Below, one piece after another: positions 1 to 62,024 of a stretch of 62,024 nt of DNA (the first letter of the stretch is position 1; each line of letters begins with the position of its first letter). The notes below the pieces were generated by a model. The model saw nothing but the letters and a program-made list of their open reading frames with translations. It was not told the DNA's origin and did not search any database. A program made the position numbers and the translations under genes. Source of the stretch: a virus; the IMG/VR virus record IMGVR_UViG_3300031753_000006, positions 1 through 62,024 of that record. One strand, 5' to 3'.

Positions 1-126
1 CTCGTCCCAGTCGTCAAACTCACTCGTCGTAGGCATCGTGAGATGCTCGCTGAGTCTGCCATGTCAGGTAAACTCCGGGCTATCGATCGTAGGTATGGCT
101 TACGTGATGAGCCGAGTGATACCTAA
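1..126 (+). CDS. 3' end of the zinc-ribbon gene that crosses the circular joint
   Basis: Bases 1-123 encode the last 41 residues of the 68-residue protein given complete at 61817-62023, followed by TAA at 124-126. It is the same gene seen twice because of the terminal repeat. The tail is Arg-rich and basic and ends EPSDT. It should not be counted as a separate gene. Confidence 0.85.
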   Translation, partial: LVPVVKLTRRRHREMLAESAMSGKLRAIDRRYGLRDEPSDT

Positions 127-127
127 T
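1..127. repeat. Terminal direct repeat, left copy
   Basis: Bases 1-127 are identical to bases 61898-62024. A 127-bp exact end overlap is what a k=127 assembly graph leaves on a circular or terminally redundant molecule, so it most likely marks circular closure rather than a biological terminal repeat. A true short direct terminal repeat cannot be excluded without read data. Unique length after joining is 61,897 bp. Confidence 0.95.
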
Positions 128-311
128 CAAGGAAAGCCACTGTCGAACTGTCCCGCGTCGGGCTGTCCACCACTGCGGCTGTCGATTCGTCCGTGAGCAC
201 GATCACCGTCGGCCGCGCGTCCGTCACCAGGCGCGCCCAATCGAACGAGACTAGCTGCGACCGCTTGATGAATAGCACCTGCACCGCACTTGCGTCTGTC
301 TGTCCGGTCAT
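123..311 (-). CDS. Hypothetical protein, 62 aa
   Basis: A minus-strand frame of 62 codons converging on the zinc-ribbon gene, with the two stops overlapping at 123-126. I place the start at the ATG at 311 because a TATCCT box lies 8 nt upstream on that strand, the spacing seen before many other genes here. The protein begins MTGQTDASAVQVLF and has a short hydrophobic core (PTVIVL). I recognise no family. It could be a chance frame; base composition fits coding only moderately. Confidence 0.5.
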   Translation of the reverse strand: MTGQTDASAVQVLFIKRSQLVSFDWARLVTDARPTVIVLTDESTAAVVDSPTRDSSTVAFLD

Positions 312-734
312 ACGAGCGTAGGATAGCACGGCCAGCCGCTCGTGCGCACAAAGCAACGCCGCGCGCTACCTTATGTGGATGCGCCGCGCGAGTTACTACA
401 CTTGTAGGATGGCGCTTGGCCCTCCGCTTGCGCTTGCTTACGCGCGCTCGTTCGGTCGATCGGACGTGCGATCACTTGGACGTGCATTGACCCGATCGTG
501 CCGTCATTGTTTCGGGGCCGGCGAGGGTACAGGCGGGAAGGCGGCTTGGGCGGCCACGGCTGTATAAAAAATTCAACAATTTGGAGTGATAACGTTAGAT
601 ATGACGTCGTCCGAAATTTACTACGTTTTTCTGACAATACACGCGAGCGAAGTGTGTAGTGGGCGGTGGGTGATAGGCTCCGCTCTCTCGTTGGCTCGCT
701 TGCGCTCACCTCCTCGTTCGCTCCGCAATTGTTC
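312..734. other. Long intergenic region ahead of the late operon
   Basis: About 420 bp without a convincing gene, the longest gap in the genome. It holds GC-rich stretches with repeated GCTCG/CGCTC words and one AT-rich island near 565-640 (TATAAAAAATTCAACAA and surroundings). Antisense frames exist but lack start signals and look low-complexity (Arg/Ser-rich). Position upstream of the main late promoter suggests a control region. A second origin or a packaging site is possible but not shown. Confidence 0.6.
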
Positions 735-763
735 TTGACTTCGGTCAACTATTCTTGCATACT
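735..763 (+). promoter_or_regulatory. Sigma70-type promoter of the late operon
   Basis: TTGACT at 735-740, a 17-base spacer and CATACT at 758-763. The start point would fall near 770, just before a GGAGG ribosome binding site at 771-775 and the ATG at 783. This is one of the best -35/-10 pairs in the window and stands at the head of the 33-kb plus-strand gene block. Confidence 0.7.
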
Positions 764-782
764 CTTCCTCGGAGGTTCTTTG

Positions 783-884
783 ATGCGCACTTGGCAAGAC
801 TGGCTGTTCCTTCCGTTCGCGCCGATCCTTTACGTTTACTGGGTTTACTTCCCGCCGTGCGATAGTCCAGACGGCTGTCAATAG
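783..884 (+). CDS. Micro membrane protein, 33 aa
   Basis: ATG at 783 has a strong GGAGG ribosome binding site 7 nt upstream and a promoter ahead of it, so this short frame is probably translated. The peptide is MRTWQDWLFLPFAPILYVYW followed by VYFPPCDSPDGCQ: one aromatic hydrophobic segment (about residues 7-22) and a short polar tail with two cysteines. A single-span membrane peptide is likely. Function unknown; small lysis or entry-exclusion proteins have this look. Confidence 0.6.
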   Translation: MRTWQDWLFLPFAPILYVYWVYFPPCDSPDGCQ

Positions 885-896
885 TAGACAACCCAC

Positions 897-1745
897 ATGT
901 CGGCCACATCCAAGGGCGCCTCGCTTCTTCAGTACAAGCTAGTTGACGGCGAGTGCCACGGTTATGTGGCCGAGTACCATCTCGCGACCTCACTCATCAA
1001 CTCCCAGATCGATTCACTGGCCAAGCGCGGCTACACTTGGCTGCGCCTCTGCATCCCTTACTGGCACGGCCTGAACGACGGACTTACGATGGATTCGACT
1101 GGCGGCACCCTCTCGCCACAACAGATGTCCAACCTCGCCGCGGTCATATCTTACGCAAAATCGGCCGGTTTTGAGCACGTTATGACCGTTCTGCTGCCCG
1201 AGGGACCGGACGATTCCCTCCACAACTGGAAGTCATGGGACGAAGCCTACTACGAGGAGTCGTGGATTCTGACTTGCGCGATTCGCAAGATTCTCGCCGC
1301 GGGCGGCCTTCCATTCGTGATCGAGATGAATGAGGGCGTGTGGGATCCCTCCACACTCTGGGGTCAGTTCAACAAACGGTGGTGGATCGATTACACTTCC
1401 ACGTTCGGCGACCGATCGAACGGAAATCATGTAGACGATGCGACCGTCAGCTTCGTGCCGACACAGATGCAGTGGATTAGCGAGATCTTTTCCGGCAATC
1501 TGCCCGGTGGCCTGTTCGTTCACGAGTACCACGATCAAGACTTCCCCGGTGCCACATGCGTGGCCGACGTTCATCGCGCGGTCAAGGCGCGGATGTACAC
1601 AGTTCCAGGCAGCCCGATTCTACACGTGGGCGAGACTTTCTGCGATTACACGACCTTGCGTGAATTGGGCAATTTCAATCCTCCTGTGATTATCGAATGG
1701 CCGCTGACAGCCGATGGTAACGTCGTGCAGAACGTGATACTGTGA
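897..1745 (+). CDS. Glycoside-hydrolase-like TIM-barrel protein
   Basis: A 282-residue protein with the layout of a clan GH-A glycosidase. An Asn-Glu pair follows a hydrophobic strand (VIEMNEGVWD, N145-E146; usual acid/base site on strand 4). A late strand carries a lone Glu (LHVGETF, E246; usual nucleophile on strand 7). HEYHD lies at 209-213 between them. There is no signal peptide, so it is probably virion-borne or released at lysis to act on host or capsule polysaccharide. It is the first large gene of the late operon, and no ribosome binding site is evident. Family and substrate cannot be set by eye. Confidence 0.6.
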   Translation: MSATSKGASLLQYKLVDGECHGYVAEYHLATSLINSQIDSLAKRGYTWLRLCIPYWHGLNDGLTMDSTGGTLSPQQMSNLAAVISYAKSAGFEHVMTVLLPEGPDDSLHNWKSWDEAYYEESWILTCAIRKILAAGGLPFVIEMNEGVWDPSTLWGQFNKRWWIDYTSTFGDRSNGNHVDDATVSFVPTQMQWISEIFSGNLPGGLFVHEYHDQDFPGATCVADVHRAVKARMYTVPGSPILHVGETFCDYTTLRELGNFNPPVIIEWPLTADGNVVQNVIL

Positions 1746-1972
1746 TGCGGAGATTGGCCGTCCTATTCGCCGCATCTGCCTTGTTTGCCGCGCCTACCAA
1801 GGTCGACGTCGTCCAGCTCTGGAACGACCTCGCCACTCAATCGGCAGTCTGGGTGACTCTCCAACAAGAGGTCGAACGAACTCCCGGCATATCGCCCATT
1901 CGATCGCAGCGCCAATGGGAGATTGTCCGGCGGGCATTTCATGAGGTCGACGTTGCTGTCCGCGCGCAATGA
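1745..1972 (+). CDS. Exported small protein, 75 aa
   Basis: Starts at the ATG of a TGATG stop/start overlap with the glycosidase-like gene, so translation is probably coupled. The N-terminus MRRLAVLFAASALFAAPT is a clear Sec signal peptide with likely cleavage near residue 16. The mature part (about 58 residues) is helical and charged, with no cysteines. It is the first of several exported proteins in this region. Function unknown. Confidence 0.65.
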   Translation: MRRLAVLFAASALFAAPTKVDVVQLWNDLATQSAVWVTLQQEVERTPGISPIRSQRQWEIVRRAFHEVDVAVRAQ

Positions 1973-1986
1973 TGTAAACTCAGATT
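1953..1986 (+). promoter_or_regulatory. Leaderless promoter before the 41-aa gene
   Basis: TTGCTG at 1953-1958, a 16-base spacer, TAAACT at 1975-1980, then exactly 6 nt (CAGATT) to the ATG at 1987. There is no ribosome binding site. The transcript would begin at or within a base or two of the start codon. Confidence 0.65.
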
Positions 1987-2112
1987 ATGGACGACAAAAA
2001 AGTATCCAAGTCCGGCAAGGACATGAAGCTGAAACTGAAGGTCAAGATGAAAGTCCCAATGGGCATGGCTGGCAAGGCTCCGTCCGTGTCAATGGGCAAG
2101 AAGGGTAAATGA
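1987..2112 (+). CDS. Lys/Met-rich basic micro protein, 41 aa
   Basis: Begins MDDKKVSKSGKDMKLKLKVK and ends in MGKKGK; strongly positive and without hydrophobic segments. The start is fixed by the TAAACT box 6 nt upstream. Its stop overlaps the next ATG as ATGA. Similar Lys/Gly-rich short proteins occur later (12035-12232, 21497-21751) and may coat DNA or bind virion parts. Function unknown. Confidence 0.6.
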   Translation: MDDKKVSKSGKDMKLKLKVKMKVPMGMAGKAPSVSMGKKGK

Positions 2113-2273
2113 AGTTTCGGCCGACCGTCTACGTACGGGATTTGGTTTTGTGGTGCGCAATCGGCCTGCTGGGCGTGATGCTGTACACCGAACATAAGTC
2201 CGCTCGAGAGTTCGAGACAGCGACCCGACAGGGAGTCGAACATGCCCTCCAGCAACTCTTCAATCGGCAGTAA
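2109..2273 (+). CDS. Small membrane protein, 54 aa
   Basis: ATGA overlap with the preceding gene. One membrane span (LVLWCAIGLLGVMLYT, about residues 12-27) is followed by a charged amphipathic helix ending QQLFNRQ. Size and layout suit a holin-like or inner-membrane spanin-like protein, but this is inference. It overlaps another small membrane frame at 2242. Confidence 0.5.
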   Translation: MKFRPTVYVRDLVLWCAIGLLGVMLYTEHKSAREFETATRQGVEHALQQLFNRQ

Positions 2274-2403
2274 GCTGCGCGAGGCCTTCCTAGGGTCGAG
2301 CCACCCGGTGTACCATTTTATTGTACTCACGCTGGCTCTTTATGTTGCCGTTAAGGTTCACCGCTGCCATTCTACTTGCCATCGCCAGCCTAGTTCTCGC
2401 TGA
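2242..2403 (+). CDS. Small membrane protein, 53 aa, overlapping
   Basis: Starts inside the previous gene in another frame (ATG at 2242) and encodes MPSSNSSIGSKLREAFLGSS, then one span (HFIVLTLALYVAVKV) and a basic His/Arg/Cys tail. The nested arrangement with 2109-2273 recalls overlapping lysis genes, but no lipobox is present. No clear ribosome binding site. It may be real or fortuitous. Confidence 0.4.
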   Translation: MPSSNSSIGSKLREAFLGSSHPVYHFIVLTLALYVAVKVHRCHSTCHRQPSSR

Positions 2404-2539
2404 CTCCTTCCAGTCCACCTCCGCACCCTCCGTGGTAAACTGTGGGCATGAAGCGTCTTGTTGCCGCTGTAGTAGTTGTCCTCATCGGAATTGTCATGAT
2501 GATTCCGACCGCCGCCCAATCGGTCCTCACGTCGAATGA
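2342..2539 (+). CDS. Possible exported Cys-rich protein, 65 aa
   Basis: Frame beginning MLPLRFTAAILLAIASLVLA, a good signal-peptide-like start. The tail after residue 33 has six cysteines within about 20 residues. It overlaps 2242-2403 and the start of the gene at 2448 in different frames, so at least one of the three is probably not real. The Cys-rich tail may be only the shadow of the signal-peptide codons of the 2448 gene. Kept as a low-confidence call. Confidence 0.25.
   Translation: MLPLRFTAAILLAIASLVLADSFQSTSAPSVVNCGHEASCCRCSSCPHRNCHDDSDRRPIGPHVE
2436..2447 (+). promoter_or_regulatory. Leaderless -10 box (TAAACT + 6 nt + ATG)
   Basis: TAAACT at 2436-2441 and GTGGGC before the ATG at 2448, with no ribosome binding site. 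Same box and spacing as at 1975 and 32290. I see no convincing -35. Confidence 0.55.
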
Positions 2540-2801
2540 CACGGTGCTCACTGGGCAGCAAACTGTCACATCCACAGCCACTAGTCTTGGCACGGCCGCC
2601 ACGGGTGGTATCAAAACCCTCTGTGTTGTTGCCGCGCACGGAAATGGCACCGCGATTGAGGTCGGCGGATCGAACGTGACAACGTCCAACGGTCTGATCC
2701 TCAATGCTGATCAATCCTGGTGCATCAACGTCAAGAACCTGAACGCGGTCTTCGTGGTCGGATCGGCCGGCGGCAATGTTTCTTGGGGCGCGACCAAGTG
2801 A
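2448..2801 (+). CDS. Exported beta-rich protein, 117 aa
   Basis: Start ATG at 2448 follows a TAAACT box by 6 nt; an in-frame GTG two codons upstream is less likely. Residues 1-22 (MKRLVAAVVVVLIGIVMMIP...) are a signal peptide ending TAAQS. The mature domain is Gly/Thr/Val-rich beta sandwich, with GTAIEVGGSNVTTSNGL and QSWCINVKNLNAVFVVG. That resembles the small receptor-facing sandwich domains of phage tails, but here it is made for export. Two cysteines (in TLCVV and SWCIN) could form a disulfide. Function unknown. Confidence 0.65.
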   Translation: MKRLVAAVVVVLIGIVMMIPTAAQSVLTSNDTVLTGQQTVTSTATSLGTAATGGIKTLCVVAAHGNGTAIEVGGSNVTTSNGLILNADQSWCINVKNLNAVFVVGSAGGNVSWGATK

Positions 2802-2807
2802 GGTGGC

Positions 2808-3539
2808 ATGAGAAAATTAATCTACAGCGCGTGTGCGATTCTCATTCTTTCGGCCGTTCTAAGCGGCGATAGTTTCAGCGGCGGCAGCGGATCCGGCGGC
2901 ACTACAGTCACGGTCGCGGCTCCCTACATCACGGTTGGCGGCGTCAAAGTCGTAATGGCAACCGGCTGGCCGTTCACAGCGTTCTTTAGTGGGTCATTCC
3001 TAGACGCTACAACCTCAACTCTAACCGCAGGTACAAATGGCTCCGAGTTAATGTCCTGTGTATGTAGCAACGCCAACTCATGGTACTCAATCTCCGCAAC
3101 AACTAGTGTAGAAGCGGAGATCGGTGGGCTAACCGCTGACAGTAACGCCGTAACAGCCCAATATACCGGCGGGATTTGGATGTGTGATACAACAAACGGT
3201 AAGCTCTATTCTCTTGAAACCGTGACTAACGCTGCCTCAGCTAGTTCTGGACTTATTTATGTTCAACTAGTCTCTTGGACATTGGCGGCGTGTGCAGGAA
3301 CTCCTTCTGCACCTACTGCATTAGGTCAGTTCCAAATTGTCCCCGCGTCCCCTTTGCATTTTAAATTATCCAAATCAGCGAGCAACCTTATTACCCAAAC
3401 CAGCATGGATGCTGGACAGACCTACACCCAATTAGACTCGAGAGCAATCGGAACAATAACCAAAGGCGGAGTTCACGTCCGCACGGGCAGCGCAAGCACG
3501 ACCGTAAATATGACGGTACTTTCGGTTGTTGTAACCTAA
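2808..3539 (+). CDS. Exported Ser/Thr-rich protein, 243 aa
   Basis: ATG at 2808 with GAGG 6 nt upstream. An N-terminal signal peptide (MRKLIYSACAILILSAVLSG) is followed by a Gly/Ser linker (SGGSGSGGTTVTV) and a long beta-rich Ser/Thr/Ala domain with five cysteines (two in the MSCVCSN stretch). Codon use is visibly more A/T-rich (CTA, ACA, AAC, ATA) than in the virion genes, and this continues into the next gene, suggesting recent transfer of the pair. No family recognised. Confidence 0.65.
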   Translation: MRKLIYSACAILILSAVLSGDSFSGGSGSGGTTVTVAAPYITVGGVKVVMATGWPFTAFFSGSFLDATTSTLTAGTNGSELMSCVCSNANSWYSISATTSVEAEIGGLTADSNAVTAQYTGGIWMCDTTNGKLYSLETVTNAASASSGLIYVQLVSWTLAACAGTPSAPTALGQFQIVPASPLHFKLSKSASNLITQTSMDAGQTYTQLDSRAIGTITKGGVHVRTGSASTTVNMTVLSVVVT

Positions 3540-3547
3540 TTCCCGTC

Positions 3548-5020
3548 ATGAAAACCCTAATCCTATTAGCCATATATCTTGTTAATAGCGACCTCAACCA
3601 AACTGGAGCGTTTTCGGATACAACGCTAACTACGTCTAACGTAAATACCTCCACGTTTGGGAAGGTCAGTTCCTACCACGTAGACGTCCCCACATTCACC
3701 CAACCTATCATAGCGCCCTCGATTGTCATAAACGGGACACCCCGTGACCTACTTCTGTTTACAACAATGACAAATAAGGTGTACGCGTTTGATGCGAATA
3801 GTTTTGGGTTACCGATTTGGAAAGTCACGCTTGGGACCACGAGAAGTATCTTCCCCTCTCGAGGCGTGGGAAATGAGACTAGGTGGACTGAAATAGGAAT
3901 TTTAGGTGCCCCCGCCGTTGATACTTCGTTGAATGCACTTTTTGTTGTCGCTGCTCTGCCCGCTACGTATCGTCTTTTTAAGGTATCCCTTCTAGATGGA
4001 TCGATCATAAATAGCACCGACATAACCGGTCAGGTTACCGGTACGGGTGATAGCGGAGATATGGTTGTGGGTGGTAAACTGCAATTCTCCGCCGCACAAC
4101 ATCTCCAAAGAACCGGCCTAACCATCGCAAATGGGAATGTCTATATCTGCTTCGGCTCGTTAGAAGACACCCGGCCTTGGCATGGGTGGGTCTTTGCGTA
4201 TACTGAATCCAACCTATCCCAAGTCGGTGTTTTTTGTACTACTCCATCGTCTTTTGGAGGGGGGATTTGGCAATCCGGCGGTGCGCCCTCCGTTGATGGT
4301 TCAGGAAACGTCTATGTTGTAACTGGAAACGGTAATTCCATTTCAGATGGTGTTGAATTAGGAGAGTCTATACTTAAACTAAGCCCAACACTTTCCCTTC
4401 TCGATTGGTTTACTACATCCTCCTTTTCAACCCTCGATCCCATAGATGCTGATATTTCTTCTGGTAGAGCAATACTCATCCCCGGTACGTCAAAAGTAAC
4501 GGCCGCTGGCAAGGACTTCACTGTTTACTCAGCGGACACGGCCTGCATGGGACACCTACAGGGATCGAATATCAACTGCACACTACAAACGTTCAAATCC
4601 AACGTAGCGGGTGTAGTCTCAGATACAACCGGCTCATATGGGAGTGTCCTAGTAAACAACAAACTCTACGTACCCACTACCGATGGTTCCATTTACGGAT
4701 TCACAGTCTCGTCCGGTGTGTTTAGCGTAACCCCACTAGCAACCCAACTGAACACCTACGGATTTCCAGGCACGGCGCAGATTTCCTCCTCTAACGGTAT
4801 AATCTGGACAGTCACGTCTACAAACGACAGTCACCTCAACCCCGCTAGCGGAACTCTGCGCGCCCTAAACGCCAGTACCCTAACCGAACTGTGGAACTCA
4901 GACCAAACTCCCGGTGATACTTTAGGGCACATGGTTAAATATGTCGGCCCAACTGTATACAACGGCAAAGTCTACGTACCCAACCAAGACGGGCAGATCC
5001 AGGTGTATGGGCTACGTTAA
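3548..5020 (+). CDS. Secreted PQQ-type beta-propeller protein (host-like)
   Basis: A 490-residue protein with a short hydrophobic start (MKTLILLAIYLVNS) and repeated propeller-blade motifs: KVYAFDANS near 76, NVYICFG near 196, NVYVVTGNG near 260, KLYVPTTDGSIYGF near 376 and KVYVPNQDGQIQVYG at the end. The N-terminal pattern 'NVNTSTFGKV...QPI' is one I associate with large secreted propeller families of Acidobacteria and related soil bacteria. No enzyme active site is evident; such propellers are often scaffolds or quinone-independent. Codon use is A/T-shifted like 2808-3539. Probably a moron gene of host origin. Confidence 0.65.
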   Translation: MKTLILLAIYLVNSDLNQTGAFSDTTLTTSNVNTSTFGKVSSYHVDVPTFTQPIIAPSIVINGTPRDLLLFTTMTNKVYAFDANSFGLPIWKVTLGTTRSIFPSRGVGNETRWTEIGILGAPAVDTSLNALFVVAALPATYRLFKVSLLDGSIINSTDITGQVTGTGDSGDMVVGGKLQFSAAQHLQRTGLTIANGNVYICFGSLEDTRPWHGWVFAYTESNLSQVGVFCTTPSSFGGGIWQSGGAPSVDGSGNVYVVTGNGNSISDGVELGESILKLSPTLSLLDWFTTSSFSTLDPIDADISSGRAILIPGTSKVTAAGKDFTVYSADTACMGHLQGSNINCTLQTFKSNVAGVVSDTTGSYGSVLVNNKLYVPTTDGSIYGFTVSSGVFSVTPLATQLNTYGFPGTAQISSSNGIIWTVTSTNDSHLNPASGTLRALNASTLTELWNSDQTPGDTLGHMVKYVGPTVYNGKVYVPNQDGQIQVYGLR

Positions 5021-5032
5021 ACTGAGATCGTA
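5018..5032 (+). promoter_or_regulatory. Near-leaderless -10 box (TAAACT + 9 nt + ATG)
   Basis: TAAACT at 5018-5023 lies 9 nt before the ATG at 5033. Its first three bases are the TAA stop of the propeller gene, so the box is written into the end of the previous gene. No clear -35. Confidence 0.45.
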
Positions 5033-5680
5033 ATGACCAAAACGCTCTCACAGACCTCTCCGCGCGGCCTTGTACCTTCTGGCGCATCTGACGTTGTCTA
5101 CCAAGAATTCCTCGACAAGCTCCACGTTCGCGACAAAGACTCGACTGGACAAATCGTTCGGGAGGCATTGGCTTCGTCCGGCGACCCGCGTTTCCGCGCT
5201 TTCCTCGAGTACACGATGGGCGGCAACCCGCGCCTCTCTCTTGCCCATGTAGCCAAGCAGTGCCAGATCGACATGCTGGAATTCCAAGCATTCTGGCGGG
5301 ACGCGCGAGTTAATCAATCGATCAACAAAGCGATCGACAATCTGCCTGTTCTGACGCAGGATATGATCGACGATGCGCGGACGGATGAGACAACCTGCCC
5401 AGCATGCGACGGCACCGGACAGATCGAGCGCGAGGGCAAGCCCGCGAAGATATGTGCGAATTGTCTCGGCAAGGGTGTAGTGCGGACGGTCGGCGACAAG
5501 CATTCGCGCGACAAATTGCTAGAAATGACGGGCGTGATCAAGAAAGAGGCGCCTGTCCAAGTCAACCTGAACATGCGCGGGATTGGCATGGAAGCCGCGG
5601 CAGCCAAACTGAACAAGGCCGTGCCGTTTGACCTCGACATCGAAGCAGAAACCGTTGACATCCCAGCCGATCCAGAGTAG
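5033..5680 (+). CDS. terS: Putative small terminase subunit with DnaJ-type zinc finger
   Basis: A 215-residue protein shortly upstream of the large terminase. Residues 45-115 are helical and fit an HTH/DNA-recognition domain (HVAKQCQIDMLEFQAFWRD). Two CxxCxGxG-like motifs follow, CPACDGTGQI (C122, C125) and CANCLGKGVV (C141, C144), forming a DnaJ-like zinc site. The acidic tail ends DIPADPE. Small terminases bind pac DNA and activate the motor; a zinc finger is an unusual but reasonable DNA-binding add-on. Assignment rests on position and architecture, not on a recognised signature. Confidence 0.5.
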   Translation: MTKTLSQTSPRGLVPSGASDVVYQEFLDKLHVRDKDSTGQIVREALASSGDPRFRAFLEYTMGGNPRLSLAHVAKQCQIDMLEFQAFWRDARVNQSINKAIDNLPVLTQDMIDDARTDETTCPACDGTGQIEREGKPAKICANCLGKGVVRTVGDKHSRDKLLEMTGVIKKEAPVQVNLNMRGIGMEAAAAKLNKAVPFDLDIEAETVDIPADPE

Positions 5681-5689
5681 ACTCGGTAC
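5655..5689 (+). promoter_or_regulatory. Full sigma70 leaderless promoter
   Basis: TTGACA at 5655-5660, a 17-base spacer, TAGACT at 5678-5683, then 6 nt (CGGTAC) to the ATG at 5690. The whole promoter sits in the last codons of the previous gene, and its -10 includes that gene's TAG stop. This is the clearest leaderless promoter of the genome because both hexamers and the spacing are near consensus. Confidence 0.8.
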
Positions 5690-6325
5690 ATGCGTAAACT
5701 GCTCGTGTTGTTCGTGACGTTTGCCACTGCTCCTCTGTTTGCACAGGCGACCGCCCTCACATTGAGTCTGGCCGGACCTACCATCTTCAAACCCGCTGGC
5801 ACTGTCGTTCTCAACCTCGCTCTTTCAGGGTCTAGCGGCGCGAACATATCTGGCGTCCAGTTCACCGTCCCAGCGCCCGGTGGATCGACCGTCGTAATGG
5901 CCGGCGCGGCGTCCACTGCGGCGAGCAAACAAGTTACGTGCAATCAAGCCGCGACTGGAACTTTGCCGCTGACGTGTATCGCGGTGGGTTTGAACAACGC
6001 GACGTTCTCTGATGGGGTGGTGGCGGTGTTGACCGTGACCTTGCCGAATCCGATCGTGCAGGGTCTGACGTGGACAATGCCTACTATAGTGGCGTCAACT
6101 GTCGGCGCCCAAGTGACCGCGACCTCAGCCGCGCCGACAAATCCTTGTAACATCACCGGCAGTGGGACGGTTGGGACAGCGGACATGACTGCGTCGATCT
6201 CACAGGCTCTGAATGCGGCCGTCTCGTGTGTGGATCTAACGGGAGATGGTGTCTGTAATATCTTCGATGTGGTGAGAGTTGTGATTGCCGCGCAGCCGTC
6301 TGGTGTGTGCAAAGTCGGGCCGTAA
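5690..6325 (+). CDS. Exported cohesin/dockerin-like protein
   Basis: A 211-residue protein. The signal peptide MRKLLVLFVTFATAPLFAQA is followed by a beta-sandwich (about 22-145) of cohesin-like pattern (LTLSLAGPTIFKPAGTVVLN). A dockerin-type segment spans 155-205; its calcium loop is DLTGDGVCNIFD (D182, T184, D186, D193), and the partner half GTVGTADM is degenerate. Cohesin-dockerin pairs hold extracellular complexes together. Small secreted proteins with this domain order occur in Acidobacteria. Transcribed from its own leaderless promoter. Probably acquired from a host; what it binds is unknown. Confidence 0.6.
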   Translation: MRKLLVLFVTFATAPLFAQATALTLSLAGPTIFKPAGTVVLNLALSGSSGANISGVQFTVPAPGGSTVVMAGAASTAASKQVTCNQAATGTLPLTCIAVGLNNATFSDGVVAVLTVTLPNPIVQGLTWTMPTIVASTVGAQVTATSAAPTNPCNITGSGTVGTADMTASISQALNAAVSCVDLTGDGVCNIFDVVRVVIAAQPSGVCKVGP

Positions 6326-6597
6326 TGATCCGCGCCCTCCTCGCCTTATTCCGCCCGCTGTACACAATCGCCAAGGAGTTGGCGATCATACGTGAGTTGT
6401 ACGAGTTGGAGTTACGAGAGCGGCACGTTAACCCACAATGGGCGCCGATGCCGCTGTCTCGAGTCACTGAAAAACCGAAGAAGGGAGACGTGGAGGTCAA
6501 CTACTTCGACGAGAATGCGGATCAGCGCAAACACAAACAAGTGGATTGGGAAGACGAGGATGAGTTCGATCCCGGCGGTTGGTCTGGAGCTTCTTAG
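6325..6597 (+). CDS. Hypothetical protein between terminase genes, 90 aa
   Basis: TAATG overlap with the dockerin-like gene. The N-terminal 35 residues form an amphipathic to hydrophobic helix (MIRALLALFRPLYTIAKELA); the rest is polar and acidic (VDWEDEDEFDPGG). No family recognised. It sits between dockerin-like protein and large terminase and ends in a TAGTG overlap with the latter, implying translational coupling. It could assist packaging or membrane association. Confidence 0.6.
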   Translation: MIRALLALFRPLYTIAKELAIIRELYELELRERHVNPQWAPMPLSRVTEKPKKGDVEVNYFDENADQRKHKQVDWEDEDEFDPGGWSGAS

Positions 6598-7847
6598 TGT
6601 ACGCTTCTGAGATCATCGAACGCCGCCTCGCAACCGCCAAACGTGCTGGCCTTCAGTATACCCGTCTTCCCCGTCTCGAGTCGATCGCACGTTCGGCCGA
6701 ACTAGAGTTGTTACGTTCGGACGGCCGCGGCGGCAAATTACCGGACGAACAACTGTCCCGCCCGCTCACGCAGGTCGAACAGGAGTTTGTGGCGTCAGAG
6801 CAACTATTGTGCAAGGTGGACTTCTCTTACTGGATGACCAGATATGCTTTTTGTGAACTTGATCCCGGAGTCACGCCCGATGGCAAAGGCGGTATCGCGC
6901 CGCCGATTCTTGCAGAGTCTCAGTTGCATTACATCAAGCTACTGGGGCGGAAAGAGGTTGAAGTCCACGCCGAGTACGGCAAATACAAACTTACCCTTGG
7001 CATTCACGCGTATTTCCACAAAACTAGACAGGTTATGGCTACAGCCACCACCCGTGCACTCACGTGGCACCGGTTGTTATTCTGGAATGGCACCCGAGCT
7101 TTTTGTGCCACACTTGACGAGCCGAGAATAGGAGAATTGTTCAAACGTGACCACATCATCCTCGACAACCTCCCGTGGTGGCAACTCCCGAAAGTCTACC
7201 CAGACGTCAAAGACACTGAGATCGGATTGGAGCCGCCAATCTCAAGCCGTATCAGTTATCAGGCAGAGAATCAAGTCACTGGTATCGGAACTGGGAGCCA
7301 AAATGACGTATCTCACCTTACGGAGGTCGCTCTCTGGAAATATCCTGGCAGAATTCGGTTTAGTTTTGTCCCATCGATCCCCAAGTCAGTCACTACCCTC
7401 CATATCCAAGAATCCACCGCCGACGGCAAAGGCAACTACTGGCACGAAGTCACCGAAGCGGCCCGTCACAAAAAACGCGGGTTCGAGCACTTCGTCTACG
7501 CGTTCATCCCGTGGTGGTTCAACAAAAACAAATACCGGTCTGTCCCTCCCAGTAACTGGCGGCCTGAGTCGCACACTATTAGCCACGCTGAACTCATCGA
7601 ACGAACGTCGCCTGAATTCAACGGAGGAGTTTTATACAAACCAACTCTGGAACAACTCTACTGGTGGGAATCGACCCGCGCGGAACACGTCAAAACAGGC
7701 GAACTCGCGGCGTTCCTAACGAACTATCCTGCCACGCCCGAACAGTCGTTTCAGAATCCGACGCAGGGAGCGTTGCCAGCTGAGTTGATGGAGGAAATGG
7801 AGACTGAGTGCAAGACGCCCGTGCCGTATGAAGTGGAGTGTGTCTGA
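6597..7847 (+). CDS. terL: Large terminase, ATPase polypeptide (split gene)
   Basis: A 416-residue packaging-motor ATPase. GTG at 6597 is chosen because it shares the G of the upstream TAG stop and has GGAG 8 nt ahead. Walker A is the deviant form KTRQVMATATT (residues 142-152), Walker B ends in the catalytic Glu of HLTEVALW (E243), and the coupling motif is ESTADGKGN (272-280). The frame ends just after YPATPEQSFQ, which in large terminases marks the linker to the nuclease. The nuclease is encoded separately by the next gene, so this product should hydrolyse ATP but not cut DNA. Confidence 0.8.
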   Translation: MYASEIIERRLATAKRAGLQYTRLPRLESIARSAELELLRSDGRGGKLPDEQLSRPLTQVEQEFVASEQLLCKVDFSYWMTRYAFCELDPGVTPDGKGGIAPPILAESQLHYIKLLGRKEVEVHAEYGKYKLTLGIHAYFHKTRQVMATATTRALTWHRLLFWNGTRAFCATLDEPRIGELFKRDHIILDNLPWWQLPKVYPDVKDTEIGLEPPISSRISYQAENQVTGIGTGSQNDVSHLTEVALWKYPGRIRFSFVPSIPKSVTTLHIQESTADGKGNYWHEVTEAARHKKRGFEHFVYAFIPWWFNKNKYRSVPPSNWRPESHTISHAELIERTSPEFNGGVLYKPTLEQLYWWESTRAEHVKTGELAAFLTNYPATPEQSFQNPTQGALPAELMEEMETECKTPVPYEVECV

Positions 7848-8752
7848 TGGCGCTGGCTCCCGATGCCCTGCATGTCGGCGGTAGCAGCATTCATCGTTGC
7901 AACGAATCGTGGGAATCAATCCAAGCCGATCCTCGCGGCCTTCTCTTGATGTGGCACGAACCGCGCCCAGACGCGCATTACGTCATCTCGTGCGATCCAA
8001 CGATGGGCATCACCGGCTGGACAAGATCCGCGCGCCGAGACGGCGACGAAAAGGTGGATAATTGTGCAATCGAAATCTTTCAGTCCGAGGCCATCAAGCT
8101 CCCTCTTTTTAACGAGGACGGAATTCAGAAGATTGATCCGGCGACGAAGCAACCGGCTTTTGTTAGACGAGATATGCAAGTCGCAGAGTATGCCGGACCA
8201 GTGGACGCTGTTGAAGCAGCCAGGATCTGCAAACTCCTTGGACGGATATATCAGGGTGCCGATGAAGAATACGCCCGCCTCATATACGAAGCATGGCCTG
8301 GGCCAGGGGTACTTACTACTCAGGAGCTATTACGGCTTAATTACTCCAATATCTGGATGTGGGAATACATAACCGGCGAGGCTGAAGAAACCAACCGGAT
8401 GGGTTGGCAGTCGTCCTTCCAATCCCAGAAGATCCTGTGGTTTCGTTCGCGCCGACATTTGATGGAACGAAAGGCCAAGATCTATTCGCAGTGGCTGGTC
8501 GAAGAGTACGCGAACTCGGTCATCGATATGGACAAGATGCGTGCTAAGGCCGCATACGGATACCATGACGATCGAATGCAGGCTGCTAACATGGCTTTCT
8601 GGGCGGCCCACAGGTGGTCGTACGATGAATCCCCGCCAGAGCCGGTGACCGCGAACGCCGAGATGGACTTCCAGAAGTTCGCTCCGACATTAGGTGAATC
8701 AGGCGACTTCCGCGCGGCGTGGGAAGTGAGCGTCGATAACTGGGACGTTTGA
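7847..8752 (+). CDS. terL: Large terminase, nuclease polypeptide (split gene)
   Basis: A 301-residue RNase H-fold nuclease. The first acidic site is in YVISCDPTMG (D50) and the last in YGYHDDRMQAAN (D241-D242), the usual metal-binding positions of large terminase nucleases. ATG at 7847 overlaps the ATPase stop as TGATG, so the two are probably made at linked levels and assemble into one motor. In most phages both domains are one chain. No slippery heptamer is present at the junction, so a programmed frameshift is unlikely. Confidence 0.75.
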   Translation: MALAPDALHVGGSSIHRCNESWESIQADPRGLLLMWHEPRPDAHYVISCDPTMGITGWTRSARRDGDEKVDNCAIEIFQSEAIKLPLFNEDGIQKIDPATKQPAFVRRDMQVAEYAGPVDAVEAARICKLLGRIYQGADEEYARLIYEAWPGPGVLTTQELLRLNYSNIWMWEYITGEAEETNRMGWQSSFQSQKILWFRSRRHLMERKAKIYSQWLVEEYANSVIDMDKMRAKAAYGYHDDRMQAANMAFWAAHRWSYDESPPEPVTANAEMDFQKFAPTLGESGDFRAAWEVSVDNWDV

Positions 8753-8785
8753 CATGCGCAACAATTAGGGTTACACTCCAACCAT
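8748..8785 (+). promoter_or_regulatory. Sigma70 near-leaderless promoter
   Basis: TTGACA at 8748-8753 (its first bases contain the last codon and stop region of the nuclease gene), an 18-base spacer, TACACT at 8772-8777, then 8 nt to the ATG at 8786. No ribosome binding site. Confidence 0.7.
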
Positions 8786-9061
8786 ATGGACCCTACCAGC
8801 TCCACTACTCAGGTGAAGCCCAAGCCCGCGAAGCCGAATCCGCCTGTCTCCAACCCACAGGGGGCGGTTGCCTCAGCCCCAGCCGCTCCCACCGCGCTTA
8901 ACGCTGATGGGTCGTACGACTTCCTGTACACGATCAATCCACAGGAGACGCGGCGCCTGCTCACGCGCACCGGACGAGCAAACCGCGAGGAGATGGAGAA
9001 GGAATTGCCGCGATATGTCGAGCGGATCGTCAAGCGGGCAGTGGAAAGTGAAATATATTGA
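8786..9061 (+). CDS. Hypothetical Pro-rich protein, 91 aa
   Basis: The first 40 residues are Pro/Ala/Lys-rich and probably disordered (KPKPAKPNPPVSNPQ). The last 45 form a charged helix (REEMEKELPRYVERIVKRAV). It lies between terminase and portal genes, where small virion or packaging accessory proteins are common. Own promoter upstream. No family recognised. Confidence 0.65.
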   Translation: MDPTSSTTQVKPKPAKPNPPVSNPQGAVASAPAAPTALNADGSYDFLYTINPQETRRLLTRTGRANREEMEKELPRYVERIVKRAVESEIY

Positions 9062-9070
9062 TGGTGGTTT

Positions 9071-9145
9071 GTGTCGACCAATTGGCCAGCAATTGTTGTG
9101 GTTGTGATGTTACTGTTATGGATGTGCCGAGATGATGACTTGTGA
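9071..9145 (+). CDS. Possible 24-aa single-span peptide
   Basis: GTG at 9071 opens MSTNWPAIVVVVMLLLWMCR then DDDL. It fills the gap between two genes and overlaps the next start. The sequence is a textbook short transmembrane helix with a charged end, but there is no clear ribosome binding site. Listed as a weak candidate. Confidence 0.25.
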   Translation: MSTNWPAIVVVVMLLLWMCRDDDL

Positions 9146-9572
9146 GAAGTGCGGTGAAAGGCGGCGACTCGGTGACTGGCCGTACTGCCAAGACGAGACT
9201 GGCCGACACGGACATTCGCGTGGTCATGGCGGCACGTTACTCCAGTCGATCCATCCTATGGAGCGAGCTGTTGTGTTTCGCAACCCCCAAACCGGCGAGA
9301 TCCGCACTCCTGCCCGTAACGACACAGACATGCCCGACTCCTATAAACGCGCAGGGTTCGAGAGAGTGGAAATCGACACCCACCAGAAACGGCGCGAGTT
9401 GGAGAAGGAAGGGCACATGATGGAAGCAGCGTACTATGACAACGGGTCTGCGACGGCCGATCGAGAAATGGAACAGTCGGCCGGCCCAGAGTTGGACGGT
9501 TCGTGCGTCGGATCGGCTGGCGATAACGCATTGACACTTCAAGACCTTCGCAGCGCAGGTCTGCAAGACTAG
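9132..9572 (+). CDS. Zinc-ribbon protein upstream of portal, 146 aa
   Basis: Two ATGs open the frame (9132 and 9135). The N-terminus MMTCEKCGERR with a further Cys in WPYC suggests a half zinc ribbon. A central segment (AVVFRNPQTGEIRTPARND ... YKRAGFERVEI) resembles conserved small proteins seen next to portal genes in soil phages. The C-terminal third is acidic and low in structure. Function unknown; probably a virion or assembly factor. Confidence 0.6.
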   Translation: MMTCEKCGERRRLGDWPYCQDETGRHGHSRGHGGTLLQSIHPMERAVVFRNPQTGEIRTPARNDTDMPDSYKRAGFERVEIDTHQKRRELEKEGHMMEAAYYDNGSATADREMEQSAGPELDGSCVGSAGDNALTLQDLRSAGLQD

Positions 9573-9574
9573 GC

Positions 9575-9589
9575 TACAATACAGGCAGC
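9575..9589 (+). promoter_or_regulatory. Near-leaderless -10 box (TACAAT + 9 nt + ATG)
   Basis: TACAAT at 9575-9580 and 9 nt before the portal ATG at 9590. The -35 side is not convincing, so activity is uncertain. Confidence 0.4.
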
Positions 9590-11569
9590 ATGCCTGAAGA
9601 CATTGCGGCTCTAGCCGGGGAATCCTTCGATCTACCGCCTATCAAAGAACTCGCGGCTGATGCTGCCAAACCTGGGACTGTGGAGTACGCCACAATCCAG
9701 TGGGCCAACGCCAAGCTCAAGCAGGGTCAGCAGTTTGTCGAAGCCAGCATCGGGTACTCCAACGCGACTTCTGCTATCGACGCTATCTTCTCGAACGAAC
9801 GGACGTCCGGTTCATCGTACGTGCCTACTCCTAAGCCGATGTCCCGCACCCGCGCGAATTTCGTGGGTAAAGTCGCCGAGGATCTGACTGCCCAGCTCAC
9901 CGACACCCGCATCTTCTGGAAGTACTCGACTCGCAACCCCGCGTACGAGAAACACGCCACGATTGCGAACGACAACGCGAAAGATTGGTACGTCAACCGA
10001 CTGATCGACCTCCGTCTCGGTGACGTAGTCCGCTACTACACTGTCGCCGGCACTGGTATTGCCCATCTCTACTATTCTCGGCGGCTCAACGACATGATGC
10101 TCGACGCGAAGGATCCTCGCTCCGTCTTCCCGGTCGACCCAGTGTCCTATCACACGTTCCAAGACGCGCTGGGCGTGATCATCCGTGATGCGCGCACACC
10201 TCGGTGGGTCAAATCCGAGTATGGTAAGACTGTCGTGGCTGACGCAGGCGGCGTTGGCATCTTCGGGTGGATGACCCAAGCGATCAAGGGTGGATCTACC
10301 CAGAAGCATTCCGGCCCACTGTCCAAACGTTCGGGCGACGACAAGCCCATCCCCGCGGTACCCACAGTATGGGTCAACACGATGTACTTGGCCGACCCGC
10401 GAGTAAATAAGAAAGAGAACGACGTTTACATGGGGCCTTGGAAGAACGGCAAGCCCCAATCGCCCTGGTCTTATCGCGTTAAGCCTGGGGCGCCGCTCTA
10501 CCCGTTCAAACGAATGATCGTATGGACAACGGAATGCCTGCTGTATGATGGCCCGTCTCCGTACTGGCACGGCAAATTCCCGGTCATCAAGCTCACTCTC
10601 AACCCATGGCCGAATTCTTGGCTGGGCAAAGCGCCACTTTGGGACTTACTCCCGCTTCAAGAATCCATGAATGCCCTGTTACGAGTCATCGACGATCACG
10701 CGGCGCAGTTGGCTCAACCGGGTGTGGTGGCCGACCGAAACGTGTCCGGCGCGGAACTGAAGAAGTTTAACAGCCGGGCCGCCGGTTGGAACATCCGAAC
10801 GAACACTGCGTCGGGCAAGGGGATCACCGTGGTCCCACCGCCGCCGCTCGATCAATCGCTCTGGGAACATGTCAACTGGATCAAAGAAGTGATGCAGATG
10901 CTGTCGGGCACGCTGGACGCCTCACAGTTGGCTGGCCTAGCACAAGTTCCATCGGACGACACGATCGACACTCTCATGAAAGCCATGACGCCAGGTAATC
11001 GTTCGCGATCTCGGATCATGGAAGGATTCATGAAGGAATTGGCCGAGATGTATCTCTACAACATGGCCGAGTTCGATACGATCAGCAAGCGAGTCGCGAA
11101 GTTCGGTCCCACGGCCGTCACGAATGAGGATTTTGATTTCGCCGCTGGCAACTTTATACCGGACGATGTACCGGGATCCGAGCCGGGAGATATCGCGTCC
11201 ACCTATGATGCCTTAGCTGCGGACGAGCCGCGGCCGGAATTCGAGCGTGCCAAGCAGTTGTTCCAGTCATTCACGTACGAGTACACGCCGAACACCCTCC
11301 TGAACTCGGCCGCGATGCAGGACCGGATGGAAGACTTTATGCTGGCCAAGATGGGCTATCTGGATTACTTCACATTCATGCAGAACTTAGGAAAGACGCA
11401 GATTGTGCCGCCGAGCATGAAGATTCCCGATTCGATTACTGAGCGGCTAGTGTTACAGCAGCAGATGGGGATCGGGATGATTGCCAACGCGCAAGGTCGG
11501 AAGGCCACTAACCAGTCAGCGCCATCGCAAGGGCAGAATGCTGCCGGCCCAACGATCCAGACATCGTGA
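9590..11569 (+). CDS. Portal protein
   Basis: A 659-residue protein directly after the terminase genes and before scaffold and capsid, the usual place for the portal. N-terminal helices are followed by a wing with DLTAQLTDTRIFW. The centre has the G-x-P-L-W-D-L-L-P-L-Q-E-S pattern near 345-357 that precedes the stem helices in portals. The C-terminal crown is Gln/Gly-rich. Twelve copies would form the DNA channel at the capsid vertex, dock the split terminase and bind the adaptor at 17194-18483. Length is between T7-type and P22-type portals. Confidence 0.75.
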   Translation: MPEDIAALAGESFDLPPIKELAADAAKPGTVEYATIQWANAKLKQGQQFVEASIGYSNATSAIDAIFSNERTSGSSYVPTPKPMSRTRANFVGKVAEDLTAQLTDTRIFWKYSTRNPAYEKHATIANDNAKDWYVNRLIDLRLGDVVRYYTVAGTGIAHLYYSRRLNDMMLDAKDPRSVFPVDPVSYHTFQDALGVIIRDARTPRWVKSEYGKTVVADAGGVGIFGWMTQAIKGGSTQKHSGPLSKRSGDDKPIPAVPTVWVNTMYLADPRVNKKENDVYMGPWKNGKPQSPWSYRVKPGAPLYPFKRMIVWTTECLLYDGPSPYWHGKFPVIKLTLNPWPNSWLGKAPLWDLLPLQESMNALLRVIDDHAAQLAQPGVVADRNVSGAELKKFNSRAAGWNIRTNTASGKGITVVPPPPLDQSLWEHVNWIKEVMQMLSGTLDASQLAGLAQVPSDDTIDTLMKAMTPGNRSRSRIMEGFMKELAEMYLYNMAEFDTISKRVAKFGPTAVTNEDFDFAAGNFIPDDVPGSEPGDIASTYDALAADEPRPEFERAKQLFQSFTYEYTPNTLLNSAAMQDRMEDFMLAKMGYLDYFTFMQNLGKTQIVPPSMKIPDSITERLVLQQQMGIGMIANAQGRKATNQSAPSQGQNAAGPTIQTS

Positions 11570-11641
11570 ACTGGGTCAGGTCATCTCCCGACTTGACACC
11601 ACTCAATTCCTACCCCTGTAGTTTGTGGTATTCTGTGGTCG

Positions 11642-11896
11642 ATGGCACTCTCAGTTGTCACTGGCGGTCACGGAAGCGGCGGAACTGGTGGCGCAGAACC
11701 CACTAGCGGTAGCCCCAACCCCAACCCCAACGGCTTTTTGGCTAAGTCAACTATGATCAATCACTCGGCGCCCTCGTTCGGCAAACAATCGTTCAGTCGT
11801 GCGTCGAAGGTCAGCACGACCCCCGGCAAACTCGGTCAGTCGTCTCGTCTGGCCCAGTCCGTCTCGTCTCTTCGCCGGAAAGGAGCATTGGCGTGA
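11642..11896 (+). CDS. Gly/Ser-rich virion-associated protein, 84 aa
   Basis: Low-complexity start (GGHGSGGTGG ... SPNPNPNGF) and a basic Ser/Arg tail (SSRLAQSVSSLRRKG). ATG at 11642 lies 7 nt after a TATTCT box. The stop overlaps the next GTG as GTGA. Probably a small disordered virion or head-filling protein; no family recognised. Confidence 0.6.
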   Translation: MALSVVTGGHGSGGTGGAEPTSGSPNPNPNGFLAKSTMINHSAPSFGKQSFSRASKVSTTPGKLGQSSRLAQSVSSLRRKGALA

Positions 11897-12042
11897 TCAC
11901 GTTCACTTTGAGAAATGCCAATGGCAATGTCAAGCCGAACTTTATCGAATTGAAGCAGAATGCGGACCAGCAGCACCGAGACGCTTTAGAGCAGTTACAT
12001 CTCAAGAACTTGGGTGCAGCAAAGGGGGAGAAAAATGGGTAG
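11893..12042 (+). CDS. Hypothetical protein, 49 aa
   Basis: GTG at 11893 overlaps the previous stop. The product starts MITFTLRNANGNVKPNFIEL and continues as a charged helix (NADQQHRDALEQLHLKNL). Its last codons overlap the next ATG. The tight packing of four short genes here supports it being real. Function unknown. Confidence 0.55.
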   Translation: MITFTLRNANGNVKPNFIELKQNADQQHRDALEQLHLKNLGAAKGEKNG

Positions 12043-12232
12043 CACAGCGGGTCAAATGGGCAGTGGTAAAGGCGGCTTCTTCCCCAAGAAGTCCGGCTTC
12101 TCGTCCGGTTTCGCGAAGAAAAAGACGGGCATTCTGTCCAAAGGCTTCTCGGGCAAGACTTCGAGCGACATGATCAAAGGGCCGCGAGACGCCAAAGGCA
12201 CTCGTGAGTCCGGCATGAACGGAGGGTACTAA
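12035..12232 (+). CDS. Lys/Gly/Ser-rich basic protein, 65 aa
   Basis: ATG at 12035 with GGGGAG just upstream. The chain is built of KKSG, SGKT and KGFSGK-like runs and is strongly basic, with alternating Gly/Ser/Phe. It is disordered and likely nucleic-acid-binding. Similar in flavour to the 41-aa and 84-aa basic proteins elsewhere, so a DNA-condensing or internal-head role is plausible. Confidence 0.6.
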   Translation: MGSTAGQMGSGKGGFFPKKSGFSSGFAKKKTGILSKGFSGKTSSDMIKGPRDAKGTRESGMNGGY

Positions 12233-12643
12233 GTGGGCGCGATGGCACCAGGAGCGGCGCTGTACGGAGTCGGTCAAGCTGACGGCAACCCGACTAACGC
12301 AGCCTCGGCACCTCTGCCCCCCTTACCGGACATGAACACTGGTGGCGACACCCAGCCGCAGACTGGCAACAAGGACGTTCTGGCCTCTCTGATGTCCGGT
12401 GTCGGCCCCGTTAAGAAGCACGCCGATACGATCGTTCAGTCGGCCAAGGAAATTGTGAAGATGGGGGTTATCCCCGGCGCGGAGCAAGTGGCCGCGCAGA
12501 TTATAAGTTTGGCGACCTCGTTAGTTCCGATGGCCGCCCAGAACCTGCTCAACCCGATGGGTGGGGCAGTGCAAAGTGGGAATAGCAGCGGGATGGGACA
12601 GATGTTACCGCCTCCGGGTGGTCCAGCCCCATTGCCACAGTAA
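12233..12643 (+). CDS. Hypothetical virion-module protein, 136 aa
   Basis: GTG at 12233 directly follows the previous TAA and has GGAGGG about 7 nt upstream; the ATG at 12242 is an alternative. Pro/Ala-rich ends flank a helical centre (VKKHADTIVQSAKEIVKMG ... AAQIISLATSLV). No family recognised. Confidence 0.55.
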   Translation: MGAMAPGAALYGVGQADGNPTNAASAPLPPLPDMNTGGDTQPQTGNKDVLASLMSGVGPVKKHADTIVQSAKEIVKMGVIPGAEQVAAQIISLATSLVPMAAQNLLNPMGGAVQSGNSSGMGQMLPPPGGPAPLPQ

Positions 12644-12663
12644 CGAAGCAAGGAAAGGACGAA

Positions 12664-12918
12664 ATGCCGCACGACGTAAAGGGTAATTTGTTAAAAGTTG
12701 GCGACGAAGTGCTTCTTCGTGCAGTAGTTGAGGAAATTAGCACTGGTATAGAATTTTGTAATTGTAAGATCAAAACATTCTATCCGATGTATCCCAGTGA
12801 CAAGCACGATTCGTTTTCAGCGATTAACACCCGTCAGTTGGAAAAAGTGGAGTGTATTCCAAGTGAGGAAAATAAACCACTTGGTTGGGTTGATACTAAA
12901 AACCCTCAGTTTGTGTAA
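12664..12918 (+). CDS. Small KOW/SH3-like beta-barrel protein, 84 aa
   Basis: Good ribosome binding site (AAGGAAAGG). The opening MPHDVKGNLLKVGDEVLLRA and later INTRQLEKVE fit a small beta-barrel seen in short conserved phage proteins of this N-terminal pattern. Two cysteines sit in FCNCK. Base composition is more A/T-rich than its neighbours. Function unknown. Confidence 0.6.
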   Translation: MPHDVKGNLLKVGDEVLLRAVVEEISTGIEFCNCKIKTFYPMYPSDKHDSFSAINTRQLEKVECIPSEENKPLGWVDTKNPQFV

Positions 12919-12938
12919 GGAAAGGACGAAGGTAATTT

Positions 12939-13688
12939 GTGACGATCGACGAAGTGATCTCGACTCTGGAACTTGACACGGAAACCGCGGCAATTCTGCG
13001 ATCCAAGGCGAAGGCCGAGAAGGCTGCCGCCCTCAAACAACAGAAGGATCTGGACACCATTGAAGCCCAGCGCGCGGCTCTTGAAGCTGAGCTGGTGGCT
13101 GACGGCAAAAAGGGTGCTCGCAACTACAAACAGTGGTACGAGGAGAATTTCCCAAAGATTCAGAAGTTGCAGGGTGATTACGCGAAGTATGTCGAGCGGT
13201 ATGGATCGATCGATACCACCACGACTACCACGACCACGACCCCCACGACCGTCCCTGCTGGCATGACGCCCGAACAAGTGTCCAAGATGATCCAGGATAC
13301 CTACACGCCGCAGTGGTCGACCCTCCTCAAGGGCAGTGGCAAAATCCTCGAGAAGCACATTCGCGCCGGCCGTAAGAACGAACTTGACTGGGACAAATTG
13401 TCCGAATTGGCTGCCACTCACAATGGCGATCTCGTGGCCGCGTACAACGAATGGGACGCGCCCGAAGCCGACAAGGCTCGTAAGGCTGACGAGGAAAAGC
13501 GCATTAACGAGGAAGTTGAGAAGCGTGTGAAAAAGCAGCAGACCAACAGTTTCTTCCCGACGACCGAACAGGCTCCGACGGGAGTGTCGCCGCTGTCGAA
13601 AGACCGCGGTGGCGAGCCGAAGTACGACCGTAATAAGGTCATCGAGTCCGCGATTTCGGGCTTGTATGAACCGAGCACAGTTCACTAG
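12939..13688 (+). CDS. Scaffolding protein
   Basis: A 249-residue, highly charged helical protein immediately before the major capsid gene. Residues 15-60 are coiled coil (AILRSKAKAEKAAALKQQKD). A run of nine threonines (residues 93-101) forms a linker, and the C-terminal half is again charged helix with a basic tail. Position, composition and lack of enzyme motifs fit a capsid-assembly scaffold. GTG start at 12939 behind AAGGACGAAGG. The Thr run comes from an ACC/ACG/ACT codon repeat that could slip. Confidence 0.65.
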   Translation: MTIDEVISTLELDTETAAILRSKAKAEKAAALKQQKDLDTIEAQRAALEAELVADGKKGARNYKQWYEENFPKIQKLQGDYAKYVERYGSIDTTTTTTTTTPTTVPAGMTPEQVSKMIQDTYTPQWSTLLKGSGKILEKHIRAGRKNELDWDKLSELAATHNGDLVAAYNEWDAPEADKARKADEEKRINEEVEKRVKKQQTNSFFPTTEQAPTGVSPLSKDRGGEPKYDRNKVIESAISGLYEPSTVH

Positions 13689-13697
13689 GAGGATTCG

Positions 13698-14804
13698 ATG
13701 CCTGATACCTTAACGCAAATCGAGGTAACGACCCGCCGTTACATTGACGAACAGCCCAAGTTGCGGGACTTGGTGTTCAACAAGGACCCCTTCATGTCCT
13801 TCTTGGACGAGAACTGCCTCGATGAAGTGGAGGGCGGCTCGACCTGGAATGACAATATCGAGTATGACGTGCAGGATGGCGGATCCTACAGCAAGGGACA
13901 GGACCTGCCTGCTGACCAACGTCAGATCGAGCAGCAACTCCGCTTCGATCCCAAGTACCAAACCGTGATGATCCCCTTTTATAAGGAAGACATCAAGGTT
14001 CTGAATAACGGACCGTTGGCGGTTGTGAAGCTGGTCGAGGAGCGTGTCGACAGCGCGTATATGCAACTCGGCGCGCAGACAGCACTGCAACTGTACTTCC
14101 AGGGCCAGTCCGGCAACTACATCAAGTTGATCAACGGATTGCTCGAGGCACTGAGCGATGGCACCACGAACGGCTGGGATGGTAATACCTACGCTGTCTA
14201 CGGCACCCTCACCCGCTCGTTGTACGGCGGCCGTATGCTCGCACCCGCGCCGACCACGTTCACCAATTCCACGTTCTCCCTGCCCCAGCTTGAAACGATG
14301 TATCAGTCGGTCAACTTTGGCAGCGGCGAGTATGAGCCGAACATCATCCTGACCACGGCGGTCGGGTACGGCATCATCCGCAACAACTTTCAGACCCAGC
14401 AACGGTTCCAGAATGTGACCGTGGCAAAGGGTGGATTCCGCGGCCTCGAGTACAACGGTGCCGTCGTGTTGGCTTCCCGCTATGCCCCCGGCTCCTACCT
14501 GACCAAGTCGAACGGCACGAACGATCGTGTGGCCGTTCGGTACCTGACCTACACCACGAACGGTGCGGTCACGGCCTACCCCACCGGCTCTCTCGGAACT
14601 GGCGAGTCGATCTGGCTCATCAATGCGCGCAAGCCGATGATCAAGTACCGCATCAGCAAGCAGGCACCGTTCAATGGTTCGCTCGACGACGATGGATTCA
14701 TCCCGTCGGCCGGTAACACCAAGATCGTGGGCAAGGTCCTGCTCGCCCACAACATGACCGTACTTCCCGGCTACCACTGCTACGGGTTCGGGTTCACGCA
14801 GTAA
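13698..14804 (+). CDS. Major capsid protein
   Basis: A 368-residue protein with AGGAGG 7 nt upstream of the ATG, the best ribosome binding site of the head module. It follows the scaffold and precedes small decoration-type genes. The beta/alpha pattern with an N-terminal arm, E-loop-like region (residues 50-90) and Gly-rich P-domain strands fits an HK97-fold shell protein (for example PNIILTTAVGYGIIRNNF at about 215-232). No protease domain is present. Sequence uses G/C-ending codons heavily, as expected of the most expressed gene. Confidence 0.75.
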   Translation: MPDTLTQIEVTTRRYIDEQPKLRDLVFNKDPFMSFLDENCLDEVEGGSTWNDNIEYDVQDGGSYSKGQDLPADQRQIEQQLRFDPKYQTVMIPFYKEDIKVLNNGPLAVVKLVEERVDSAYMQLGAQTALQLYFQGQSGNYIKLINGLLEALSDGTTNGWDGNTYAVYGTLTRSLYGGRMLAPAPTTFTNSTFSLPQLETMYQSVNFGSGEYEPNIILTTAVGYGIIRNNFQTQQRFQNVTVAKGGFRGLEYNGAVVLASRYAPGSYLTKSNGTNDRVAVRYLTYTTNGAVTAYPTGSLGTGESIWLINARKPMIKYRISKQAPFNGSLDDDGFIPSAGNTKIVGKVLLAHNMTVLPGYHCYGFGFTQ

Positions 14805-14832
14805 CGCACGAAAGGAAAATGAGGAGGAACTA

Positions 14833-15456
14833 ATGTCTGCAATCCAAGTCTACAAGCGAATCGCGAATCCCTTCATGCCGCAAGGCACGAGCGCGAAAAC
14901 AAACTCCGCTACTCCTTTCTATGCTCCTGGCGAGATCGGCTGTGGCTTTTTCGATCCGATGACCGGTTTCTCGTGCGCTCGAGTCCGACTGGATTCCGGT
15001 GCTACATCGGCCACCGCGGTCGGCGCGGTGAAGGCTGGGCAACTAGCTTTCTGGAAAGACCGCTCGAACAATCTCGTCACAAACGATCAGGCGCAGACTG
15101 ACATCGCCATCGCTCTTGGGGCCGCTGCCCCAGCCAACGCTTGGCTGAACCGTGTAGCCGGTGTATTCCAGTTGGCCGTTTCCACGGCTGCTGGTACCAA
15201 CGACTCAACCGGTAACCCGGTCACGTATGTCTGCGATATCGTGATCGAAGGTCCGAACGTCAACGTCTTCACTAAGGCGAGTGGCGCGACGGCCGGTTGC
15301 CAAGCGGTTTGCGATACTACGGCCAGCACGGCTCAGGCTATCGCGCTGACCAACACTAACACGGCTCCGACGTCCCAAGTTCTCGGTGTGTTCCGGTCGT
15401 CCACGATCACGAACAACTTGGCTCCTATGGACGTACAGATCGGATTCTTGGTGTAA
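14833..15456 (+). CDS. Putative head decoration protein
   Basis: A 207-residue Ala/Thr/Val-rich beta protein directly after the capsid gene, with GGAGG 6 nt upstream. It begins MSAIQVYKRIANPFMPQG and has alternating Thr/Ala strands with three cysteines in GCQAVC-like spacing near 155-160. Position and composition match head decoration or head-fibre proteins. No motif proves it. Confidence 0.5.
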   Translation: MSAIQVYKRIANPFMPQGTSAKTNSATPFYAPGEIGCGFFDPMTGFSCARVRLDSGATSATAVGAVKAGQLAFWKDRSNNLVTNDQAQTDIAIALGAAAPANAWLNRVAGVFQLAVSTAAGTNDSTGNPVTYVCDIVIEGPNVNVFTKASGATAGCQAVCDTTASTAQAIALTNTNTAPTSQVLGVFRSSTITNNLAPMDVQIGFLV

Positions 15457-15465
15457 GGAGGAAAC

Positions 15466-15723
15466 ATGGCAGTTAACACCACAGCACCACAAGAACGATT
15501 TGTCTTCGGCCAGTTGGTCGGGCGTTTTTACCCCAGCCTGACTGTTGCAAATGGCGACACTCTGGCTGTACCGCTGATCCGGATTGTGGATATCTCCGCT
15601 CAACCAACAACGGCTGTTTCTGTTGGCACGACCATCGTGCAGAGCGCAACCGGCGCCACGATCACATTTGTTACTGGCGGCTCAGTGACTTTGAACCTCT
15701 GGGTGGTTGGCCGCGAGGGCTAA
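15466..15723 (+). CDS. Small beta-sandwich virion protein, 85 aa
   Basis: AGGAGG 7 nt before ATG. An all-beta Val/Thr-rich chain (MAVNTTAPQERFVFGQLVGR ...) with no charge clusters; probably a head-stabilising or decoration protein made with the previous gene. Followed by a terminator, so it closes the capsid transcription unit. Confidence 0.55.
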   Translation: MAVNTTAPQERFVFGQLVGRFYPSLTVANGDTLAVPLIRIVDISAQPTTAVSVGTTIVQSATGATITFVTGGSVTLNLWVVGREG

Positions 15724-15756
15724 ACACGGATATTGTCCAATTGTCGCACTCCCAAC

Positions 15757-15790
15757 CGGCCCCAAGGATTACCGTCCGAGGGGCCGTTTT
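15757..15790 (+). terminator. Rho-independent-like terminator after head genes
   Basis: A perfect 7-bp stem CGGCCCC (15757-15763) / GGGGCCG (15780-15786) with a 16-nt loop and TTTT at 15787-15790. It lies between the capsid unit and the phosphatase gene and would reduce read-through from the highly expressed capsid genes. Confidence 0.65.
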
Positions 15791-15796
15791 ACTAGG

Positions 15797-15811
15797 TAAA
15801 CTGGTGGCTGT
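15797..15811 (+). promoter_or_regulatory. Near-leaderless -10 box (TAAACT + 9 nt + ATG)
   Basis: TAAACT at 15797-15802, 9 nt before the ATG at 15812 and directly downstream of the terminator, so it would restart transcription for the next unit. No good -35. Confidence 0.5.
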
Positions 15812-16573
15812 ATGGCGAAATCGTCCGCATCGAGGATCCACGAGGTGAAAGTAAGCAGTTCCGGCACAGGTGAACGGTTCCGCGGATCGAGCGATATCCC
15901 ATTGGCGCCGGAAGGAGTCGCCAAGGCCCGCGCGCTCGCTAAGGAGATCGCCAAAAAGGGTGGGTTGGATTACATCTACGCCTCCAAAATGAAGCGAACC
16001 GCGCGCACGGCTGAGATTCTATCCAATGCAACCGGTGCGAAGATCGTCTGGACCGAGGAGTTCGTGGATTGGGCGCTGGGCGGCCTCGAGGGGAAGCCTG
16101 TAAACGACGAAACGATCGCTATTCAGAACGAATTTCTGCTCGATAAGCCTGACACGAAGGTCCTTGGCCGCGGCCCACTGAGTACACGAGACGGCGAGAG
16201 CTTCAATGCCTTCCGAAAGCGCGGTACCAAGTACACTATGGACGACGTCATACCCCGCGCAGAGAAGGAACCAGACGTTCGGCGTGCTTATATCGTGAAT
16301 TTCCGATTTATCAAGCTCGTGAAGGCTTGGATCAAGGCTGGCGCGGACAAAGATGGGTCGATCGACACGGACGAGATGGTGAAATACCTCAAAAACAACG
16401 ATTCGCCGCCTGGATCGATCGCAAAGTTGGTCGTGGGCGAGGGTGACAAGCCAAAACTGCAAGAAATCGACATTTTTGACGTTCCAAAGCTCGATGGCAA
16501 CGTCTTTTTGATCCGGCACTCGACAACGGCGTGGAATAAGCCTGAGAACGACACAAAGGACGACGATGAGTAA
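15812..16573 (+). CDS. Circularly permuted histidine-phosphatase-like protein
   Basis: A 253-residue protein with all blocks of the histidine phosphatase (phosphoglycerate mutase) superfamily in rotated order. It starts with ERFRGSSDIPLAPEGVAKA (21-39) and IYASKMKRTARTAEIL (55-70), normally the second and third blocks. The acid-site region EEFVDWALGGLEGK follows (82-95). The RH signature that normally opens the fold comes last, VFLIRHSTTAWN (231-242; R235, H236). The usual second His ('VVTH' strand) appears as Asn in AYIVNFRF (N163), so activity may be altered or lost. The N-terminus shares MxKSSASR and SGTG with the next protein. It sits among head-neck genes. Confidence 0.7.
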   Translation: MAKSSASRIHEVKVSSSGTGERFRGSSDIPLAPEGVAKARALAKEIAKKGGLDYIYASKMKRTARTAEILSNATGAKIVWTEEFVDWALGGLEGKPVNDETIAIQNEFLLDKPDTKVLGRGPLSTRDGESFNAFRKRGTKYTMDDVIPRAEKEPDVRRAYIVNFRFIKLVKAWIKAGADKDGSIDTDEMVKYLKNNDSPPGSIAKLVVGEGDKPKLQEIDIFDVPKLDGNVFLIRHSTTAWNKPENDTKDDDE

Positions 16574-17006
16574 GAGTTCGGCCAGTCGGCTCACGCAAAT
16601 ACGACCTTCGCGTGCTTCAGGTACGGGACAGGACCCTCGGAAACTGCCTAAAACGTCCGTGCTTTATGCCCACTACAGTGGAGAGGGGTATGATTGCGAC
16701 GATTGTGCGTTTTGGCTGACAGACAACCGATGTATCATCCACAGATCCGATTTAACGGTCAATGACGAGGACAAATGTGGCTTCATGATCCAGGGGAAGC
16801 CAGATACGTTCTGGGGCAAGCCGCACCTGAACCTAGATCCGAAACAGACGGGATTTGTGCGGAATTGGGGCGGTAAAGGGTGTCGCGTCTGCACCTACTA
16901 CAATGTAAGTAGAGACTGTGATAAAGTGGACAAAAACTCGGCTGGAGACGACCCCGGCGAGATCAATCCCGATGCTTGCTGTGCGTTGCAGAAGAAGGTG
17001 AAGTGA
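16566..17006 (+). CDS. Cys-rich double zinc-module protein, 146 aa
   Basis: The start overlaps the phosphatase gene end. The N-terminus MSKSSASRLTQIRPSRASGTG repeats the tag of the previous protein. Two Cys modules follow: CDDCAFW ... RCIIH ... KCGFM (about 44-74) and CRVCTYY ... DC ... CCAL (about 106-141), each apt to bind one zinc or iron. Similar two-module small proteins accompany structural genes in soil phages. It has no enzyme motif; a virion or assembly role is inferred. Confidence 0.6.
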   Translation: MSKSSASRLTQIRPSRASGTGQDPRKLPKTSVLYAHYSGEGYDCDDCAFWLTDNRCIIHRSDLTVNDEDKCGFMIQGKPDTFWGKPHLNLDPKQTGFVRNWGGKGCRVCTYYNVSRDCDKVDKNSAGDDPGEINPDACCALQKKVK

Positions 17007-17194
17007 TGCAAGAGAAGATCATAAAACGGTTCGGGCTTGATCCTAAAACACTGGATTACTCTCGTCCCGGCAGTACTGTGAAAACAGTCGGATACTCTCC
17101 CAGTAAACAGAAGTGGTATGGGTGGAGCCACCGTGCTATCTCTGGGTTTGGGTCTAAACAGAAGGCGCAGTCATTTGCACGATCGGTGTCATAA
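17006..17194 (+). CDS. Small conserved-type protein, 62 aa
   Basis: TGATG overlap with the previous gene, and its own stop overlaps the adaptor start (TAATG). The pattern WYGWSHRAISGFGSKQKAQS near 37-56 is typical of a short phage protein type that carries HRAI.GFG. Basic and soluble. Function unknown. Confidence 0.6.
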   Translation: MQEKIIKRFGLDPKTLDYSRPGSTVKTVGYSPSKQKWYGWSHRAISGFGSKQKAQSFARSVS

Positions 17195-18483
17195 TGGATG
17201 ATTTCAACACACTCTCGCAACGCCTTCTGAGCCGCTGCCCCTCTGCTGGCAAGATTCTGTCCGAGCAGTTGATCAACGATGCGTGGAAGCAACTACAAGC
17301 TCGCCGTGAGTGGTCCTGGCGCCGCGGTCACAATATATTCCAGCCGCCGCCGCTGGTTACCGCTGGCACTGTCACAACGAACAAGGGTACCGGCAACCCA
17401 AACCTTATTACCGGCGTCGGCACCAACTTCACCCAATCGATGGTCGGTCAGCAGATCCGAATCAACGGTCTGAACTTCCCCTATTACGACATCACGGCCG
17501 TTTTGTCGACCACGTCCCTGCTCATCGGCTCGCCCGGTTGGACCGCGCCCGACCTCACAAACGCGGCGTATACGATCCTTCAGATCTACTACCCCGTCCC
17601 GGCCGACTTCGGCTACTTCTACACGATCATCTCAGTCAAGGATGCGTACCGGCTATGGGACACGGTGACCGAGTCCGACCTTATGCTGCTAGACCCGCAA
17701 CGCGCGCAGACCGGCCAAACGTACGGATGTGCCTTCTATGACTATCAACCGATATTTCAGGGAATCGTCAACCCGACAGTTCAGGTATCAGGAACTGGGG
17801 CCGTACCTGTGTCGGGGGCGGTTGCGGCCGGCTACTCGGGTCCGGTACCGTACACATACGTCATCACGATCTCAACCGGCGGTCTACCCGGCGGAGCGCT
17901 CCAATTTACGTGGATTCGATCAGGACAGTCAACGTCTACTGGGCCGATAGCCGTACCGGACAATAATCCGATCACTCTGGCGGACGGGTTGGGCGTTACC
18001 GTGTCCTTCCCGGTGGGCACGTACAACCTCAATGACACGTTCGTGATCAACGCCAACCCTGCGACGGCTGGCGGCAATAGCGGCCAGATGCGGTATGAGT
18101 TGTGGCCCTCTCCATCGCTGAACACACCGACCTCGCCGGTATACCAATATCCATTCATCTACATCAAGCGAGAGTACGATCTGACGATCTCGAATCCGAC
18201 ACTGCCGCCGCTGATGGCTAACCGCGGGGATCTGGTTCTTGAGATGGCACTTGCTCAGTGCGCACGGTTCCCGGGGCCAGACACAGATCACCCTAACCCC
18301 TATTTCAACCTTGCGCTGGCATTACAGCACGAGGCACGGGTGGATCGGATGATGATCGATGCCGAGAGGAATGATGAAGAAGTGGGAGTTAGCCTCGTGA
18401 CTTATAAGGAATATCCATTTTACCCTGCTCCATGGTTAGACGGCTCTTGGCAGCAATCGCACGCTCCGTTCATCAGAGGATAA
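17194..18483 (+). CDS. Head-tail adaptor (neck) protein with inserted Ig-like domain
   Basis: A 429-residue protein whose ends are helical and typical of portal-adaptor proteins: residues 1-45 (TLSQRLLSRCP ... DAWKQLQARREWSWRRG) and about 330-400 (LVLEMALAQCARFP ... LALQHEARVDRM). Between them lie beta-rich segments (55-130 and 185-290) that look like immunoglobulin-like insertions. It would form the ring below the portal in a short-tailed phage. Coupled to the upstream gene by TAATG. Confidence 0.6.
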   Translation: MDDFNTLSQRLLSRCPSAGKILSEQLINDAWKQLQARREWSWRRGHNIFQPPPLVTAGTVTTNKGTGNPNLITGVGTNFTQSMVGQQIRINGLNFPYYDITAVLSTTSLLIGSPGWTAPDLTNAAYTILQIYYPVPADFGYFYTIISVKDAYRLWDTVTESDLMLLDPQRAQTGQTYGCAFYDYQPIFQGIVNPTVQVSGTGAVPVSGAVAAGYSGPVPYTYVITISTGGLPGGALQFTWIRSGQSTSTGPIAVPDNNPITLADGLGVTVSFPVGTYNLNDTFVINANPATAGGNSGQMRYELWPSPSLNTPTSPVYQYPFIYIKREYDLTISNPTLPPLMANRGDLVLEMALAQCARFPGPDTDHPNPYFNLALALQHEARVDRMMIDAERNDEEVGVSLVTYKEYPFYPAPWLDGSWQQSHAPFIRG

Positions 18484-18486
18484 ACC

Positions 18487-18945
18487 ATGCGGCCATCACA
18501 AGCCTGCCTCGATCTTATCAAATCATTCGAGTCTTGCCGCCTCGTGGCGTACCTCGCGCCAGAAAGCAAACCTGGCCGCCCAGTTTGGGCCATTGGCTAC
18601 GGCCACACTTCACCGTCCGTTAAGGAGGGAGATACATGCACGCAAGCACAGGCCGATTCTTGGTTTATCGAAGATTTAAACTCTGCTGTCGATCGTATCG
18701 CCGCCCTGATCACCTACACGCCACTTACACAGGGGCAGTTCGACGCCCTCGTATCCTTCGCGTACAACACGAAATGGGAGGCGTTCAGGACCTCTACCTT
18801 GTTGAAAAAGGTGAATGCGGGCGATATGGCTGGCGCGGCCGAGGAGTTTCCCAAGTGGATCGACTCGGCCCACAAGGTAATGAAAGGACTGATCCGGCGC
18901 CGCAATGCTGAACGAGAGTTGTTCTTGTCCAAGGAGGTCGCGTGA
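18487..18945 (+). CDS. GH24 lysozyme endolysin
   Basis: A 152-residue phage lysozyme. LIKSFESCRLVAYLAPES holds the catalytic Glu (E15), and WAIGYGHT (34-41) is the family signature strand; residues 90-150 form the usual helical lobe. It cleaves the MurNAc-GlcNAc bond of peptidoglycan. Two normal active-site positions differ: the Asp nine residues after the Glu is A24, and the Thr of TIGYGH is A35, with an extra loop PESKPGRPV between. E26 may stand in. No signal peptide, so export needs the holin-like protein of the next gene. Confidence 0.8.
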   Translation: MRPSQACLDLIKSFESCRLVAYLAPESKPGRPVWAIGYGHTSPSVKEGDTCTQAQADSWFIEDLNSAVDRIAALITYTPLTQGQFDALVSFAYNTKWEAFRTSTLLKKVNAGDMAGAAEEFPKWIDSAHKVMKGLIRRRNAERELFLSKEVA

Positions 18946-19226
18946 ACGCTGAGTATGTCCACATCGGCCTAATGGTCGGCCAGTACGTCATCATCCCGTT
19001 CACTATCTGGGCGGCGCGATCGTACAAACAATCGATCATTGATACGTTGAAGGCGCATGTCGATGCGACGATCAAGACGCATGAAGAGGGCGAAGACGGC
19101 AAGTTCACGGAATTGTCAGCGCGCATTGGCAGGATCGAGGAGTTGCTTATTCGGCGAGGGCTGCCGAAGGCGGTGGGCCGGACAGGTCGTGCTGGCGCAA
19201 AACGAACCGGCGGAACCAACGTTTAA
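18942..19226 (+). CDS. Holin-like membrane protein, 94 aa
   Basis: GTG at 18942 overlaps the lysozyme stop and has AGGAGG 5 nt upstream. One membrane span (HIGLMVGQYVIIPFTIWAA, about 7-25) is followed by a long charged helix (KAHVDATIKTHEEGEDGKFT) and a basic Gly/Arg tail. Location next to the endolysin and topology suit a class III-like holin or an inner-membrane spanin subunit. I cannot separate these two roles. Confidence 0.6.
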   Translation: MNAEYVHIGLMVGQYVIIPFTIWAARSYKQSIIDTLKAHVDATIKTHEEGEDGKFTELSARIGRIEELLIRRGLPKAVGRTGRAGAKRTGGTNV

Positions 19227-19372
19227 GCGACCACCAGATCACTTGTCCCGCCACTTGATCGTACATGCCCAACTGATCCACGGGCGTAACTTCCAAGATC
19301 CAGACGTCGCAAAAGACGATGTGTAAAGACCTCGGATTATTGGTACTATACCGAACAAATACACAGTGCCGA
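19227..19372. other. Convergent intergenic gap
   Basis: About 146 bp between the holin-like gene and the end of the minus-strand island. No convincing gene or strong hairpin was found. A minus-strand hydrophobic frame passes through but lacks a start signal. Confidence 0.5.
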
Positions 19373-19573
19373 TCAAGGTTTTCTCACGATAAGCTTCGAG
19401 CCGTTCGATGCCAATCTCTGGATGAAGTTGTACCAGAAGGTCTTCCAGTATCCACTGGTTTCGGCGATCGGCGGGAGGGAGTCCGCAGCCTCGCTGAAGA
19501 CCTTGTAGGCGAAGGCTGAGATCATCGACCATTCGGTCGGCGTCAATTGCGGCAGTTGAAACGGCAGATGCAT
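19373..19573 (-). CDS. Hypothetical protein of minus-strand island, 66 aa
   Basis: Starts MHLPFQLPQLTPTEWSMISA and continues as helices rich in Trp/Tyr/Phe (SGYWKTFWYNFIQRL). It lies antisense inside the plus-strand late block and follows an array of TAAACT boxes. No family recognised. The two island genes may be a small moron. Confidence 0.5.
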   Translation of the reverse strand: MHLPFQLPQLTPTEWSMISAFAYKVFSEAADSLPPIAETSGYWKTFWYNFIQRLASNGSKLIVRKP

Positions 19574-19606
19574 GGTTTAGTGAGTTTAGCCAGTTTAGCA
19601 AGTTTA
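19574..19606 (-). promoter_or_regulatory. Array of TAAACT boxes, 9-bp period
   Basis: On the minus strand the sequence reads TAAACT-tgc-TAAACT-ggc-TAAACT-cac-TAAACC and then ATG (start 19573). Three perfect copies and one variant are phased every 9 bp. The last perfect copy is 9 nt from the start codon, the spacing seen at 5018 and 15797. The first copy contains the TAA stop of the upstream island gene. It could be a multi-start promoter or an operator array. Confidence 0.55.
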
Positions 19607-19792
19607 GGCGGGCGGTGCGGCCGGCTTGGGATTCAGGAAACTGTCAGCGATTGGCATCACCACACGGTTCAACAGATCGATGATCGAAGCAGCGTGCTGC
19701 TGAGAGTTCGGATTCTTGACGAATAGGGACGCAGCCGAAATACCAACGATAAAAACGTCATGCAAAATCTGGTCGATTTCAGGGGTGCTCAT
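19604..19792 (-). CDS. Hypothetical protein of minus-strand island, 62 aa
   Basis: Start at the ATG at 19792 (MSTPEIDQILHDVFIVGISA), set by TATACT exactly 6 nt upstream on the minus strand; an ATG six codons earlier is inside the box and less likely. Helical with a mild hydrophobic segment (VFIVGISAASLFV) and a Pro/Ala tail. No family recognised. Confidence 0.55.
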   Translation of the reverse strand: MSTPEIDQILHDVFIVGISAASLFVKNPNSQQHAASIIDLLNRVVMPIADSFLNPKPAAPPA

Positions 19793-19798
19793 GTCTTC

Positions 19799-19804
19799 AG
19801 TATA
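19799..19804 (-). promoter_or_regulatory. Leaderless -10 box (TATACT + 6 nt + ATG)
   Basis: TATACT on the minus strand, followed by GAAGAC and the ATG of the island gene at 19792. No strong -35 at 17 bp. Confidence 0.55.
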
Positions 19805-19876
19805 CGTCAATCACATCCCAAACTGCTAACCTATTGACAGGAACCCGAATCTGCCGTATAAAGGAGGCACACACCC

Positions 19877-20731
19877 ATGAGGGCTTTGAACTGGCAAGAA
19901 ATTGACCGCTTGCGGGATGGCCTAGTCACACCCAGACTATCCATCAAGCAGCGTGAAGACGACGAGGTGAAATATGTCCATTACGACTTCGACGACCCCA
20001 AGCGATTCCCCAAGCAACCCAACCAGATCGAACTCACGCACCTCACGGATTTGCAGTATGGCAGCAAGGGATTTCAGCGTGATCGGTTTCTCGCTTATCG
20101 GGACTGGATTCTGTCTTCTCCTAATCGCTTTGTCTTTCTCGGGGGCGACCTCATTGACGCCGCCACCATTCTCTCCGTTGCGTCCCCCTACGACAACACT
20201 GAAGAACCCATCGACCAAGTCGACGGAGTTGTCGAACTGCTTGAGCCGCTGGCTGCCAAAGGACGGCTTCTTGGATACGTTGGTGGTAATCACGAGAGAC
20301 GGACAATTAAGACGTTTGGGGATTGTGGACGGACAATCGCTCGAGAACTCAAGGTGCCGTATTCCCGAGGCGTCCAACTGATCGATATCAAGTTCGGCAA
20401 GCATGATCCCCTGAAAGTATCCCTTTGGCACGGAGGTGGATCAGCCCGTACCAAAGGCTCTAAAGCACAGATGATTCATAGGTTCATGAGCCAAGCGGAT
20501 AGTCAAATATACATGGTTGGGCATCTACACGACTGTATAGTTGTGTATGACTGGAGGCAAAAACGGGTCGGCAACCGTATAAAACTACAGAAAATTGTTG
20601 GCGTAATGAGTTCGTCGTTTTTGGGCTACTGGAATCAGTACAGTGAAGTTGCCGCAATGTCGCCCTCTGACACACTCATGGCGCGTATAATCGTTGGGCG
20701 AGACGGCTCATGGGAATTGACGCTAAAATAG
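19877..20731 (+). CDS. Calcineurin-like metallophosphoesterase
   Basis: A 284-residue two-metal phosphoesterase with AAGGAGG 9 nt before ATG. Motifs in order: TDLQYG (D58; the usual second metal His is Gln60), GGDLID (D91), GGNHERR (N138, H139), WHGG (H185) and GHLHD (H216, H218). The fold hydrolyses phosphomono- or diesters; the substrate here is unknown (nucleic acid ends, cyclic nucleotides or dinucleotide signals are all possible). It opens the second half of the late block together with an endonuclease VII and a winged-helix gene. Confidence 0.75.
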   Translation: MRALNWQEIDRLRDGLVTPRLSIKQREDDEVKYVHYDFDDPKRFPKQPNQIELTHLTDLQYGSKGFQRDRFLAYRDWILSSPNRFVFLGGDLIDAATILSVASPYDNTEEPIDQVDGVVELLEPLAAKGRLLGYVGGNHERRTIKTFGDCGRTIARELKVPYSRGVQLIDIKFGKHDPLKVSLWHGGGSARTKGSKAQMIHRFMSQADSQIYMVGHLHDCIVVYDWRQKRVGNRIKLQKIVGVMSSSFLGYWNQYSEVAAMSPSDTLMARIIVGRDGSWELTLK

Positions 20732-20732
20732 T

Positions 20733-21218
20733 ATGCCCAAAACTGTAGAACAGAAGGAGTACATGCGGCAATACCGGATCAAAAACGCCGCTAGGATTAA
20801 GGAACTGCAAGACAAGTATCGTGCCACGCATCCAGAGTACCGGGACAAAGCCGCCCGTCGAGCACGGGAATGGGGAGCCGAAAACAAAGAGCGACGTAGA
20901 TTAGTGGCTCGACAGACCAGAGAGCAGAAAATCAAAGAGGATGAGGATCTGTTTTTCTATCTTCGTAGACGGTCGCGACTAAAGCATTTGTATGGCATAA
21001 CGCCTGAGCAGTATGACGAGATGTTTGACGCACAAAAAGGAGTGTGTGCTATCTGTGAGGCACCTCCGAATAAAAAGCGTCTAAATATAGACCACGACCA
21101 CAAAACTGGTAAAGTTCGAGGATTGCTTTGTGCTCCGTGCAATCGTTGGATTGGTAGAATGGGCGATGACCCAGAACGCATCTTACAGGCTGTTGCGTAT
21201 TTAGAGGCCGCCCGTTGA
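20733..21218 (+). CDS. Recombination endonuclease VII family protein
   Basis: A 161-residue protein with a charged N-terminal helix and a C-terminal His-Me (HNH-like) finger: CAIC (C105, C108), the catalytic strand LNIDHDHKTGKVRGLLC (D120-H123) and CAPCN (C133, C136). Endonuclease VII cuts branched DNA before packaging; single-gene HNH forms can also be homing-type. A TAAAAT box lies 3 nt ahead of the start. It is more A/T-rich than the virion genes, which suggests mobility. Confidence 0.75.
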   Translation: MPKTVEQKEYMRQYRIKNAARIKELQDKYRATHPEYRDKAARRAREWGAENKERRRLVARQTREQKIKEDEDLFFYLRRRSRLKHLYGITPEQYDEMFDAQKGVCAICEAPPNKKRLNIDHDHKTGKVRGLLCAPCNRWIGRMGDDPERILQAVAYLEAAR

Positions 21219-21430
21219 GTGACGTAATCCCCGACGGCGCGATCACAGCTAATGAATATGCCCATCGGTACGGGATCAGTAATACCACGGCCAGAAGCCA
21301 ATTGGAGAATCTGATTGCCGACGGTAAGATGAAGAAAATACACGTTCATGCGACCTTCTTCGTGCCCACTGGTAAAATAGACTCATGCCCTCCTGCGCAG
21401 AATGGGAAGACGAAGAAACCGAAACGGTAA
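21215..21430 (+). CDS. Small winged-helix/HTH protein, 71 aa
   Basis: GTG at 21215 overlaps the endonuclease stop (GTGA). ITANEYAHRYGISNTTARSQ is a helix-turn-helix and DGKMKKIHVHATFFVP the wing, as in MarR/DeoR-type folds. The C-terminus is basic. It could regulate late genes or assist the nuclease encoded just upstream. Confidence 0.6.
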   Translation: MSDVIPDGAITANEYAHRYGISNTTARSQLENLIADGKMKKIHVHATFFVPTGKIDSCPPAQNGKTKKPKR

Positions 21431-21582
21431 TCGACCTATTCTTCCTTTGGGACAACTGCGGGCACGGGCATGCTAAAATCACAACTGAGGTACAACATGG
21501 CCGATCGACCGTCTTTCCCGCCCGACAAAGCACCCAGCGACACAATGGCTGGCATCCACTCGCCCGCCGGTTTCAACGGTAA
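21385..21582 (+). CDS. Possible overlapping protein, 65 aa
   Basis: ATG at 21385 stands exactly 6 nt after TAAAAT (21373-21378), the leaderless layout. The frame starts MPSCAEWEDEETETVIDLFF. It overlaps the end of the winged-helix gene and the start of the next gene, so only the first part may be meaningful, or the box may serve the gene at 21497. Confidence 0.3.
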   Translation: MPSCAEWEDEETETVIDLFFLWDNCGHGHAKITTEVQHGRSTVFPARQSTQRHNGWHPLARRFQR

Positions 21583-21751
21583 GCCCGGTTCCCCCGGCGA
21601 CCGCAAGGCCCCGACGAAGCACTATCCGTCCACTACTGCGATGGTGCCGAAGCGCGCTAATGTGATCGACGGCCCCGGCAAGGGTTGTGGCATCACTGGC
21701 GAGAACGGCAAGAAAAGTTCTGGGTATCAGAAGCCCGGTGGCGGCCAATAA
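21497..21751 (+). CDS. Pro/Gly/Lys-rich basic protein, 84 aa
   Basis: ATG at 21497 with GAGG 7 nt upstream; an earlier in-frame ATG at 21470 lacks a site. Disordered, basic and rich in Pro, Gly and Lys (FNGKPGSPGDRKAPTKHYPS). Resembles the other small basic virion-module proteins here. Function unknown. Confidence 0.55.
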   Translation: MADRPSFPPDKAPSDTMAGIHSPAGFNGKPGSPGDRKAPTKHYPSTTAMVPKRANVIDGPGKGCGITGENGKKSSGYQKPGGGQ

Positions 21752-21775
21752 AATAGGCCATCTCTAACAGCACGA

Positions 21776-21787
21776 TATAATTGAGTC
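21776..21787 (+). promoter_or_regulatory. Leaderless -10 box (TATAAT + 6 nt + GTG)
   Basis: Perfect TATAAT at 21776-21781, then TGAGTC, then the GTG start at 21788. No -35 match at 17 bp. Confidence 0.55.
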
Positions 21788-23143
21788 GTGCCCGGTCCTC
21801 CGCCCTACACTCAGTACACTCTCACAGCTCTGACCACAGAGATCAGCAACCTCCTTGCCGATCCGACGCAGAAGTACTGGACTGTACCGGAGATCCAGTA
21901 CGCCATCCAGGAGGGCATGTATGTCTGGGGTGCGTTGACATCGTACTGGCGTGACAGTTCCCCGTTCAATCTCACTCCGAACGAGGGGATCTACGACCTG
22001 TCAGTCAAACTACCGGCCTTGCGCACAAGATCTTGGACGCTGGGCCAGATGGTCGCCGACATCCAGTACTCTATCCTCGAGGCGCCAAACGGCATTTTGG
22101 GCACTGGGATGTCCGGACAAACGACCGTGACGGCGATCCTGAATGCGATCAATCGAGCGAGAAACCGGTTCATTCTCGACTCTGTGCTGCCGTTCACAGT
22201 TACTTCAATGCCGGTTCTTTTGCCGCCATCTACTGGCGTCGTAACTTTCGCAAACAACATAGGTTACCTGCATCGGGCGGCGTGGAAAGATGGGCCTAGC
22301 GGTACGTGGACAAACCTGTGGCGGCAAGACAATTATTCGGCCGACGCTGGCCTGTACCAATGGGGCACGACCACAGGCACGCCGCGGATCTTCAGTGAGT
22401 CCAATCTGACGCCGCTGGAGTTGCAGCTCATCCCACCGCCAGCCGCTGCTGGAATCCTGCAAACGATCAGCGTCATGTCCACGATGCTTGACCTCACAAA
22501 GTCCGGCACAACGTTCAACATACCGGACGAATGGATCCACGCGATCAAGTGGGGCGCGCTGTCGGAGTTGCTATCGGTCGACTCACTGATCGCCGATCCG
22601 GCTCGTGCTCAATACGCGAACACGAGATACCAGCAGGCCGTGGACTTCGCCAAGAACTCGAAGTCGATTATTCGATTACGGTTTGGCAACACCCCACTGA
22701 TGATCGATACGTTCCAGAGCATCGACGCTGGAGTACCGATGTGGCGCAACCAACAGGGAACTCCACAGATGGCGGGCATCATGTACGATCTAGTGGCCAT
22801 CGTGCCGGGATCGCCGCAGGTTGCGTATACCGTGACTGCCGACGTCGTCCAATCAGCCCCTATCCCGTTGATCGGCACGGACGACATAGATCTCGGCCCA
22901 GAGGACATCGGCCACCTGATTGATTACGTAGTCCACATCCTCACATTCAAGTGCGGCGGTAAAGAGTTCGCGTCCACGTATAGCCGTTACAACGATTTCA
23001 TGGACGCCGTCTCGTTCCGCGGCCAGATCAACAAAGCGCGGATTCAGTACCTCAAGCCGACGATGGAACAGCCGTCGATGGAAGAGGGAGAACGGCCAGA
23101 TGTCTATCAGTTGCAGTCAACTAAGAAGGGAGGCGGCAAATGA
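21788..23143 (+). CDS. Second neck/tail adaptor-type structural protein, 451 aa
   Basis: N-terminal helices (LLADPTQKYWTVPEIQYAIQ, WGALTSYWR) repeat the general pattern of the first adaptor. A beta-rich middle and a helical C-terminal part (IGHLIDYVVHILTFKCGG ... MDAVSFRGQINKARI) follow. Such proteins connect the neck to the tail hub. GTG start set by the leaderless TATAAT box. No enzyme motif. Confidence 0.5.
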   Translation: MPGPPPYTQYTLTALTTEISNLLADPTQKYWTVPEIQYAIQEGMYVWGALTSYWRDSSPFNLTPNEGIYDLSVKLPALRTRSWTLGQMVADIQYSILEAPNGILGTGMSGQTTVTAILNAINRARNRFILDSVLPFTVTSMPVLLPPSTGVVTFANNIGYLHRAAWKDGPSGTWTNLWRQDNYSADAGLYQWGTTTGTPRIFSESNLTPLELQLIPPPAAAGILQTISVMSTMLDLTKSGTTFNIPDEWIHAIKWGALSELLSVDSLIADPARAQYANTRYQQAVDFAKNSKSIIRLRFGNTPLMIDTFQSIDAGVPMWRNQQGTPQMAGIMYDLVAIVPGSPQVAYTVTADVVQSAPIPLIGTDDIDLGPEDIGHLIDYVVHILTFKCGGKEFASTYSRYNDFMDAVSFRGQINKARIQYLKPTMEQPSMEEGERPDVYQLQSTKKGGGK

Positions 23144-23358
23144 CGATTCTAGTGGATTGTTACTATTGCGGCTGTCCAGTTCACTTCGATCCTAGTGGGA
23201 AGTTGGCGGCGCTGGGGATCACTGTCGCGACTTGTGAAGAGCATAACCTCGCGGTGATTTGCAGCCTCTGCACAGATATGATGGAAGTAGAGGGAGTGGA
23301 AGTCGAGATTGTGGACGAGAATGAACTGAAGAAAAGGATCGAGAAGGAAGCTGCGTAA
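23140..23358 (+). CDS. Small zinc-binding protein, 72 aa
   Basis: ATGA overlap with the previous gene and TAATG overlap with the next. CYYCGC near the start plus CEEHNLAVICSLC suggest one zinc site; the C-terminus is acidic. Probably an assembly or regulatory factor made with the tail genes. Confidence 0.6.
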   Translation: MTILVDCYYCGCPVHFDPSGKLAALGITVATCEEHNLAVICSLCTDMMEVEGVEVEIVDENELKKRIEKEAA

Positions 23359-25997
23359 TGCCGGATATCGCGAAACAGACACTGCGGATGGATTGCGCGG
23401 GCGTGGATTTGCGTGCGCCGCTCGATGCCATGCCTCCCGGCCACTTCCCCTACCTGGATAACGTTCGTGTGGTCGAGGAGGGAAGGCTCGAGGCACGGCC
23501 GGGATACACCACATTCAATACCGTCGCGCTCTCCACCAAGGCTCTACATTCGATCCGCCGTCTGAACGACGCCGCAATGTTCTTTGCTGCGGCGGGGTAT
23601 ATCTACGTTGTGGGGAATGGCACAACGCTGTGGGCTGGAACCGAGAATGCACTAGCACAGATTGACACTGGCTACTCCGGTAACCCACTGTCCATAATCA
23701 ACTTCCGGCCAGAGAACTCGCCGTCCTCCTTTGCGTATGTGTACGACGCCAACAAGATGACCAAGGTGCGGCCGGACGGCACACTGCGGCCCATTGGCGT
23801 GGTCCCACCGCTCAACCCGGCACTGACTGAAGCTGACTATGGGCCACCGGCAATGGCAGTGCTCGACGAAGGACAATCAATAACCGGGTGGACAATTGGC
23901 GCCGGCTCCTCTTTCTCGGTCATCAATCTGGTCGATCGACAGGGATCTGGCGGCGGAAATGACGGCACGATCGGGTCGATCACGTATAACAGTGGGTCAA
24001 CTGGTTGGTGCTGCATCGTACCGAGCAGCCCGGTGAGCCCGAACTGGGCGGGTAGTCGGATGCGCGTGCTACTCAACAGCGGCGGTGGCAATCAAGAGAC
24101 GGTGCTCGTGCGAGAGATCCACCCGGCGATCGTGAGTACGACCGTGCAAGCAGTGCAGTATGACAGCGGTAATTCGGGTGTATGTTCATTGGTTCTAGTC
24201 AACTCGCCGACCGGTCTGACGCGCAATTCGATGGTGACAATCGCGGGCAACCTGTACCGCGTGCTGGCCGTGATCCCGTCGCCGGACGGCACTACGTACT
24301 CAGTGCGATTGAACAGTGGCGCCCACACAATCGCGGCGGCTGATGCCGTGGTGGGCAAGATCTCTTGGTATACGTACACCATCCAGACTCACGCGGCGGC
24401 CGAGACGTTGACTGCTCAATGCGTATATGCGCGCGGCACCAGTTTCGGTGGTGCGAGCGCAGTATCAAACATCGCACGGCTGGTTGCGGTGGACGCCTCA
24501 AAAGCGAACAATCGTGCGGTCGATCTAGCGAACGATTACATGCACATTTCGTTCTGGGCCACGGTGGGGGCTGGGGTCAAGCAGGTCCGACTGTACCTGG
24601 ATGTGGACGCCGGGACGTCGTCTCTGGCCAACGCCTTCACTAATAACTACTTCATCTTCACTCTGACGCCCGCACAGTTGTTCGGTGCGAATGCCGCGCC
24701 CACAGGTGGGTCATGGAACGAACTGTTGATTCCACTGTCGTCAGGGGTGAGGGTGGGCAGTGATCCCACGCGCAACCTATCGAACGTCCAGGCGTTGAAG
24801 ATCGAGGTCACACAGACACAAGCGGGCGATATCGCGTTCGATTGGTGGTACTTGTTCGGCACGTACGGGCCTGTCATCCAGCCCAATTCTCCTGTAGGAT
24901 ACCTGTATGAGACTCGTTACCGCGATTCTACGACTGGTGCCGCTTCAGTTCCTGGCCCTCCTACTCGATACAGTCTTAACCCTTTACGGGAAGAGGTACT
25001 TGTCACTCCACAAACAACCGCAGCGCCAAGTGTTGATTCGGACGATGTATATAGACAAGGAGGAACACTTTCAAATTTTACATTTGACGGAACAGTTGCA
25101 AATAATAACGGATCCCCCAACACGTTCCATGACGATTTCAGTGACAATTCGATAGGGGCCAATCCAGCCGCCGATCTTACCCTCATACAGCCTTGGTCCG
25201 TTGTCGACAACGTCTGGACCGGCACCATCAACGTCGTCGGAACCTCAGTAACCTGGGTCAGCGGCACGCAGTTCAATCCAGCGTGCGTGGCTGGCACTGT
25301 GATCATAATCAATGGCGTTGCCTATCAGATGTACGGCAGCCCGATCTCTTCGACCTTCCTTGAGATCACCTCGTCAGGCGGTGTGCAGACTGGAGTCACA
25401 TTCACTGTGGCCAACCCAATTCTCACCGGACAAGCGTTGCCATTTGCGTTCGGGCCACTCGAGGGTCCGTTCGCACCAGTCGTGTTCGCACTAGGCGACC
25501 CAAAGAATCCCGGCACGCTCTACTTCACGAACGCAGCCAACTTGGACGGTGCCAGTGACCTGAACACACTGGAGGTCGCACCACCGAGCGAACCGCTGAT
25601 CTCTGGAGCGGTGTGGAACGGACTAGTGTTCGTGGGATCGAGAGATAACGTGTACCTAATACGGTACACATACTTGTTGAGTCCTGGCAGCAGCGGCCCT
25701 GGAACGTTCCAGGTGAACCGGCTTCCATCGCCTTCCGGTATCTGGTCGCGATGGGCTTGCGTGCGTGGCCAAGACGGAGTGTACTTCCTTGGGCGAGACG
25801 GGATCTACCGCGCGACTGAACAAGGAGTCGTGAGTGTGACCGATCCATCGCTGTACCCGCTATTCCCGCATGACGGTGGTAGTTTGCCATCTGGATTCAA
25901 AGTGAACGGAGTGCCCGCGCCAGATATGACGGCGCTATCATCGTTGAGGCTGACCGCCGCTGACAATGATATCTACTTTGACTACACGCCGATCTAG
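23358..25997 (+). CDS. Tail hub protein, large N-terminal part
   Basis: An 879-residue beta-rich protein that opens with a pattern common in short-tail hub/nozzle proteins: DLRAPLDAMPPGHFPYLDNV, RLEARPGYTTFNT. Jelly-roll-like modules lie in the middle, and a second block near 760-870 (LIRYTYLLSPG, GVYFLGRDGIYRATEQG) is propeller-like. It ends at TAADNDIYFDYTPI, where I would expect the chain to continue. That continuation appears to be the C-terminal half of the next gene. It forms the tail tip below the adaptor. Confidence 0.6.
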   Translation: MPDIAKQTLRMDCAGVDLRAPLDAMPPGHFPYLDNVRVVEEGRLEARPGYTTFNTVALSTKALHSIRRLNDAAMFFAAAGYIYVVGNGTTLWAGTENALAQIDTGYSGNPLSIINFRPENSPSSFAYVYDANKMTKVRPDGTLRPIGVVPPLNPALTEADYGPPAMAVLDEGQSITGWTIGAGSSFSVINLVDRQGSGGGNDGTIGSITYNSGSTGWCCIVPSSPVSPNWAGSRMRVLLNSGGGNQETVLVREIHPAIVSTTVQAVQYDSGNSGVCSLVLVNSPTGLTRNSMVTIAGNLYRVLAVIPSPDGTTYSVRLNSGAHTIAAADAVVGKISWYTYTIQTHAAAETLTAQCVYARGTSFGGASAVSNIARLVAVDASKANNRAVDLANDYMHISFWATVGAGVKQVRLYLDVDAGTSSLANAFTNNYFIFTLTPAQLFGANAAPTGGSWNELLIPLSSGVRVGSDPTRNLSNVQALKIEVTQTQAGDIAFDWWYLFGTYGPVIQPNSPVGYLYETRYRDSTTGAASVPGPPTRYSLNPLREEVLVTPQTTAAPSVDSDDVYRQGGTLSNFTFDGTVANNNGSPNTFHDDFSDNSIGANPAADLTLIQPWSVVDNVWTGTINVVGTSVTWVSGTQFNPACVAGTVIIINGVAYQMYGSPISSTFLEITSSGGVQTGVTFTVANPILTGQALPFAFGPLEGPFAPVVFALGDPKNPGTLYFTNAANLDGASDLNTLEVAPPSEPLISGAVWNGLVFVGSRDNVYLIRYTYLLSPGSSGPGTFQVNRLPSPSGIWSRWACVRGQDGVYFLGRDGIYRATEQGVVSVTDPSLYPLFPHDGGSLPSGFKVNGVPAPDMTALSSLRLTAADNDIYFDYTPI

Positions 25998-26005
25998 GTA
26001 CGACT

Positions 26006-27700
26006 ATGCCATTTAATCCACCAAAGCAGATCGCTAAGGGGTTTGGGACTCCGTCGTGGACATTGCCATTCTCATCCAACGTAACTTCAGGCAATATCAT
26101 AATCGTGTTCGGCACTCTTACTGGGGCCGGGGCTGGATCGGCCAACCCTACTGACAATCTGGGTAACACATACATACGAGCAGTAGCACAAACCGACGTT
26201 GCTGGAGCTGGACTAAACGTATGGTATTGCTTCTCGATCGCAGGTGGGGCTTGCACACTTACTTTTCCTTCAAATAGCGCCAGTGTTGTGATCATGGCCG
26301 AGTACAACATGACGTCCGGCAGTTTGGACGTGGCCAACTCATCTACCAATGCCACTATTCCGTTCAGCATCACGACTACGCATGCGACAGAACTTCTTGT
26401 TGCGGTGTGCATCAACGGGTTACAGCCGACTACATGGGGTGTCAGCGGCAGCTTCGTAATCGAGACACAAGAGGATGCGTCTAATCCGCAGCCGGTCAGT
26501 CTCGTGTTGTGCGACCAGACGGTTAACTCGACTGGCACATACAGTGTGTCTTTCACTGAGGCGCCGTCTTTTTCAGCGGACGGAGCGATTCTCGGTTTCT
26601 TCGGCACGGCGATGACCGTGAATTGCAATAATCCGCCAGTTGGAACTGTGGGCGTTCCGTACACCACAACATTCACGGCTTCGGGCGGGACGGCTCCTTA
26701 CACCTTCACCATCTCTGCTGGATCATTGCCGCCTGGTATCACGCTGGCAAGTAACGGTGTCGCATCAGGAGTGCCGACGGCCTCTGGGTTGTACAGCTTC
26801 ACAGTGCAGGCTACGGATGCTACGTCGGCTACTGGGACTGCTGTATGCACGATCAACATCCTAGCCCCGACTACACTTCGGTTCGAGATCCCTAAGAAAC
26901 GGTGGTTCCCGCATGCGTACGCCGACACGATTGTCACGCATTACTTGGATGAGACGTTCTTGGGTAACGTGAACAAGGAGCAGTTGTTGCTGCTCTCGGC
27001 CGCAAAGGGATTTATATATACCAGTGGAGGGGATACGGACAACGGATCCGTGATTCCGAGCACGGTTATCACACCGTCGATGGATGGTGGTGACCCAAGG
27101 ATACAGAAACTATATGTCGACATCATGACTGATCTGGATGGCACCGGCACGGTTAAAGCGACCGCTCAGTTCAATAATCAGACGACAACTGGCGCGACTG
27201 TGTCTTACACACCTATTGGAACCAGAATCCAGCAGTTGCAGAATATATCGTCTCTGTCGTCATTGAACCTATACCGTAATCTGTCCGTCGCGTACACTTG
27301 GACTGGTGGTCCCGACGGCCCCCGCCTGTACATCTGTGAGCCGGCTGGGTATGCACAACCGTACATCTCAACGTTCATCGTGACACAGTTCATCAACCTA
27401 GCCTTCCCTGGTTGGAAGCACCATCGCCAGCTCTACGCTGGTTACATCAGTAACAGCAACGTCCTCTTTACGATCAAGACACAGGACGGACGGACGTATG
27501 GACCATATACGCTGCCGTCGACCGGCGGCCAGTTCCAGATCATCACGGCAAAGTTGGACCAGAACATTAAGGATCTAGCGTTCGCGTATCAGTTGGATGG
27601 ACAAGGGCAGAACTTCGTCTTATTCCCCGAGGCGTTCACGATCGAAACGAAAGAGTGGACAGAGCCGAGTTACATCCCGCTCGCCATCTTCAAGACGTGA
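26006..27700 (+). CDS. Tail protein: host-like adhesive modules fused to the hub C-terminus
   Basis: Three parts. Residues 1-200 form a lectin-like sandwich (PTDNLGNTYIRAVAQT, NVWYCFSIAGG) of a type I associate with soil-bacterial surface proteins. Residues 207-285 are a PIG/cadherin-like domain (VGTVGVPYTTTFTASGGTAP). From 291 (LRFEIPKKRWFPHAYADT) the chain reads as the missing end of the preceding hub protein and then a conserved tail domain. A module insertion with a new start appears to have cut one hub gene in two. The graft may add host-surface binding. Confidence 0.6.
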   Translation: MPFNPPKQIAKGFGTPSWTLPFSSNVTSGNIIIVFGTLTGAGAGSANPTDNLGNTYIRAVAQTDVAGAGLNVWYCFSIAGGACTLTFPSNSASVVIMAEYNMTSGSLDVANSSTNATIPFSITTTHATELLVAVCINGLQPTTWGVSGSFVIETQEDASNPQPVSLVLCDQTVNSTGTYSVSFTEAPSFSADGAILGFFGTAMTVNCNNPPVGTVGVPYTTTFTASGGTAPYTFTISAGSLPPGITLASNGVASGVPTASGLYSFTVQATDATSATGTAVCTINILAPTTLRFEIPKKRWFPHAYADTIVTHYLDETFLGNVNKEQLLLLSAAKGFIYTSGGDTDNGSVIPSTVITPSMDGGDPRIQKLYVDIMTDLDGTGTVKATAQFNNQTTTGATVSYTPIGTRIQQLQNISSLSSLNLYRNLSVAYTWTGGPDGPRLYICEPAGYAQPYISTFIVTQFINLAFPGWKHHRQLYAGYISNSNVLFTIKTQDGRTYGPYTLPSTGGQFQIITAKLDQNIKDLAFAYQLDGQGQNFVLFPEAFTIETKEWTEPSYIPLAIFKT

Positions 27701-27708
27701 GGTAGACC

Positions 27709-28653
27709 ATGCCTGGAGCGCCGCCACTTAATCCGATCACACAACAGGTCTTCCAGACGTTCTCTCGCCTGTCCGTGCCGCCCGAGCACGAGACGATGCA
27801 GGGCGTGATCTCGGACATCTATAACAAAATACAAGCCGTGCAGGCCGGGTCGCAGACGGTGCAGGCGCAGATACCCACCACGGCGGCCATCACACAAATT
27901 GCACAATCAGTCGCCATTCCGGCATCGGCAGCGGTGTTACCTACGGCTCTGAATGCGATCGTGCCTATCGTCCTTGCCCAACCGAACTCGACCTCACCTC
28001 TCCGCGATCAGAATGGCAACGTCGTGACTGCGGTGGACGGTGCAGTCGTCGCTTGGAATATCGGTGGAGCGGATGCCGGTGTGTTCTACCAATTCACCAG
28101 AGCGTCGGCCGTTTGGTCGTACGTAAGTGGGTACGTGGCAAGACAGCAGAATCAGTTGGCGACGTTGGCAGGACTGTTGGGGCCGTCGGACACTGGGCTG
28201 TTGGTCGATGTGACTGATTACGCCCACATCCTCAAATGGACCGGGACGGCCTGGACATATGCCGATCCATCCGATCCCGCCGGTCGTATCGAGATGTTCC
28301 TAGTCGATCCCAACCCTGTGACTGGATGGCACTTGTGCGACGGAACAGCCAATGTCCCGTACCTGAAGTTTGACGGCACAACACCCACACAGACACTACC
28401 AGACCTGATCAGCACGACGGCCAAGGCAGCGTATGCCAAGTTGGGTTCTCCAGTGTCTGGATCGCCGGTCGCAGCCACGGCGCCCACATTCACTGGGAAT
28501 GCGCAGACATTCACTACCACGCCCGCCGCGGCGTTCGTGTCTGGGTCGCAAGTCGACGCCTTCACCGCACCGAATCCATACACGCCAACCGGGTCAGTCA
28601 GTGCCACGGGAGAACCGAGAAACATTGTACTTAGGCCGTGGTTCCGTACTTGA
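27709..28653 (+). CDS. Tail fibre / tail-collar-type protein
   Basis: A 314-residue protein with an N-terminal helical tip-binding part (about 1-60), a middle with WNIGGADAGVFYQFTRASAV, and a collar-like module near 190-235 (PVTGWHLCDGTANVPYLKF). The C-terminus RNIVLRPWFRT is typical of collar-domain fibres. Likely part of the receptor-binding apparatus. Confidence 0.6.
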   Translation: MPGAPPLNPITQQVFQTFSRLSVPPEHETMQGVISDIYNKIQAVQAGSQTVQAQIPTTAAITQIAQSVAIPASAAVLPTALNAIVPIVLAQPNSTSPLRDQNGNVVTAVDGAVVAWNIGGADAGVFYQFTRASAVWSYVSGYVARQQNQLATLAGLLGPSDTGLLVDVTDYAHILKWTGTAWTYADPSDPAGRIEMFLVDPNPVTGWHLCDGTANVPYLKFDGTTPTQTLPDLISTTAKAAYAKLGSPVSGSPVAATAPTFTGNAQTFTTTPAAAFVSGSQVDAFTAPNPYTPTGSVSATGEPRNIVLRPWFRT

Positions 28654-28665
28654 TATACTGGGATT
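28654..28665 (+). promoter_or_regulatory. Leaderless -10 box with extended TGn
   Basis: TGA (stop of the fibre gene) directly followed by TATACT (28654-28659), then GGGATT and the ATG at 28666. The stop codon supplies the TG of an extended -10. Confidence 0.65.
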
Positions 28666-29058
28666 ATGGCGAACGAGATTTCGGTCACTTCGGCCCTTAC
28701 GTATACCAACACGGCGAATGGCATTGCCGCGACCACTCTACAGATCGGTGGGGCGAGCAATAACGCTCTATTCAACATCAGCGGCAAGAACTTCGTCTAC
28801 GCGACCAAATCGTTCACTACTGGCGCGGGTGGAACTGCGATCCCTCTCGGCGCGGTTGGCACGCTTGGATGGGTAGCCATCAAGAACAACGACGCCGCGA
28901 ACTACATTCAAGTCTTGACGGCGGTATCTGGCACTGTCTTCCTTCGTATCAACGCTGGAGAGATGGCCAGCTTCCGGTTCGACCAAGGCGTGACTGCGCC
29001 GGCTATCCTCGCCAACACCGCTTCAGTCCTTACCGAATACATGATCCTGGAGAACTGA
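28666..29058 (+). CDS. Small tail beta-sandwich protein A, 130 aa
   Basis: A 130-residue beta protein: MANEISVTSALTYTNTANG ... ISGKNFVYATKSF ... VLTAVSGTVFLRINAGEM. It is a close tandem duplicate of the following gene, with the same length and almost identical second half. Such sandwiches cap fibres or bind surface sugars. Leaderless start. Confidence 0.6.
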   Translation: MANEISVTSALTYTNTANGIAATTLQIGGASNNALFNISGKNFVYATKSFTTGAGGTAIPLGAVGTLGWVAIKNNDAANYIQVLTAVSGTVFLRINAGEMASFRFDQGVTAPAILANTASVLTEYMILEN

Positions 29059-29450
29059 TGGCCAACGAAATTCAAGTGACGTTGGCGTTACAGTACACCA
29101 ACGCCGCGCAGTCCATCCCGCCCACGTTACTACAGATCGCCGGTACGGCCAACCAGTCTCTCTTCTCGATCAGCGGCAAGAACTTCACGGACGGCACCAA
29201 GTCATTCCCGACTTCGGCCGGTGGGACGGCAATTCCGTTAGGTGGCGTTGGCACCCTCGGATGGGCAGTGATCCGCAATCTTGATCCAACGAACTATGTG
29301 CAGGTTCTAACCGCGGTATCCGGCACGGTGTTTCTCAGGATCAACGCTGGCGAGGCCGCGCTGTTTCGATTCGACCAAGGTGTCACGGCACCCGCTATCC
29401 TCGCCAACACCGCGGCTTGTGTCTGTCAATGGCTTATCCTCGAGAATTGA
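29058..29450 (+). CDS. Small tail beta-sandwich protein B, 130 aa (paralogue)
   Basis: TGATG overlap with copy A. MANEIQVTLALQYTNAAQS ... ISGKNFTDGTKSF ... LTAVSGTVFLRINAGEA. Most differences are in the first 55 residues and near 115-125, suggesting diversified loops on a shared core. The pair may form heteromers or give two binding specificities. Confidence 0.6.
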   Translation: MANEIQVTLALQYTNAAQSIPPTLLQIAGTANQSLFSISGKNFTDGTKSFPTSAGGTAIPLGGVGTLGWAVIRNLDPTNYVQVLTAVSGTVFLRINAGEAALFRFDQGVTAPAILANTAACVCQWLILEN

Positions 29451-29462
29451 TACAATGGGTGC
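29451..29462 (+). promoter_or_regulatory. Leaderless -10 box with extended TGn
   Basis: TGA stop of protein B followed directly by TACAAT (29451-29456), GGGTGC, and GTG at 29463. Same design as at 28654. Confidence 0.6.
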
Positions 29463-29918
29463 GTGAGCACTGCCAACAAGCCTATTGAATTCAAACCAGT
29501 TGGAGAGGATGAACCAACTCCCGCAACCCCTGCCCTAGACGTCCGACTCCTCACCACAGAGGAAGTCGAAACCCTCCGACCTGAATTCGAGGCACAAAGA
29601 GCGGTCTTCCCGAACCCGCAGACTTCGTTTGCCGTGGGTGCTGTGGATGCCGACGGTAAGGTGGTCGCCTTCCTATTCTTCCAGTTGCAAGTTCACGCCG
29701 AGCCGATGAAGATCGATCATCCGCACGAAGCGTTGTTCAGTCGATTGGTCGATGTCGGCGAACGGACACTGGTCGAGCGGTGCGGGTCGCAACTGGTATA
29801 TGCCTTTACGCCGCCGGGTAAGATCACGAGGTTAGCACAGATGGCCGGTATGCAGATTGAGCCGTGGGTTGTCATGAGCAAGATCGTTGGGCCGCCGGGA
29901 GAGGAGGTGATCCAATAA
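29463..29918 (+). CDS. Putative GNAT-like protein, 151 aa
   Basis: After a Pro-rich start the sequence follows an acyltransferase-like alternation: LLTTEEVETLRPEFEAQRAV, TSFAVGAVDADGKVVAFLFF (central strands), ALFSRLVDVGERTLVERCG and AGMQIEPWVVMSKIVG. The acetyl-CoA loop is not obvious, so it may be a fold relative without activity. It is placed between tail and internal virion genes. Confidence 0.4.
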   Translation: MSTANKPIEFKPVGEDEPTPATPALDVRLLTTEEVETLRPEFEAQRAVFPNPQTSFAVGAVDADGKVVAFLFFQLQVHAEPMKIDHPHEALFSRLVDVGERTLVERCGSQLVYAFTPPGKITRLAQMAGMQIEPWVVMSKIVGPPGEEVIQ

Positions 29919-30448
29919 TGTTCGGACCAAGTAGTGGTGAATCAGCAGCTTCAACGGCACAGCAAGGATTCGGCATTCCAGCTCTGGGACAAGGCACGAC
30001 CAATCTGCAAACCGGCGCGAACTTCTTTCAGACGTTGCTTGGGGGCAACAAGGCGAACACGGAAGCACTGTTACAGCCAGACATCAACCGGATCAGAGAG
30101 AGCACACAGGGCGCATTGCAGGGTGTGTCGACGCTTATGCCGCGCGGTGGAGGTCGGTCAGCCACACTATTCCAACAACCCTTCGCGGCACAGAGTCAGA
30201 TCGGTAATTTGTTCAGTGGATTGAGATCTGGAGCGGCCGGTGGATTAGCACAGATCGGCGGCCAGCAAGCACAGATCGGGCAGACGTCGGCGCAGAACCT
30301 GTTCCAGAACTCGATGCAGCAGCGGCAATACCACGACCAGCAGATGGCCAAATTGGCTCAAGGCATCTTCGGTCTTGCGACGTTGCCATTTGGTGGTGGG
30401 TCGGCGACCGGCGGGTTACTCGGTGCCATTCCGGGGATTGGAGGTTAA
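29918..30448 (+). CDS. Internal virion / DNA-ejection protein, 176 aa
   Basis: TAATG overlap with the previous gene, and GAGGAGG 8 nt upstream. Gln/Ala/Gly-rich helical protein (SQIGNLFSGLRSGAAGGLAQ, QQAQIGQTSAQNLFQ) with a hydrophobic Gly-rich C-terminus. Composition and position before two large low-complexity proteins fit an ejection protein of a short-tailed phage. Confidence 0.55.
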   Translation: MFGPSSGESAASTAQQGFGIPALGQGTTNLQTGANFFQTLLGGNKANTEALLQPDINRIRESTQGALQGVSTLMPRGGGRSATLFQQPFAAQSQIGNLFSGLRSGAAGGLAQIGGQQAQIGQTSAQNLFQNSMQQRQYHDQQMAKLAQGIFGLATLPFGGGSATGGLLGAIPGIGG

Positions 30449-32299
30449 ATGGGCGCGTTCATAACAGGTTTGGGCGAGGGGGCTGCGAACTACGGAACGC
30501 AGCAACGTTCGCTCGAGAACCAGAGAACCATCACCGGCATGCAACAGTCCGGTGAGACACAACGGCTAGCGATGACCCATTGGGAAAACCAGCGTCAGGC
30601 TCTGGCCGGCGCGATCCAGCAGGCCGCGATGTCCGAACCGGTCGGCAGTCCTTTGCGCCATCAGTACCTCGATGCATGGACCCGTCTACTCGGCGAAAAA
30701 CCCGGCGCCAAACTGGACGCTTACCACACCGAATTCTCGCAATTACAGAATCATGCTCGAGCGGCCGATCAGGAAGGGCAGATTGCCTCCGCGGCGACCA
30801 GAGCCGCCTCCCAACCCATATCCGGCCCTCCCAATCCAGCCTCACCTGGGCAAACTCCCGGTGCGACCCCGACGATCCCGCCGATGCCTGGGCCATCCGG
30901 TATGCCGGAACAACGTCTGGGCGGTCCACTAGCCGCGCAACCGCCCACATCGCCTGTCCAACCGATCACACAGACAGGAGGGGCTGGCGGCCAAAATGCC
31001 GCGTCTCCCTTTCCGGACACCGCCGTTTCTGCCTCAGCAGTCCCAACAGCCGCACCAACAGGCGCTGGGGCAGTTGCTAATCAAGGCAGTGCAGGGCCTT
31101 CCCAATCTGTTCCGTCGATAGACGATCTGTGGAACTCGCCAATGTCGCCGGCTGAGCGGGCTGCGATGGCGCCGATGCATTACGGCCCGCAGTTTGCGGA
31201 TGCCATCAGCAAGATCCCTGGAATTGACAAGTTCCCGCTGCTAGCCACTGAAGCGAAGTTGCAAGCGTATGGGCTTAAGCCAACGCCGATGGCGGGACTA
31301 ATCCGGCCGATCAACGTACCGGGATTGATCCCCGCACCGCCCGGAGCAACCAGTGCGCTGGATGGTTCACCTATCAGTACACCGTACGTTCGTGTGCAAA
31401 GGAGTTTGATAGATAACACTGAGCAATACTACCCAGAGTATGGTACTACCTCGCCGACAGTAATGCCGGATCCAAACTCCAAGACCGGGTTCTCGCGTGT
31501 GGTGTTTGATACGCAAGGGCAAGAGATCAGCCGGGTTACCGGGGCCACGCCGCCGGGACAGTTCGTACCCAAGGTCACCAAGTCGGAGAAGGAAACGGTT
31601 GTTGACTTTGGCGATCACAAGGAGATTTGGCCGGTCGGTACAGAGACAGTGACGCAGGGGGTTATTCCAGGGCAGGATCCCAAGGGGAATGCCACACCGG
31701 CACCGACGTCCAACCTACCGCACCCGCTCATTCCCGGCCCGTCGGTACCACCCGCCCGCAACATCGGCGAGAAGACACTGACACCGAACCAAGAGATGAC
31801 CAGTGAGCAAAAGCTGGGACAGTACCAACTGGCCAAAGATCGTGCGCAGATGGTCATTCAGAACGCTCCCATGCTTGCTTCGTTGATCGAATCTGGCAAG
31901 CTGGAACTCGAGCTGGACACCGACGGTTTCCTCAAGGCTATTGTGAACCGCTCGATGCCAATGAACGCACGAGAGGCACAATTAGCGTCGGACTTCATCA
32001 CCTTGTCGGAAGACATCAACGTTCTCCGCGGGCCGCTGGGCGCCACTGGATTTCGTGGTCCTGAAGCGTTTCAGCGATTGCAAGCGCAGAAAGGACAATT
32101 GCTCGCCCGGCCGGAGATCACCGTGGGTGTGTTGCAGAATACCATCCAAGCGTTGAACCGACAGATCGGGCCGATTCAGAAACGTGTGGGTGTGTCGCCA
32201 CCCGCCGCGCAGCCGACGCCTAACGAACAGCCGACACCAGCCGGTCCCGCCATGTCCAAGACCGCACAGGAATACCTGAAAAAGAGAGGTAAACTGTAG
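30449..32299 (+). CDS. Large internal virion / ejection protein, 616 aa
   Basis: GGAGG 4 nt before ATG. Helical Gln-rich start (residues 1-110), a long disordered Pro/Gly/Ala region (about 115-240), a middle domain (SPAERAAMAPMHYGPQFADA) and a charged helical domain at 455-585. No enzymatic motif is seen. Its size and composition suit an injected inner-core protein that helps DNA cross the envelope. Confidence 0.55.
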   Translation: MGAFITGLGEGAANYGTQQRSLENQRTITGMQQSGETQRLAMTHWENQRQALAGAIQQAAMSEPVGSPLRHQYLDAWTRLLGEKPGAKLDAYHTEFSQLQNHARAADQEGQIASAATRAASQPISGPPNPASPGQTPGATPTIPPMPGPSGMPEQRLGGPLAAQPPTSPVQPITQTGGAGGQNAASPFPDTAVSASAVPTAAPTGAGAVANQGSAGPSQSVPSIDDLWNSPMSPAERAAMAPMHYGPQFADAISKIPGIDKFPLLATEAKLQAYGLKPTPMAGLIRPINVPGLIPAPPGATSALDGSPISTPYVRVQRSLIDNTEQYYPEYGTTSPTVMPDPNSKTGFSRVVFDTQGQEISRVTGATPPGQFVPKVTKSEKETVVDFGDHKEIWPVGTETVTQGVIPGQDPKGNATPAPTSNLPHPLIPGPSVPPARNIGEKTLTPNQEMTSEQKLGQYQLAKDRAQMVIQNAPMLASLIESGKLELELDTDGFLKAIVNRSMPMNAREAQLASDFITLSEDINVLRGPLGATGFRGPEAFQRLQAQKGQLLARPEITVGVLQNTIQALNRQIGPIQKRVGVSPPAAQPTPNEQPTPAGPAMSKTAQEYLKKRGKL

Positions 32300-32301
32300 C
32301 A
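32290..32301 (+). promoter_or_regulatory. Leaderless -10 box (TAAACT + 6 nt + ATG)
   Basis: TAAACT at 32290-32295 and GTAGCA (containing the TAG stop of the previous gene) before the ATG at 32302. No ribosome binding site. Confidence 0.6.
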
Positions 32302-33474
32302 ATGGCCTGGGATCCATTCGACGAGTATTTCAACGATCCCGAGTTCCGCAAGCTCGCTGGACCGGACAAGATCGCTGTGCTCAGTCGAGTCGATCCAGAG
32401 TTCGCGCAGTTGCCGATCAAGGAACAGGCCAATGCGGTGCAGGCTTACCTGAACACACCGTCGGCCGGCAAAGGCGTGCTCGAGACTGTGGCCGATGCCC
32501 TTGGCGGCACGGCCTTGTCCCTCGTCCACCCCGTCGAAGCCTTCCGCGCAGCCTCCCAAGCACAGGAATTAGAGCGCCAACGAGCGGCCGAAGCATCGCA
32601 GTCCGGCCATCCGTTCGAGGCATTTGGACATCGACTGGCCGCTGGTATGCCTGTTTGGATTGGGCCGATGGCAGGGCAAGCAGGCGAGGATATCGGCGAG
32701 GGAAGGACAGCGCAGGGGTTGACTGAGGCAGGGATGGCATTGGGACCGTCAGCTCTGGGAGGTGCGGCAAGAGCAATCCCACCCAGCGCCAGATTTTTAA
32801 AAGGAGCGGCTAAAGCATCGCCAGCAGCATTTGCAGCAGCATCTAAAACATGGCCCGTATGGTCGACCGAACTGGTGCCTGGAATGCCACACTGGCTAGC
32901 ACCCGCTGTAACGGCCGCTGCTGGAGCACCTGAGTTGATCCGTGGTGGGTTGGCCGAGATGAGAGGAGAGCAGTACCCTCCAGCGCCGATACCATCGGTA
33001 GGAGCACCGCCTGTTAGATTTCCGGAACGACCAGCCCCGGTATCAGCACCGCCGGTTACCTTCCCACCCGCGGCCTCCACACCCACACCCAAGCCTGCGC
33101 CGCCGGTTACCTTCCCACCAGTAGGCGAGGAACCTGCGCCGCCACCGACTCGAACGTATCCCGCACCGCCTGTTCGATTTCGCAAGACCGCCAATGCCAA
33201 AGAGGAAGCTGGACCGACCGCACCCCCGACCATTCCACCGGTCGTCCAAGTCGTCACACCACCCGAAACCCTTCCGTCTCAAGACTGGCGTTTTGAGGAC
33301 GCTCGAGATATGGCTCGCTTACTCAATCAACACGGCATTAATCCGGCTGACCTAGAAGCGAATGAATGGACGATCGCCGCGCCAGCTCTCAAGCGTAACT
33401 TGGGCGTGCCGAACCCACGCGCACAACAGCTCGTCATGCAGGAGTGGAACAAACTCCAGCCAAGGGGGCAGTAG
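32302..33474 (+). CDS. Internal virion protein with PPV(R/T)FP repeats, 390 aa
   Basis: The helical N-terminus (WDPFDEYFNDPEFRKLAGPD) and a membrane-active Gly/Ala segment at 120-220 are followed by a Pro-rich stretch. There APPVRFPERP, APPVTFPPAA, APPVTFPPVG and APPVRFRKTA repeat four times (about 232-292). The C-terminal 70 residues are helical. The repeats look like a flexible spacer or a binding array. Transcribed from its own leaderless box. Confidence 0.55.
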   Translation: MAWDPFDEYFNDPEFRKLAGPDKIAVLSRVDPEFAQLPIKEQANAVQAYLNTPSAGKGVLETVADALGGTALSLVHPVEAFRAASQAQELERQRAAEASQSGHPFEAFGHRLAAGMPVWIGPMAGQAGEDIGEGRTAQGLTEAGMALGPSALGGAARAIPPSARFLKGAAKASPAAFAAASKTWPVWSTELVPGMPHWLAPAVTAAAGAPELIRGGLAEMRGEQYPPAPIPSVGAPPVRFPERPAPVSAPPVTFPPAASTPTPKPAPPVTFPPVGEEPAPPPTRTYPAPPVRFRKTANAKEEAGPTAPPTIPPVVQVVTPPETLPSQDWRFEDARDMARLLNQHGINPADLEANEWTIAAPALKRNLGVPNPRAQQLVMQEWNKLQPRGQ

Positions 33475-34056
33475 ATGCCCTTCAATCTCTTCGCACCGTC
33501 CACTTGGTTGAGCGGATTTGGCTCATCGCCACAACCCACAGGCCTGTTCCAAACTCGCGTGACCCGCACTCCTGGCGGCGTGGCGCCAATGGATCCAGAG
33601 AAACGCGCGGTATACAACGACCGGATCGACCCACTGCAAGTCGTCGCCCAATCCAATCTACCGCCCGAACAAAAGGCCGCTCTCATGTCTGCATGGAAGT
33701 CACAAGGACCCGGTTTCATTACCGCCCAGCCTGATCAAGTACAGAACTCGCCCGTGATGCGGCACGAACAGATCCACGCTCTACAGCAACAAGCTGGCCT
33801 GAACCCGTACGCAAACGAGATCGCCGGTCTAGTGAACCCAGGTCTGGTCGATCAGATCCGCAACACTCCGATCTATCAACAGGAGTTCAAGCAGTACGGC
33901 GAGGCGCCCACGATCGCGGACGAGGGGTCGGCGTTTCAGTTGACCATGATGCCGAACGACAGTTCGACGCCAAACTTACAGGACGCCATCATGCGCCACT
34001 TGAAGACACAAGTGCAGCAGAAGCAGCTCGCGCGGCTTACTTCACCCCGCGGTTAA
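33475..34056 (+). CDS. Putative zinc metallopeptidase of the virion, 193 aa
   Basis: Contains a classic HExxH site in VMRHEQIHALQQQ (H97, E98, H101) and a Glu 49 residues later in ADEGSAFQL (E150), which would complete a gluzincin-type zinc site. It is the last gene of the late block, right after ejection proteins, so it may process virion proteins or act on the host envelope at entry. Its last 20 bases overlap the convergent glycosyltransferase gene. Activity is inferred from the motif only. Confidence 0.6.
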   Translation: MPFNLFAPSTWLSGFGSSPQPTGLFQTRVTRTPGGVAPMDPEKRAVYNDRIDPLQVVAQSNLPPEQKAALMSAWKSQGPGFITAQPDQVQNSPVMRHEQIHALQQQAGLNPYANEIAGLVNPGLVDQIRNTPIYQQEFKQYGEAPTIADEGSAFQLTMMPNDSSTPNLQDAIMRHLKTQVQQKQLARLTSPRG

Positions 34057-34777
34057 TCCCAAAAGTAGCCTCGCTAAACAGTTCCTCGTACTCAGGTTCG
34101 CCCGGTCGGCATCCGTACGTCTCTAGGAATTGATCTCTATTCCGATCGGCTCCTCGCTTGATACAATTAGCGTCCGCTGGTTCGGCAAACCGCAAAGTGT
34201 TTGCACCGTTGCCAATGTGGAGCATCGGAAGATCGATACAGACAGCCCTGATTCCGGCCCAGTGCATTCGCACATGATATTCGGCGTCTTCACAATAAGC
34301 AGGGTAATATGATTCATTGAATGGACCTACCTTGTCGTAACAGGACTTGCGGATGAGAAAGCCAGAGAAGTTGGGGTGTGGCCGACCGCATGGTAAAATT
34401 TCTTCTGGGAAACCGAATTGCTCCTCGTTATCCACACTCACAGTAGTTACGAACTTATGACCAGTGAATTGAAGAATGCGGTATGTCGGCGGTGACACGA
34501 TCACGTCGTTGTTCAACACCAAAGCATGCTCACCACCACGCCGCCACACATCCCTCAGAGCGAGGTTCCAGCAGGCTGCAAGAGACTTCTGTTGAGCCAA
34601 CGCCGTGTAGACCACGTTCTCGAACTTTGCGGCGGTTGCCATACCCCACTGCTGAGTGCCATCTGTGGAGGCATTATCGACGATCGTGATCTCGACTGGG
34701 GTGTCTTGTGCGAGCGCGGCTTTGAGGGTTCGGCGGGTCAGGTGGAGGCCGTTGCGGGCGACTATGATGATAGAGTT
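34037..34777 (-). CDS. Glycosyltransferase, GT2-like (GT-A)
   Basis: A 246-residue protein from ATG at 34777 (MNSIIIVARNGLHLTRRTLK); a GTG six codons upstream is possible. Motifs: VDNASTDGTQ for nucleotide binding, the LNNDVIV acidic site and the acceptor/catalytic region YCEDAEYHVRM. It transfers a sugar from an activated donor, most likely onto a growing glycan. Last gene of the minus-strand glycan island, convergent with the late block. Confidence 0.75.
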   Translation of the reverse strand, partial: NSIIIVARNGLHLTRRTLKAALAQDTPVEITIVDNASTDGTQQWGMATAAKFENVVYTALAQQKSLAACWNLALRDVWRRGGEHALVLNNDVIVSPPTYRILQFTGHKFVTTVSVDNEEQFGFPEEILPCGRPHPNFSGFLIRKSCYDKVGPFNESYYPAYCEDAEYHVRMHWAGIRAVCIDLPMLHIGNGANTLRFAEPADANCIKRGADRNRDQFLETYGCRPGEPEYEELFSEATFGINRGVK

Positions 34778-34892
34778 CATTTGTAGGAGATCCACAGTTG
34801 GTGGCTTACGACGAAAATAATTATACCGACGGATAGCCTAAAGTCGTTTATAACCGCCGCAGCAGACAAAGACAACATCAAAGAAAGGATCT
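34778..34892. other. Short intergenic gap in the glycan island
   Basis: 115 bp without a gene. On the minus strand a perfect TATAAT lies about 48 nt ahead of the GT2 start, with no clear -35; it may give that gene its own transcript. Confidence 0.4.
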
Positions 34893-35243
34893 TCATTGCC
34901 GACGCCCGTTAGAGATAGACGTGATATCACCGAGCGATGGTTGCATGATCGTGTGGCTCATGTCCACTTCTTCGATCAGTGCACCGGCCGAATTGTGGTT
35001 CGATTGCCGTTGATCATCATCGGCAAACTTACGTAAAGCGGCAGTGGCATACCTCTCGTCTCGGTAGGTACGGATGATCGCTTCGTTCTTGTCGGCGCCC
35101 AGGCTGACGACCGTGTGCTGGCGGGCTGCAATGGTCATGCCATCGGACGCACGATAGAGCATTGCTTGCGACGGACGTTTGTTCCCCTGCCGGTCGACCG
35201 ACTCTGGGTAGGTTTCGAGAATGTGGGTGTAGGGTTTGCTCAT
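34893..35243 (-). CDS. Hypothetical protein, 116 aa
   Basis: Begins MSKPYTHILETYPESVDRQG and continues as mixed alpha/beta; the C-terminal 30 residues are polar. ATGA overlap with the upstream gene, so part of the operon. No family recognised. Confidence 0.55.
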   Translation of the reverse strand: MSKPYTHILETYPESVDRQGNKRPSQAMLYRASDGMTIAARQHTVVSLGADKNEAIIRTYRDERYATAALRKFADDDQRQSNHNSAGALIEEVDMSHTIMQPSLGDITSISNGRRQ

Positions 35244-35458
35244 TCTGCCTCAATTTCAAAACGGTCTTGGAATTCCGAGTAAAGTTTTTGTACAGCGGCC
35301 ATTGCCTGTTCCGCAGTTAGAAAACTTCCTCCGTAAGACCAACTAGCAATTCCGTCTTCTGGTCTTATATCGATACGGTCAATGATCTCTCCGGTTTCAG
35401 TTTCGTACAATACTCGACCGCAGTAAATCGTATACCATTTCAATTTGGTTTTTTTCAT
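35240..35458 (-). CDS. Hypothetical protein, 72 aa
   Basis: Begins MKKTKLKWYTIYCGRVLYET; a small alpha/beta protein with a C-terminal helix (AEQAMAAVQKLYSEFQDRF). ATGA overlaps on both sides show tight translational coupling inside the island. Function unknown. Confidence 0.6.
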   Translation of the reverse strand: MKKTKLKWYTIYCGRVLYETETGEIIDRIDIRPEDGIASWSYGGSFLTAEQAMAAVQKLYSEFQDRFEIEAE

Positions 35459-35970
35459 TTAATCGCCTCGACCCCTAAGATCCAGCGGTCCCTCGCAATG
35501 TCTGCGCCTTCGATCATCCGCCAGTTAAATCGATAGTACGATGTCCAGTCGGCGCATGTCAAGAGGAATTGCTTCAGGCTTGCGGCATCGTATCCCCACT
35601 CATGCTGATCGTCTTTCGAGTCCATGTATGCTCCGTACACATTAGTCATGTATACCTGTGTGGAGATCCTTCCCTCTTGCCACATCTTAGCCAGTTCCCA
35701 CATATCAGGTACGCACACGATCAAAGATCCGTACGGCTTGAGAATGCGGTAGCACTCTTGAATCAACGACTTCGCTTCGCCGCAACGAAAATGCTCGCAG
35801 ATATGATGTAAGACAATGTAGTCAGCCTCATTATCGTGGAACATCGGCATCGAGTCACCACTGGCCACAACGTCGGGAGACCACTTCTCCTGACAGTCGA
35901 CGTTCAGCCAGACCGTGTTACCGGTCGATTGGAATTTCCTCTGGCCGCTACCTACGTTAATGCCGAGCAC
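35455..35970 (-). CDS. SAM-dependent methyltransferase, 171 aa
   Basis: Class I methyltransferase. The glycine loop is degenerate (LGINVGSGQRKF, residues 2-13), LNVDCQEK carries the ribose-binding Asp, SGDSMPMFHDNEADYIVLHH is the motif II region and RILKPYGSLIVCVPD the post-motif strand. This short form methylates sugars or small polar groups in glycan clusters. Likely a tailoring step on the island's product. Confidence 0.7.
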   Translation of the reverse strand: MLGINVGSGQRKFQSTGNTVWLNVDCQEKWSPDVVASGDSMPMFHDNEADYIVLHHICEHFRCGEAKSLIQECYRILKPYGSLIVCVPDMWELAKMWQEGRISTQVYMTNVYGAYMDSKDDQHEWGYDAASLKQFLLTCADWTSYYRFNWRMIEGADIARDRWILGVEAIK

Positions 35971-36130
35971 GGTTATAAACCTTTTCTAGTTCATCTTGGA
36001 TCTTGTTGTATTCATACACCACCCGTTTATACCGTTCCCACAGTTCTTCGCTGATCTCCGTTTTATAACCACACGACTCGTAAAAGCCGTAATCAGGCCA
36101 ACGTTCACAACGCTCAATTTTAATCTTCAC
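35957..36130 (-). CDS. Small helical protein, 57 aa
   Basis: GTG at 36130 shares its G with the TAG stop of the upstream gene and has a purine-rich GGAAGGGGG ahead, so I choose it over the longer upstream frame. The chain has MKIKIERCERWPDYGFYESC, then a charged helix (EELWERYKRVVYEYNKIQDE). Function unknown. Confidence 0.55.
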   Translation of the reverse strand: MKIKIERCERWPDYGFYESCGYKTEISEELWERYKRVVYEYNKIQDELEKVYNRARH

Positions 36131-36819
36131 TATGCCCCCTTCCACCCCATATCCCCAGTCAACATCCGGTACCAGTTCCCAATCCCCGGTGACCGGCCGT
36201 TGAAGTGGTACACACTCGGCGTATTGTGCGTCACGGCGTTCGATCCATCGGGCGATAGTTCGTGTGACGCTGCCGACGCCATAGTCTGGAACACGTTGCA
36301 ACCCGAGTCGATCGTGGTGATCAGACGGCCCTTGCGGTAGAGATACCACTTCGTCCAACAGAGTTGGTCATCGTTGCCCCAATTGTCGATGTTGTCCGAC
36401 ATGGACAACAAGGCTTCAATCACCGCGCCTCGTTCGCCCATCCAACCGCCCGAGTTGATGTATCGCCATGGAGAGCGCCGATCCACAATAGGATAGTGGG
36501 TGGAGAGGTTGACGTCTGGCCAACAATTCTTCTCGGCCGACACGAGGATCAGTGAGCCGACCTGCTGGTATTTCTCGAGGATGGACTTTGATGTACCGTT
36601 GATGAACGTGTCCGCGCCATCGGTGAACAGGACGAACGGCTCCTCTCTCGTCTCAAGGAACTTGGCGGCGTCTCGGATCTTGGCGAGTGCGTGGCCGGGA
36701 TATATGCCGGTGCCGTAAGTGGCCAGCTCGATGTCGTACAGTTCGCACGATCGGCGCAACAAACTGAGGTCGATCCTCGGTGTATCATAATCGCAAGTGA
36801 AGATGAGGAGATCGCTCAC
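36130..36819 (-). CDS. PLOD/GT25-like glycosyltransferase
   Basis: A 229-residue GT-A enzyme. FVLFTDGADTFINGT (about 62-76) is the donor/metal DxD-type site, LILVSAEKNCWPD (89-101) and YINSGGWMGERGAVIEAL (118-135) are typical of the glucosyl/galactosyltransferase domain of procollagen-lysine enzymes and bacterial/viral relatives. Such enzymes add hexoses to hydroxyl groups. Gene overlaps its neighbours by one to four bases. Confidence 0.7.
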   Translation of the reverse strand: MSDLLIFTCDYDTPRIDLSLLRRSCELYDIELATYGTGIYPGHALAKIRDAAKFLETREEPFVLFTDGADTFINGTSKSILEKYQQVGSLILVSAEKNCWPDVNLSTHYPIVDRRSPWRYINSGGWMGERGAVIEALLSMSDNIDNWGNDDQLCWTKWYLYRKGRLITTIDSGCNVFQTMASAASHELSPDGSNAVTHNTPSVYHFNGRSPGIGNWYRMLTGDMGWKGA

Positions 36820-37094
36820 TGCGGCCTCTCATCTTCCGGCGTGTTAGGCGTGCCGGTATAGCACTGATCCTTCTTACAAAAGCAACACCCCTTGGCCTTA
36901 CTGCAATAGTGCGAGCACTGCGCCTCACCATTCTGCCGCTTGCATGACCGCATGTTGCACGGCGGCTCGTTCGGATGTTCAGTGTCTTTGCAGGGGGTCG
37001 GCTGACCGGCCATGCAGGTCTGCGTAGTCAACCCGCCGATTACCACGCACGCGATCAACAAAAAGACAGATAGACAGATCAACTTAGCCACCAA
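36816..37094 (-). CDS. Secreted Cys-rich peptide, 92 aa
   Basis: An N-terminal signal or anchor (MVAKLICLSVFLLIACVVIG, residues 1-20) precedes a polar 70-residue part with ten cysteines (C27, C35, C46, C51, C60, C64, C70, C71, C73, C78). Spacing such as CKKDQC and GCCFCKK suggests a disulfide-locked or metal-binding miniprotein. It is inside the glycosyltransferase operon with ATGA coupling. No family recognised; it could be a periplasmic effector or exclusion factor. Confidence 0.6.
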   Translation of the reverse strand: MVAKLICLSVFLLIACVVIGGLTTQTCMAGQPTPCKDTEHPNEPPCNMRSCKRQNGEAQCSHYCSKAKGCCFCKKDQCYTGTPNTPEDERPQ

Positions 37095-37941
37095 TCACCT
37101 CCTTGTACACCCGTTCCAAGCACTCAGCGTGGTACTGCCAAGTCAACGTCCGCGCGAACTCATTAGGTCGCCAGTCCCACGACTGCGCCGTCAACGCCCA
37201 TCTGATCAACCGTTCGAGCAGCCCCTCGTCCGTTGGATCGAACCGGACTAGGCCGGGATAGTGCTCGCCGCCCCAGTTAGCCGAGGTATCGAGCACGCGA
37301 CAGCCAGCGCACAAGGCTTCTCCGGTCGTGAGGGACATGCGCTCAGACGTTGAGGCGTTGACGAACACCTTGTGGTCGAAGTATTTCTGGGCCAGTTGTT
37401 CGCGGGTTAGGCCAGTCGCTAGCTCGAATGGTACGCCGAGACGTTGGCAGATCGCACTGACCGTCGGCACACCTTTGTCTGTATCGCCGCGGGCAGAGAC
37501 GCACAGGACACCGTATACTGCGTTTCTGACATACGACAATGGCGCCGCATGAAACATTTCGTCAGTGCCATTAGGGATCACCCGAACGTTCCTACCATGA
37601 AGGATCGGCAACAATCCAGACTCTGTGTGGCTAAACGGTAGGATAAACCGCGCGTTCGATAACACGGCTCTAGCATACGACCCACTGAACCCATAGTAGA
37701 TCGGCGTCACCACGTACGGCAATCCGACTGCGAGCACGGCTTCGTAATTCCCGTTCGACCAATCGAAGTCACAGTGATAGATGTGGGCTAGATCGAAGTT
37801 GCCCGTCGCCATCGCCGTTCGATCCCAGCCCGTCTCGACGCACGTATGGCCGCGCTTACGAAGGGCTTCCATTGTGGCGTCGAGCGCGATCAGGTCGCCG
37901 CCTGGGTGGACTCGGCCGCGGTTAAGAAAGGCTATGCGCAC
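37084..37941 (-). CDS. Glycosyltransferase, GT4-like (GT-B)
   Basis: A 285-residue protein from GTG at 37941, chosen for GGAGG 5 nt upstream; ATG at 37953 is the alternative. It begins MRIAFLNRGRVHPGGDLIAL, the usual GT-B start with a glycine loop, has RVIPNGTDEMFH, and ends with the donor-site E-x7-E in SERMSLTTGEALCAG. It is shorter than most GT4 enzymes, so loops are trimmed. Retaining sugar transfer is expected. Confidence 0.7.
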   Translation of the reverse strand: MRIAFLNRGRVHPGGDLIALDATMEALRKRGHTCVETGWDRTAMATGNFDLAHIYHCDFDWSNGNYEAVLAVGLPYVVTPIYYGFSGSYARAVLSNARFILPFSHTESGLLPILHGRNVRVIPNGTDEMFHAAPLSYVRNAVYGVLCVSARGDTDKGVPTVSAICQRLGVPFELATGLTREQLAQKYFDHKVFVNASTSERMSLTTGEALCAGCRVLDTSANWGGEHYPGLVRFDPTDEGLLERLIRWALTAQSWDWRPNEFARTLTWQYHAECLERVYKEVIGG

Positions 37942-39005
37942 GTAGGCCTCCATGACTTGACGGCATTGACTACAGATATCTGTTCGATTGAATTCATCCT
38001 TGTATAGAATGGCAATCGCAGTAATTGATTCGCCGCACGCACGGTGTTGGGAAAGTCCTTGTCGTCCAATCCAAATCGACGATGAAGTGGTTGGTAGTGG
38101 ATCACTGCTTGAATACCGCGGTCGGCGAGGTGTTTGATCAGGCTCGTGCGCGCCTCTGGAGTGGGGGCAACCAGGTAATACATATGGAATGACTGTTCGC
38201 AGGCAGGTGGTATACACGGGCGCACAAATCCAAAGTTGCTTGCCCACGCTGCTAACTCGACGTCATATCCGTACCACAGCCTAGCCCGCTTATTTTGGAT
38301 CACATCGGCGCATTCCAGTTGTCCCAACAACATCGCGGCCAACACATCAGACGGTGAGTACGACGATCCATACCCCACCCAAGTGTACTTATCCACGTCT
38401 CCACGATTCATCGCCTGCCGGTTCGTTCCCTTGTCGCGGATGATGTACGCACGTTCGATCAAGGACGGGTCGTTGATGATCAGTGCGCCACCCTCACCCA
38501 TGTTAAAGTTCTTCGTGTTATGGAACGATAGAGCGGCCAGCCGACCGAATGTACCGAGATACTTGCCATTGTACTTGGCGAGGAAGGCGTGGGCACAATC
38601 TTCAATTACATTATCGCTATTCAGTGGCGCAGCTACGCCAGCGTAGTGAAGGACCACGTCAGTCTGCACTTCTGCGTTTTGCGTTTGTGAATCCACATCC
38701 ACGAAGAACGTGTTGTCAGTTATGTTAGCAATTGACGGAAATCCATAAGACGGCAATGTCATTCCAGGCCGGTCATACAGTTTTGCCGCCATCTCCAATG
38801 CCGCCGTGCCAGACGTCGTCAACAACACTTTTGGCACACCCAACTCCTGTTCGATCCACCGCTCGCACTCTCGAGTGTACGGCCCGTCGCCACCAGGATC
38901 GGACATCGCCTTGGCTGCTAGTTCCCTCGAACGTTCGGGGATCCAAGCGCGGTTGAATGGTATTGAGTACTGTGGTTGTGGTTGTGGTTGTATCACTTCG
39001 GCCAC
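37932..39005 (-). CDS. Sugar aminotransferase, DegT/DnrJ family (WecE-like)
   Basis: A 357-residue PLP enzyme. VLLTTSGTAALEMAAKLYD (60-78) binds cofactor phosphate, IEDCAHAF (134-141) holds the PLP ring Asp and SFHNTKNFNMGEGGAL (160-175) has the Schiff-base Lys165. The order and wording are closest to WecE/RffA, which aminates dTDP-4-keto-6-deoxyglucose. The product would be a 4-amino-4,6-dideoxyhexose. GTG start (39005), with GTG at 38996 preceded by GGGAG as alternative. No 4,6-dehydratase is present, so the keto sugar must come from the host. Confidence 0.8.
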   Translation of the reverse strand: MAEVIQPQPQPQYSIPFNRAWIPERSRELAAKAMSDPGGDGPYTRECERWIEQELGVPKVLLTTSGTAALEMAAKLYDRPGMTLPSYGFPSIANITDNTFFVDVDSQTQNAEVQTDVVLHYAGVAAPLNSDNVIEDCAHAFLAKYNGKYLGTFGRLAALSFHNTKNFNMGEGGALIINDPSLIERAYIIRDKGTNRQAMNRGDVDKYTWVGYGSSYSPSDVLAAMLLGQLECADVIQNKRARLWYGYDVELAAWASNFGFVRPCIPPACEQSFHMYYLVAPTPEARTSLIKHLADRGIQAVIHYQPLHRRFGLDDKDFPNTVRAANQLLRLPFYTRMNSIEQISVVNAVKSWRPTCA

Positions 39006-39556
39006 TCCCGGCGCTTACGGATGTACTGCAGCGTCTCTTCAGGCTGTGGGTATTCGACCACCGTGCCGTTCAGGATAGCAGGCAAGTGAGCGTGAACCAG
39101 ATCGACGTAGAGAGGGGTCAAGCGGTTCCACACGCTACGAACAGTCTCACCGGCATGGATAACTTCCCGTCTCTGCCCAATGATCGGGCCGGCGTCCACT
39201 GTCTTCTCCATTCGGAACATCGTTACACCAGTTTCTTTAGCGCCCTCTTCAACAGCCCAGACAACGGGTGAGCAGCCGCGGAACTTAGGCAGGAGGGAGT
39301 CGTGGAGGCAGTAAGCGCCTAACTTAGCTGCCGCGCAGAATTCCTCGGGGATCCACTGCCGCCAGTTCACAGCAAGCAGGACGTCACACTCAGGAGTGTA
39401 AGCAATCGAAGGGAATGTTCGCAAGTTTTTCACGTACGCTGGTTCCCCTTGTTGTTCCAAGGATGTGATAATCGATACATCGTCTCTTTGCTCGTACAGA
39501 TACTTCATGACCTCGACCGCCCGCTGCGTATTCCCGTACAGGTTAATCCTAGCCAT
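38993..39556 (-). CDS. Sugar N-formyltransferase
   Basis: A 187-residue formyl-transferase domain like the N-terminal part of ArnA. The core reads AYCLHDSLLPKFRGCSPVVW (81-100) and KTVDAGPIIGQ (118-128). The catalytic His85 and Asp121 are present. The usual Asn two residues before the His is Cys83, a notable change. It would formylate the amino group made by the adjacent aminotransferase using N10-formyl-tetrahydrofolate. Overlap with that gene by 13 bases fits a joint pathway. Confidence 0.75.
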   Translation of the reverse strand: MARINLYGNTQRAVEVMKYLYEQRDDVSIITSLEQQGEPAYVKNLRTFPSIAYTPECDVLLAVNWRQWIPEEFCAAAKLGAYCLHDSLLPKFRGCSPVVWAVEEGAKETGVTMFRMEKTVDAGPIIGQRREVIHAGETVRSVWNRLTPLYVDLVHAHLPAILNGTVVEYPQPEETLQYIRKRREWPK

Positions 39557-40244
39557 TCGTCACCTGTGTTCGCAGCCGGATCCACTCGTCGAACTCAGCC
39601 GCGCCGTACAGTTCGAGCATCCGTTCCCTCTCTCGTGCAGCATGTGGAGCGATTATATCCTGCATTTTGTTGACGGTCAACATGTTTTTGTGCTCGACGA
39701 CTGAGAGGCCGGTGCGACCGACGTGGAATCCCAACTTGGTCATTCGTATAGACATGTCTTGGTCGCAGTAGCGCCACGGGAAGTTGACCTCGTCCCACCC
39801 ACCCATCGACTCCCACAGACTGCGCTCCGTTAGGAAGCACGCGCCCCAATGAGCGTTCGGTGTCCAGTCCGGTCGACCGGCCGTTTCCTCGGGCGCGACG
39901 ATACCCGAGCCGTGCTTCTGGTATGCGGTCAGCAGGCCCTCCAACCACCCCGGCGTCACGTATACGTCGTTGGACATGAAGACGGCGTATCGGGTGCGCG
40001 CTAGGGCGACTCCCATGTTGAACGGACGAGCGGCGCCGAGTGGATTGGCAGTGCGAATGTACGTAACATCATCTCGTAAATCAAAATCTTGAATCCCAAC
40101 CGCAAGTGATCCATTCTCGATTAAGACAAGGTCGTATAGATTACGTGGAGTATTGTCTGCCAATTGATTTGCGCACTTAGATGTAGAATCTATAAGCTCC
40201 TGGTCAATCAAGCACACCGGCAGTACAATCGTCACATCCTTCAC
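39549..40244 (-). CDS. Glycosyltransferase, GT2-like
   Basis: A 231-residue GT-A enzyme: VTIVLPVCLID start, IENGSLAVG, FMSNDVYVTPGWLEGLL as the acidic donor site and WRYCDQDMSIRM in the catalytic region. It is one of the family of similar-length GT2 genes in this island (with 34037, 40792 and 41487). Confidence 0.75.
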   Translation of the reverse strand: MKDVTIVLPVCLIDQELIDSTSKCANQLADNTPRNLYDLVLIENGSLAVGIQDFDLRDDVTYIRTANPLGAARPFNMGVALARTRYAVFMSNDVYVTPGWLEGLLTAYQKHGSGIVAPEETAGRPDWTPNAHWGACFLTERSLWESMGGWDEVNFPWRYCDQDMSIRMTKLGFHVGRTGLSVVEHKNMLTVNKMQDIIAPHAARERERMLELYGAAEFDEWIRLRTQVTNG

Positions 40245-40795
40245 GGTTTCCTCCGAATCGCTAGTGTATTATACACTCCCAGATCCTCCCAGCCCTTGGT
40301 GTACTCATCCAGCACAGTCACGATATCTGGATAGGCTGGATTGCCGTAGTCATGTGCGCACACGACACCACCCGAACGGAGCATTGGCAGGTATAGCAAA
40401 CAGTCGTTCGTAATGCCCGCGTGAGTATGGTCGCCGTCGATGTGTAGCAAACTAATAGGACCGCACACGTACTGGACCGCCATTGCCGACCTCATTTTAT
40501 ACACGCGCCAATTCCAGTAATACTGGAATTTGTCTTCGATATTTCGTTTGAATGCTGGGATTGCACCGCCTTCCATCCACACGAACGGATCAATCAACGT
40601 AACATGAGATCCTTGATTAACCGCGCACTGAAGTAAAATCGACGACGACTTACCAGCCCAACATCCGATCTCAACTTTATCTCCACAATTGGAGTTAGCC
40701 TGTTCGAATAGCGCCCGAGATTCCTCCTCGCCGAACCACCCATCGATCGTACTAGTGTACTTCCACATGTCCTCAAAGGTCAGCCGTCCGCTCAT
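40241..40795 (-). CDS. SAM-dependent methyltransferase, Methyltransf_24-like
   Basis: A 184-residue class I methyltransferase: VEIGCWAGKSSSILL is the glycine loop, VTLIDPFV the ribose-binding strand and LLHIDGDHTHAGITND the metal/acceptor region typical of cephalosporin-hydroxylase and sugar O-methyltransferase types. ATGA overlaps both neighbours. Probably methylates a sugar of the island's glycan. Confidence 0.75.
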   Translation of the reverse strand: MSGRLTFEDMWKYTSTIDGWFGEEESRALFEQANSNCGDKVEIGCWAGKSSSILLQCAVNQGSHVTLIDPFVWMEGGAIPAFKRNIEDKFQYYWNWRVYKMRSAMAVQYVCGPISLLHIDGDHTHAGITNDCLLYLPMLRSGGVVCAHDYGNPAYPDIVTVLDEYTKGWEDLGVYNTLAIRRKP

Positions 40796-41490
40796 AAGTA
40801 CAACACTCCTGGTACTCGTTCAATCAGTTCGTGGCCAGAGATCAGTTCGCCCTTGCTGTTGGTTATGCCGCAGTGGGCCATGATAGGCGGCGTCACATAA
40901 CCCACCACACCATCACCACACTTCACGACCTCTCGGCAGAACGCAAAGTCTTCTGACTGACCAATCCCTCCAGCGTCGGTCACGTAAGGCCCAAACAACT
41001 CCCAACACTTCCACGTCATGAAATGGCAGTAACCGGCGACGGCGTCGGTCCATTCAAATTGTGAATGTGTACCTCCCGTCGTAACACCATTCGGCTTATG
41101 GTACGGATGACGGACGCCACCAACCACAGTCGGGCAATTGGGATCCCGCACGGCCCATTGCATCGGCTCCAACCACCCCGGAAACACGCACACATCATTG
41201 TCCAACACACACAGCCACTCGCCGCGGCCGAACATCATCTCGCTATGTCGCACGCCCAGATTCTTGAGTGCGCCCAAGCAATGCCGGCTGCCTATCACAC
41301 GAACGACCGTTGTGTTCTTCGGATTGTAGAGAGCTTGGTTGTCGAGGAAGTTGCGGACGCGGAAGTCAGTCGATTCGTCATCAACGAGTGTGAGGGTGTA
41401 GGCGGCCGGGTCGGTGTTGCGGCGGATCGACTCGAGGCACTGGACAGTGAGCCGGTACCTGTCGTGGCAGAGGATGACGATGTTGGTCAT
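40792..41490 (-). CDS. Glycosyltransferase, GT2-like
   Basis: A 232-residue GT-A enzyme: MTNIVILCHDRYRLTVQCLE start, VDDESTDF, CVLDNDVCVFPGWLEPMQ as donor site and GQSEDFAFCREV in the catalytic region. Coupled by ATGA overlaps. Confidence 0.75.
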   Translation of the reverse strand: MTNIVILCHDRYRLTVQCLESIRRNTDPAAYTLTLVDDESTDFRVRNFLDNQALYNPKNTTVVRVIGSRHCLGALKNLGVRHSEMMFGRGEWLCVLDNDVCVFPGWLEPMQWAVRDPNCPTVVGGVRHPYHKPNGVTTGGTHSQFEWTDAVAGYCHFMTWKCWELFGPYVTDAGGIGQSEDFAFCREVVKCGDGVVGYVTPPIMAHCGITNSKGELISGHELIERVPGVLYL

Positions 41491-42212
41491 TGGTTCACCT
41501 TGATAGGCAAGACATCTGTATAATTCTCATACAAAAAGCGATGCGGCAGTTGATGATCCTTCTCTAATGTGTGCCCTTGGAGCCACTTGGCCTGCCGATA
41601 AGTCGGCTTAGTAGAGGATCCACCACCATGATGTGTACACGACACACCAGACATCCACACTTCCTTGCCAAATCGAGCCGATTCGCACGCGACCCACAGG
41701 TCCAAACAATGATGAGTGAGGCGATTAACTGGCCACCCACCACAACGACGAATAAAATCAGTACGTACTGCCATAAAGAATGCATCAACAACTGCGACAC
41801 GCCTGTCTCCCTTCTCCAACTCGCCGTGCGTTTGCCAGTCCGTCTGGTTGCTCACATATCCCTGCCGAGCAAGGTTACGGAGTTGATACCGAGTCTTGTA
41901 GAGATCGTCACTTCCAAGTTGGACGGCACCGCCTAGCCCGACACACACACATTCGGGATTGTTGAACAAGTGCGTGACGCGGTCAATCCATAATGGGTCG
42001 TGGATCGTGACATCGTCGTGGATGTAAATTACAACTTCCGATTCCGATTCAACTGCGGTTCTAAATAAATCTTCATATGCAAGGCAAGGTTGGTACTTGT
42101 TATCCCGGTTGTCAAACGAATTGTCCAGTTCGATCAACGGGTTCGCATCCGGCGCCCACGATTGTTGCGGCCCAGGCCCACCGCACAACACACTGACAAC
42201 CTCAACTGTCAC
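41487..42212 (-). CDS. Glycosyltransferase, divergent GT2-like
   Basis: A 241-residue protein with VVIYIHDDVTIHDPLWID (about 60-77) as the probable donor/metal site and VVDAFFMAVRTDFIRRCGGW with HHCLDLWVACESAR downstream. The N-terminal Rossmann part is shorter than in the other GT2 genes. Family assignment is fair, substrate unknown. Confidence 0.65.
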   Translation of the reverse strand: MTVEVVSVLCGGPGPQQSWAPDANPLIELDNSFDNRDNKYQPCLAYEDLFRTAVESESEVVIYIHDDVTIHDPLWIDRVTHLFNNPECVCVGLGGAVQLGSDDLYKTRYQLRNLARQGYVSNQTDWQTHGELEKGDRRVAVVDAFFMAVRTDFIRRCGGWPVNRLTHHCLDLWVACESARFGKEVWMSGVSCTHHGGGSSTKPTYRQAKWLQGHTLEKDHQLPHRFLYENYTDVLPIKVNQ

Positions 42213-42457
42213 TCAACCTCCAGTTCGGACGCATGTTCTTTCGACCAAGTGATCAGACTGTAACGCGAGCCGACGTCATATCCTTGCGCCGTTAGCTTGG
42301 CCCGCACTCTGGACAACTGCACCTTCATCGTGCCCACCGCGATTCCGATCATGGCCGCGACCTGCTTGTCTGTGCCCGCCGTCTTGGCGAATGCAATGAC
42401 AATAGACCGTTCGCGCGGCGTCAAGTGGTACACGGAACTTCTCGTCGGCTCAACCAT
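42209..42457 (-). CDS. LuxR-type helix-turn-helix protein, 82 aa
   Basis: Almost the whole chain is a GerE/LuxR DNA-binding domain: LTPRERSIVIAFAKTAGTDK, QVAAMIGIAVGTMKVQLSRV, RAKL. No sensor domain. It lies between two glycosyltransferase genes with ATGA coupling, so it may regulate this island or a host glycan operon. Confidence 0.7.
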   Translation of the reverse strand: MVEPTRSSVYHLTPRERSIVIAFAKTAGTDKQVAAMIGIAVGTMKVQLSRVRAKLTAQGYDVGSRYSLITWSKEHASELEVE

Positions 42458-43646
42458 TCAATCCTCCCAGCCCTTCCTGAAACCACTTCTTCCAAGTCAC
42501 CGACAACTTCGGCCAATCAAGATGCGCCACACTATCCCGCAGCTCCGCCCGTTTGAACTCTGGATCCTCGTCCACAATCCTGATCGCCTGAGCGGCCGAT
42601 TGTGCGAACGCATAGCCGGACACAAGAGCACGGCGTAGGTTGTACGGTGTATCGACGTGAGTACCGATCGGCCTCACCCTGTACTCTTCAGGGACGAGTT
42701 CTGGGCCGGCGGCGTGGTCGGTAACGATACACGGAACACCACAAGCCAACGATTCCACAATGGGAAAGCCAAAACCCTCGCCTCTTGATGGAAGGATTGT
42801 GCAGTCGCAGCCCGAATACCTAAGCGCCATTTGCGCATCTGAAAGTAGTACTGTGACGTGCATGTCGTCCCGTCCAAGGCCATAATCCGCGGCAAGACCG
42901 GGAAAAGACCAGTAGCGTTCGGGTACATCAGTATGAAACCAAGCGTGGAACCGGTTGCCATAGTGCTCCTTCATCGCCGCCGCACACTCGAACGCCGCGC
43001 CCCAGTCCTTTCTGAACTGGTTCGTCATCACGCAGCCGAGGACGACCTTCCCTTCCCATCCAAGCTTGGCCTTTGCGCCATCGTCTCGTTTGAACTTGTC
43101 GAGCCATATTCCGTGTGGCATCCAGTCCGCGTCAGGTCGGCCAGATCGCTGAAGTACGTCACATCCCCATCTTGATGAAGCAGCAATTCGATCAAAACCT
43201 GCCGCAGCAGCCGCAGCAAGCGCCGGGAGTGTTGCTCCATTTGGGCCCGCGGCGTCCACAGGCGTATACGCCCACTTTTGGAAATTGCGACCTTCACCGA
43301 GGAACCTTTCGAGGTTGGGTCCCGTACCTCGAGGCTGACTAAACCAGAGGAGCCGGGTGAGGTCCCAGTTCGAGAAGATGATGCCGTCCTTACCGCCGCT
43401 AAAGTCGTTCCAGACATGTTCGATATATTCCTCTCCCCACTGAGCGGACTCAGGGTAGTTGTACTGCATCCAAGACCATGTGCGGCGATTAATGCCGCCG
43501 CGGCCGAGATAACCGACTCGAAACTCAGGCATTGAGACGAGCAAGTCAGCTAGATCGCGACCGACTCGGCTCAACCCGCCTTGAACAGACGGGCAATCAG
43601 ACAGAATTAGAATCGGGATGGGCTTACGCCTATCAAGTTTGATCAT
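42450..43646 (-). CDS. Glycosyltransferase, GT4-like (GT-B)
   Basis: A 398-residue protein from ATG at 43646 (MIKLDRRKPIPILILSDCPS); an earlier TTG is less likely. The N-terminal glycine loop is QGGLSRVGRDLA, the interdomain region has VDAAGPNG, and the C-terminal donor site is the E-x7-E of GEGFGFPIVESLACGVP. Full GT-B length. First gene of the glycan island as transcribed, so possibly the first or priming transfer. Confidence 0.75.
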   Translation of the reverse strand: MIKLDRRKPIPILILSDCPSVQGGLSRVGRDLADLLVSMPEFRVGYLGRGGINRRTWSWMQYNYPESAQWGEEYIEHVWNDFSGGKDGIIFSNWDLTRLLWFSQPRGTGPNLERFLGEGRNFQKWAYTPVDAAGPNGATLPALAAAAAAGFDRIAASSRWGCDVLQRSGRPDADWMPHGIWLDKFKRDDGAKAKLGWEGKVVLGCVMTNQFRKDWGAAFECAAAMKEHYGNRFHAWFHTDVPERYWSFPGLAADYGLGRDDMHVTVLLSDAQMALRYSGCDCTILPSRGEGFGFPIVESLACGVPCIVTDHAAGPELVPEEYRVRPIGTHVDTPYNLRRALVSGYAFAQSAAQAIRIVDEDPEFKRAELRDSVAHLDWPKLSVTWKKWFQEGLGGLNG

Positions 43647-43757
43647 GTTAGTTGTTTTTGTGGTCGCCGCCCTCGTTAGTCGAGGATAGCGACAGTCGAT
43701 GAAAACAGCCAAACCAGAAATTCAAATAGTTCAAGCATGTGATTGTGTCCGTTACCG

Positions 43758-43931
43758 TTACTTCTTTTTTGCGCTCACTCGACTCGGCAGTCCCTTGCGC
43801 GGCGTCGACGCGAAGTCATGCAACTGGCCCTTCGACATCTTGGCCAGACTCTTGTTCTGAGGCTTCAACTTCGACGGGCTGTGTTCGGCGATCGCCATTG
43901 CCTGTTGTTGTGCTTTTGAGACTGCTGGCAT
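43758..43931 (-). CDS. DUF3008-like small basic protein, 57 aa
   Basis: ATG at 43931. MPAVSKAQQQAMAIAEHSPS ... KMSKGQLHDFASTPRKGLPS matches the DUF3008 pattern (MPAxSKxQQ ... FASTxxKGLP) found in many phages and some bacteria. Very basic C-terminus. Function unknown. It has its own promoter. Confidence 0.75.
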   Translation of the reverse strand: MPAVSKAQQQAMAIAEHSPSKLKPQNKSLAKMSKGQLHDFASTPRKGLPSRVSAKKK

Positions 43932-43942
43932 ACCACACAAGC

Positions 43943-43969
43943 ATACTACCGATCGATACCGATTGTCAA
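43943..43969 (-). promoter_or_regulatory. Sigma70-like promoter of the DUF3008 gene
   Basis: On the minus strand TTGACA (43964-43969), a 15-base spacer and TAGTAT (43943-43948), 11 nt ahead of the ATG at 43931. The spacer is short, so strength is uncertain. It overlaps nothing upstream and would also feed the glycan island. Confidence 0.55.
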
Positions 43970-43973
43970 TACC

Positions 43974-44345
43974 CTAATCGCCCGTCATCGCTTCAAACTC
44001 AACCACGTTAAACGGCTTCCCACGACGTTTGCTCGCGGCGATCTGTGACGGCGTCACCCCATTCTCGACCAGCAGTTCGGCCGAGATAGTTTCCCGCCCA
44101 TCTTGCTGCCGGATGATCACGACATGTGGGCCGTCGCGCACGCCATACCGGCCTTCTGGGTTGACCAGCCCTTGCTCCTCGATCACAATCTCCGCGATAC
44201 GTTTCTTGACTTCGTCAAAGCGGGCGATCAAGTTTTTGAGTGAGTGGCCCTCACGAACGAGCGCGCGGAGTTCCGGTTGGCACTGAGTGGGACATTCCGA
44301 GACTTCCAAGAAGTTGAAGAGTGTTTCGTCTGATCGTTTGGCCAT
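43974..44345 (-). CDS. Hypothetical protein, 123 aa
   Basis: N-terminal MAKRSDETLFNFLEVSECPT, a helical middle (LIARFDEVKKRIAEIVIEEQ), a small beta hairpin (GRYGVRDGPHVVIIRQQDGR) and SAELLVENGVTPSQIAASKR. This layout recalls small host-nuclease-inhibitor-type or polymerase-associated helical proteins, but I cannot name it. Directly downstream of the polymerase gene. Confidence 0.55.
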   Translation of the reverse strand: MAKRSDETLFNFLEVSECPTQCQPELRALVREGHSLKNLIARFDEVKKRIAEIVIEEQGLVNPEGRYGVRDGPHVVIIRQQDGRETISAELLVENGVTPSQIAASKRRGKPFNVVEFEAMTGD

Positions 44346-44402
44346 GGATATGCGAACCTCAATAAAAAAGTGTGGGTGCGGTCGAAGATAATCGCGTCTG
44401 AA

Positions 44403-45905
44403 TCACTCTTTCACCCACTTTGTCATCAGTTTGCCGTCCGACTTGATCGGCACCTTACACATCCTAACGCCGGTTTGCCGGTCAGTCAAGACATTTCCCA
44501 TAACTTCTTCCATGACGGCTTGAACGACCTCGCCTTGGTCTTCCGGTACTTCGTGCAGGAATTCGTCATATACGTGCATCAGCGGATAGACTGGGATCCC
44601 GTACTCAGCCAGCACATTGAACCGCTCAGTCATCTCGCCCATCGCTAGTTTGGCCAGATCCGCGTTGAACCCCTGAATGCCGTGATTCGATCCTTGCCTC
44701 ACACCGGCCTCTTGCACGTACCCAAGGAAGGACTGCGTCTCGGGAATCCGGCGTACACGACCACATCGCGTCCACGCAATCCCATACCGCCTTATACTCT
44801 CTTCCTCGGCATTAAGGTACCTTCGCACGCTAGGGTAAATTCCGAACCAGCGTTCGATGAACTGCGCACACCAAGATTCATCCATCCATTCTGGTAACGC
44901 CGTGTTGGCAGAAGCGTACGTGACCGCCATGAGGTCGAGAAGCCCGAGTCCAGTGATGAGATAACATACAGCGAAATTGACGTTCTTACAAGGCGCGCGA
45001 TGAAATAACTTGTCAACATTCGCAGGATCATCAATTCCAAACGCTGCCATCGCTGTCGCAACATGTATATCTCCATCCTCCTGGTAAATCCGAATCATCG
45101 TTGGGTCGCCCGAACGATCAGCCAGTAGCCTCAGTTCGATCTGCGCCCAATCCCTCTGCGCGATCACATGCCCTTCCGACGCAATAAAGCCGGCGCGGAT
45201 CTCTCGACCCAATACAGTTCTCGCCGGTATGTTCGCTAAGTTTGGATTCTTGCTAGCAATACGTCCAGTAGCTGTACGAGTCGTTGTAATCTGAGTATGT
45301 ACTCGGAGTTCATCGGTGTAGTGATGTCGTCCACAGGCAGGACAATCTCGTCCAGCAGGGTGCCGTCGTGCTCTACGCGGCATACTATCAACATACGTTC
45401 CCTTGAGTTTAGCGCACTCGCGGTAGTCGAGAATCAGCCGGACTACCGGGAATTCCCTCTTGAACTGCTCGAGCGTTTTTTTGCCGGTCGAGAGTTTGCC
45501 GCCGCGGGTCTTTTTGATGTCAACTGCGGAGTTGGTGTGTATGTCGAGTACGTTATAGAGTAGACGCGAAATTTGTTCGCTCGAATCCACGTTAAAAGAT
45601 TCTTCAAATGTGCTGGATCCGAGACTGGGTGAGTTATCATCGACATTGCTTTCGTCCTCCTCGTCTTCCGTGCTCAACTCTACGAATTTGTCCAATTTGT
45701 CGGCCGGGATCTCGTTCACTATATCCGCGCGCAGGTCGCCCATCCGCTGGCCGAGACGGAAGGACAGGTCGGCGAAGTGGCCGGGATCGATACGCAGGCC
45801 ATAACGCTGCATCTGGGAGATCATGGGCAGCGGGAGAACGTCCAAACGACGGATATTCTCAGGCGATGGACGGTCGGTGATCTCGATACCGCCGAAAAGT
45901 GCCAT
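44403..45905 (-). CDS. polA: DNA polymerase, family A (polymerase domain only)
   Basis: A 500-residue polymerase; ATG at 45905 shares an A with the upstream TAA. Motif A is AQRDWAQIELRLLA (catalytic D252), motif B APCKNVNFAVCYLITG (K307) and motif C LMHVYDEFLHEV (D447-E448), where the usual HDE is YDE. There is no exonuclease domain; that activity is on the separate protein at 46798-48231. A zinc-knuckle insert CPACGRHH (about 188-195) lies in the thumb/palm region and resembles one in the exonuclease protein. An acidic loop (STEDEEDESNVDDN) is also inserted. Replicative role. Confidence 0.85.
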   Translation of the reverse strand: MALFGGIEITDRPSPENIRRLDVLPLPMISQMQRYGLRIDPGHFADLSFRLGQRMGDLRADIVNEIPADKLDKFVELSTEDEEDESNVDDNSPSLGSSTFEESFNVDSSEQISRLLYNVLDIHTNSAVDIKKTRGGKLSTGKKTLEQFKREFPVVRLILDYRECAKLKGTYVDSMPRRARRHPAGRDCPACGRHHYTDELRVHTQITTTRTATGRIASKNPNLANIPARTVLGREIRAGFIASEGHVIAQRDWAQIELRLLADRSGDPTMIRIYQEDGDIHVATAMAAFGIDDPANVDKLFHRAPCKNVNFAVCYLITGLGLLDLMAVTYASANTALPEWMDESWCAQFIERWFGIYPSVRRYLNAEEESIRRYGIAWTRCGRVRRIPETQSFLGYVQEAGVRQGSNHGIQGFNADLAKLAMGEMTERFNVLAEYGIPVYPLMHVYDEFLHEVPEDQGEVVQAVMEEVMGNVLTDRQTGVRMCKVPIKSDGKLMTKWVKE

Positions 45906-46312
45906 TACGGTTGTTGCATCCAAAACATGTGGTCAGCCAAGTGCCGCAGCACATCTTCTACGCTGTCACAATGGATCATCGACGGCAAGAAGTAGAACAC
46001 CGTGTTTTTTTGTTCCTTACCACACAGAATGACTTTCTTTCGAGCGGCGATGGCCATGCCCAACTCCACGTACTTGCCGCGGCCGGGACGATCGCCGAAC
46101 TGATCGGTGAATAAGACCAGTGCATCTGCCCGCAACACATCTTGCACGTCCTTTTGGGCTTCGTCAATCTGGACTTCTGGGTGGTACGGGTCGATTGCTT
46201 GTGATTGATCCAACCACCGCGAAGTTACTTCAATGCCGCATTGGTTAAGCCGTTCCTTAACGCCGTTCAGCCATTCTTTGGCAGCATAGTTATGCGCTAA
46301 GTAGACTTTCAT
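45905..46312 (-). CDS. Nucleoside 2-deoxyribosyltransferase-like protein
   Basis: A 135-residue Rossmann-type protein. The start MKVYLAHNYAAKEWLNGVKE, the strand RADALVLFTDQFG and GRGKYVELGMAIAARKKVIL (catalytic-type Glu83) match the deoxyribosyltransferase/TIR-like nucleosidase superfamily. It may salvage or remodel deoxynucleosides. It sits directly upstream of polymerase with TAATG coupling. Confidence 0.7.
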   Translation of the reverse strand: MKVYLAHNYAAKEWLNGVKERLNQCGIEVTSRWLDQSQAIDPYHPEVQIDEAQKDVQDVLRADALVLFTDQFGDRPGRGKYVELGMAIAARKKVILCGKEQKNTVFYFLPSMIHCDSVEDVLRHLADHMFWMQQP

Positions 46313-46797
46313 TTCGGCTCCTTGTACAAGCCTTCCGGCACTGTTGGGCCGCCATGCTCCAGATACCAGAATTCCATCATTGCGTTGTACGCAATCGCGG
46401 CTAGTTGCATCTTCAGGTCGCCGAACTTGTCATGCGGCTTTCGCGCACAGTAATCGGCGATATGCCCGATGATATGGTTGATCGGAGACTTCTCACCTTC
46501 GAGCCGGCTGTCGGTGTACTGTTCGACCGACCCATACTTCTCGGCAGCGTAATGCGCGATCTTGCCCATCAGGATGATGAATTGCCAGTTAAGTCTGTGG
46601 GTCTGATGGTCGACTGGTTGGCGCTTGGCCGATTTGACAGGAACCTCTGACGGGACGCGGATGAATATCTCACCGTCTCTTATCACTACGCGATCGGCAG
46701 CTTCCACACCAACAGGCACTTCTTGCACTCCATCTGCCCGCGGAACGGCCACATCATCGATTGATGGAACGATCGACACCACACTCTTCTCATCCAT
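46309..46797 (-). CDS. Putative DUF5664/MazG-like nucleotide pyrophosphohydrolase
   Basis: A 162-residue protein with a disordered N-terminal 60 residues and a helical C-terminal domain: MGKIAHYAAEKYGSVEQYTD, SPINHIIGHIADYCARKPHD, FGDLKMQLAAIAYNAMMEFW. The helix pattern with conserved H and D/E residues resembles the dNTP-pyrophosphohydrolase-like DUF5664 group. Function is inferred. It lies between polymerase and exonuclease genes. Confidence 0.5.
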   Translation of the reverse strand: MDEKSVVSIVPSIDDVAVPRADGVQEVPVGVEAADRVVIRDGEIFIRVPSEVPVKSAKRQPVDHQTHRLNWQFIILMGKIAHYAAEKYGSVEQYTDSRLEGEKSPINHIIGHIADYCARKPHDKFGDLKMQLAAIAYNAMMEFWYLEHGGPTVPEGLYKEPK

Positions 46798-48231
46798 TCA
46801 AGCCACCCTCCATTCTTCCCGTATGAGCCTTTCTCGCTCGCCTTCAAGCCACTTCGCCAATCGCCCCGTCCAGTCGGCATCACCACAAGCATATTGGATC
46901 TGCCGGTCGAGGGGCGCGTGTACGATCGATTTCCGCGGCATTCGCCCCATGTGTTGTTCGATATGTCCCAGCCAATCTCGTCCAAAGAGACGGAGTTTGA
47001 GTTCTCCCTTGGCCCAAGTTGGCGGTTTCCACGGGTCGTATTCCGAAAAGCCATTATCCTCCTTTTTGTACAGATGCTTCATCACGCGCCTGATAACGGC
47101 TTCCGATTCGTGGGCTTTATATTTCACGGCATCGGCCCGATGATTCTTGCCGCACTCTGGACATCCCTTGCCTTTTAGGTGGTAAGTGGATTCTCGCATG
47201 GACTGCGTGGCGAATGCAAGAGCTTCTGCGAGCCAATCGTCCAGTTTGGCCTTCGAGGCGGGGGTGACGACCTCGTCGTAACTAGTCATCCGGTAGCCAA
47301 AAATCCGATAGACCGCTTGTTTGAGTCCTTGCGGTTGGGAGCCGCCCAAGTGGTACAGTTCCTGCATGGTGTCTCGGAAAGCGGGAATGTGTATACCAAC
47401 GGTTGACAATTCAGCAAGATCGTAAACTGAGTTGTGCAGAATAACAGTGTTGTACCCCCAAACCAAAGCGGTTGCAAAAGCATCCAATAGCTCCTTGTCT
47501 TGTGCCAAAATCATGTAACCGGTACCGAGTGTGGACGAGAACTGGATTGAGTAGAGTTGGCCATCGTCGGACTCAGTATCAATCGCGATAGTGTCCGATT
47601 CAGTGGTCATCGTGGCCCAGACCTCGGCTTCAGTCTTGAGCAGCCGGTAATCCAATCGATCGGCCGTGGGTATGGGCGGATTCCATTCGCCTCGCAGCCA
47701 TTTACCGAGGTTCTTCCAATCCTCCAGTAGTGGGATCATGAACCGCGTTTCGCGCAGCCCAGCAGCAGGATGATACATTGGCACCACCACGCCTTCCCAT
47801 CCAAATAGCCCGCTGCCTTTGTAATATGTCGGAAAACCATGCTCTAACTCTAGGTTGCTGCCAATAAGACCGCAAGCTGTGGCACCGGCCAAGATCACGA
47901 TCTCTGGGTTCACCGTCCATATTTCCTCCGCCAAGTGGTTCGGGACACATGCCGCCAACTGTACGGCAGATGGCCGTACATCCATTCCGCCGCGCTCACA
48001 TCGGCACTGCATACAGTTCGTGATGAAGATGTCGCGACGCCGCAGGCCGGCTAACGAAAAGTACGTGTGATCCTGCTCTCGACCGCTCACTCCAACGAAC
48101 GGTATACCATCCTTGTCTTCGTTCTTGCCTGGGCCTTCACCTATGAGCATGATACGGGTGTCTGTAGGTCCACATGGGAACACCTGACGTTTGCCCGTAC
48201 ATTCAGAGCATCGACCGTACGACCACGACAT
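46798..48231 (-). CDS. Uracil-DNA glycosylase-like / 3'-5' exonuclease fusion
   Basis: A 477-residue fusion. Residues 1-180 are UDG family 4/5-like: N-terminal cysteines (C8, C11, C20), GEGPGKNED (31-39), a Cys-rich segment NCMQCRC near 72-78 and MYHPAAGL (152-159). Residues 212-465 are a DnaQ/PolA-type exonuclease: AIDTES (D218, E220), LHNSVYDLAEL (N267, D271) and YACGDADWT (D451, D453). A zinc knuckle CPECGKNH (357-364) is inserted. It probably proofreads for the separate polymerase, with uracil recognition attached. TGATG coupled to the MazG-like gene. Confidence 0.75.
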   Translation of the reverse strand: MSWSYGRCSECTGKRQVFPCGPTDTRIMLIGEGPGKNEDKDGIPFVGVSGREQDHTYFSLAGLRRRDIFITNCMQCRCERGGMDVRPSAVQLAACVPNHLAEEIWTVNPEIVILAGATACGLIGSNLELEHGFPTYYKGSGLFGWEGVVVPMYHPAAGLRETRFMIPLLEDWKNLGKWLRGEWNPPIPTADRLDYRLLKTEAEVWATMTTESDTIAIDTESDDGQLYSIQFSSTLGTGYMILAQDKELLDAFATALVWGYNTVILHNSVYDLAELSTVGIHIPAFRDTMQELYHLGGSQPQGLKQAVYRIFGYRMTSYDEVVTPASKAKLDDWLAEALAFATQSMRESTYHLKGKGCPECGKNHRADAVKYKAHESEAVIRRVMKHLYKKEDNGFSEYDPWKPPTWAKGELKLRLFGRDWLGHIEQHMGRMPRKSIVHAPLDRQIQYACGDADWTGRLAKWLEGERERLIREEWRVA

Positions 48232-48584
48232 CAATACTTCTTTCCTCCTTCGGCTAGTCTGGCTTCTCGTTTGTGATCGGCACGGGTGCGGTTGTATCGC
48301 ATTTTCTCTTGGTAGGCGCCATCCAAATCCAGACCTCTAGCCGCCGCCAGATCGAAGATACGGATGAGGCAATCCACCAGTTCAACCTCGAACATTTTAC
48401 GATGTGGGAGCTTGTCGTCTTGAGCGTTCTTCCGGTCACCCTCCATCGCCTCAGCCAGTTCGGAGACGCATAGCATAAGAAGCTCTCCGTTGTTACGAGC
48501 TATTGGGTACTGGCCAGTTACAAGATCGGTCCACCACTGCCGGTTGGCCTCGTGGCATTCGATTGCGTAATCGTTAAGACTCAC
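48231..48584 (-). CDS. MazG-like NTP pyrophosphohydrolase
   Basis: A 117-residue protein; GTG at 48584 has AGGAGG 7 nt upstream. LCVSELAEAMEGDRKNAQDD carries the ExxE half and EVELVDCLIRIFDLAAARGL the ExxD half of the MazG metal site. It would hydrolyse (d)NTPs, keeping the pool clean or lowering alarmone signals. Confidence 0.7.
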   Translation of the reverse strand: MSLNDYAIECHEANRQWWTDLVTGQYPIARNNGELLMLCVSELAEAMEGDRKNAQDDKLPHRKMFEVELVDCLIRIFDLAAARGLDLDGAYQEKMRYNRTRADHKREARLAEGGKKY

Positions 48585-48768
48585 TGCGAATCCTCCTGAT
48601 AGTGCTGCGCGATACACCGAATGACCAAGCTAGACTGCGTTGGCTCCAACCGCCGTCCAAGAGCTTACGCACTTTGGCACGTTTAGATACATCCAGTCTG
48701 CGCCAATTCTTCATGTGTGGTTTACGTGAATAGACGCCACTAGGCACGACGGATATCAATCCTTTCAT
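48574..48768 (-). CDS. Small HTH protein, 64 aa
   Basis: ATG at 48768 with GAAGAG just upstream. The C-terminal part LLDGGWSQRSLAWSFGVSRS-TIRRIR is a resolvase/Hin-like helix-turn-helix; the N-terminus is basic. Likely a transcription regulator of the replication operon. Overlaps both neighbours. Confidence 0.6.
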   Translation of the reverse strand: MKGLISVVPSGVYSRKPHMKNWRRLDVSKRAKVRKLLDGGWSQRSLAWSFGVSRSTIRRIRSES

Positions 48769-48922
48769 TCTCTTCCGGTTCAAATAATACGGCTTCGGAT
48801 AATTCGGACGATCCCATTTTCGCAGTGACGACCGACATGGCACGACCGTGGCCTGTAGGCATGAGACAGATCGTCACTTCTACAGCGTCAATTAACATAA
48901 TTTGCGGATTAAGGCTTGCCAT
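48740..48922 (-). CDS. Hypothetical protein, 60 aa
   Basis: ATG at 48922 (MASLNPQIMLIDAVEVTICL) lies inside the end of the ERCC4 nuclease gene. A small beta-rich chain with an acidic C-terminus (EAVLFEPEENERIDIRRA). Unknown function. Confidence 0.5.
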   Translation of the reverse strand: MASLNPQIMLIDAVEVTICLMPTGHGRAMSVVTAKMGSSELSEAVLFEPEENERIDIRRA

Positions 48923-49640
48923 TGATCCACTCCAAAACCTTCCTCGCGCCGGTCTTACCGATCCCCGGCAGCGTCTCCCACTCATGTGATCCTAACTCAA
49001 CGATACGCCGCGGGCAAGAGAAATATGACGATAGATCGAACGTTTTCTTGTCGCCCATTCCAGGCAGTTGGTAGAGCCACCTCTGAACTGGCGTGGCCTC
49101 GGACTGGAATATGCCCTTACCCTCGCGCGGCGGGATCGGAGCCGGCGCATAGATCACTCGTTTGTCCAGATGTTCGGACCACGGGTGCTGCCATTGGTCG
49201 TGCCAATCGACGAGGGTGGCGACCGTCTCGTCAATACCAAAAGTACGCCAAGTAAACACGTTGCCAAGAAATCTAAGCCGATTAAGAAAATGAGAAACTT
49301 CAGCATAGCGGAATTGTCCTTTCGGTTGGTGCCATGGAAAGCCGATCTCGAGCATGCCGCCCTCAGCACGGCGCCAAGGACCCTCGACTATGAGATAGTA
49401 ATAGTCATAGCAATCGAGCGCTCGACCTACTTGCCCGCCGGCCAATCTATGGGATCGAACCGAGTCCAGAAGGTCCGAGATGGTCTTCCTCTCTACGCCT
49501 ACTAGCACCCGACCCGATGGTCCCCAGCCGTCCCATTGAAAATCTGTTGCGACGTTTGGAACGGATTCGGCGTCACAGCCAAGTTGGCGGATTCCAGTAA
49601 GGAGTTCGCGAGAGCCGACTGCGGAATCAACGAGGATCAC
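48909..49640 (-). CDS. ERCC4-type structure-specific nuclease with HhH domain
   Basis: A 243-residue XPF/MUS81-family nuclease. The metal site is built by VDSAVGSREL (D5) and GVERKTISDLL (E50-R51-K52 and D56). The C-terminal 60 residues hold two helix-hairpin-helix motifs (LYQLPGMGDKKTF and WETLPGIGKTGARKVLEWI). Such enzymes cut branched or flapped DNA. With endonuclease VII it gives the phage two junction nucleases. Confidence 0.8.
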   Translation of the reverse strand: MILVDSAVGSRELLTGIRQLGCDAESVPNVATDFQWDGWGPSGRVLVGVERKTISDLLDSVRSHRLAGGQVGRALDCYDYYYLIVEGPWRRAEGGMLEIGFPWHQPKGQFRYAEVSHFLNRLRFLGNVFTWRTFGIDETVATLVDWHDQWQHPWSEHLDKRVIYAPAPIPPREGKGIFQSEATPVQRWLYQLPGMGDKKTFDLSSYFSCPRRIVELGSHEWETLPGIGKTGARKVLEWINGKP

Positions 49641-49876
49641 AGCAGTTCCGTCTCCAACGCATCGATCAAACTGTTCAACGCCAGTCGCACCAACATAACG
49701 TCCACATGCATACCCGCGCCTCGGAAGTCCCGATACGGCAACATCCGGCGGTAGTCACTCATCGCCTTGAGGTTGCGCCGATTGTACAGGTGCCGCACAA
49801 AGGCGATCTCATCCTCGGTCGTCCAATCGGACGATTCGTCGGGCGTGATGATGAACGTGTTTTCGGTGTCTGGCAT
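49637..49876 (-). CDS. Hypothetical protein, 79 aa
   Basis: An acidic start (MPDTENTFIITPDESSDWTT) then helices (EIAFVRHLYNRRNLKAMSDY). ATGA coupled to the nuclease gene. No family recognised. Confidence 0.55.
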   Translation of the reverse strand: MPDTENTFIITPDESSDWTTEDEIAFVRHLYNRRNLKAMSDYRRMLPYRDFRGAGMHVDVMLVRLALNSLIDALETELL

Positions 49877-49886
49877 GGGGCCTCAG

Positions 49887-50108
49887 TTACGCGTTCGGCA
49901 GTCGGCTGTGGTTCTCGGCAATCCGCAGCAGTTCGTTGTCGACCTCTTCATCCAACATCATGTTGCGCAACTGCTCGATGTTACTGATGTCGCCAACATT
50001 GCGCAATTCGAGGGTGGCCAGTTCGCGCGCTTCGGCTTCTGTGTTCGCGTCGACTTCGGTGTTCAGTTCGATCTCGGCGCGGAGGATGACGTTAAAGCGA
50101 TGTGACAT
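49887..50108 (-). CDS. Hypothetical protein, 73 aa
   Basis: Alpha/beta chain MSHRFNVILRAEIELNTEVD, with a run of A/E-rich helix (ANTEAEARELATLELRNVGD). May be a small ferredoxin-like fold. Function unknown; between nuclease and ATPase genes. Confidence 0.55.
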   Translation of the reverse strand: MSHRFNVILRAEIELNTEVDANTEAEARELATLELRNVGDISNIEQLRNMMLDEEVDNELLRIAENHSRLPNA

Positions 50109-50116
50109 GAGTTCCT

Positions 50117-50905
50117 CTATTCTCCCGGTCTGAGCACTGCCATCAAGTTCTCAAGGGTGATCGCTTGACCTTCCAGCACTCCGTTCACCCCAGCTTGTCC
50201 TACGTTATCTTGGGACTCTACCACGTCGAGAGAGAACTTGTCCCAGTAATAATCGGCTTCTTTGTGGGCGTCGAACACGCAACGAACGATCGATGTGGTA
50301 CAGTAACCGAGATGCGGCGGACCATCCCACACCGTCCTTCCAGTTCTGTTGTCGTTGCGGTATTCGTCCTTTGCCTTCATGGTGACCAACACCAGCTTGT
50401 GGTTTAGGGAATCAATTAGATCAGTCCAATCTTGTTTCGGCGGCCCCCACACGCGGCTCTTGCCAACTTCCTGCTTGCGGCCAAAGTGCGAGTACCCAAT
50501 CCAATCCCATATCTGCGTGCCGGAATCCATGACGATCGGCTCGACTTCTTGACGGCCAGCTAGCGCAACCACTGAGTCGAACAGACGTTTGGTCACATCC
50601 TCGTACACTTTCTTGACCTCGTCAAAGTTCGTGTTCGTGGCGAGCTGCAACGCTTGCTTTTGCGTCACGAAGTCCGTATCGTTCATGTACGGGATTTGCA
50701 GACCGACTTCTTCATGGTAATCACGCACGGTCTTGCGGGTCTTGCGGTCGCACACGATCCATCCAGGGATCTTGCTGCGGGCGTCGGCCCATTCAGTTGC
50801 GGTGGCACAAAGGCGGGTCTTGCCGCTGCCCTCGCCGCCGAAGATACCGAAGCAACCATGATCTGGACGATCAATCGAACGTGTGAAACCTGGGATGTTG
50901 CTCAC
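50117..50905 (-). CDS. RecA-like ATPase, Sak4/AAA_24 type
   Basis: A 262-residue ATPase: Walker A GGEGSGKT (23-30), Walker B-like VEPIVMDSGT near 121-130 and LVLVTMKAKDEYRNDNR as sensor region. These proteins are single-strand annealing or recombination ATPases of phages, acting with an SSB-like partner; here the candidate partner is 51668-52603. Next to a PD-(D/E)XK nuclease, which completes a recombination module. Confidence 0.7.
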   Translation of the reverse strand: MSNIPGFTRSIDRPDHGCFGIFGGEGSGKTRLCATATEWADARSKIPGWIVCDRKTRKTVRDYHEEVGLQIPYMNDTDFVTQKQALQLATNTNFDEVKKVYEDVTKRLFDSVVALAGRQEVEPIVMDSGTQIWDWIGYSHFGRKQEVGKSRVWGPPKQDWTDLIDSLNHKLVLVTMKAKDEYRNDNRTGRTVWDGPPHLGYCTTSIVRCVFDAHKEADYYWDKFSLDVVESQDNVGQAGVNGVLEGQAITLENLMAVLRPGE

Positions 50906-51540
50906 TCTGGCTTAACTCCTTTCGATGCGGCGAGTACATTAGCCCACCACCCTTCGCACTCTAATTCGCTGAATTCCACGACCGATACCTGCCCGATCGG
51001 CTTAAACGGGCGTGTGTAATCCCCCAGCCCGAAGCATATATCGTATTGCACTTGCCGGATTGGTTGCAAGAACTTTTTCGCGCTCATCGCACAGTAACTA
51101 AGTCCCTGCTTGAGGTACATCCACAAGTATGCGATCGACTGGGCTTTCTTGGTTGAGTACTTGCATTCCCACCATTTCGTGAAATCTTCCGTTAGGTCGT
51201 CGAATAGCAGTCCGTCTGGCGTGCCGTATATGTTGTCACGCTCCAGCTCACATGGCTGCCAGATCAATCGGTCGTGCCCGTAGTGGGTCGCACGGAATTC
51301 CTCCCAACTCACGCCCAGCGCGGGCAGCAGCGGGTACTCTTTCTCAGTGAACCGGTCGAACGGAAAGTCCACGTCTTCTGGGTCGGACAACTTGCCGGCT
51401 GCTATGCCTAACGCACGATTGACCGCACCGACGTGGACTCCGTGGGAACGAGGAACGGACGGAGCTGGACCGCGGTACGTTCGGCCGGTTGACATCATGG
51501 CCGGATCCAAGACCATCCGTTCCTCTGAGATAATTTTCAT
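50902..51540 (-). CDS. PD-(D/E)XK exonuclease, RecB/Cas4-like
   Basis: A 212-residue nuclease with GTPDGLLFDD (D109) and WWECKYSTK (E125, K127), the D-(x)n-E-x-K site, and a helical N-terminal part containing SHGVHVGAVNRAL. Typically a 5'-3' exonuclease that loads recombination proteins. ATGA coupled to the Sak4-like gene. Confidence 0.7.
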   Translation of the reverse strand: MKIISEERMVLDPAMMSTGRTYRGPAPSVPRSHGVHVGAVNRALGIAAGKLSDPEDVDFPFDRFTEKEYPLLPALGVSWEEFRATHYGHDRLIWQPCELERDNIYGTPDGLLFDDLTEDFTKWWECKYSTKKAQSIAYLWMYLKQGLSYCAMSAKKFLQPIRQVQYDICFGLGDYTRPFKPIGQVSVVEFSELECEGWWANVLAASKGVKPE

Positions 51541-51653
51541 TTGTAACTTTGGGGACGGGAATATACGTATTCCCGGTCAGCGGTTTCCACTGCTCCGCTC
51601 TTGGCCTCGGCCGACTTAACGACCTTGCGGGCGAGTAGCTGACAATGAGCCAT
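51537..51653 (-). CDS. Micro protein in the recombination operon, 38 aa
   Basis: ATG at 51653 with GGGGAA upstream, and the TGA stop overlaps the nuclease ATG (ATGA). Sequence MAHCQLLARKVVKSAEAKSG ... EYVYSRPQSYK. Its exact fit between two genes supports it. Function unknown. Confidence 0.5.
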   Translation of the reverse strand: MAHCQLLARKVVKSAEAKSGAVETADREYVYSRPQSYK

Positions 51654-51667
51654 TTCCCCAAACCCAA

Positions 51668-52603
51668 TCACGCAGGAACCGTGAACTTCGTCGGCTTGCC
51701 GTCGTTATCATACTCGGCAGTGACGCCGATCTCGGCAAACTTTTCGGCCACAAACTCCGGGTTCTTCACGAGGGATTGGACCGCGGCGAGTTGAGAGGGC
51801 GGAAGTTTCGGATTGTGCTTCGTGTATTCGTTCGTCACGAAACCAAAGAGGGCCTGCATGGATTTGATCTCCGACCCCTTCTTACGTTCAGCGACGAGCT
51901 TGAGGACTTTGGTCGTGAGGTCTTCGGGCGATTCAACCGATGCGGCGCCCGTAGAGGTCGACTGTGTAGCTGCCGTCGACGTTGAAGAAGTAGTGCTTGA
52001 GTTGCCGCTCAGGTAGTTTGGGTTGTTCCACTTGGTCGCGACCTTGTACGTGATGTCAATCGTCTTGGTCGAATCGTCCTTGTCCTTCACCGGCTTCGTG
52101 TTCAGCCGCATGCCGAACTTGTCATTGCAGTCCTTCGGCGAGTAGGACGCCAGTTCGAACTCCAAGCCAGCGAAGTCAGGCGCATAGGCGTTGTTGAGCG
52201 TGGCCTTGGGGAAGCCCTGTTTGGCCAACGACTCGAGGAACACCATCGCGGCCGTGGATTTGTTGAACGGCTCGCTATCTAGCATGTGGACCGTATTGCC
52301 CTCAGCATCCGGCTCATCAGACTGGGGCACGGGATCTAAATCGGTCTCGTTCTTTGCAACGGCCGGACGATAGTGCTTAAGGGATTCTTGGCCAAATGAC
52401 AGCCGCATGTCCTGTTGTTCGGCTTCGCGCACCGGCTGCCAGTTGGCGTCGAGCGTGATCAAGTCGAGGACGAGATAAAGTTGGTTCGGACGGAAATCCG
52501 TCTTGATGTTCTGTGTTTTGGCGGACTTGACACGGTACTTGCCGGCCTCTACTCCACCACCACCCTGCTTTGCCAGATCCGGGTTGAAAGATGCTTTTGG
52601 CAT
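51668..52603 (-). CDS. Putative ssDNA-binding / recombination accessory protein
   Basis: A 311-residue protein: N-terminal OB-like beta region (about 15-190; EAGKYRVKSAKTQNIKTDF, LYLVLDLITLD), a Ser/Thr linker at 200-220 (GNSSTTSSTSTAATQSTST) and a C-terminal helical domain (LTTKVLKLVAERKKG). Position at the head of a Sak4-nuclease operon and the OB-plus-linker layout suggest an SSB-like function, but no signature confirms it. First gene after a strong promoter. Confidence 0.45.
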   Translation of the reverse strand: MPKASFNPDLAKQGGGGVEAGKYRVKSAKTQNIKTDFRPNQLYLVLDLITLDANWQPVREAEQQDMRLSFGQESLKHYRPAVAKNETDLDPVPQSDEPDAEGNTVHMLDSEPFNKSTAAMVFLESLAKQGFPKATLNNAYAPDFAGLEFELASYSPKDCNDKFGMRLNTKPVKDKDDSTKTIDITYKVATKWNNPNYLSGNSSTTSSTSTAATQSTSTGAASVESPEDLTTKVLKLVAERKKGSEIKSMQALFGFVTNEYTKHNPKLPPSQLAAVQSLVKNPEFVAEKFAEIGVTAEYDNDGKPTKFTVPA

Positions 52604-52665
52604 AATTGTTGTTTGTCTCCAAATGGCGGTTTGGCCGCCGGTTACGCTGTTATGTTGATGTTGTT

Positions 52666-52694
52666 ATGTTACGATGCGGTCACCGAGTTGTCAA
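52666..52694 (-). promoter_or_regulatory. Sigma70 promoter of the recombination operon
   Basis: On the minus strand TTGACA (52689-52694), a 17-base spacer and TAACAT (52666-52671). The leader of about 55 nt before the ATG at 52603 carries a small hairpin GGCGG-CCAAA-CCGCC and AACATAACA repeats. The -35 lies in the end of the upstream gene. Unlike the leaderless boxes, this one has a normal leader. Confidence 0.7.
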
Positions 52695-52912
52695 GAGTTT
52701 TCTTCACCGTGGCCGCGATCGGTTTGCATGGCGTGCATCTGTGATGGGTTCAGGTTCTCGCCGCGCTGTTTGGCAGGAGAGCCGTAGGAATCAAGGAAGC
52801 CATTACGAATTTTTTCGGCCAAAGCGTTCGCCTCGTAAAAGCTGTATTCATCAAGACGATCGGCGATCTGATCACGCACACTCTGCACGATTTCTTCAAT
52901 GGATGCTGTCAC
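52691..52912 (-). CDS. Hypothetical helical protein, 73 aa
   Basis: Charged helices MTASIEEIVQSVRDQIADRL and YSFYEANALAEKIRNGF followed by a polar tail. ATGA coupled to the upstream gene. Function unknown. Confidence 0.55.
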   Translation of the reverse strand: MTASIEEIVQSVRDQIADRLDEYSFYEANALAEKIRNGFLDSYGSPAKQRGENLNPSQMHAMQTDRGHGEENS

Positions 52913-53262
52913 TGCCCCTCCTTCGGTTTGGCGGCGCGGCTCTTACGTACCAATTCCAGCCTCTTCCTTCGCGCAATAATGTTCTGTTCGTTAATAAATC
53001 CCGATTCGGAAACACACGAAACCCATTCCCGATCCGCCTGTTCGTATCCGTGCAGGTAGGCGCGATCTTCCATCACCGCTGCCCGCTCCATGCCTTCCCG
53101 GATGCCACGCTGGTAGGCTGCTTCGGCGGATTCGGGTCGCGGTTTACTTGGAACAAAGCCGTGGCATTCGCAGGACCGGCAATGTGCGTCTCCGTGCTTG
53201 CCAGCCATGTGCCCACACCGGGCACACACTAGCCGCTCTGCCTCCTGCCGCTGGTCAGTCAT
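52909..53262 (-). CDS. Zinc-finger protein, 117 aa
   Basis: ATG at 53262 (MTDQRQEAERLVCARCGHMA). CARCG ... CRSCECHGF forms one zinc site in the first 40 residues; the rest is charged helix (RGIREGMERAAVMEDRAYLH). Likely a nucleic-acid or protein adaptor. Overlaps the next gene by eight bases. Confidence 0.6.
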   Translation of the reverse strand: MTDQRQEAERLVCARCGHMAGKHGDAHCRSCECHGFVPSKPRPESAEAAYQRGIREGMERAAVMEDRAYLHGYEQADREWVSCVSESGFINEQNIIARRKRLELVRKSRAAKPKEGQ

Positions 53263-53749
53263 CGGTGGCTCCTGAGCATTGACAGTAAGTACCGCGCACC
53301 GATGCCATTTCGTCTGGCAGAAGCGCTGTGCACGTCTTTTCATGCTGTGGATGTCCACATACCGAACAAGTACCCCCGACCTCCTTCTGGTTGAGAGCGG
53401 CACGGACCATAGCCAGTGCTTCTTGCCTGCCTGTGCTGATAAGTCGCAATTCCGGTGGCCCATCCATCCGAACTCCGGCGCAAACGATTAGTGCGTCGAT
53501 AGCCTTCAGTGCCTGCTCCATTCGCTTCACGCGCCAGAATATCTGATCCCGCTCGTTTTGTAGACGATCCACGGTGTCAAGTGCGAGTTGATGGGCCTGA
53601 AACTGCTGCTCCCCGCGTTCAAGCCTTCGGCGGATCTCGGCCAGTTCATCTTCTAAACTCTTCCAGTATCGTTTCCCGGCAGAATCATCCACTTGAGTGA
53701 GGAGTTGATCTATCGTTAGCTTCTCCAACAGGTTCTCTGCTCGTGTCAT
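53255..53749 (-). CDS. Coiled-coil protein with C-terminal zinc site, 164 aa
   Basis: ATG at 53749 with GGAG upstream (MTRAENLLEKLTIDQLLTQV). A long coiled coil (residues 25-95) is followed by CSVCGHPQHEKTC ... CQCS. ATGA coupled to the helicase gene. Function unknown, probably a helicase or replication partner. Confidence 0.6.
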   Translation of the reverse strand: MTRAENLLEKLTIDQLLTQVDDSAGKRYWKSLEDELAEIRRRLERGEQQFQAHQLALDTVDRLQNERDQIFWRVKRMEQALKAIDALIVCAGVRMDGPPELRLISTGRQEALAMVRAALNQKEVGGTCSVCGHPQHEKTCTALLPDEMASVRGTYCQCSGATDD

Positions 53750-55323
53750 AATTTCTCCAATGGCCGCGGCAATTGTTCTTCCCTTCGCACTTTGAACCAT
53801 TTCGGGACATGGTCGCCCGCAGCCCGCAGCAACCACTTCACGTTATCATCGACGATCAAGGTAGTCCCACGATCATCCGGGTAACGGTTGATTCGACCGG
53901 ACGACTGCACGAGTTCTTGGCCGGCCATGTACCACGGGTAGTCGAAATCTTGATCGGTCCGCGCGGCGATCAGTTTATCGGTGGGTGGGAGGAATGGCAT
54001 CTTGCTCAGGACTTGCCATTCGGCCGTGCGTCCGGCGAAGTTCCATCCAGTGCTAAACGATGGAGATACCAACACAGATCCGCAATCGCCTTGTTTGAAA
54101 GTCTCGAAAGCCTGCGTTGCTGTAGCGGTTTCAGGGTCAGCCGCTCCATTAAGAACGATTCGATAGCGGCTCCCAAGTTGCTCACCGATTTGTTTAGCTC
54201 TTGCATACGAAACTGTATGAGTGAGTCCGTTACGGTCACTGCCCCACTTGAAGATTTCATCGTGCCTTTCGATCCACTTTTGCCTGTCTTCATTCCCCCA
54301 CCTTTCGTCATGTTTCACCTTACAAGTTGGCACCCAGATCACCGGACCGTTCACCGCTGGGAATTGCCGGCTCCACTCCTTAAACTCATAATCATCGCGT
54401 TTGATCCCTAGCAGTTGCATCGTCTTCGGACGTAGCGTGGCTGACATCAGGATCACGCGCTGGATACCTTGGAACAACCGTTCCTTGTATCGACCGGGCC
54501 AGACGCATTGGAATCGCCACAGCCGCCCTTCGTCGCTGCCGTCCACGCGAGTGCAGATCCAGTTGTTGTCATGCTTGCTGAATTGCGAGAGCTTGTATGC
54601 GGCGTCATAGATCTCTTCGGCGCGGCGCAGGCGCCCGAAGTCCTTACCGGTAAATCGACCGGACGATTTGGACTCGAGTTGGACGAGCGCGAGATGGTCA
54701 TAGGCTGATTGCAGGATCCGTGGGGCTAGTCCGCTCCACTCCTCGATGTCCTCTCCTGGTCTTTGGCTCGCGTGGAACCCAAGACCGGCTTCTCTTGATT
54801 GTCGTTCGGTAAATCGGAAGTCCAGGGAGTTGGAAAGCCAACCATCGGCGAGTCCGGCTTCATCGCAAACCAACGTGTCGGGTTTACGTATTCCCTCGCC
54901 ACGGCTGTTAGCCGCCAACCAATAAGCGTAATTAGTGACGACGATGTTTGCGGCGTCTTGGGATCTAAAGTCGCAAAGATACGGGCAGCCAAGTTTGTCA
55001 GCACATTGCATTCTTCTTCCGTCATCGCAATTTCCACCTTCCCAACAGGCATAATTTCGGCGACCCCGGATGTGTGCAATTCTGTTTCCAATAAATGTGT
55101 CACGGTACTGATCCTCCAATCCGTGCGTGGCCGTTAGGATGACCGTTCGGCCGCCGAACAACTTCGCCAACCCATATGCAATCGCGCTCTTGCCACCGCC
55201 CGGTGGAATGCCCATTGCGATGAACCGCTTCTCGGACGTTAAAGCGAATTCATAGGCTTCGTGCTGACAATCGCGGAACTGATCGAACGAGTCAGGGAAG
55301 CCTAGGTCGTGAGGAGATAGCAT
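53746..55323 (-). CDS. XPD/DinG-like superfamily 2 helicase
   Basis: A 525-residue helicase: Walker A GIPPGGGKSA (K45), Walker B LVCDEAGL (152-158; DEAG in place of DEAH), MSATL near 292, FSTGWNF and QSSGRINR (motif VI) near 480-487. Between motifs I and II are five cysteines (C93, C99, C107, C113, C117) that could hold an iron-sulfur cluster as in XPD/DinG. A 5'-3' DNA helicase is expected. Start ATG at 55323 overlaps the stop of a 24-aa frame (TGATG). Confidence 0.75.
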   Translation of the reverse strand: MLSPHDLGFPDSFDQFRDCQHEAYEFALTSEKRFIAMGIPPGGGKSAIAYGLAKLFGGRTVILTATHGLEDQYRDTFIGNRIAHIRGRRNYACWEGGNCDDGRRMQCADKLGCPYLCDFRSQDAANIVVTNYAYWLAANSRGEGIRKPDTLVCDEAGLADGWLSNSLDFRFTERQSREAGLGFHASQRPGEDIEEWSGLAPRILQSAYDHLALVQLESKSSGRFTGKDFGRLRRAEEIYDAAYKLSQFSKHDNNWICTRVDGSDEGRLWRFQCVWPGRYKERLFQGIQRVILMSATLRPKTMQLLGIKRDDYEFKEWSRQFPAVNGPVIWVPTCKVKHDERWGNEDRQKWIERHDEIFKWGSDRNGLTHTVSYARAKQIGEQLGSRYRIVLNGAADPETATATQAFETFKQGDCGSVLVSPSFSTGWNFAGRTAEWQVLSKMPFLPPTDKLIAARTDQDFDYPWYMAGQELVQSSGRINRYPDDRGTTLIVDDNVKWLLRAAGDHVPKWFKVRREEQLPRPLEKL

Positions 55324-55397
55324 CAATCACAACCACATAATCCACGCGCGAGAATTGAATCGAACTTGGCAATCACTTCTTTGTTGAGCAGTTCCAT
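55323..55397 (-). CDS. 24-aa leader peptide coupled to the helicase
   Basis: MELLNKEVIAKFDSILARGL then CGCD. It has AGGAGG four nt before its ATG and its stop overlaps the helicase ATG as TGATG. Because the helicase lacks its own ribosome binding site, this frame probably delivers ribosomes to it. Too short to assign a function beyond that. Confidence 0.5.
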   Translation of the reverse strand: MELLNKEVIAKFDSILARGLCGCD

Positions 55398-55405
55398 TGT
55401 GCCTC

Positions 55406-55720
55406 CTAAGCCTTGTCGACAACTTCTTTTGGCACTGTGAACGTACCAATGTCTTTTTTGTCGAACGAAAATGTGACTTCGTAACTAGACCCGAAATTGC
55501 AAGTATCGCAACCACCACTATGGTATTGAGACTGCCGGAATTTGTCGGTGCCGAATACCTTTGCCAGCTTGAGCAGAATATCGAGAGTCAGCGGCACGTA
55601 TTCATACATTGCTTTAACCGTAACGTCGAACGCATCCTCACGATCTTGAACCTCAGCATCGAATTCAGAGATGTATTCCTCGCAGCCTTCCCAACACGCA
55701 ACAACTTCTTCTTTGGTCAT
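55406..55720 (-). CDS. Hypothetical protein, 104 aa
   Basis: ATG at 55720 (MTKEEVVACWEGCEEYISEF) is chosen because a full promoter ends 10 nt upstream; longer frames start inside the promoter. Acidic helices in the first half and a CDTCNFG motif near 77-83 with a beta end (YEVTFSFDKKDIGTFTVPKE). First gene of the whole minus-strand replication block. Unknown function. Confidence 0.6.
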   Translation of the reverse strand: MTKEEVVACWEGCEEYISEFDAEVQDREDAFDVTVKAMYEYVPLTLDILLKLAKVFGTDKFRQSQYHSGGCDTCNFGSSYEVTFSFDKKDIGTFTVPKEVVDKA

Positions 55721-55730
55721 AGTGCCTTCA

Positions 55731-55759
55731 ATCATAACCCCCGCCATCATTGCCGTCAA
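55731..55759 (-). promoter_or_regulatory. Sigma70 promoter of the replication operon
   Basis: On the minus strand TTGACG (55754-55759), a 17-base spacer and TATGAT (55731-55736), then 10 nt to the ATG at 55720. Both hexamers are near consensus. The -35 overlaps the -35 of the divergent plus-strand promoter by two bases. Confidence 0.75.
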
Positions 55760-55779
55760 CACTTATTTCATGCTACTTT
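55750..55779 (+). promoter_or_regulatory. Divergent promoter of the VapE-like gene
   Basis: TTGCCG (55750-55755), an 18-base spacer and TACTTT (55774-55779), 12 nt before GTG at 55792. Weaker than its divergent partner, with overlapping -35 regions, so the two probably compete for polymerase. Confidence 0.5.
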
Positions 55780-55791
55780 GGTCCTATTCTC

Positions 55792-57030
55792 GTGTCCAGT
55801 CCCACAAACGCAACATCCACTGCCACAACCACGCGCAACCCGAATTACCTCCTGACCGCCCAGAACCAGAAACGTCCGATACACTCGAACGTCCTCGTCT
55901 GCTTGCGCACGCACGATGTATGGGCCGGCCGGCTTGCGTTCAACCAATTGACCAAACGCACGATCGTACACGGCAGCCCGTGGGACCCCACCACGCGGGC
56001 ATGGCGCGAGCATGACGACATAATGCTGACGGACTGGCTTGCGCGATATGAGGGCTTGTACATCCACGCACCGTCGATGATCTCGCAGTCGGTCGAAACA
56101 GTCGCACATGAGAATGGCTATAACCCCGTGGTACAGTACTTGAACTCGTTGAACTGGGATGGCGAGCCGCGGTTGGATGAATGGCTGCAAAACTACCTCG
56201 GATGTATACCGAATGACGCACAGTCCGATCGATACTTGGCCGCGGTAGGCCGCTGTACGTTCATTGGCGCGGTCGCTCGAGCGTATAAACCAGGATGTAA
56301 GGTGGACACCTGTCTGATCCTCGAGGGTGGCCAAGGCAAATTCAAGTCCACGGCCGTGCATACGTTGGCCGGCGACTGGTATACGGACGATCTGAGAGAT
56401 ATCAGCAGCAAGGACGCCGCCCTGCAAGCGCAGACTTGGATCGTGGAATTGAGCGAACTGGACAGTCTCACCCGTGCTGAGGCATCACACATCAAGGCGT
56501 TCATCAGTCGTCAGGTCGATCGATTCCGGCCGCCGTACGGCAAACGCATCGAGGAATTCCCGCGGCCTGGGATCTTCGTTGGGACGGTCAACCCCTCGGA
56601 GTACTTGAAGGATGACACGGGCGCGCGCCGCTTTTGGCCCGTTGAGACCGGACACATCCATATCCCTTGGCTGGCTGAGGATCGTGATCAGCTCTGGGCT
56701 GAGGCTACAACGCGCTACATGGCCGGCGAGGCGTGGTGGTTCGACTCCACGGCACGGGCTGAACTGGCGGCCCCTATGGAGGCTAGCAAGCGCGTTGCGG
56801 ACCCATGGGAGGATGACGTCATGAACTTCGTTCGAGCGCACGTTATGAACGGCGCCCGGTACGTCACTCTCAGGGATATCCAGGTGGTAGCGCTGGACAT
56901 TAAGAACTCGGCGCGCGACCAACGGACGGACAACCGAGTGGCCTCAATCCTGAGAGTGCATGGGTGGAAGCGCGGCCAGTTCAGGTCTGGCGTGGGTCGG
57001 GTGTGGGGCTACTCGCCCGCAACCGAGTAA
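55792..57030 (+). CDS. Virulence-associated E (VapE)-type primase/helicase ATPase
   Basis: A 412-residue protein from GTG at 55792. Pattern VQYLNSLNWDGEPRLDEWLQ, Walker A LEGGQGKFKST (K183), IVELSELDSLTRAEASHIKA (219-238), RQVDRFRPPYG and DDTGARRFWPV are signatures of the VapE superfamily (SF3-like AAA+). Such proteins load at phage or satellite origins and unwind DNA. It is the only plus-strand gene in the replication half and lies next to the repeat-rich AT-rich segment. No separate primase domain is obvious. Confidence 0.75.
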   Translation: MSSPTNATSTATTTRNPNYLLTAQNQKRPIHSNVLVCLRTHDVWAGRLAFNQLTKRTIVHGSPWDPTTRAWREHDDIMLTDWLARYEGLYIHAPSMISQSVETVAHENGYNPVVQYLNSLNWDGEPRLDEWLQNYLGCIPNDAQSDRYLAAVGRCTFIGAVARAYKPGCKVDTCLILEGGQGKFKSTAVHTLAGDWYTDDLRDISSKDAALQAQTWIVELSELDSLTRAEASHIKAFISRQVDRFRPPYGKRIEEFPRPGIFVGTVNPSEYLKDDTGARRFWPVETGHIHIPWLAEDRDQLWAEATTRYMAGEAWWFDSTARAELAAPMEASKRVADPWEDDVMNFVRAHVMNGARYVTLRDIQVVALDIKNSARDQRTDNRVASILRVHGWKRGQFRSGVGRVWGYSPATE

Positions 57031-57194
57031 GCATCGTATACCCCAAACTCATCCGAGAACACAAACTGCTTGATCATCGTATCGTCGGGCGTATGCCCTT
57101 CGTTAACCTCGTACCTCTTGATAGCCTCCTCACGTGATACATCGAGGTACGCGCGTTTCACTCCCAACCACCCGATCACTGTTAACTTGTGCAT
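57009..57194 (-). CDS. Hypothetical protein, 61 aa
   Basis: AAGGAGG 7 nt before ATG (MHKLTVIGWLGVKRAYLDVS). It has a helix-turn-like REEAIKRYEVNEG and an acidic end. Convergent overlap of 22 bases with the VapE gene. Function unknown. Confidence 0.65.
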   Translation of the reverse strand: MHKLTVIGWLGVKRAYLDVSREEAIKRYEVNEGHTPDDTMIKQFVFSDEFGVYDAYSVAGE

Positions 57195-57204
57195 TTCGTC
57201 CTCC

Positions 57205-57460
57205 TTACGTGGTGACGCTGGTGTCAGACTGGGGCTGGCTAAATCGTTGAGCCATCCCTATATAACCACTGTCACCAGTAAACCACTTGTATGTGTATGT
57301 TTTAATATAGGCCACCCCTACCATATGGTATACATCATTGTATATACGTATATTCCATACATAAGTGAGAGTGGCCACTTGTCACTGGTTCACCGGTGAC
57401 ACAATAGAATCAATCAGTTACAAAGTCACCAGTTGTCACAGGTTTAGGTAGTGGTGACGG
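57205..57460. other. Candidate origin of replication: GTCAC repeats and AT-rich core
   Basis: Within 256 bp there are seven copies of GTCAC or its reverse complement (57212, 57271, 57381, 57396, 57426, 57435, 57454). Some are arranged as inverted pairs, for example TGTCAC-N10-GTGACA at 57380-57401. Between the clusters is the most A/T-rich part of the genome (57290-57370) with two perfect 12-bp palindromes, TACCATATGGTA (57319-57330) and ATATACGTATAT (57342-57353). The neighbour is a VapE-type helicase. Iterons plus a melting core fit an initiator-binding origin, or else a regulator-binding region. Confidence 0.5.
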
Positions 57461-57556
57461 GACTACATTTCGCTCAGGTTCTCGGTCGAGGCACTTGGAG
57501 CATGCGTCCGCGCCATAGTAAGGAATCATCGCACCGCAGAATCGGCAGTCCTTCAT
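57410..57556 (-). CDS. Small zinc-ribbon protein, 48 aa
   Basis: ATG at 57556 with GGAGG 4 nt upstream. MKDCRFCGAMIPYYGADACS-KC is a complete CxxC-CxxC ribbon; the tail is Pro-rich. Its 3' end overlaps three of the GTCAC repeats of the origin candidate. Confidence 0.6.
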   Translation of the reverse strand: MKDCRFCGAMIPYYGADACSKCLDREPERNVVPSPLPKPVTTGDFVTD

Positions 57557-57747
57557 GCGTCCTCCCCGCCCTCCTCGTTCGTTTGGCCAGTCACTTGGCC
57601 GGCCGGTATAACTCCTGCCCATTGGCTCTGGCCTAGGGTGGCGCGGATGTGGGTATAGCCATGTCCTGTGGCCGACGATACTTGGATGCTCACTAGGACT
57701 TCTATTTGTTCCAGCAGCAATGCTCTAGGATTGATCGTTTCGGGCAT
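57553..57747 (-). CDS. Hypothetical protein, 64 aa
   Basis: MPETINPRALLLEQIEVLVS then QVSSATGHGYTHIRATLGQS. ATGA coupled to the zinc-ribbon gene. No family recognised. Confidence 0.55.
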   Translation of the reverse strand: MPETINPRALLLEQIEVLVSIQVSSATGHGYTHIRATLGQSQWAGVIPAGQVTGQTNEEGGEDA

Positions 57748-57899
57748 TTTGCAGCCTCCTGTCTGGCTTGTTCGTAGCAGATCCCCTGATGTGTGTGGCT
57801 ACCGTCTCGCAATTGCATAGCGGCCTCTTCTCGCACAGCTAGGCCACAATTGACACAATAGACGGTTATCTGATGCTCCAGACGTTGATTCGCAGTCAT
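57702..57899 (-). CDS. Cys-rich small protein, 65 aa
   Basis: ATG at 57899 (MTANQRLEHQITVYCVNCGL). CVNC plus later C residues (ICYE, KCPKRS, HCCW) suggest a zinc site like those in adjacent genes. Overlaps the next gene by 46 bases in another frame. Function unknown. Confidence 0.5.
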   Translation of the reverse strand: MTANQRLEHQITVYCVNCGLAVREEAAMQLRDGSHTHQGICYEQARQEAAKCPKRSILEHCCWNK

Positions 57900-58069
57900 T
57901 GGTGGCTCACCCCATTGCATACCCATGACCAAACGTCTCGGAATTCATCTTCGTTCGGTTCCCGCCCATAGATGCTGCGAAACATTGCCAACAGATCGCC
58001 GCGGTCTTTGGTGTCCGTGTCCTCGTGCGACTCCACGTACTCCCTGATCTCATCTTTAGTCCACGTCAT
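57896..58069 (-). CDS. Hypothetical acidic protein, 57 aa
   Basis: ATG at 58069 (MTWTKDEIREYVESHEDTDT), helical and acidic, ATGA coupled on both sides. Function unknown. Confidence 0.55.
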   Translation of the reverse strand: MTWTKDEIREYVESHEDTDTKDRGDLLAMFRSIYGREPNEDEFRDVWSWVCNGVSHQ

Positions 58070-58284
58070 ATCCGCCCGCCTTTCGACCGCTGGAACGCTG
58101 CGAACCTCTCGGCGTCTACCATCCGATAGTGCGCAAATGTGGCTGTGCATTTGCGGCAAAACCCCTGTGAGTCCAGCCCGTCCTCACAATTCCGGCATAC
58201 AGAGAGGCCGGTCGATCGCACGGGCTTTCGTTTGTCCGGCCGAACGGCTTGACGGTCTTTGCCAACGAATGTCTTTACGAACAC
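58066..58284 (-). CDS. Zinc-ribbon protein, 72 aa
   Basis: GTG at 58284. Basic start (KDRQAVRPDKRKPVRS) then CRNCEDGLDSQGFCRKC, a full zinc ribbon, and a helical end. Probably nucleic-acid-binding. Confidence 0.6.
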   Translation of the reverse strand: MFVKTFVGKDRQAVRPDKRKPVRSTGLSVCRNCEDGLDSQGFCRKCTATFAHYRMVDAERFAAFQRSKGGRI

Positions 58285-58466
58285 GGTTCTACCCTCACAG
58301 TCAAACGGCCGGCCGGAAAGTAAACCGACTGCCGCGGTGTATGCACGGCCGTTGCATTGTCTACCGCGTAAATCTCTAACTTTCCGCGCGAACCGTACGG
58401 GTATGCGTCGAATTCCAAAAATGCTTGTACGAACGGCTCTTTCGTGTAAATATCAACTCTCGTCAT
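58275..58466 (-). CDS. Hypothetical protein, 63 aa
   Basis: ATG at 58466 behind GGGGAA. All-beta small protein (MTRVDIYTKEPFVQAFLEFD ... KLEIYAVDNATAVHTP). Function unknown. Confidence 0.55.
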   Translation of the reverse strand: MTRVDIYTKEPFVQAFLEFDAYPYGSRGKLEIYAVDNATAVHTPRQSVYFPAGRLTVRVEPCS

Positions 58467-58469
58467 AGG

Positions 58470-58667
58470 TCAATTCCCCTTTCGTCTCAGATATGAGTGT
58501 GTCAACAGCTCGTATGCGCGGCGCCTTGCTTCGAGCGGCCGACATACGAACGGATTCATAATCCAACAGTCAAACCGCCAACCATACCAGCAAAGGTGAC
58601 TCAACCGCAGGACCTTGATCCCGTCAAGCTTATGCTTGTACGTTAGTTTCCGCTCTGCTACTGTCAT
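58470..58667 (-). CDS. Hypothetical protein, 65 aa
   Basis: ATG at 58667 overlaps the pentapeptide gene stop (ATGA). Basic and Trp/Arg-rich (LCWYGWRFDCWIMNPFVCRP). Function unknown. Confidence 0.55.
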   Translation of the reverse strand: MTVAERKLTYKHKLDGIKVLRLSHLCWYGWRFDCWIMNPFVCRPLEARRRAYELLTHSYLRRKGN

Positions 58668-59500
58668 TCGGCTTGAACCTCCAGTACCCCATGCAGTCGC
58701 ATCCAATACCGCGCGAGTGCAATGTAATTCCGGTACTCATTCACTTGCGCGGCCGTGTAACTCTCCCGTCGGCCTACAGCGCGATAGTGTACTTCCCACC
58801 ATTCGACTGGATGGTGTTCACATCCAATGGTGATATGGCCGACCTCTCGCACGATAAGTGGGTGTTTCGTGCCTTGGATTTGTAACGGGATTACGCCATT
58901 AGGCAAGGTTCCTTCGGCCCCGCTGAGGTCGGCCCCGCTGAGGTCGGCCCCGTAGAGGTCGGCCCCGTAGAGGTTGGCCCCGCTGAGGCCGGCCCTGCTG
59001 AGGTTGGCCCCGTAGAGGTTGGCCCCGCTGAGGTTGGCCCCGCTGAGGTTGGCCCCGTAGAGGTTGGCCCCGTAGAGGTTGGCCCCGCTGAGGCCGGCCC
59101 TGCTGAGGTCGGCCCCGCTGAGGTCGGCCCCGCTGAGGTTGGCCCCGCTGAGGTTGGCCCCGCTGAGGTTGGCCCCGCTGAGGTCGGCCCCGTAGAGGTT
59201 GGCCCCGCTGAGGTTGGCCCCGTAGAGGTTGGCCCCGTAGAGGTTGGCCCCGCTGAGGCCGGCCCTGCTGAGGTCGGCCCTGCTGAGGTCGGCCCTGCTG
59301 AGGTCGGCCCTGCTGAGGTTGGCCCTGCTGAGGTCGGCCCCGTAGAGGTTGGCCCCGCTGAGGCCGGCCCTGCTGAGGTCGGCCCTGCTGAGGTCGGCCC
59401 CGCTGAGGTTGGCCCCGCTGAGGTCGGCCCCGCCTAAGCTATCGGCCTCAATTGTCATGATTACAGCGTTAGTGAATCGATTCGTGATGGTGATCGACAT
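58664..59500 (-). CDS. Pentapeptide-repeat protein (34 repeats)
   Basis: A 278-residue protein. Residues 25-194 are 34 consecutive A(D/N/G)L(S/Y)(G/R) repeats, which fold as a right-handed square beta-helix of about eight coils. The N-terminal 24 residues and a C-terminal domain (about 195-278; QGTKHPLIVREVGHITIGCE ... YIALARYWMRLHG) are non-repetitive. Qnr/MfpA pentapeptide proteins mimic DNA and shield gyrase; this could protect replication or block a host defence, but the repeat type alone does not prove it. The C-terminal domain suggests a fused partner role. Confidence 0.8.
   Translation of the reverse strand: MSITITNRFTNAVIMTIEADSLGGADLSGANLSGADLSRADLSRAGLSGANLYGADLSRANLSRADLSRADLSRADLSRAGLSGANLYGANLYGANLSGANLYGADLSGANLSGANLSGANLSGADLSGADLSRAGLSGANLYGANLYGANLSGANLSGANLYGANLSRAGLSGANLYGADLYGADLSGADLSGAEGTLPNGVIPLQIQGTKHPLIVREVGHITIGCEHHPVEWWEVHYRAVGRRESYTAAQVNEYRNYIALARYWMRLHGVLEVQAE
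58919..59428 (-). repeat. 15-bp tandem coding repeats of the pentapeptide gene
   Basis: Thirty-four 15-bp units, read on the plus strand mostly as GGCCCCGCTGAGGTT with few variants (GTAG for CTGA, GGCCCT, AGGTC, AGGCC). The near-identity at DNA level shows recent expansion by unequal crossing-over or slippage, so copy number may vary between isolates and the assembly could be collapsed here. Confidence 0.85.
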
Positions 59501-59504
59501 CGTC

Positions 59505-60260
59505 TTATGCTCCTAACTGTATCAGGTTACTAAGGTTCCTTTTGTTCATTCCATGCACTAAGATCGTGATATCTTTCCGTCGATCATTAGCGCGTATCCC
59601 ATTACACAATCCACATCGCTCGCATGTTGTCTTGTGTCCCTGCTCGTCTGATGCCGGACATGGTATCTCTCCAGGTATCATCAGTTCGCCGGCTGGCCGT
59701 ACTCTGAAACAGCGCCATCCATGCACATGTGCGCGCCAATACTCCAGCTCTGAGTCCACACTGGCCATCAGATACTCACGGTATGGTGCGTACTGTGGTT
59801 TCGCCCATTGGTGCGTGTACCCTGTCCACTTTCGAGCGAACAAACACACATACCGCAGCACGCCCAATGGTATGTGGACAGGGTCACCGTATGCCCCCCA
59901 CCTTACAGCGCGGCCAGTGAAGACTTCAGGATATCGGCATTGAGGTAGATAGGCGTACCTACCCGCCTTATATGCGCGCCATACTGCATTCGGCCCCTGA
60001 GCCACATTCACGTAGCAAGTCCTGTCCGTCCATCCGTCCGTACCGCGCAATTTACAATCGCCGCAAATGGCATCGTCTTGATTCGACCGTACCGCGTCGA
60101 CCGGACTCATGTCATTCCGTAAGATCCACGCTTGGATCATATCGCCGGTCTTTCGATTGGATGATTCAGTGGTTGCGATTATGACGCGTTGAGAGTCAGT
60201 GTGAAGGATGTAGCCACTCACGCAATCACTTCCGAGCCATCGATTGGCCGTACGCTCCAT
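59505..60260 (-). CDS. Conserved phage protein with CGDC / CYVNV motif
   Basis: A 251-residue protein. AICGDCKLRG and RTCYVNVAQGPNAVWRAYKA (about 64-96), VRWGAYGDPVHIP, KWTGYTHQW and a C-terminal CERCGLCNG make a pattern I know from uncharacterised phage proteins (DUF7227-like; name from memory). Multiple cysteines point to bound zinc or an Fe-S cluster. Function unknown. Confidence 0.65.
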   Translation of the reverse strand: MERTANRWLGSDCVSGYILHTDSQRVIIATTESSNRKTGDMIQAWILRNDMSPVDAVRSNQDDAICGDCKLRGTDGWTDRTCYVNVAQGPNAVWRAYKAGRYAYLPQCRYPEVFTGRAVRWGAYGDPVHIPLGVLRYVCLFARKWTGYTHQWAKPQYAPYREYLMASVDSELEYWRAHVHGWRCFRVRPAGELMIPGEIPCPASDEQGHKTTCERCGLCNGIRANDRRKDITILVHGMNKRNLSNLIQLGA

Positions 60261-60391
60261 TCACGTACCGCAGTCCAGCGCCACGCTAGATCTTTGGCGT
60301 ACGTCTCGGCGGACTGTACATCGTCGAATTCAAGCCCATTAGTGCACCACTGACCGCTGGAATCGGCGATAACCCACACTTTGTACTTCAT
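60218..60391 (-). CDS. Small conserved-type protein, 57 aa
   Basis: ATG at 60391 with GGGAG 10 nt upstream. MKYKVWVIADSSGQWCTNGL ... FDDVQSAETYAKDLAWRW is a compact alpha/beta domain seen as a single small protein in other phages. Overlaps the following gene by 43 bases. Confidence 0.6.
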   Translation of the reverse strand: MKYKVWVIADSSGQWCTNGLEFDDVQSAETYAKDLAWRWTAVREWSVRPIDGSEVIA

Positions 60392-60530
60392 GACGCACTA
60401 CTCCCTTAGTGTTCACTCTGCTAACTCGCTCGTTCGTACGTTCGCAGATAGTGACAATCGGATGCTAGGCCGGTCCCACGGTAGATTGTGACGTCGGCCT
60501 AGAATCCTCAGTGACTACCTCAGCGCGCAA
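60392..60530. other. Intergenic region with inverted repeat
   Basis: An 8-bp perfect inverted repeat CTAGGCCG (60465-60472) / CGGCCTAG (60495-60502) with a 22-nt loop lies in this 139-bp gap. No T-run follows on either strand, so it may be a terminator of weak type or a protein-binding site. No gene was found. Confidence 0.5.
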
Positions 60531-61619
60531 CTATCGCACGTTGGCCATATCCCGCGCTAGTTCGAGCGCGCGTTGTTTGAGCGCATCTCCCGGACCAAAG
60601 AAGGCCGCGCTGAGTCGCGTGTCCTGTGAACGGCCGTACTCATGATCGGCGTAGTACGTGACTCCGTTGAACGCTCCCCAAAGCGTATCTTTGGCCGTTG
60701 GGAGATCGGACCCGGGAGAGCTAATCATCGCTTCTAGGATCGCCTTACCCGCGCGGTTCAGCTTATCCTCCGTTGGCACGTTCGAGCGCTCGTGGTTGGC
60801 CACAATCGCGTCAAGCCCCATGCTCATCGGCGCCGAATCGTTCATCACCTGTTCGAGTGCAGATTCGCCTTGAGTGAGCCGATATACGTATTCGAGTCGG
60901 CCAGTGTGATCAATCGCCACTTTGGACAGTTCCTCCGCGACCTCGTTCATGCGTTGAACTGACTCAATGGCCATTCCCATGGTTTCCTTGGCGCGCGCCG
61001 CAGTCTTTTCGGACCACTTGCTCGTATGCTTGAGCCGAAATGTGTAGTCGCGGCCGCTGCCTTCAGCTAGCGCGCAAGACAGGGTGTTCCAGCAAACTAC
61101 ACGCGTCTGAGTCGGTTGGCCGATTGTACGCATTGAGCCATCATGCGAAGTCGCTAGCATCATGTAACCCTTGACCTCATCCACTCCGCCGATTGACGCA
61201 TCCGCAGCGCCACCAAGCTTGGCCAGCGCCACAATCTTGCTTCCACCCTCTAGTCCGATCAGTGTTTCGAGCGTAGCATTGCCGGCTGCGCAATACTCTT
61301 GGAAGAATTCGACAATCTCCTGATTCTGCAATGGGTGATAGCGATCAGTGGCTACCTGAAAGACTTGATCGGTGTCCGCTCGTACGATCGCCTTGAAGCC
61401 TTCCAAAGGCTTGACTAACAAGTCTTGCCCTGTGGCGTCCTTCATGGCAATCGCGCGACGCTGTACTCTCCAATCCAAGCCGGCCGCCTGAAGCCATGCC
61501 TTTACCATGTCCGGTGTTGTGAGCGTGGCGATGTTCGCGTGATCGACATTCACGCCTAATCCATGCCAAGGGGTTTGGCCGACAAAGGCCATCATGTTAT
61601 TCGTAATCTTGTGTGCCAT
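60531..61619 (-). CDS. DUF932 phage/plasmid-like protein
   Basis: A 362-residue protein of the DUF932/TIGR03299 type: TPWHGLGVNVDHAN near the start, YHPLQNQEIVEFFQEYC, CWNTLSCALAEGSGRDYTFR and a C-terminal helical part with GAFNGVTYYADHEYGR. Widespread on phages and plasmids; biochemical function is not settled (replication or recombination roles have been suggested). TGGAG 9 nt before ATG. First gene of its minus-strand unit. Confidence 0.8.
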   Translation of the reverse strand: MAHKITNNMMAFVGQTPWHGLGVNVDHANIATLTTPDMVKAWLQAAGLDWRVQRRAIAMKDATGQDLLVKPLEGFKAIVRADTDQVFQVATDRYHPLQNQEIVEFFQEYCAAGNATLETLIGLEGGSKIVALAKLGGAADASIGGVDEVKGYMMLATSHDGSMRTIGQPTQTRVVCWNTLSCALAEGSGRDYTFRLKHTSKWSEKTAARAKETMGMAIESVQRMNEVAEELSKVAIDHTGRLEYVYRLTQGESALEQVMNDSAPMSMGLDAIVANHERSNVPTEDKLNRAGKAILEAMISSPGSDLPTAKDTLWGAFNGVTYYADHEYGRSQDTRLSAAFFGPGDALKQRALELARDMANVR

Positions 61620-61664
61620 CTGAATTACTCCATTAGGCTCAGTCCAGTTAGGATTCTGGCCGTG

Positions 61665-61871
61665 ATGACATCATGCGGCAATCCAATCGTTATTGCAATA
61701 GTCTCTTTGGTTATTGGTGTAGCGATAGCGTTTGAGATAGACCGCGCAAGCGGGCTAGATCATAAGCCTAATACCATCCGTCCTACCATCCGCTCTGTAG
61801 TCTATACTGGCAGTAGATGGAACGTGATACAGATTGGAGATGTCCTCGGTGCCACAAATGGTATCGAATGA
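61665..61871 (+). CDS. Possible single-span membrane protein, 68 aa
   Basis: ATG at 61665: MTSCGNPIVIAIVSLVIGVA with one membrane helix and a polar tail. It has no ribosome binding site or -10 box in the usual place and its end overlaps the zinc-ribbon gene by 55 bases. Plausible but weak. Confidence 0.35.
   Translation: MTSCGNPIVIAIVSLVIGVAIAFEIDRASGLDHKPNTIRPTIRSVVYTGSRWNVIQIGDVLGATNGIE
61803..61816 (+). promoter_or_regulatory. Near-leaderless -10 box (TATACT + 8 nt + ATG)
   Basis: TATACT at 61803-61808, 8 nt before the ATG at 61817. Same class as the other boxes; no clear -35. Confidence 0.5.
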
Positions 61872-62023
61872 GGACGACTTATTGCAAGCTATGCGCGCTC
61901 GTCCCAGTCGTCAAACTCACTCGTCGTAGGCATCGTGAGATGCTCGCTGAGTCTGCCATGTCAGGTAAACTCCGGGCTATCGATCGTAGGTATGGCTTAC
62001 GTGATGAGCCGAGTGATACCTAA
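61817..62023 (+). CDS. Basic zinc-ribbon protein, 68 aa (complete copy)
   Basis: MERDTDWRCPRCHKWYRMRT then TYCKLC gives a CxxC-CxxC zinc ribbon (C9, C12, C22, C25). The rest is very Arg-rich (KLTRRRHREM ... AIDRRYG). Start fixed by the TATACT box. The TAA at 62021-62023 lies in the right terminal repeat. Likely a small DNA- or RNA-binding regulator. Confidence 0.65.
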   Translation: MERDTDWRCPRCHKWYRMRTTYCKLCALVPVVKLTRRRHREMLAESAMSGKLRAIDRRYGLRDEPSDT

Positions 62024-62024
62024 T
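61898..62024. repeat. Terminal direct repeat, right copy
   Basis: Identical to 1-127; see the left copy. It covers the last 41 codons of the zinc-ribbon gene plus its stop and one more base. Confidence 0.95.

Follow-up and report, generated by a model that had tools for sequence, protein, structure and literature searches.

The soil phage record IMGVR_UViG_3300031753_000006, analysed here over its full length of 62,024 bases (hereafter the window; 55% G+C, with no tRNA genes found in any part of it), falls into two halves. The left half, mostly encoded on the plus strand, carries a terminase-like gene (6597), the portal (9590), the major capsid (13698), a tail-like gene (17194), an endolysin-like gene (18487), an SU10-type adaptor (21788) and large virion proteins. 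The right half, mostly encoded on the minus strand, carries a DNA polymerase A, a helicase, a uracil-DNA-glycosylase/exonuclease and a VapE-like protein together with a cluster of sugar-modifying enzymes. The adaptor matches the SU10-type adaptor family PF24175 above the curated cut-off (E = 2e-7), and the portal gives a weak match to the SU10-type portal family PF23899 (E = 5e-6; 25.6 bits compared to a cut-off of 30). A megablast search of the first 25 kb against known phages returned no match. At the protein level, the Tunturiibacter phages Tunturi_1 and Tunturi_2, the hosts of which are Acidobacteriota, were the only phage records matched; they encode homologs of the terminase, portal, capsid, tail, adaptor, virion protein and endolysin with 23–40% identity (PMC11924767). 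In addition, the window phage has many uncultured relatives in IMG/VR.

A first-pass annotation of this DNA had listed hexamers of the form TAnnnT located 6–9 nt before start codons and had interpreted them as -10 elements of promoters whose transcripts begin at the start codon or right beside it. The hexamers are present where they had been placed, to within 2 bases, the set with a spacer of exactly 6 nt could be confirmed, and the longer spacers are 7 nt (11629), 8 nt (8772, 61803 and near 320) or 9 nt (5018, 9575, 15797 and, on the minus strand, 19583). The candidate -10 boxes and the elements that accompany them are:

1975–1980, plus strand: -10 box TAAACT, 6 nt 5' of the ATG at 1987 (41-aa basic protein)
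2436–2441, plus strand: -10 box TAAACT with TGG in front (extended -10), 6 nt 5' of the ATG at 2448 (signal-peptide-like N-terminus)
5018–5023, plus strand: -10 box TAAACT, its TAA being the stop of the preceding gene, 9 nt 5' of the ATG at 5033
5655–5660, plus strand: -35 element TTGACA, perfect, 17-bp spacer to the 5678 box
5678–5683, plus strand: -10 box TAGACT, its TAG being the stop of the preceding gene, 6 nt 5' of the ATG at 5690
8749–8754, plus strand: -35 element TTGACA, perfect, 17-bp spacer to the 8772 box
8772–8777, plus strand: -10 box TACACT, 8 nt 5' of the ATG at 8786
9575–9580, plus strand: -10 box TACAAT, 9 nt 5' of the ATG at 9590 (portal)
15757–15786, plus strand: GC-rich hairpin followed by TTTT, terminator-like (-21.4 kcal/mol, z -3.9), adjoining the 15797 box on its 5' side
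15797–15802, plus strand: -10 box TAAACT, 9 nt 5' of the ATG at 15812 (histidine phosphatase superfamily)
19583–19588, minus strand: -10 box TAAACT, 9 nt before the ATG at 19573, with extra TAAACT copies at 19592 and 19601
19799–19804, minus strand: -10 box TATACT, 6 nt before the ATG at 19792
21776–21781, plus strand: -10 box TATAAT, 6 nt 5' of the GTG at 21788 (SU10-like adaptor)
28654–28659, plus strand: -10 box TATACT, the TGA of the preceding stop forming an extended -10, 6 nt 5' of the ATG at 28666
29451–29456, plus strand: -10 box TACAAT, the TGA of the preceding stop forming an extended -10, 6 nt 5' of the GTG at 29463
32290–32295, plus strand: -10 box TAAACT, 6 nt 5' of the ATG at 32302, with a moderate Shine-Dalgarno (SD) match also present
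11629–11634, plus strand: weak candidate TATTCT, 7 nt 5' of the ATG at 11642 (84-aa ORF, low coding log-odds of 3.5)
21373–21378, plus strand: weak candidate TAAAAT, 6 nt 5' of the ATG at 21385 (65-aa ORF, coding log-odds -5.9)
61803–61808, plus strand: weak candidate TATACT, 8 nt 5' of the ATG at 61817 (ORF near the record end, coding log-odds -7.6)
320–325, minus strand: weak candidate TATCCT, 8 nt before the ATG at 311 (62-aa ORF, low coding log-odds of 4.8)

The starts that had been assigned to these boxes differ in quality. Those at 11642, 21385, 61817 and 311 (minus strand) belong to weak ORFs, whereas the start at 2448, which is absent from the calls based on coding statistics, is probably right since its use restores a signal-peptide-like N-terminus.

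For the statistical analysis, gene starts were called from coding score and codon type alone and hence blind to promoters (n = 71). TAnnnT is found 6 nt before seven of these starts, where 0.55–0.8 would be expected (binomial p = 2e-6), and 9 nt before five of them (p = 2e-4; four in a re-run), with one start at a spacer of 8 nt and none at 7 nt. The remaining distances stay near background, with 3 as the largest count. When the upstream regions were dinucleotide-shuffled 2000 times, the seven boxes at spacer 6 were never reached (maximum 5), and the 12 boxes observed over spacers 6–9 exceed the shuffle maximum of 11, although the shuffles lead one to expect about three TAnnnT in this range and a few of the 12 are thus chance. 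As such, the window shows the excess over shuffled sequence that characterizes TA-led genes, namely TAnnnT beginning about 12 bp 5' of the start codon.

One could argue that dense gene packing sets TAA or TAG stops and AT-rich junctions before the starts and thereby gives rise to accidental TAnnnT hexamers, and the stop of the preceding gene is indeed part of the box at 5018 and of that at 5678. From our point of view, this is hardly credible. A stop codon is part of only 2 of the 12 boxes in the window and of 7 of the 97 in the phage set, which means that stops are not the source of the excess; the shuffles do not reproduce the peak, and the excess is found at 6–9 nt and not at adjacent distances. 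An accidental origin would further leave unexplained both the exclusion of SD sequences and the conservation at the portal gene described below, and a stop-codon artefact was rejected. The related proposal that several boxes make use of the upstream stop codon holds in a narrower form: at 5018 and 5678 the box begins with the stop codon itself, and at 28654 and 29451 its TGA provides the TGn of an extended -10.

The composition of the boxes points to promoter elements. Their core reads TAnAAT or TAnACT and not random TAnnnT, with A at position 4 in 57% of the phage boxes compared to 38% of control boxes (TAnnnT located further upstream), and a perfect TTGACA lies at 16–18 bp from 11 of 104 phage boxes but only 2 of 100 controls. 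Within the window, the perfect TTGACA copies upstream of two boxes, at 5655 and 8749 and each with a 17-bp spacer, were confirmed (2 of the 12 boxes). A recognisable -35 accompanies only 2 of 14 plus-strand boxes, and most boxes lack one.

TA-led genes are further distinguished by their weak SD sequences. The median SD energy is -2.9 kcal/mol for TA-led genes versus -6.4 kcal/mol for the others in the window (p = 2e-3), -2.7 versus -6.4 kcal/mol in the phage set (p = 4e-16) and -3.0 versus -5.9 kcal/mol in Acidobacteriota (p = 6e-17). That box-bearing genes have no ribosome binding site is hence mostly true; among the 12, the gene at 32302 is an exception with -8.3 kcal/mol and the gene at 15812 is borderline with -6.3 kcal/mol.

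It is conceivable, but in our view improbable, that the boxes are promoters of the next transcription unit which overlap the start regions incidentally, and that translation of the genes relies mainly on long polycistronic mRNAs produced by read-through, either via coupling or via SD-independent initiation on leadered RNA. Coupling would be possible for most TA-led genes, which lie in one co-directional block and often only few nt past the preceding stop; the gene at 32302 combines a box with an SD match, and 14 of the 25 SD-free left-half genes have no box. An internal promoter alone would, however, not require an exact placement at 6–9 nt, the SDs of TA-led genes are much weaker than those of their neighbours, and the strong terminator-like hairpin at 15757–15786 lies just 5' of the 15797 box, so that the gene at 15812 plausibly needs a promoter of its own. 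This hairpin is one clear case, with an internal loop longer than the script for terminator pairing allowed. In the phage set, terminators and leaderless promoters showed no association (2/102 versus 16/765, p = 1), and such a pair was dismissed as a general rule.

The layout is conserved at the portal gene, where TAnnnT is found 5–9 nt upstream in 25 of 36 loci of the phage family, the effective number of loci being somewhat below 36 because a few of them are near-duplicates. The portal proteins of these loci share 53–67% identity with that of the window, and the hexamers, spacers and flanks vary. At the gene starting at 29463, the ortholog in the relative L005 is preceded by TAGAAT at 7 nt. 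Taken singly, several relatives, G307 and G309 among them, display no significant peak at spacer 6.

With respect to their distribution, the boxes had been described as genome-wide, which proved incorrect. In the window they are confined to the structural half, with 12 of 40 left-half genes (12 of 39 in another count) being TA-led compared to 0 of 32 in the right half (p = 7e-4). Since this split was noticed post hoc, the relatives represent the independent test, and in nine near-complete relatives 54 of 297 genes in the structural block are TA-led versus 30 of 456 in the rest (p = 1.4e-6). For the nine relatives and the window together, the net excess amounts to 13.2% of structural-block genes versus 1.1% in the rest. 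In each of the ten phages (window included), TA-led genes are more frequent in the structural block than elsewhere, a result for which a sign test overstates independence as the phages are related. The block limits were defined by marker genes plus one fixed margin, which was set once alongside the counts and never tuned afterwards. A genome-wide reading was hence rejected in favour of a concentration in the virion block.

Such a restriction to the virion block would also be expected if the boxes were late promoters read by a phage-encoded or phage-modified factor instead of the unmodified host holoenzyme, and one 82-aa protein encoded in the window weakly matches sigma-70 region 4 (E = 6.6e-5, below the cut-off). 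We regard this as rather unlikely: cores of TAnAAT/TAnACT and a TTGACA spaced by 17 bp are usual for sigma-70 promoters and resemble the host's own boxes, and among the proteins scanned there was no full sigma factor or RNA polymerase.

In eight pooled Acidobacteriota genomes (including Granulicella tundricola), TAnnnT occurs 46, 32, 17 and 29 times at spacers 6, 7, 8 and 9, compared to 9.6 per position expected, whereas Escherichia coli has no peak at 6–9 nt. An acidobacterial host is likely but unproven; the nearest cultured relatives infect this phylum, and the phylum uses the layout. A scan of GTDB genomes for the capsid found nothing, and a DNA search of 399 Acidobacteriota genomes with window positions 20001–40000 revealed no clear spacer-like match. 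A search with the DegT aminotransferase (best 45%, mixed phyla) and tetranucleotide usage were not decisive for the host. Tunturi_1, which has GGAGG-type SD sites, shows no TAnnnT excess at 6–9 nt, and neither do Tunturi_3 and Tunturi_4 in the sampled 50-kb parts, from which it follows that the host phylum alone does not dictate the layout. A single gene of Tunturi_3, at 43093–43518 on the minus strand, is preceded by TTGACA and by TATAGT, the latter placed 6 nt 5' of its ATG.

Taken as a whole, the first-pass interpretation is partly supported. Its core, namely that the boxes are -10 elements with a predicted transcription start on the start codon or directly beside it and that no ribosome binding site is needed, agrees with the positional statistics, the SD exclusion, the -35 signal, the box composition, the portal conservation and the peak in Acidobacteriota. 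Judged from sequence, we estimate a probability of roughly 85% that TAnnnT represents the -10 of host sigma-70-type promoters and that the transcripts begin at the start codon or no more than about 3 nt before it, so that about 30% of the structural-half genes would be expressed from mRNAs that are leaderless or nearly so. The RNA polymerase of the host, carrying the main sigma factor, would bind the -10, in some cases along with a -35 or with a G located two bases 5' of the box, and would start transcription 6–9 nt 3' of the box. The ribosome would then initiate directly on the 5'-terminal AUG or GUG, which would make an SD dispensable and gene-by-gene expression possible in a tightly packed block. 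Such a promoter would cost almost no space because it is placed in the last codons of the preceding gene or in a short gap.

The proposed mechanism is the known TA-led leaderless mode, as in Acidobacteriota and Deinococcus-Thermus. TA-led leaderless genes were found in 3 of 3 Acidobacteria genomes, with a mean of 13.3%, and resemble those of the window in having no SD and a TAnnnT whose centre lies about 10 bp 5' of the start codon, in their significance compared to dinucleotide shuffles and in their occurrence in the phylum of the likely host (Zheng et al., 2011; PMC3160421). In Deinococcus radiodurans, the same motif located 6–7 bp upstream of ORFs was experimentally shown to be the -10 that drives leaderless genes (PMC12340547). 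The latter case concerns another phylum and validated chromosomal genes, whereas the present phage is known from sequence, and the window differs from the TA-led genes of Acidobacteria in that a phage family is concerned, in the bias towards one module and in the more informative core (TAnACT/TAnAAT).

In phages, leaderless expression is documented mainly from the Thermus phage phiYS40 and from lambda, in which single genes are expressed in this way; the early gene set of phiYS40 reportedly keeps its leaders. The nearest phage precedent is phiYS40, the middle and late genes of which are expressed as leaderless mRNAs (Sevostyanova et al., 2007, as cited in PMC3594737). According to the latter source, its transcripts were studied directly and a shift in initiation factors was reported, with IF2 going up and IF3 going down in the infected host (PMC3594737). 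In the present phages the bias is towards the structural block, which may be expressed late, and the window layout is read from a genome and not from transcripts. The novelty lies in the phage family, in the bias towards the virion module and in the promoter conserved at the portal gene. Our literature search found no report of leaderless genes in Acidobacteriota phages, although one may exist.

One could speculate, albeit tentatively, that a widespread soil phage family with probable Acidobacteriota hosts expresses its replication half from SD-dependent leadered mRNAs, whereas in much of the virion half each gene would have its own leaderless promoter of the host type. A preference of the ribosomes for leaderless mRNA might then drive a translational early/late switch, with the portal as its most conserved client. 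Beyond this, gene finders that expect SD sequences can misplace starts in such genomes, and the TAnnnT profile of a phage may be a clue that its host belongs to a phylum in which leaderless genes are in use. With its many virion genes predicted to be leaderless, the family also offers a testable system for the competition of leaderless mRNAs during infection.

In one branch of the relatives, the palindrome GTGTAATnATTACAC is repeated at gene boundaries at a density of about one per 1.5 kb, and the following site counts were obtained for the records of these phages:

L011: 14 sites
L012: 5 sites
L018: 4 sites
L019 and L020: 4 and 8 sites, respectively

The regions upstream of the portal genes in the records L263, L268 and L273 also carry GTGTAATnATTACAC, and the palindrome was found neither in the window or Tunturi_1 nor in the searched part of Tunturi_2. 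From our point of view, GTGTAATnATTACAC looks like a putative phage-wide operator, the sites of which overlap with the presumed late promoters. The window itself harbors another short repeat, the copies of which are spaced by exactly 9 bp:

19583-19606, minus strand: three copies of TAAACT, upstream of the ATG at 19573

As a separate observation, the orthologs of the tail-like window gene 17194 in several relatives (L010, L011, L008, L015, L013 and L018) are preceded by a strong hairpin that, together with its T-tract, resembles a terminator. This structure ends approximately 10-21 nt before the start codon, and neither a Shine-Dalgarno site nor a TAnnnT box is present in between.

Two further features of the window are a glycosylation cluster and a small protein, the gene of which sits within this cluster:

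34037-43646, minus strand: cluster of glycosyltransferases, methyltransferases, a formyltransferase and a DegT aminotransferase
42209-42457, minus strand: 82-aa protein with a weak match to sigma-70 region 4 / LuxR-type helix-turn-helix domains

The gene content of this cluster suggests sugar modification, either of surface glycans or of the phage DNA.

Among the relatives, a DNA polymerase A homolog is interrupted in frame by roughly 316 additional aa, and the reading frame continues from one polymerase part to the next without a stop codon:

L169 (contig of L009), 287-2737, minus strand: DNA polymerase A homolog with insertion

A Pfam splicing domain was sought in this homolog and not found; the insertion is possibly an intein.

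In the cultured phage Tunturi_1, the deposited start of ORF30 (26734) is probably located too far downstream, since the similarity of this ORF (L001, ~26677) to the SU10-type adaptor of the window continues 5' of it.

Lastly, a repeat occurs in the jumbo phage Tunturi_5:

L232 (Tunturi_5, 1-50 kb), 16252, 18187, 42244 and 43888: four copies of GTAGGTTGA

Three of the four copies place TAGGTT 6 nt before an ATG, and one of these three is preceded by a clear terminator-like hairpin. Since Tunturi_5 encodes a sigma factor, GTAGGTTGA may represent a putative dedicated class of leaderless promoters.
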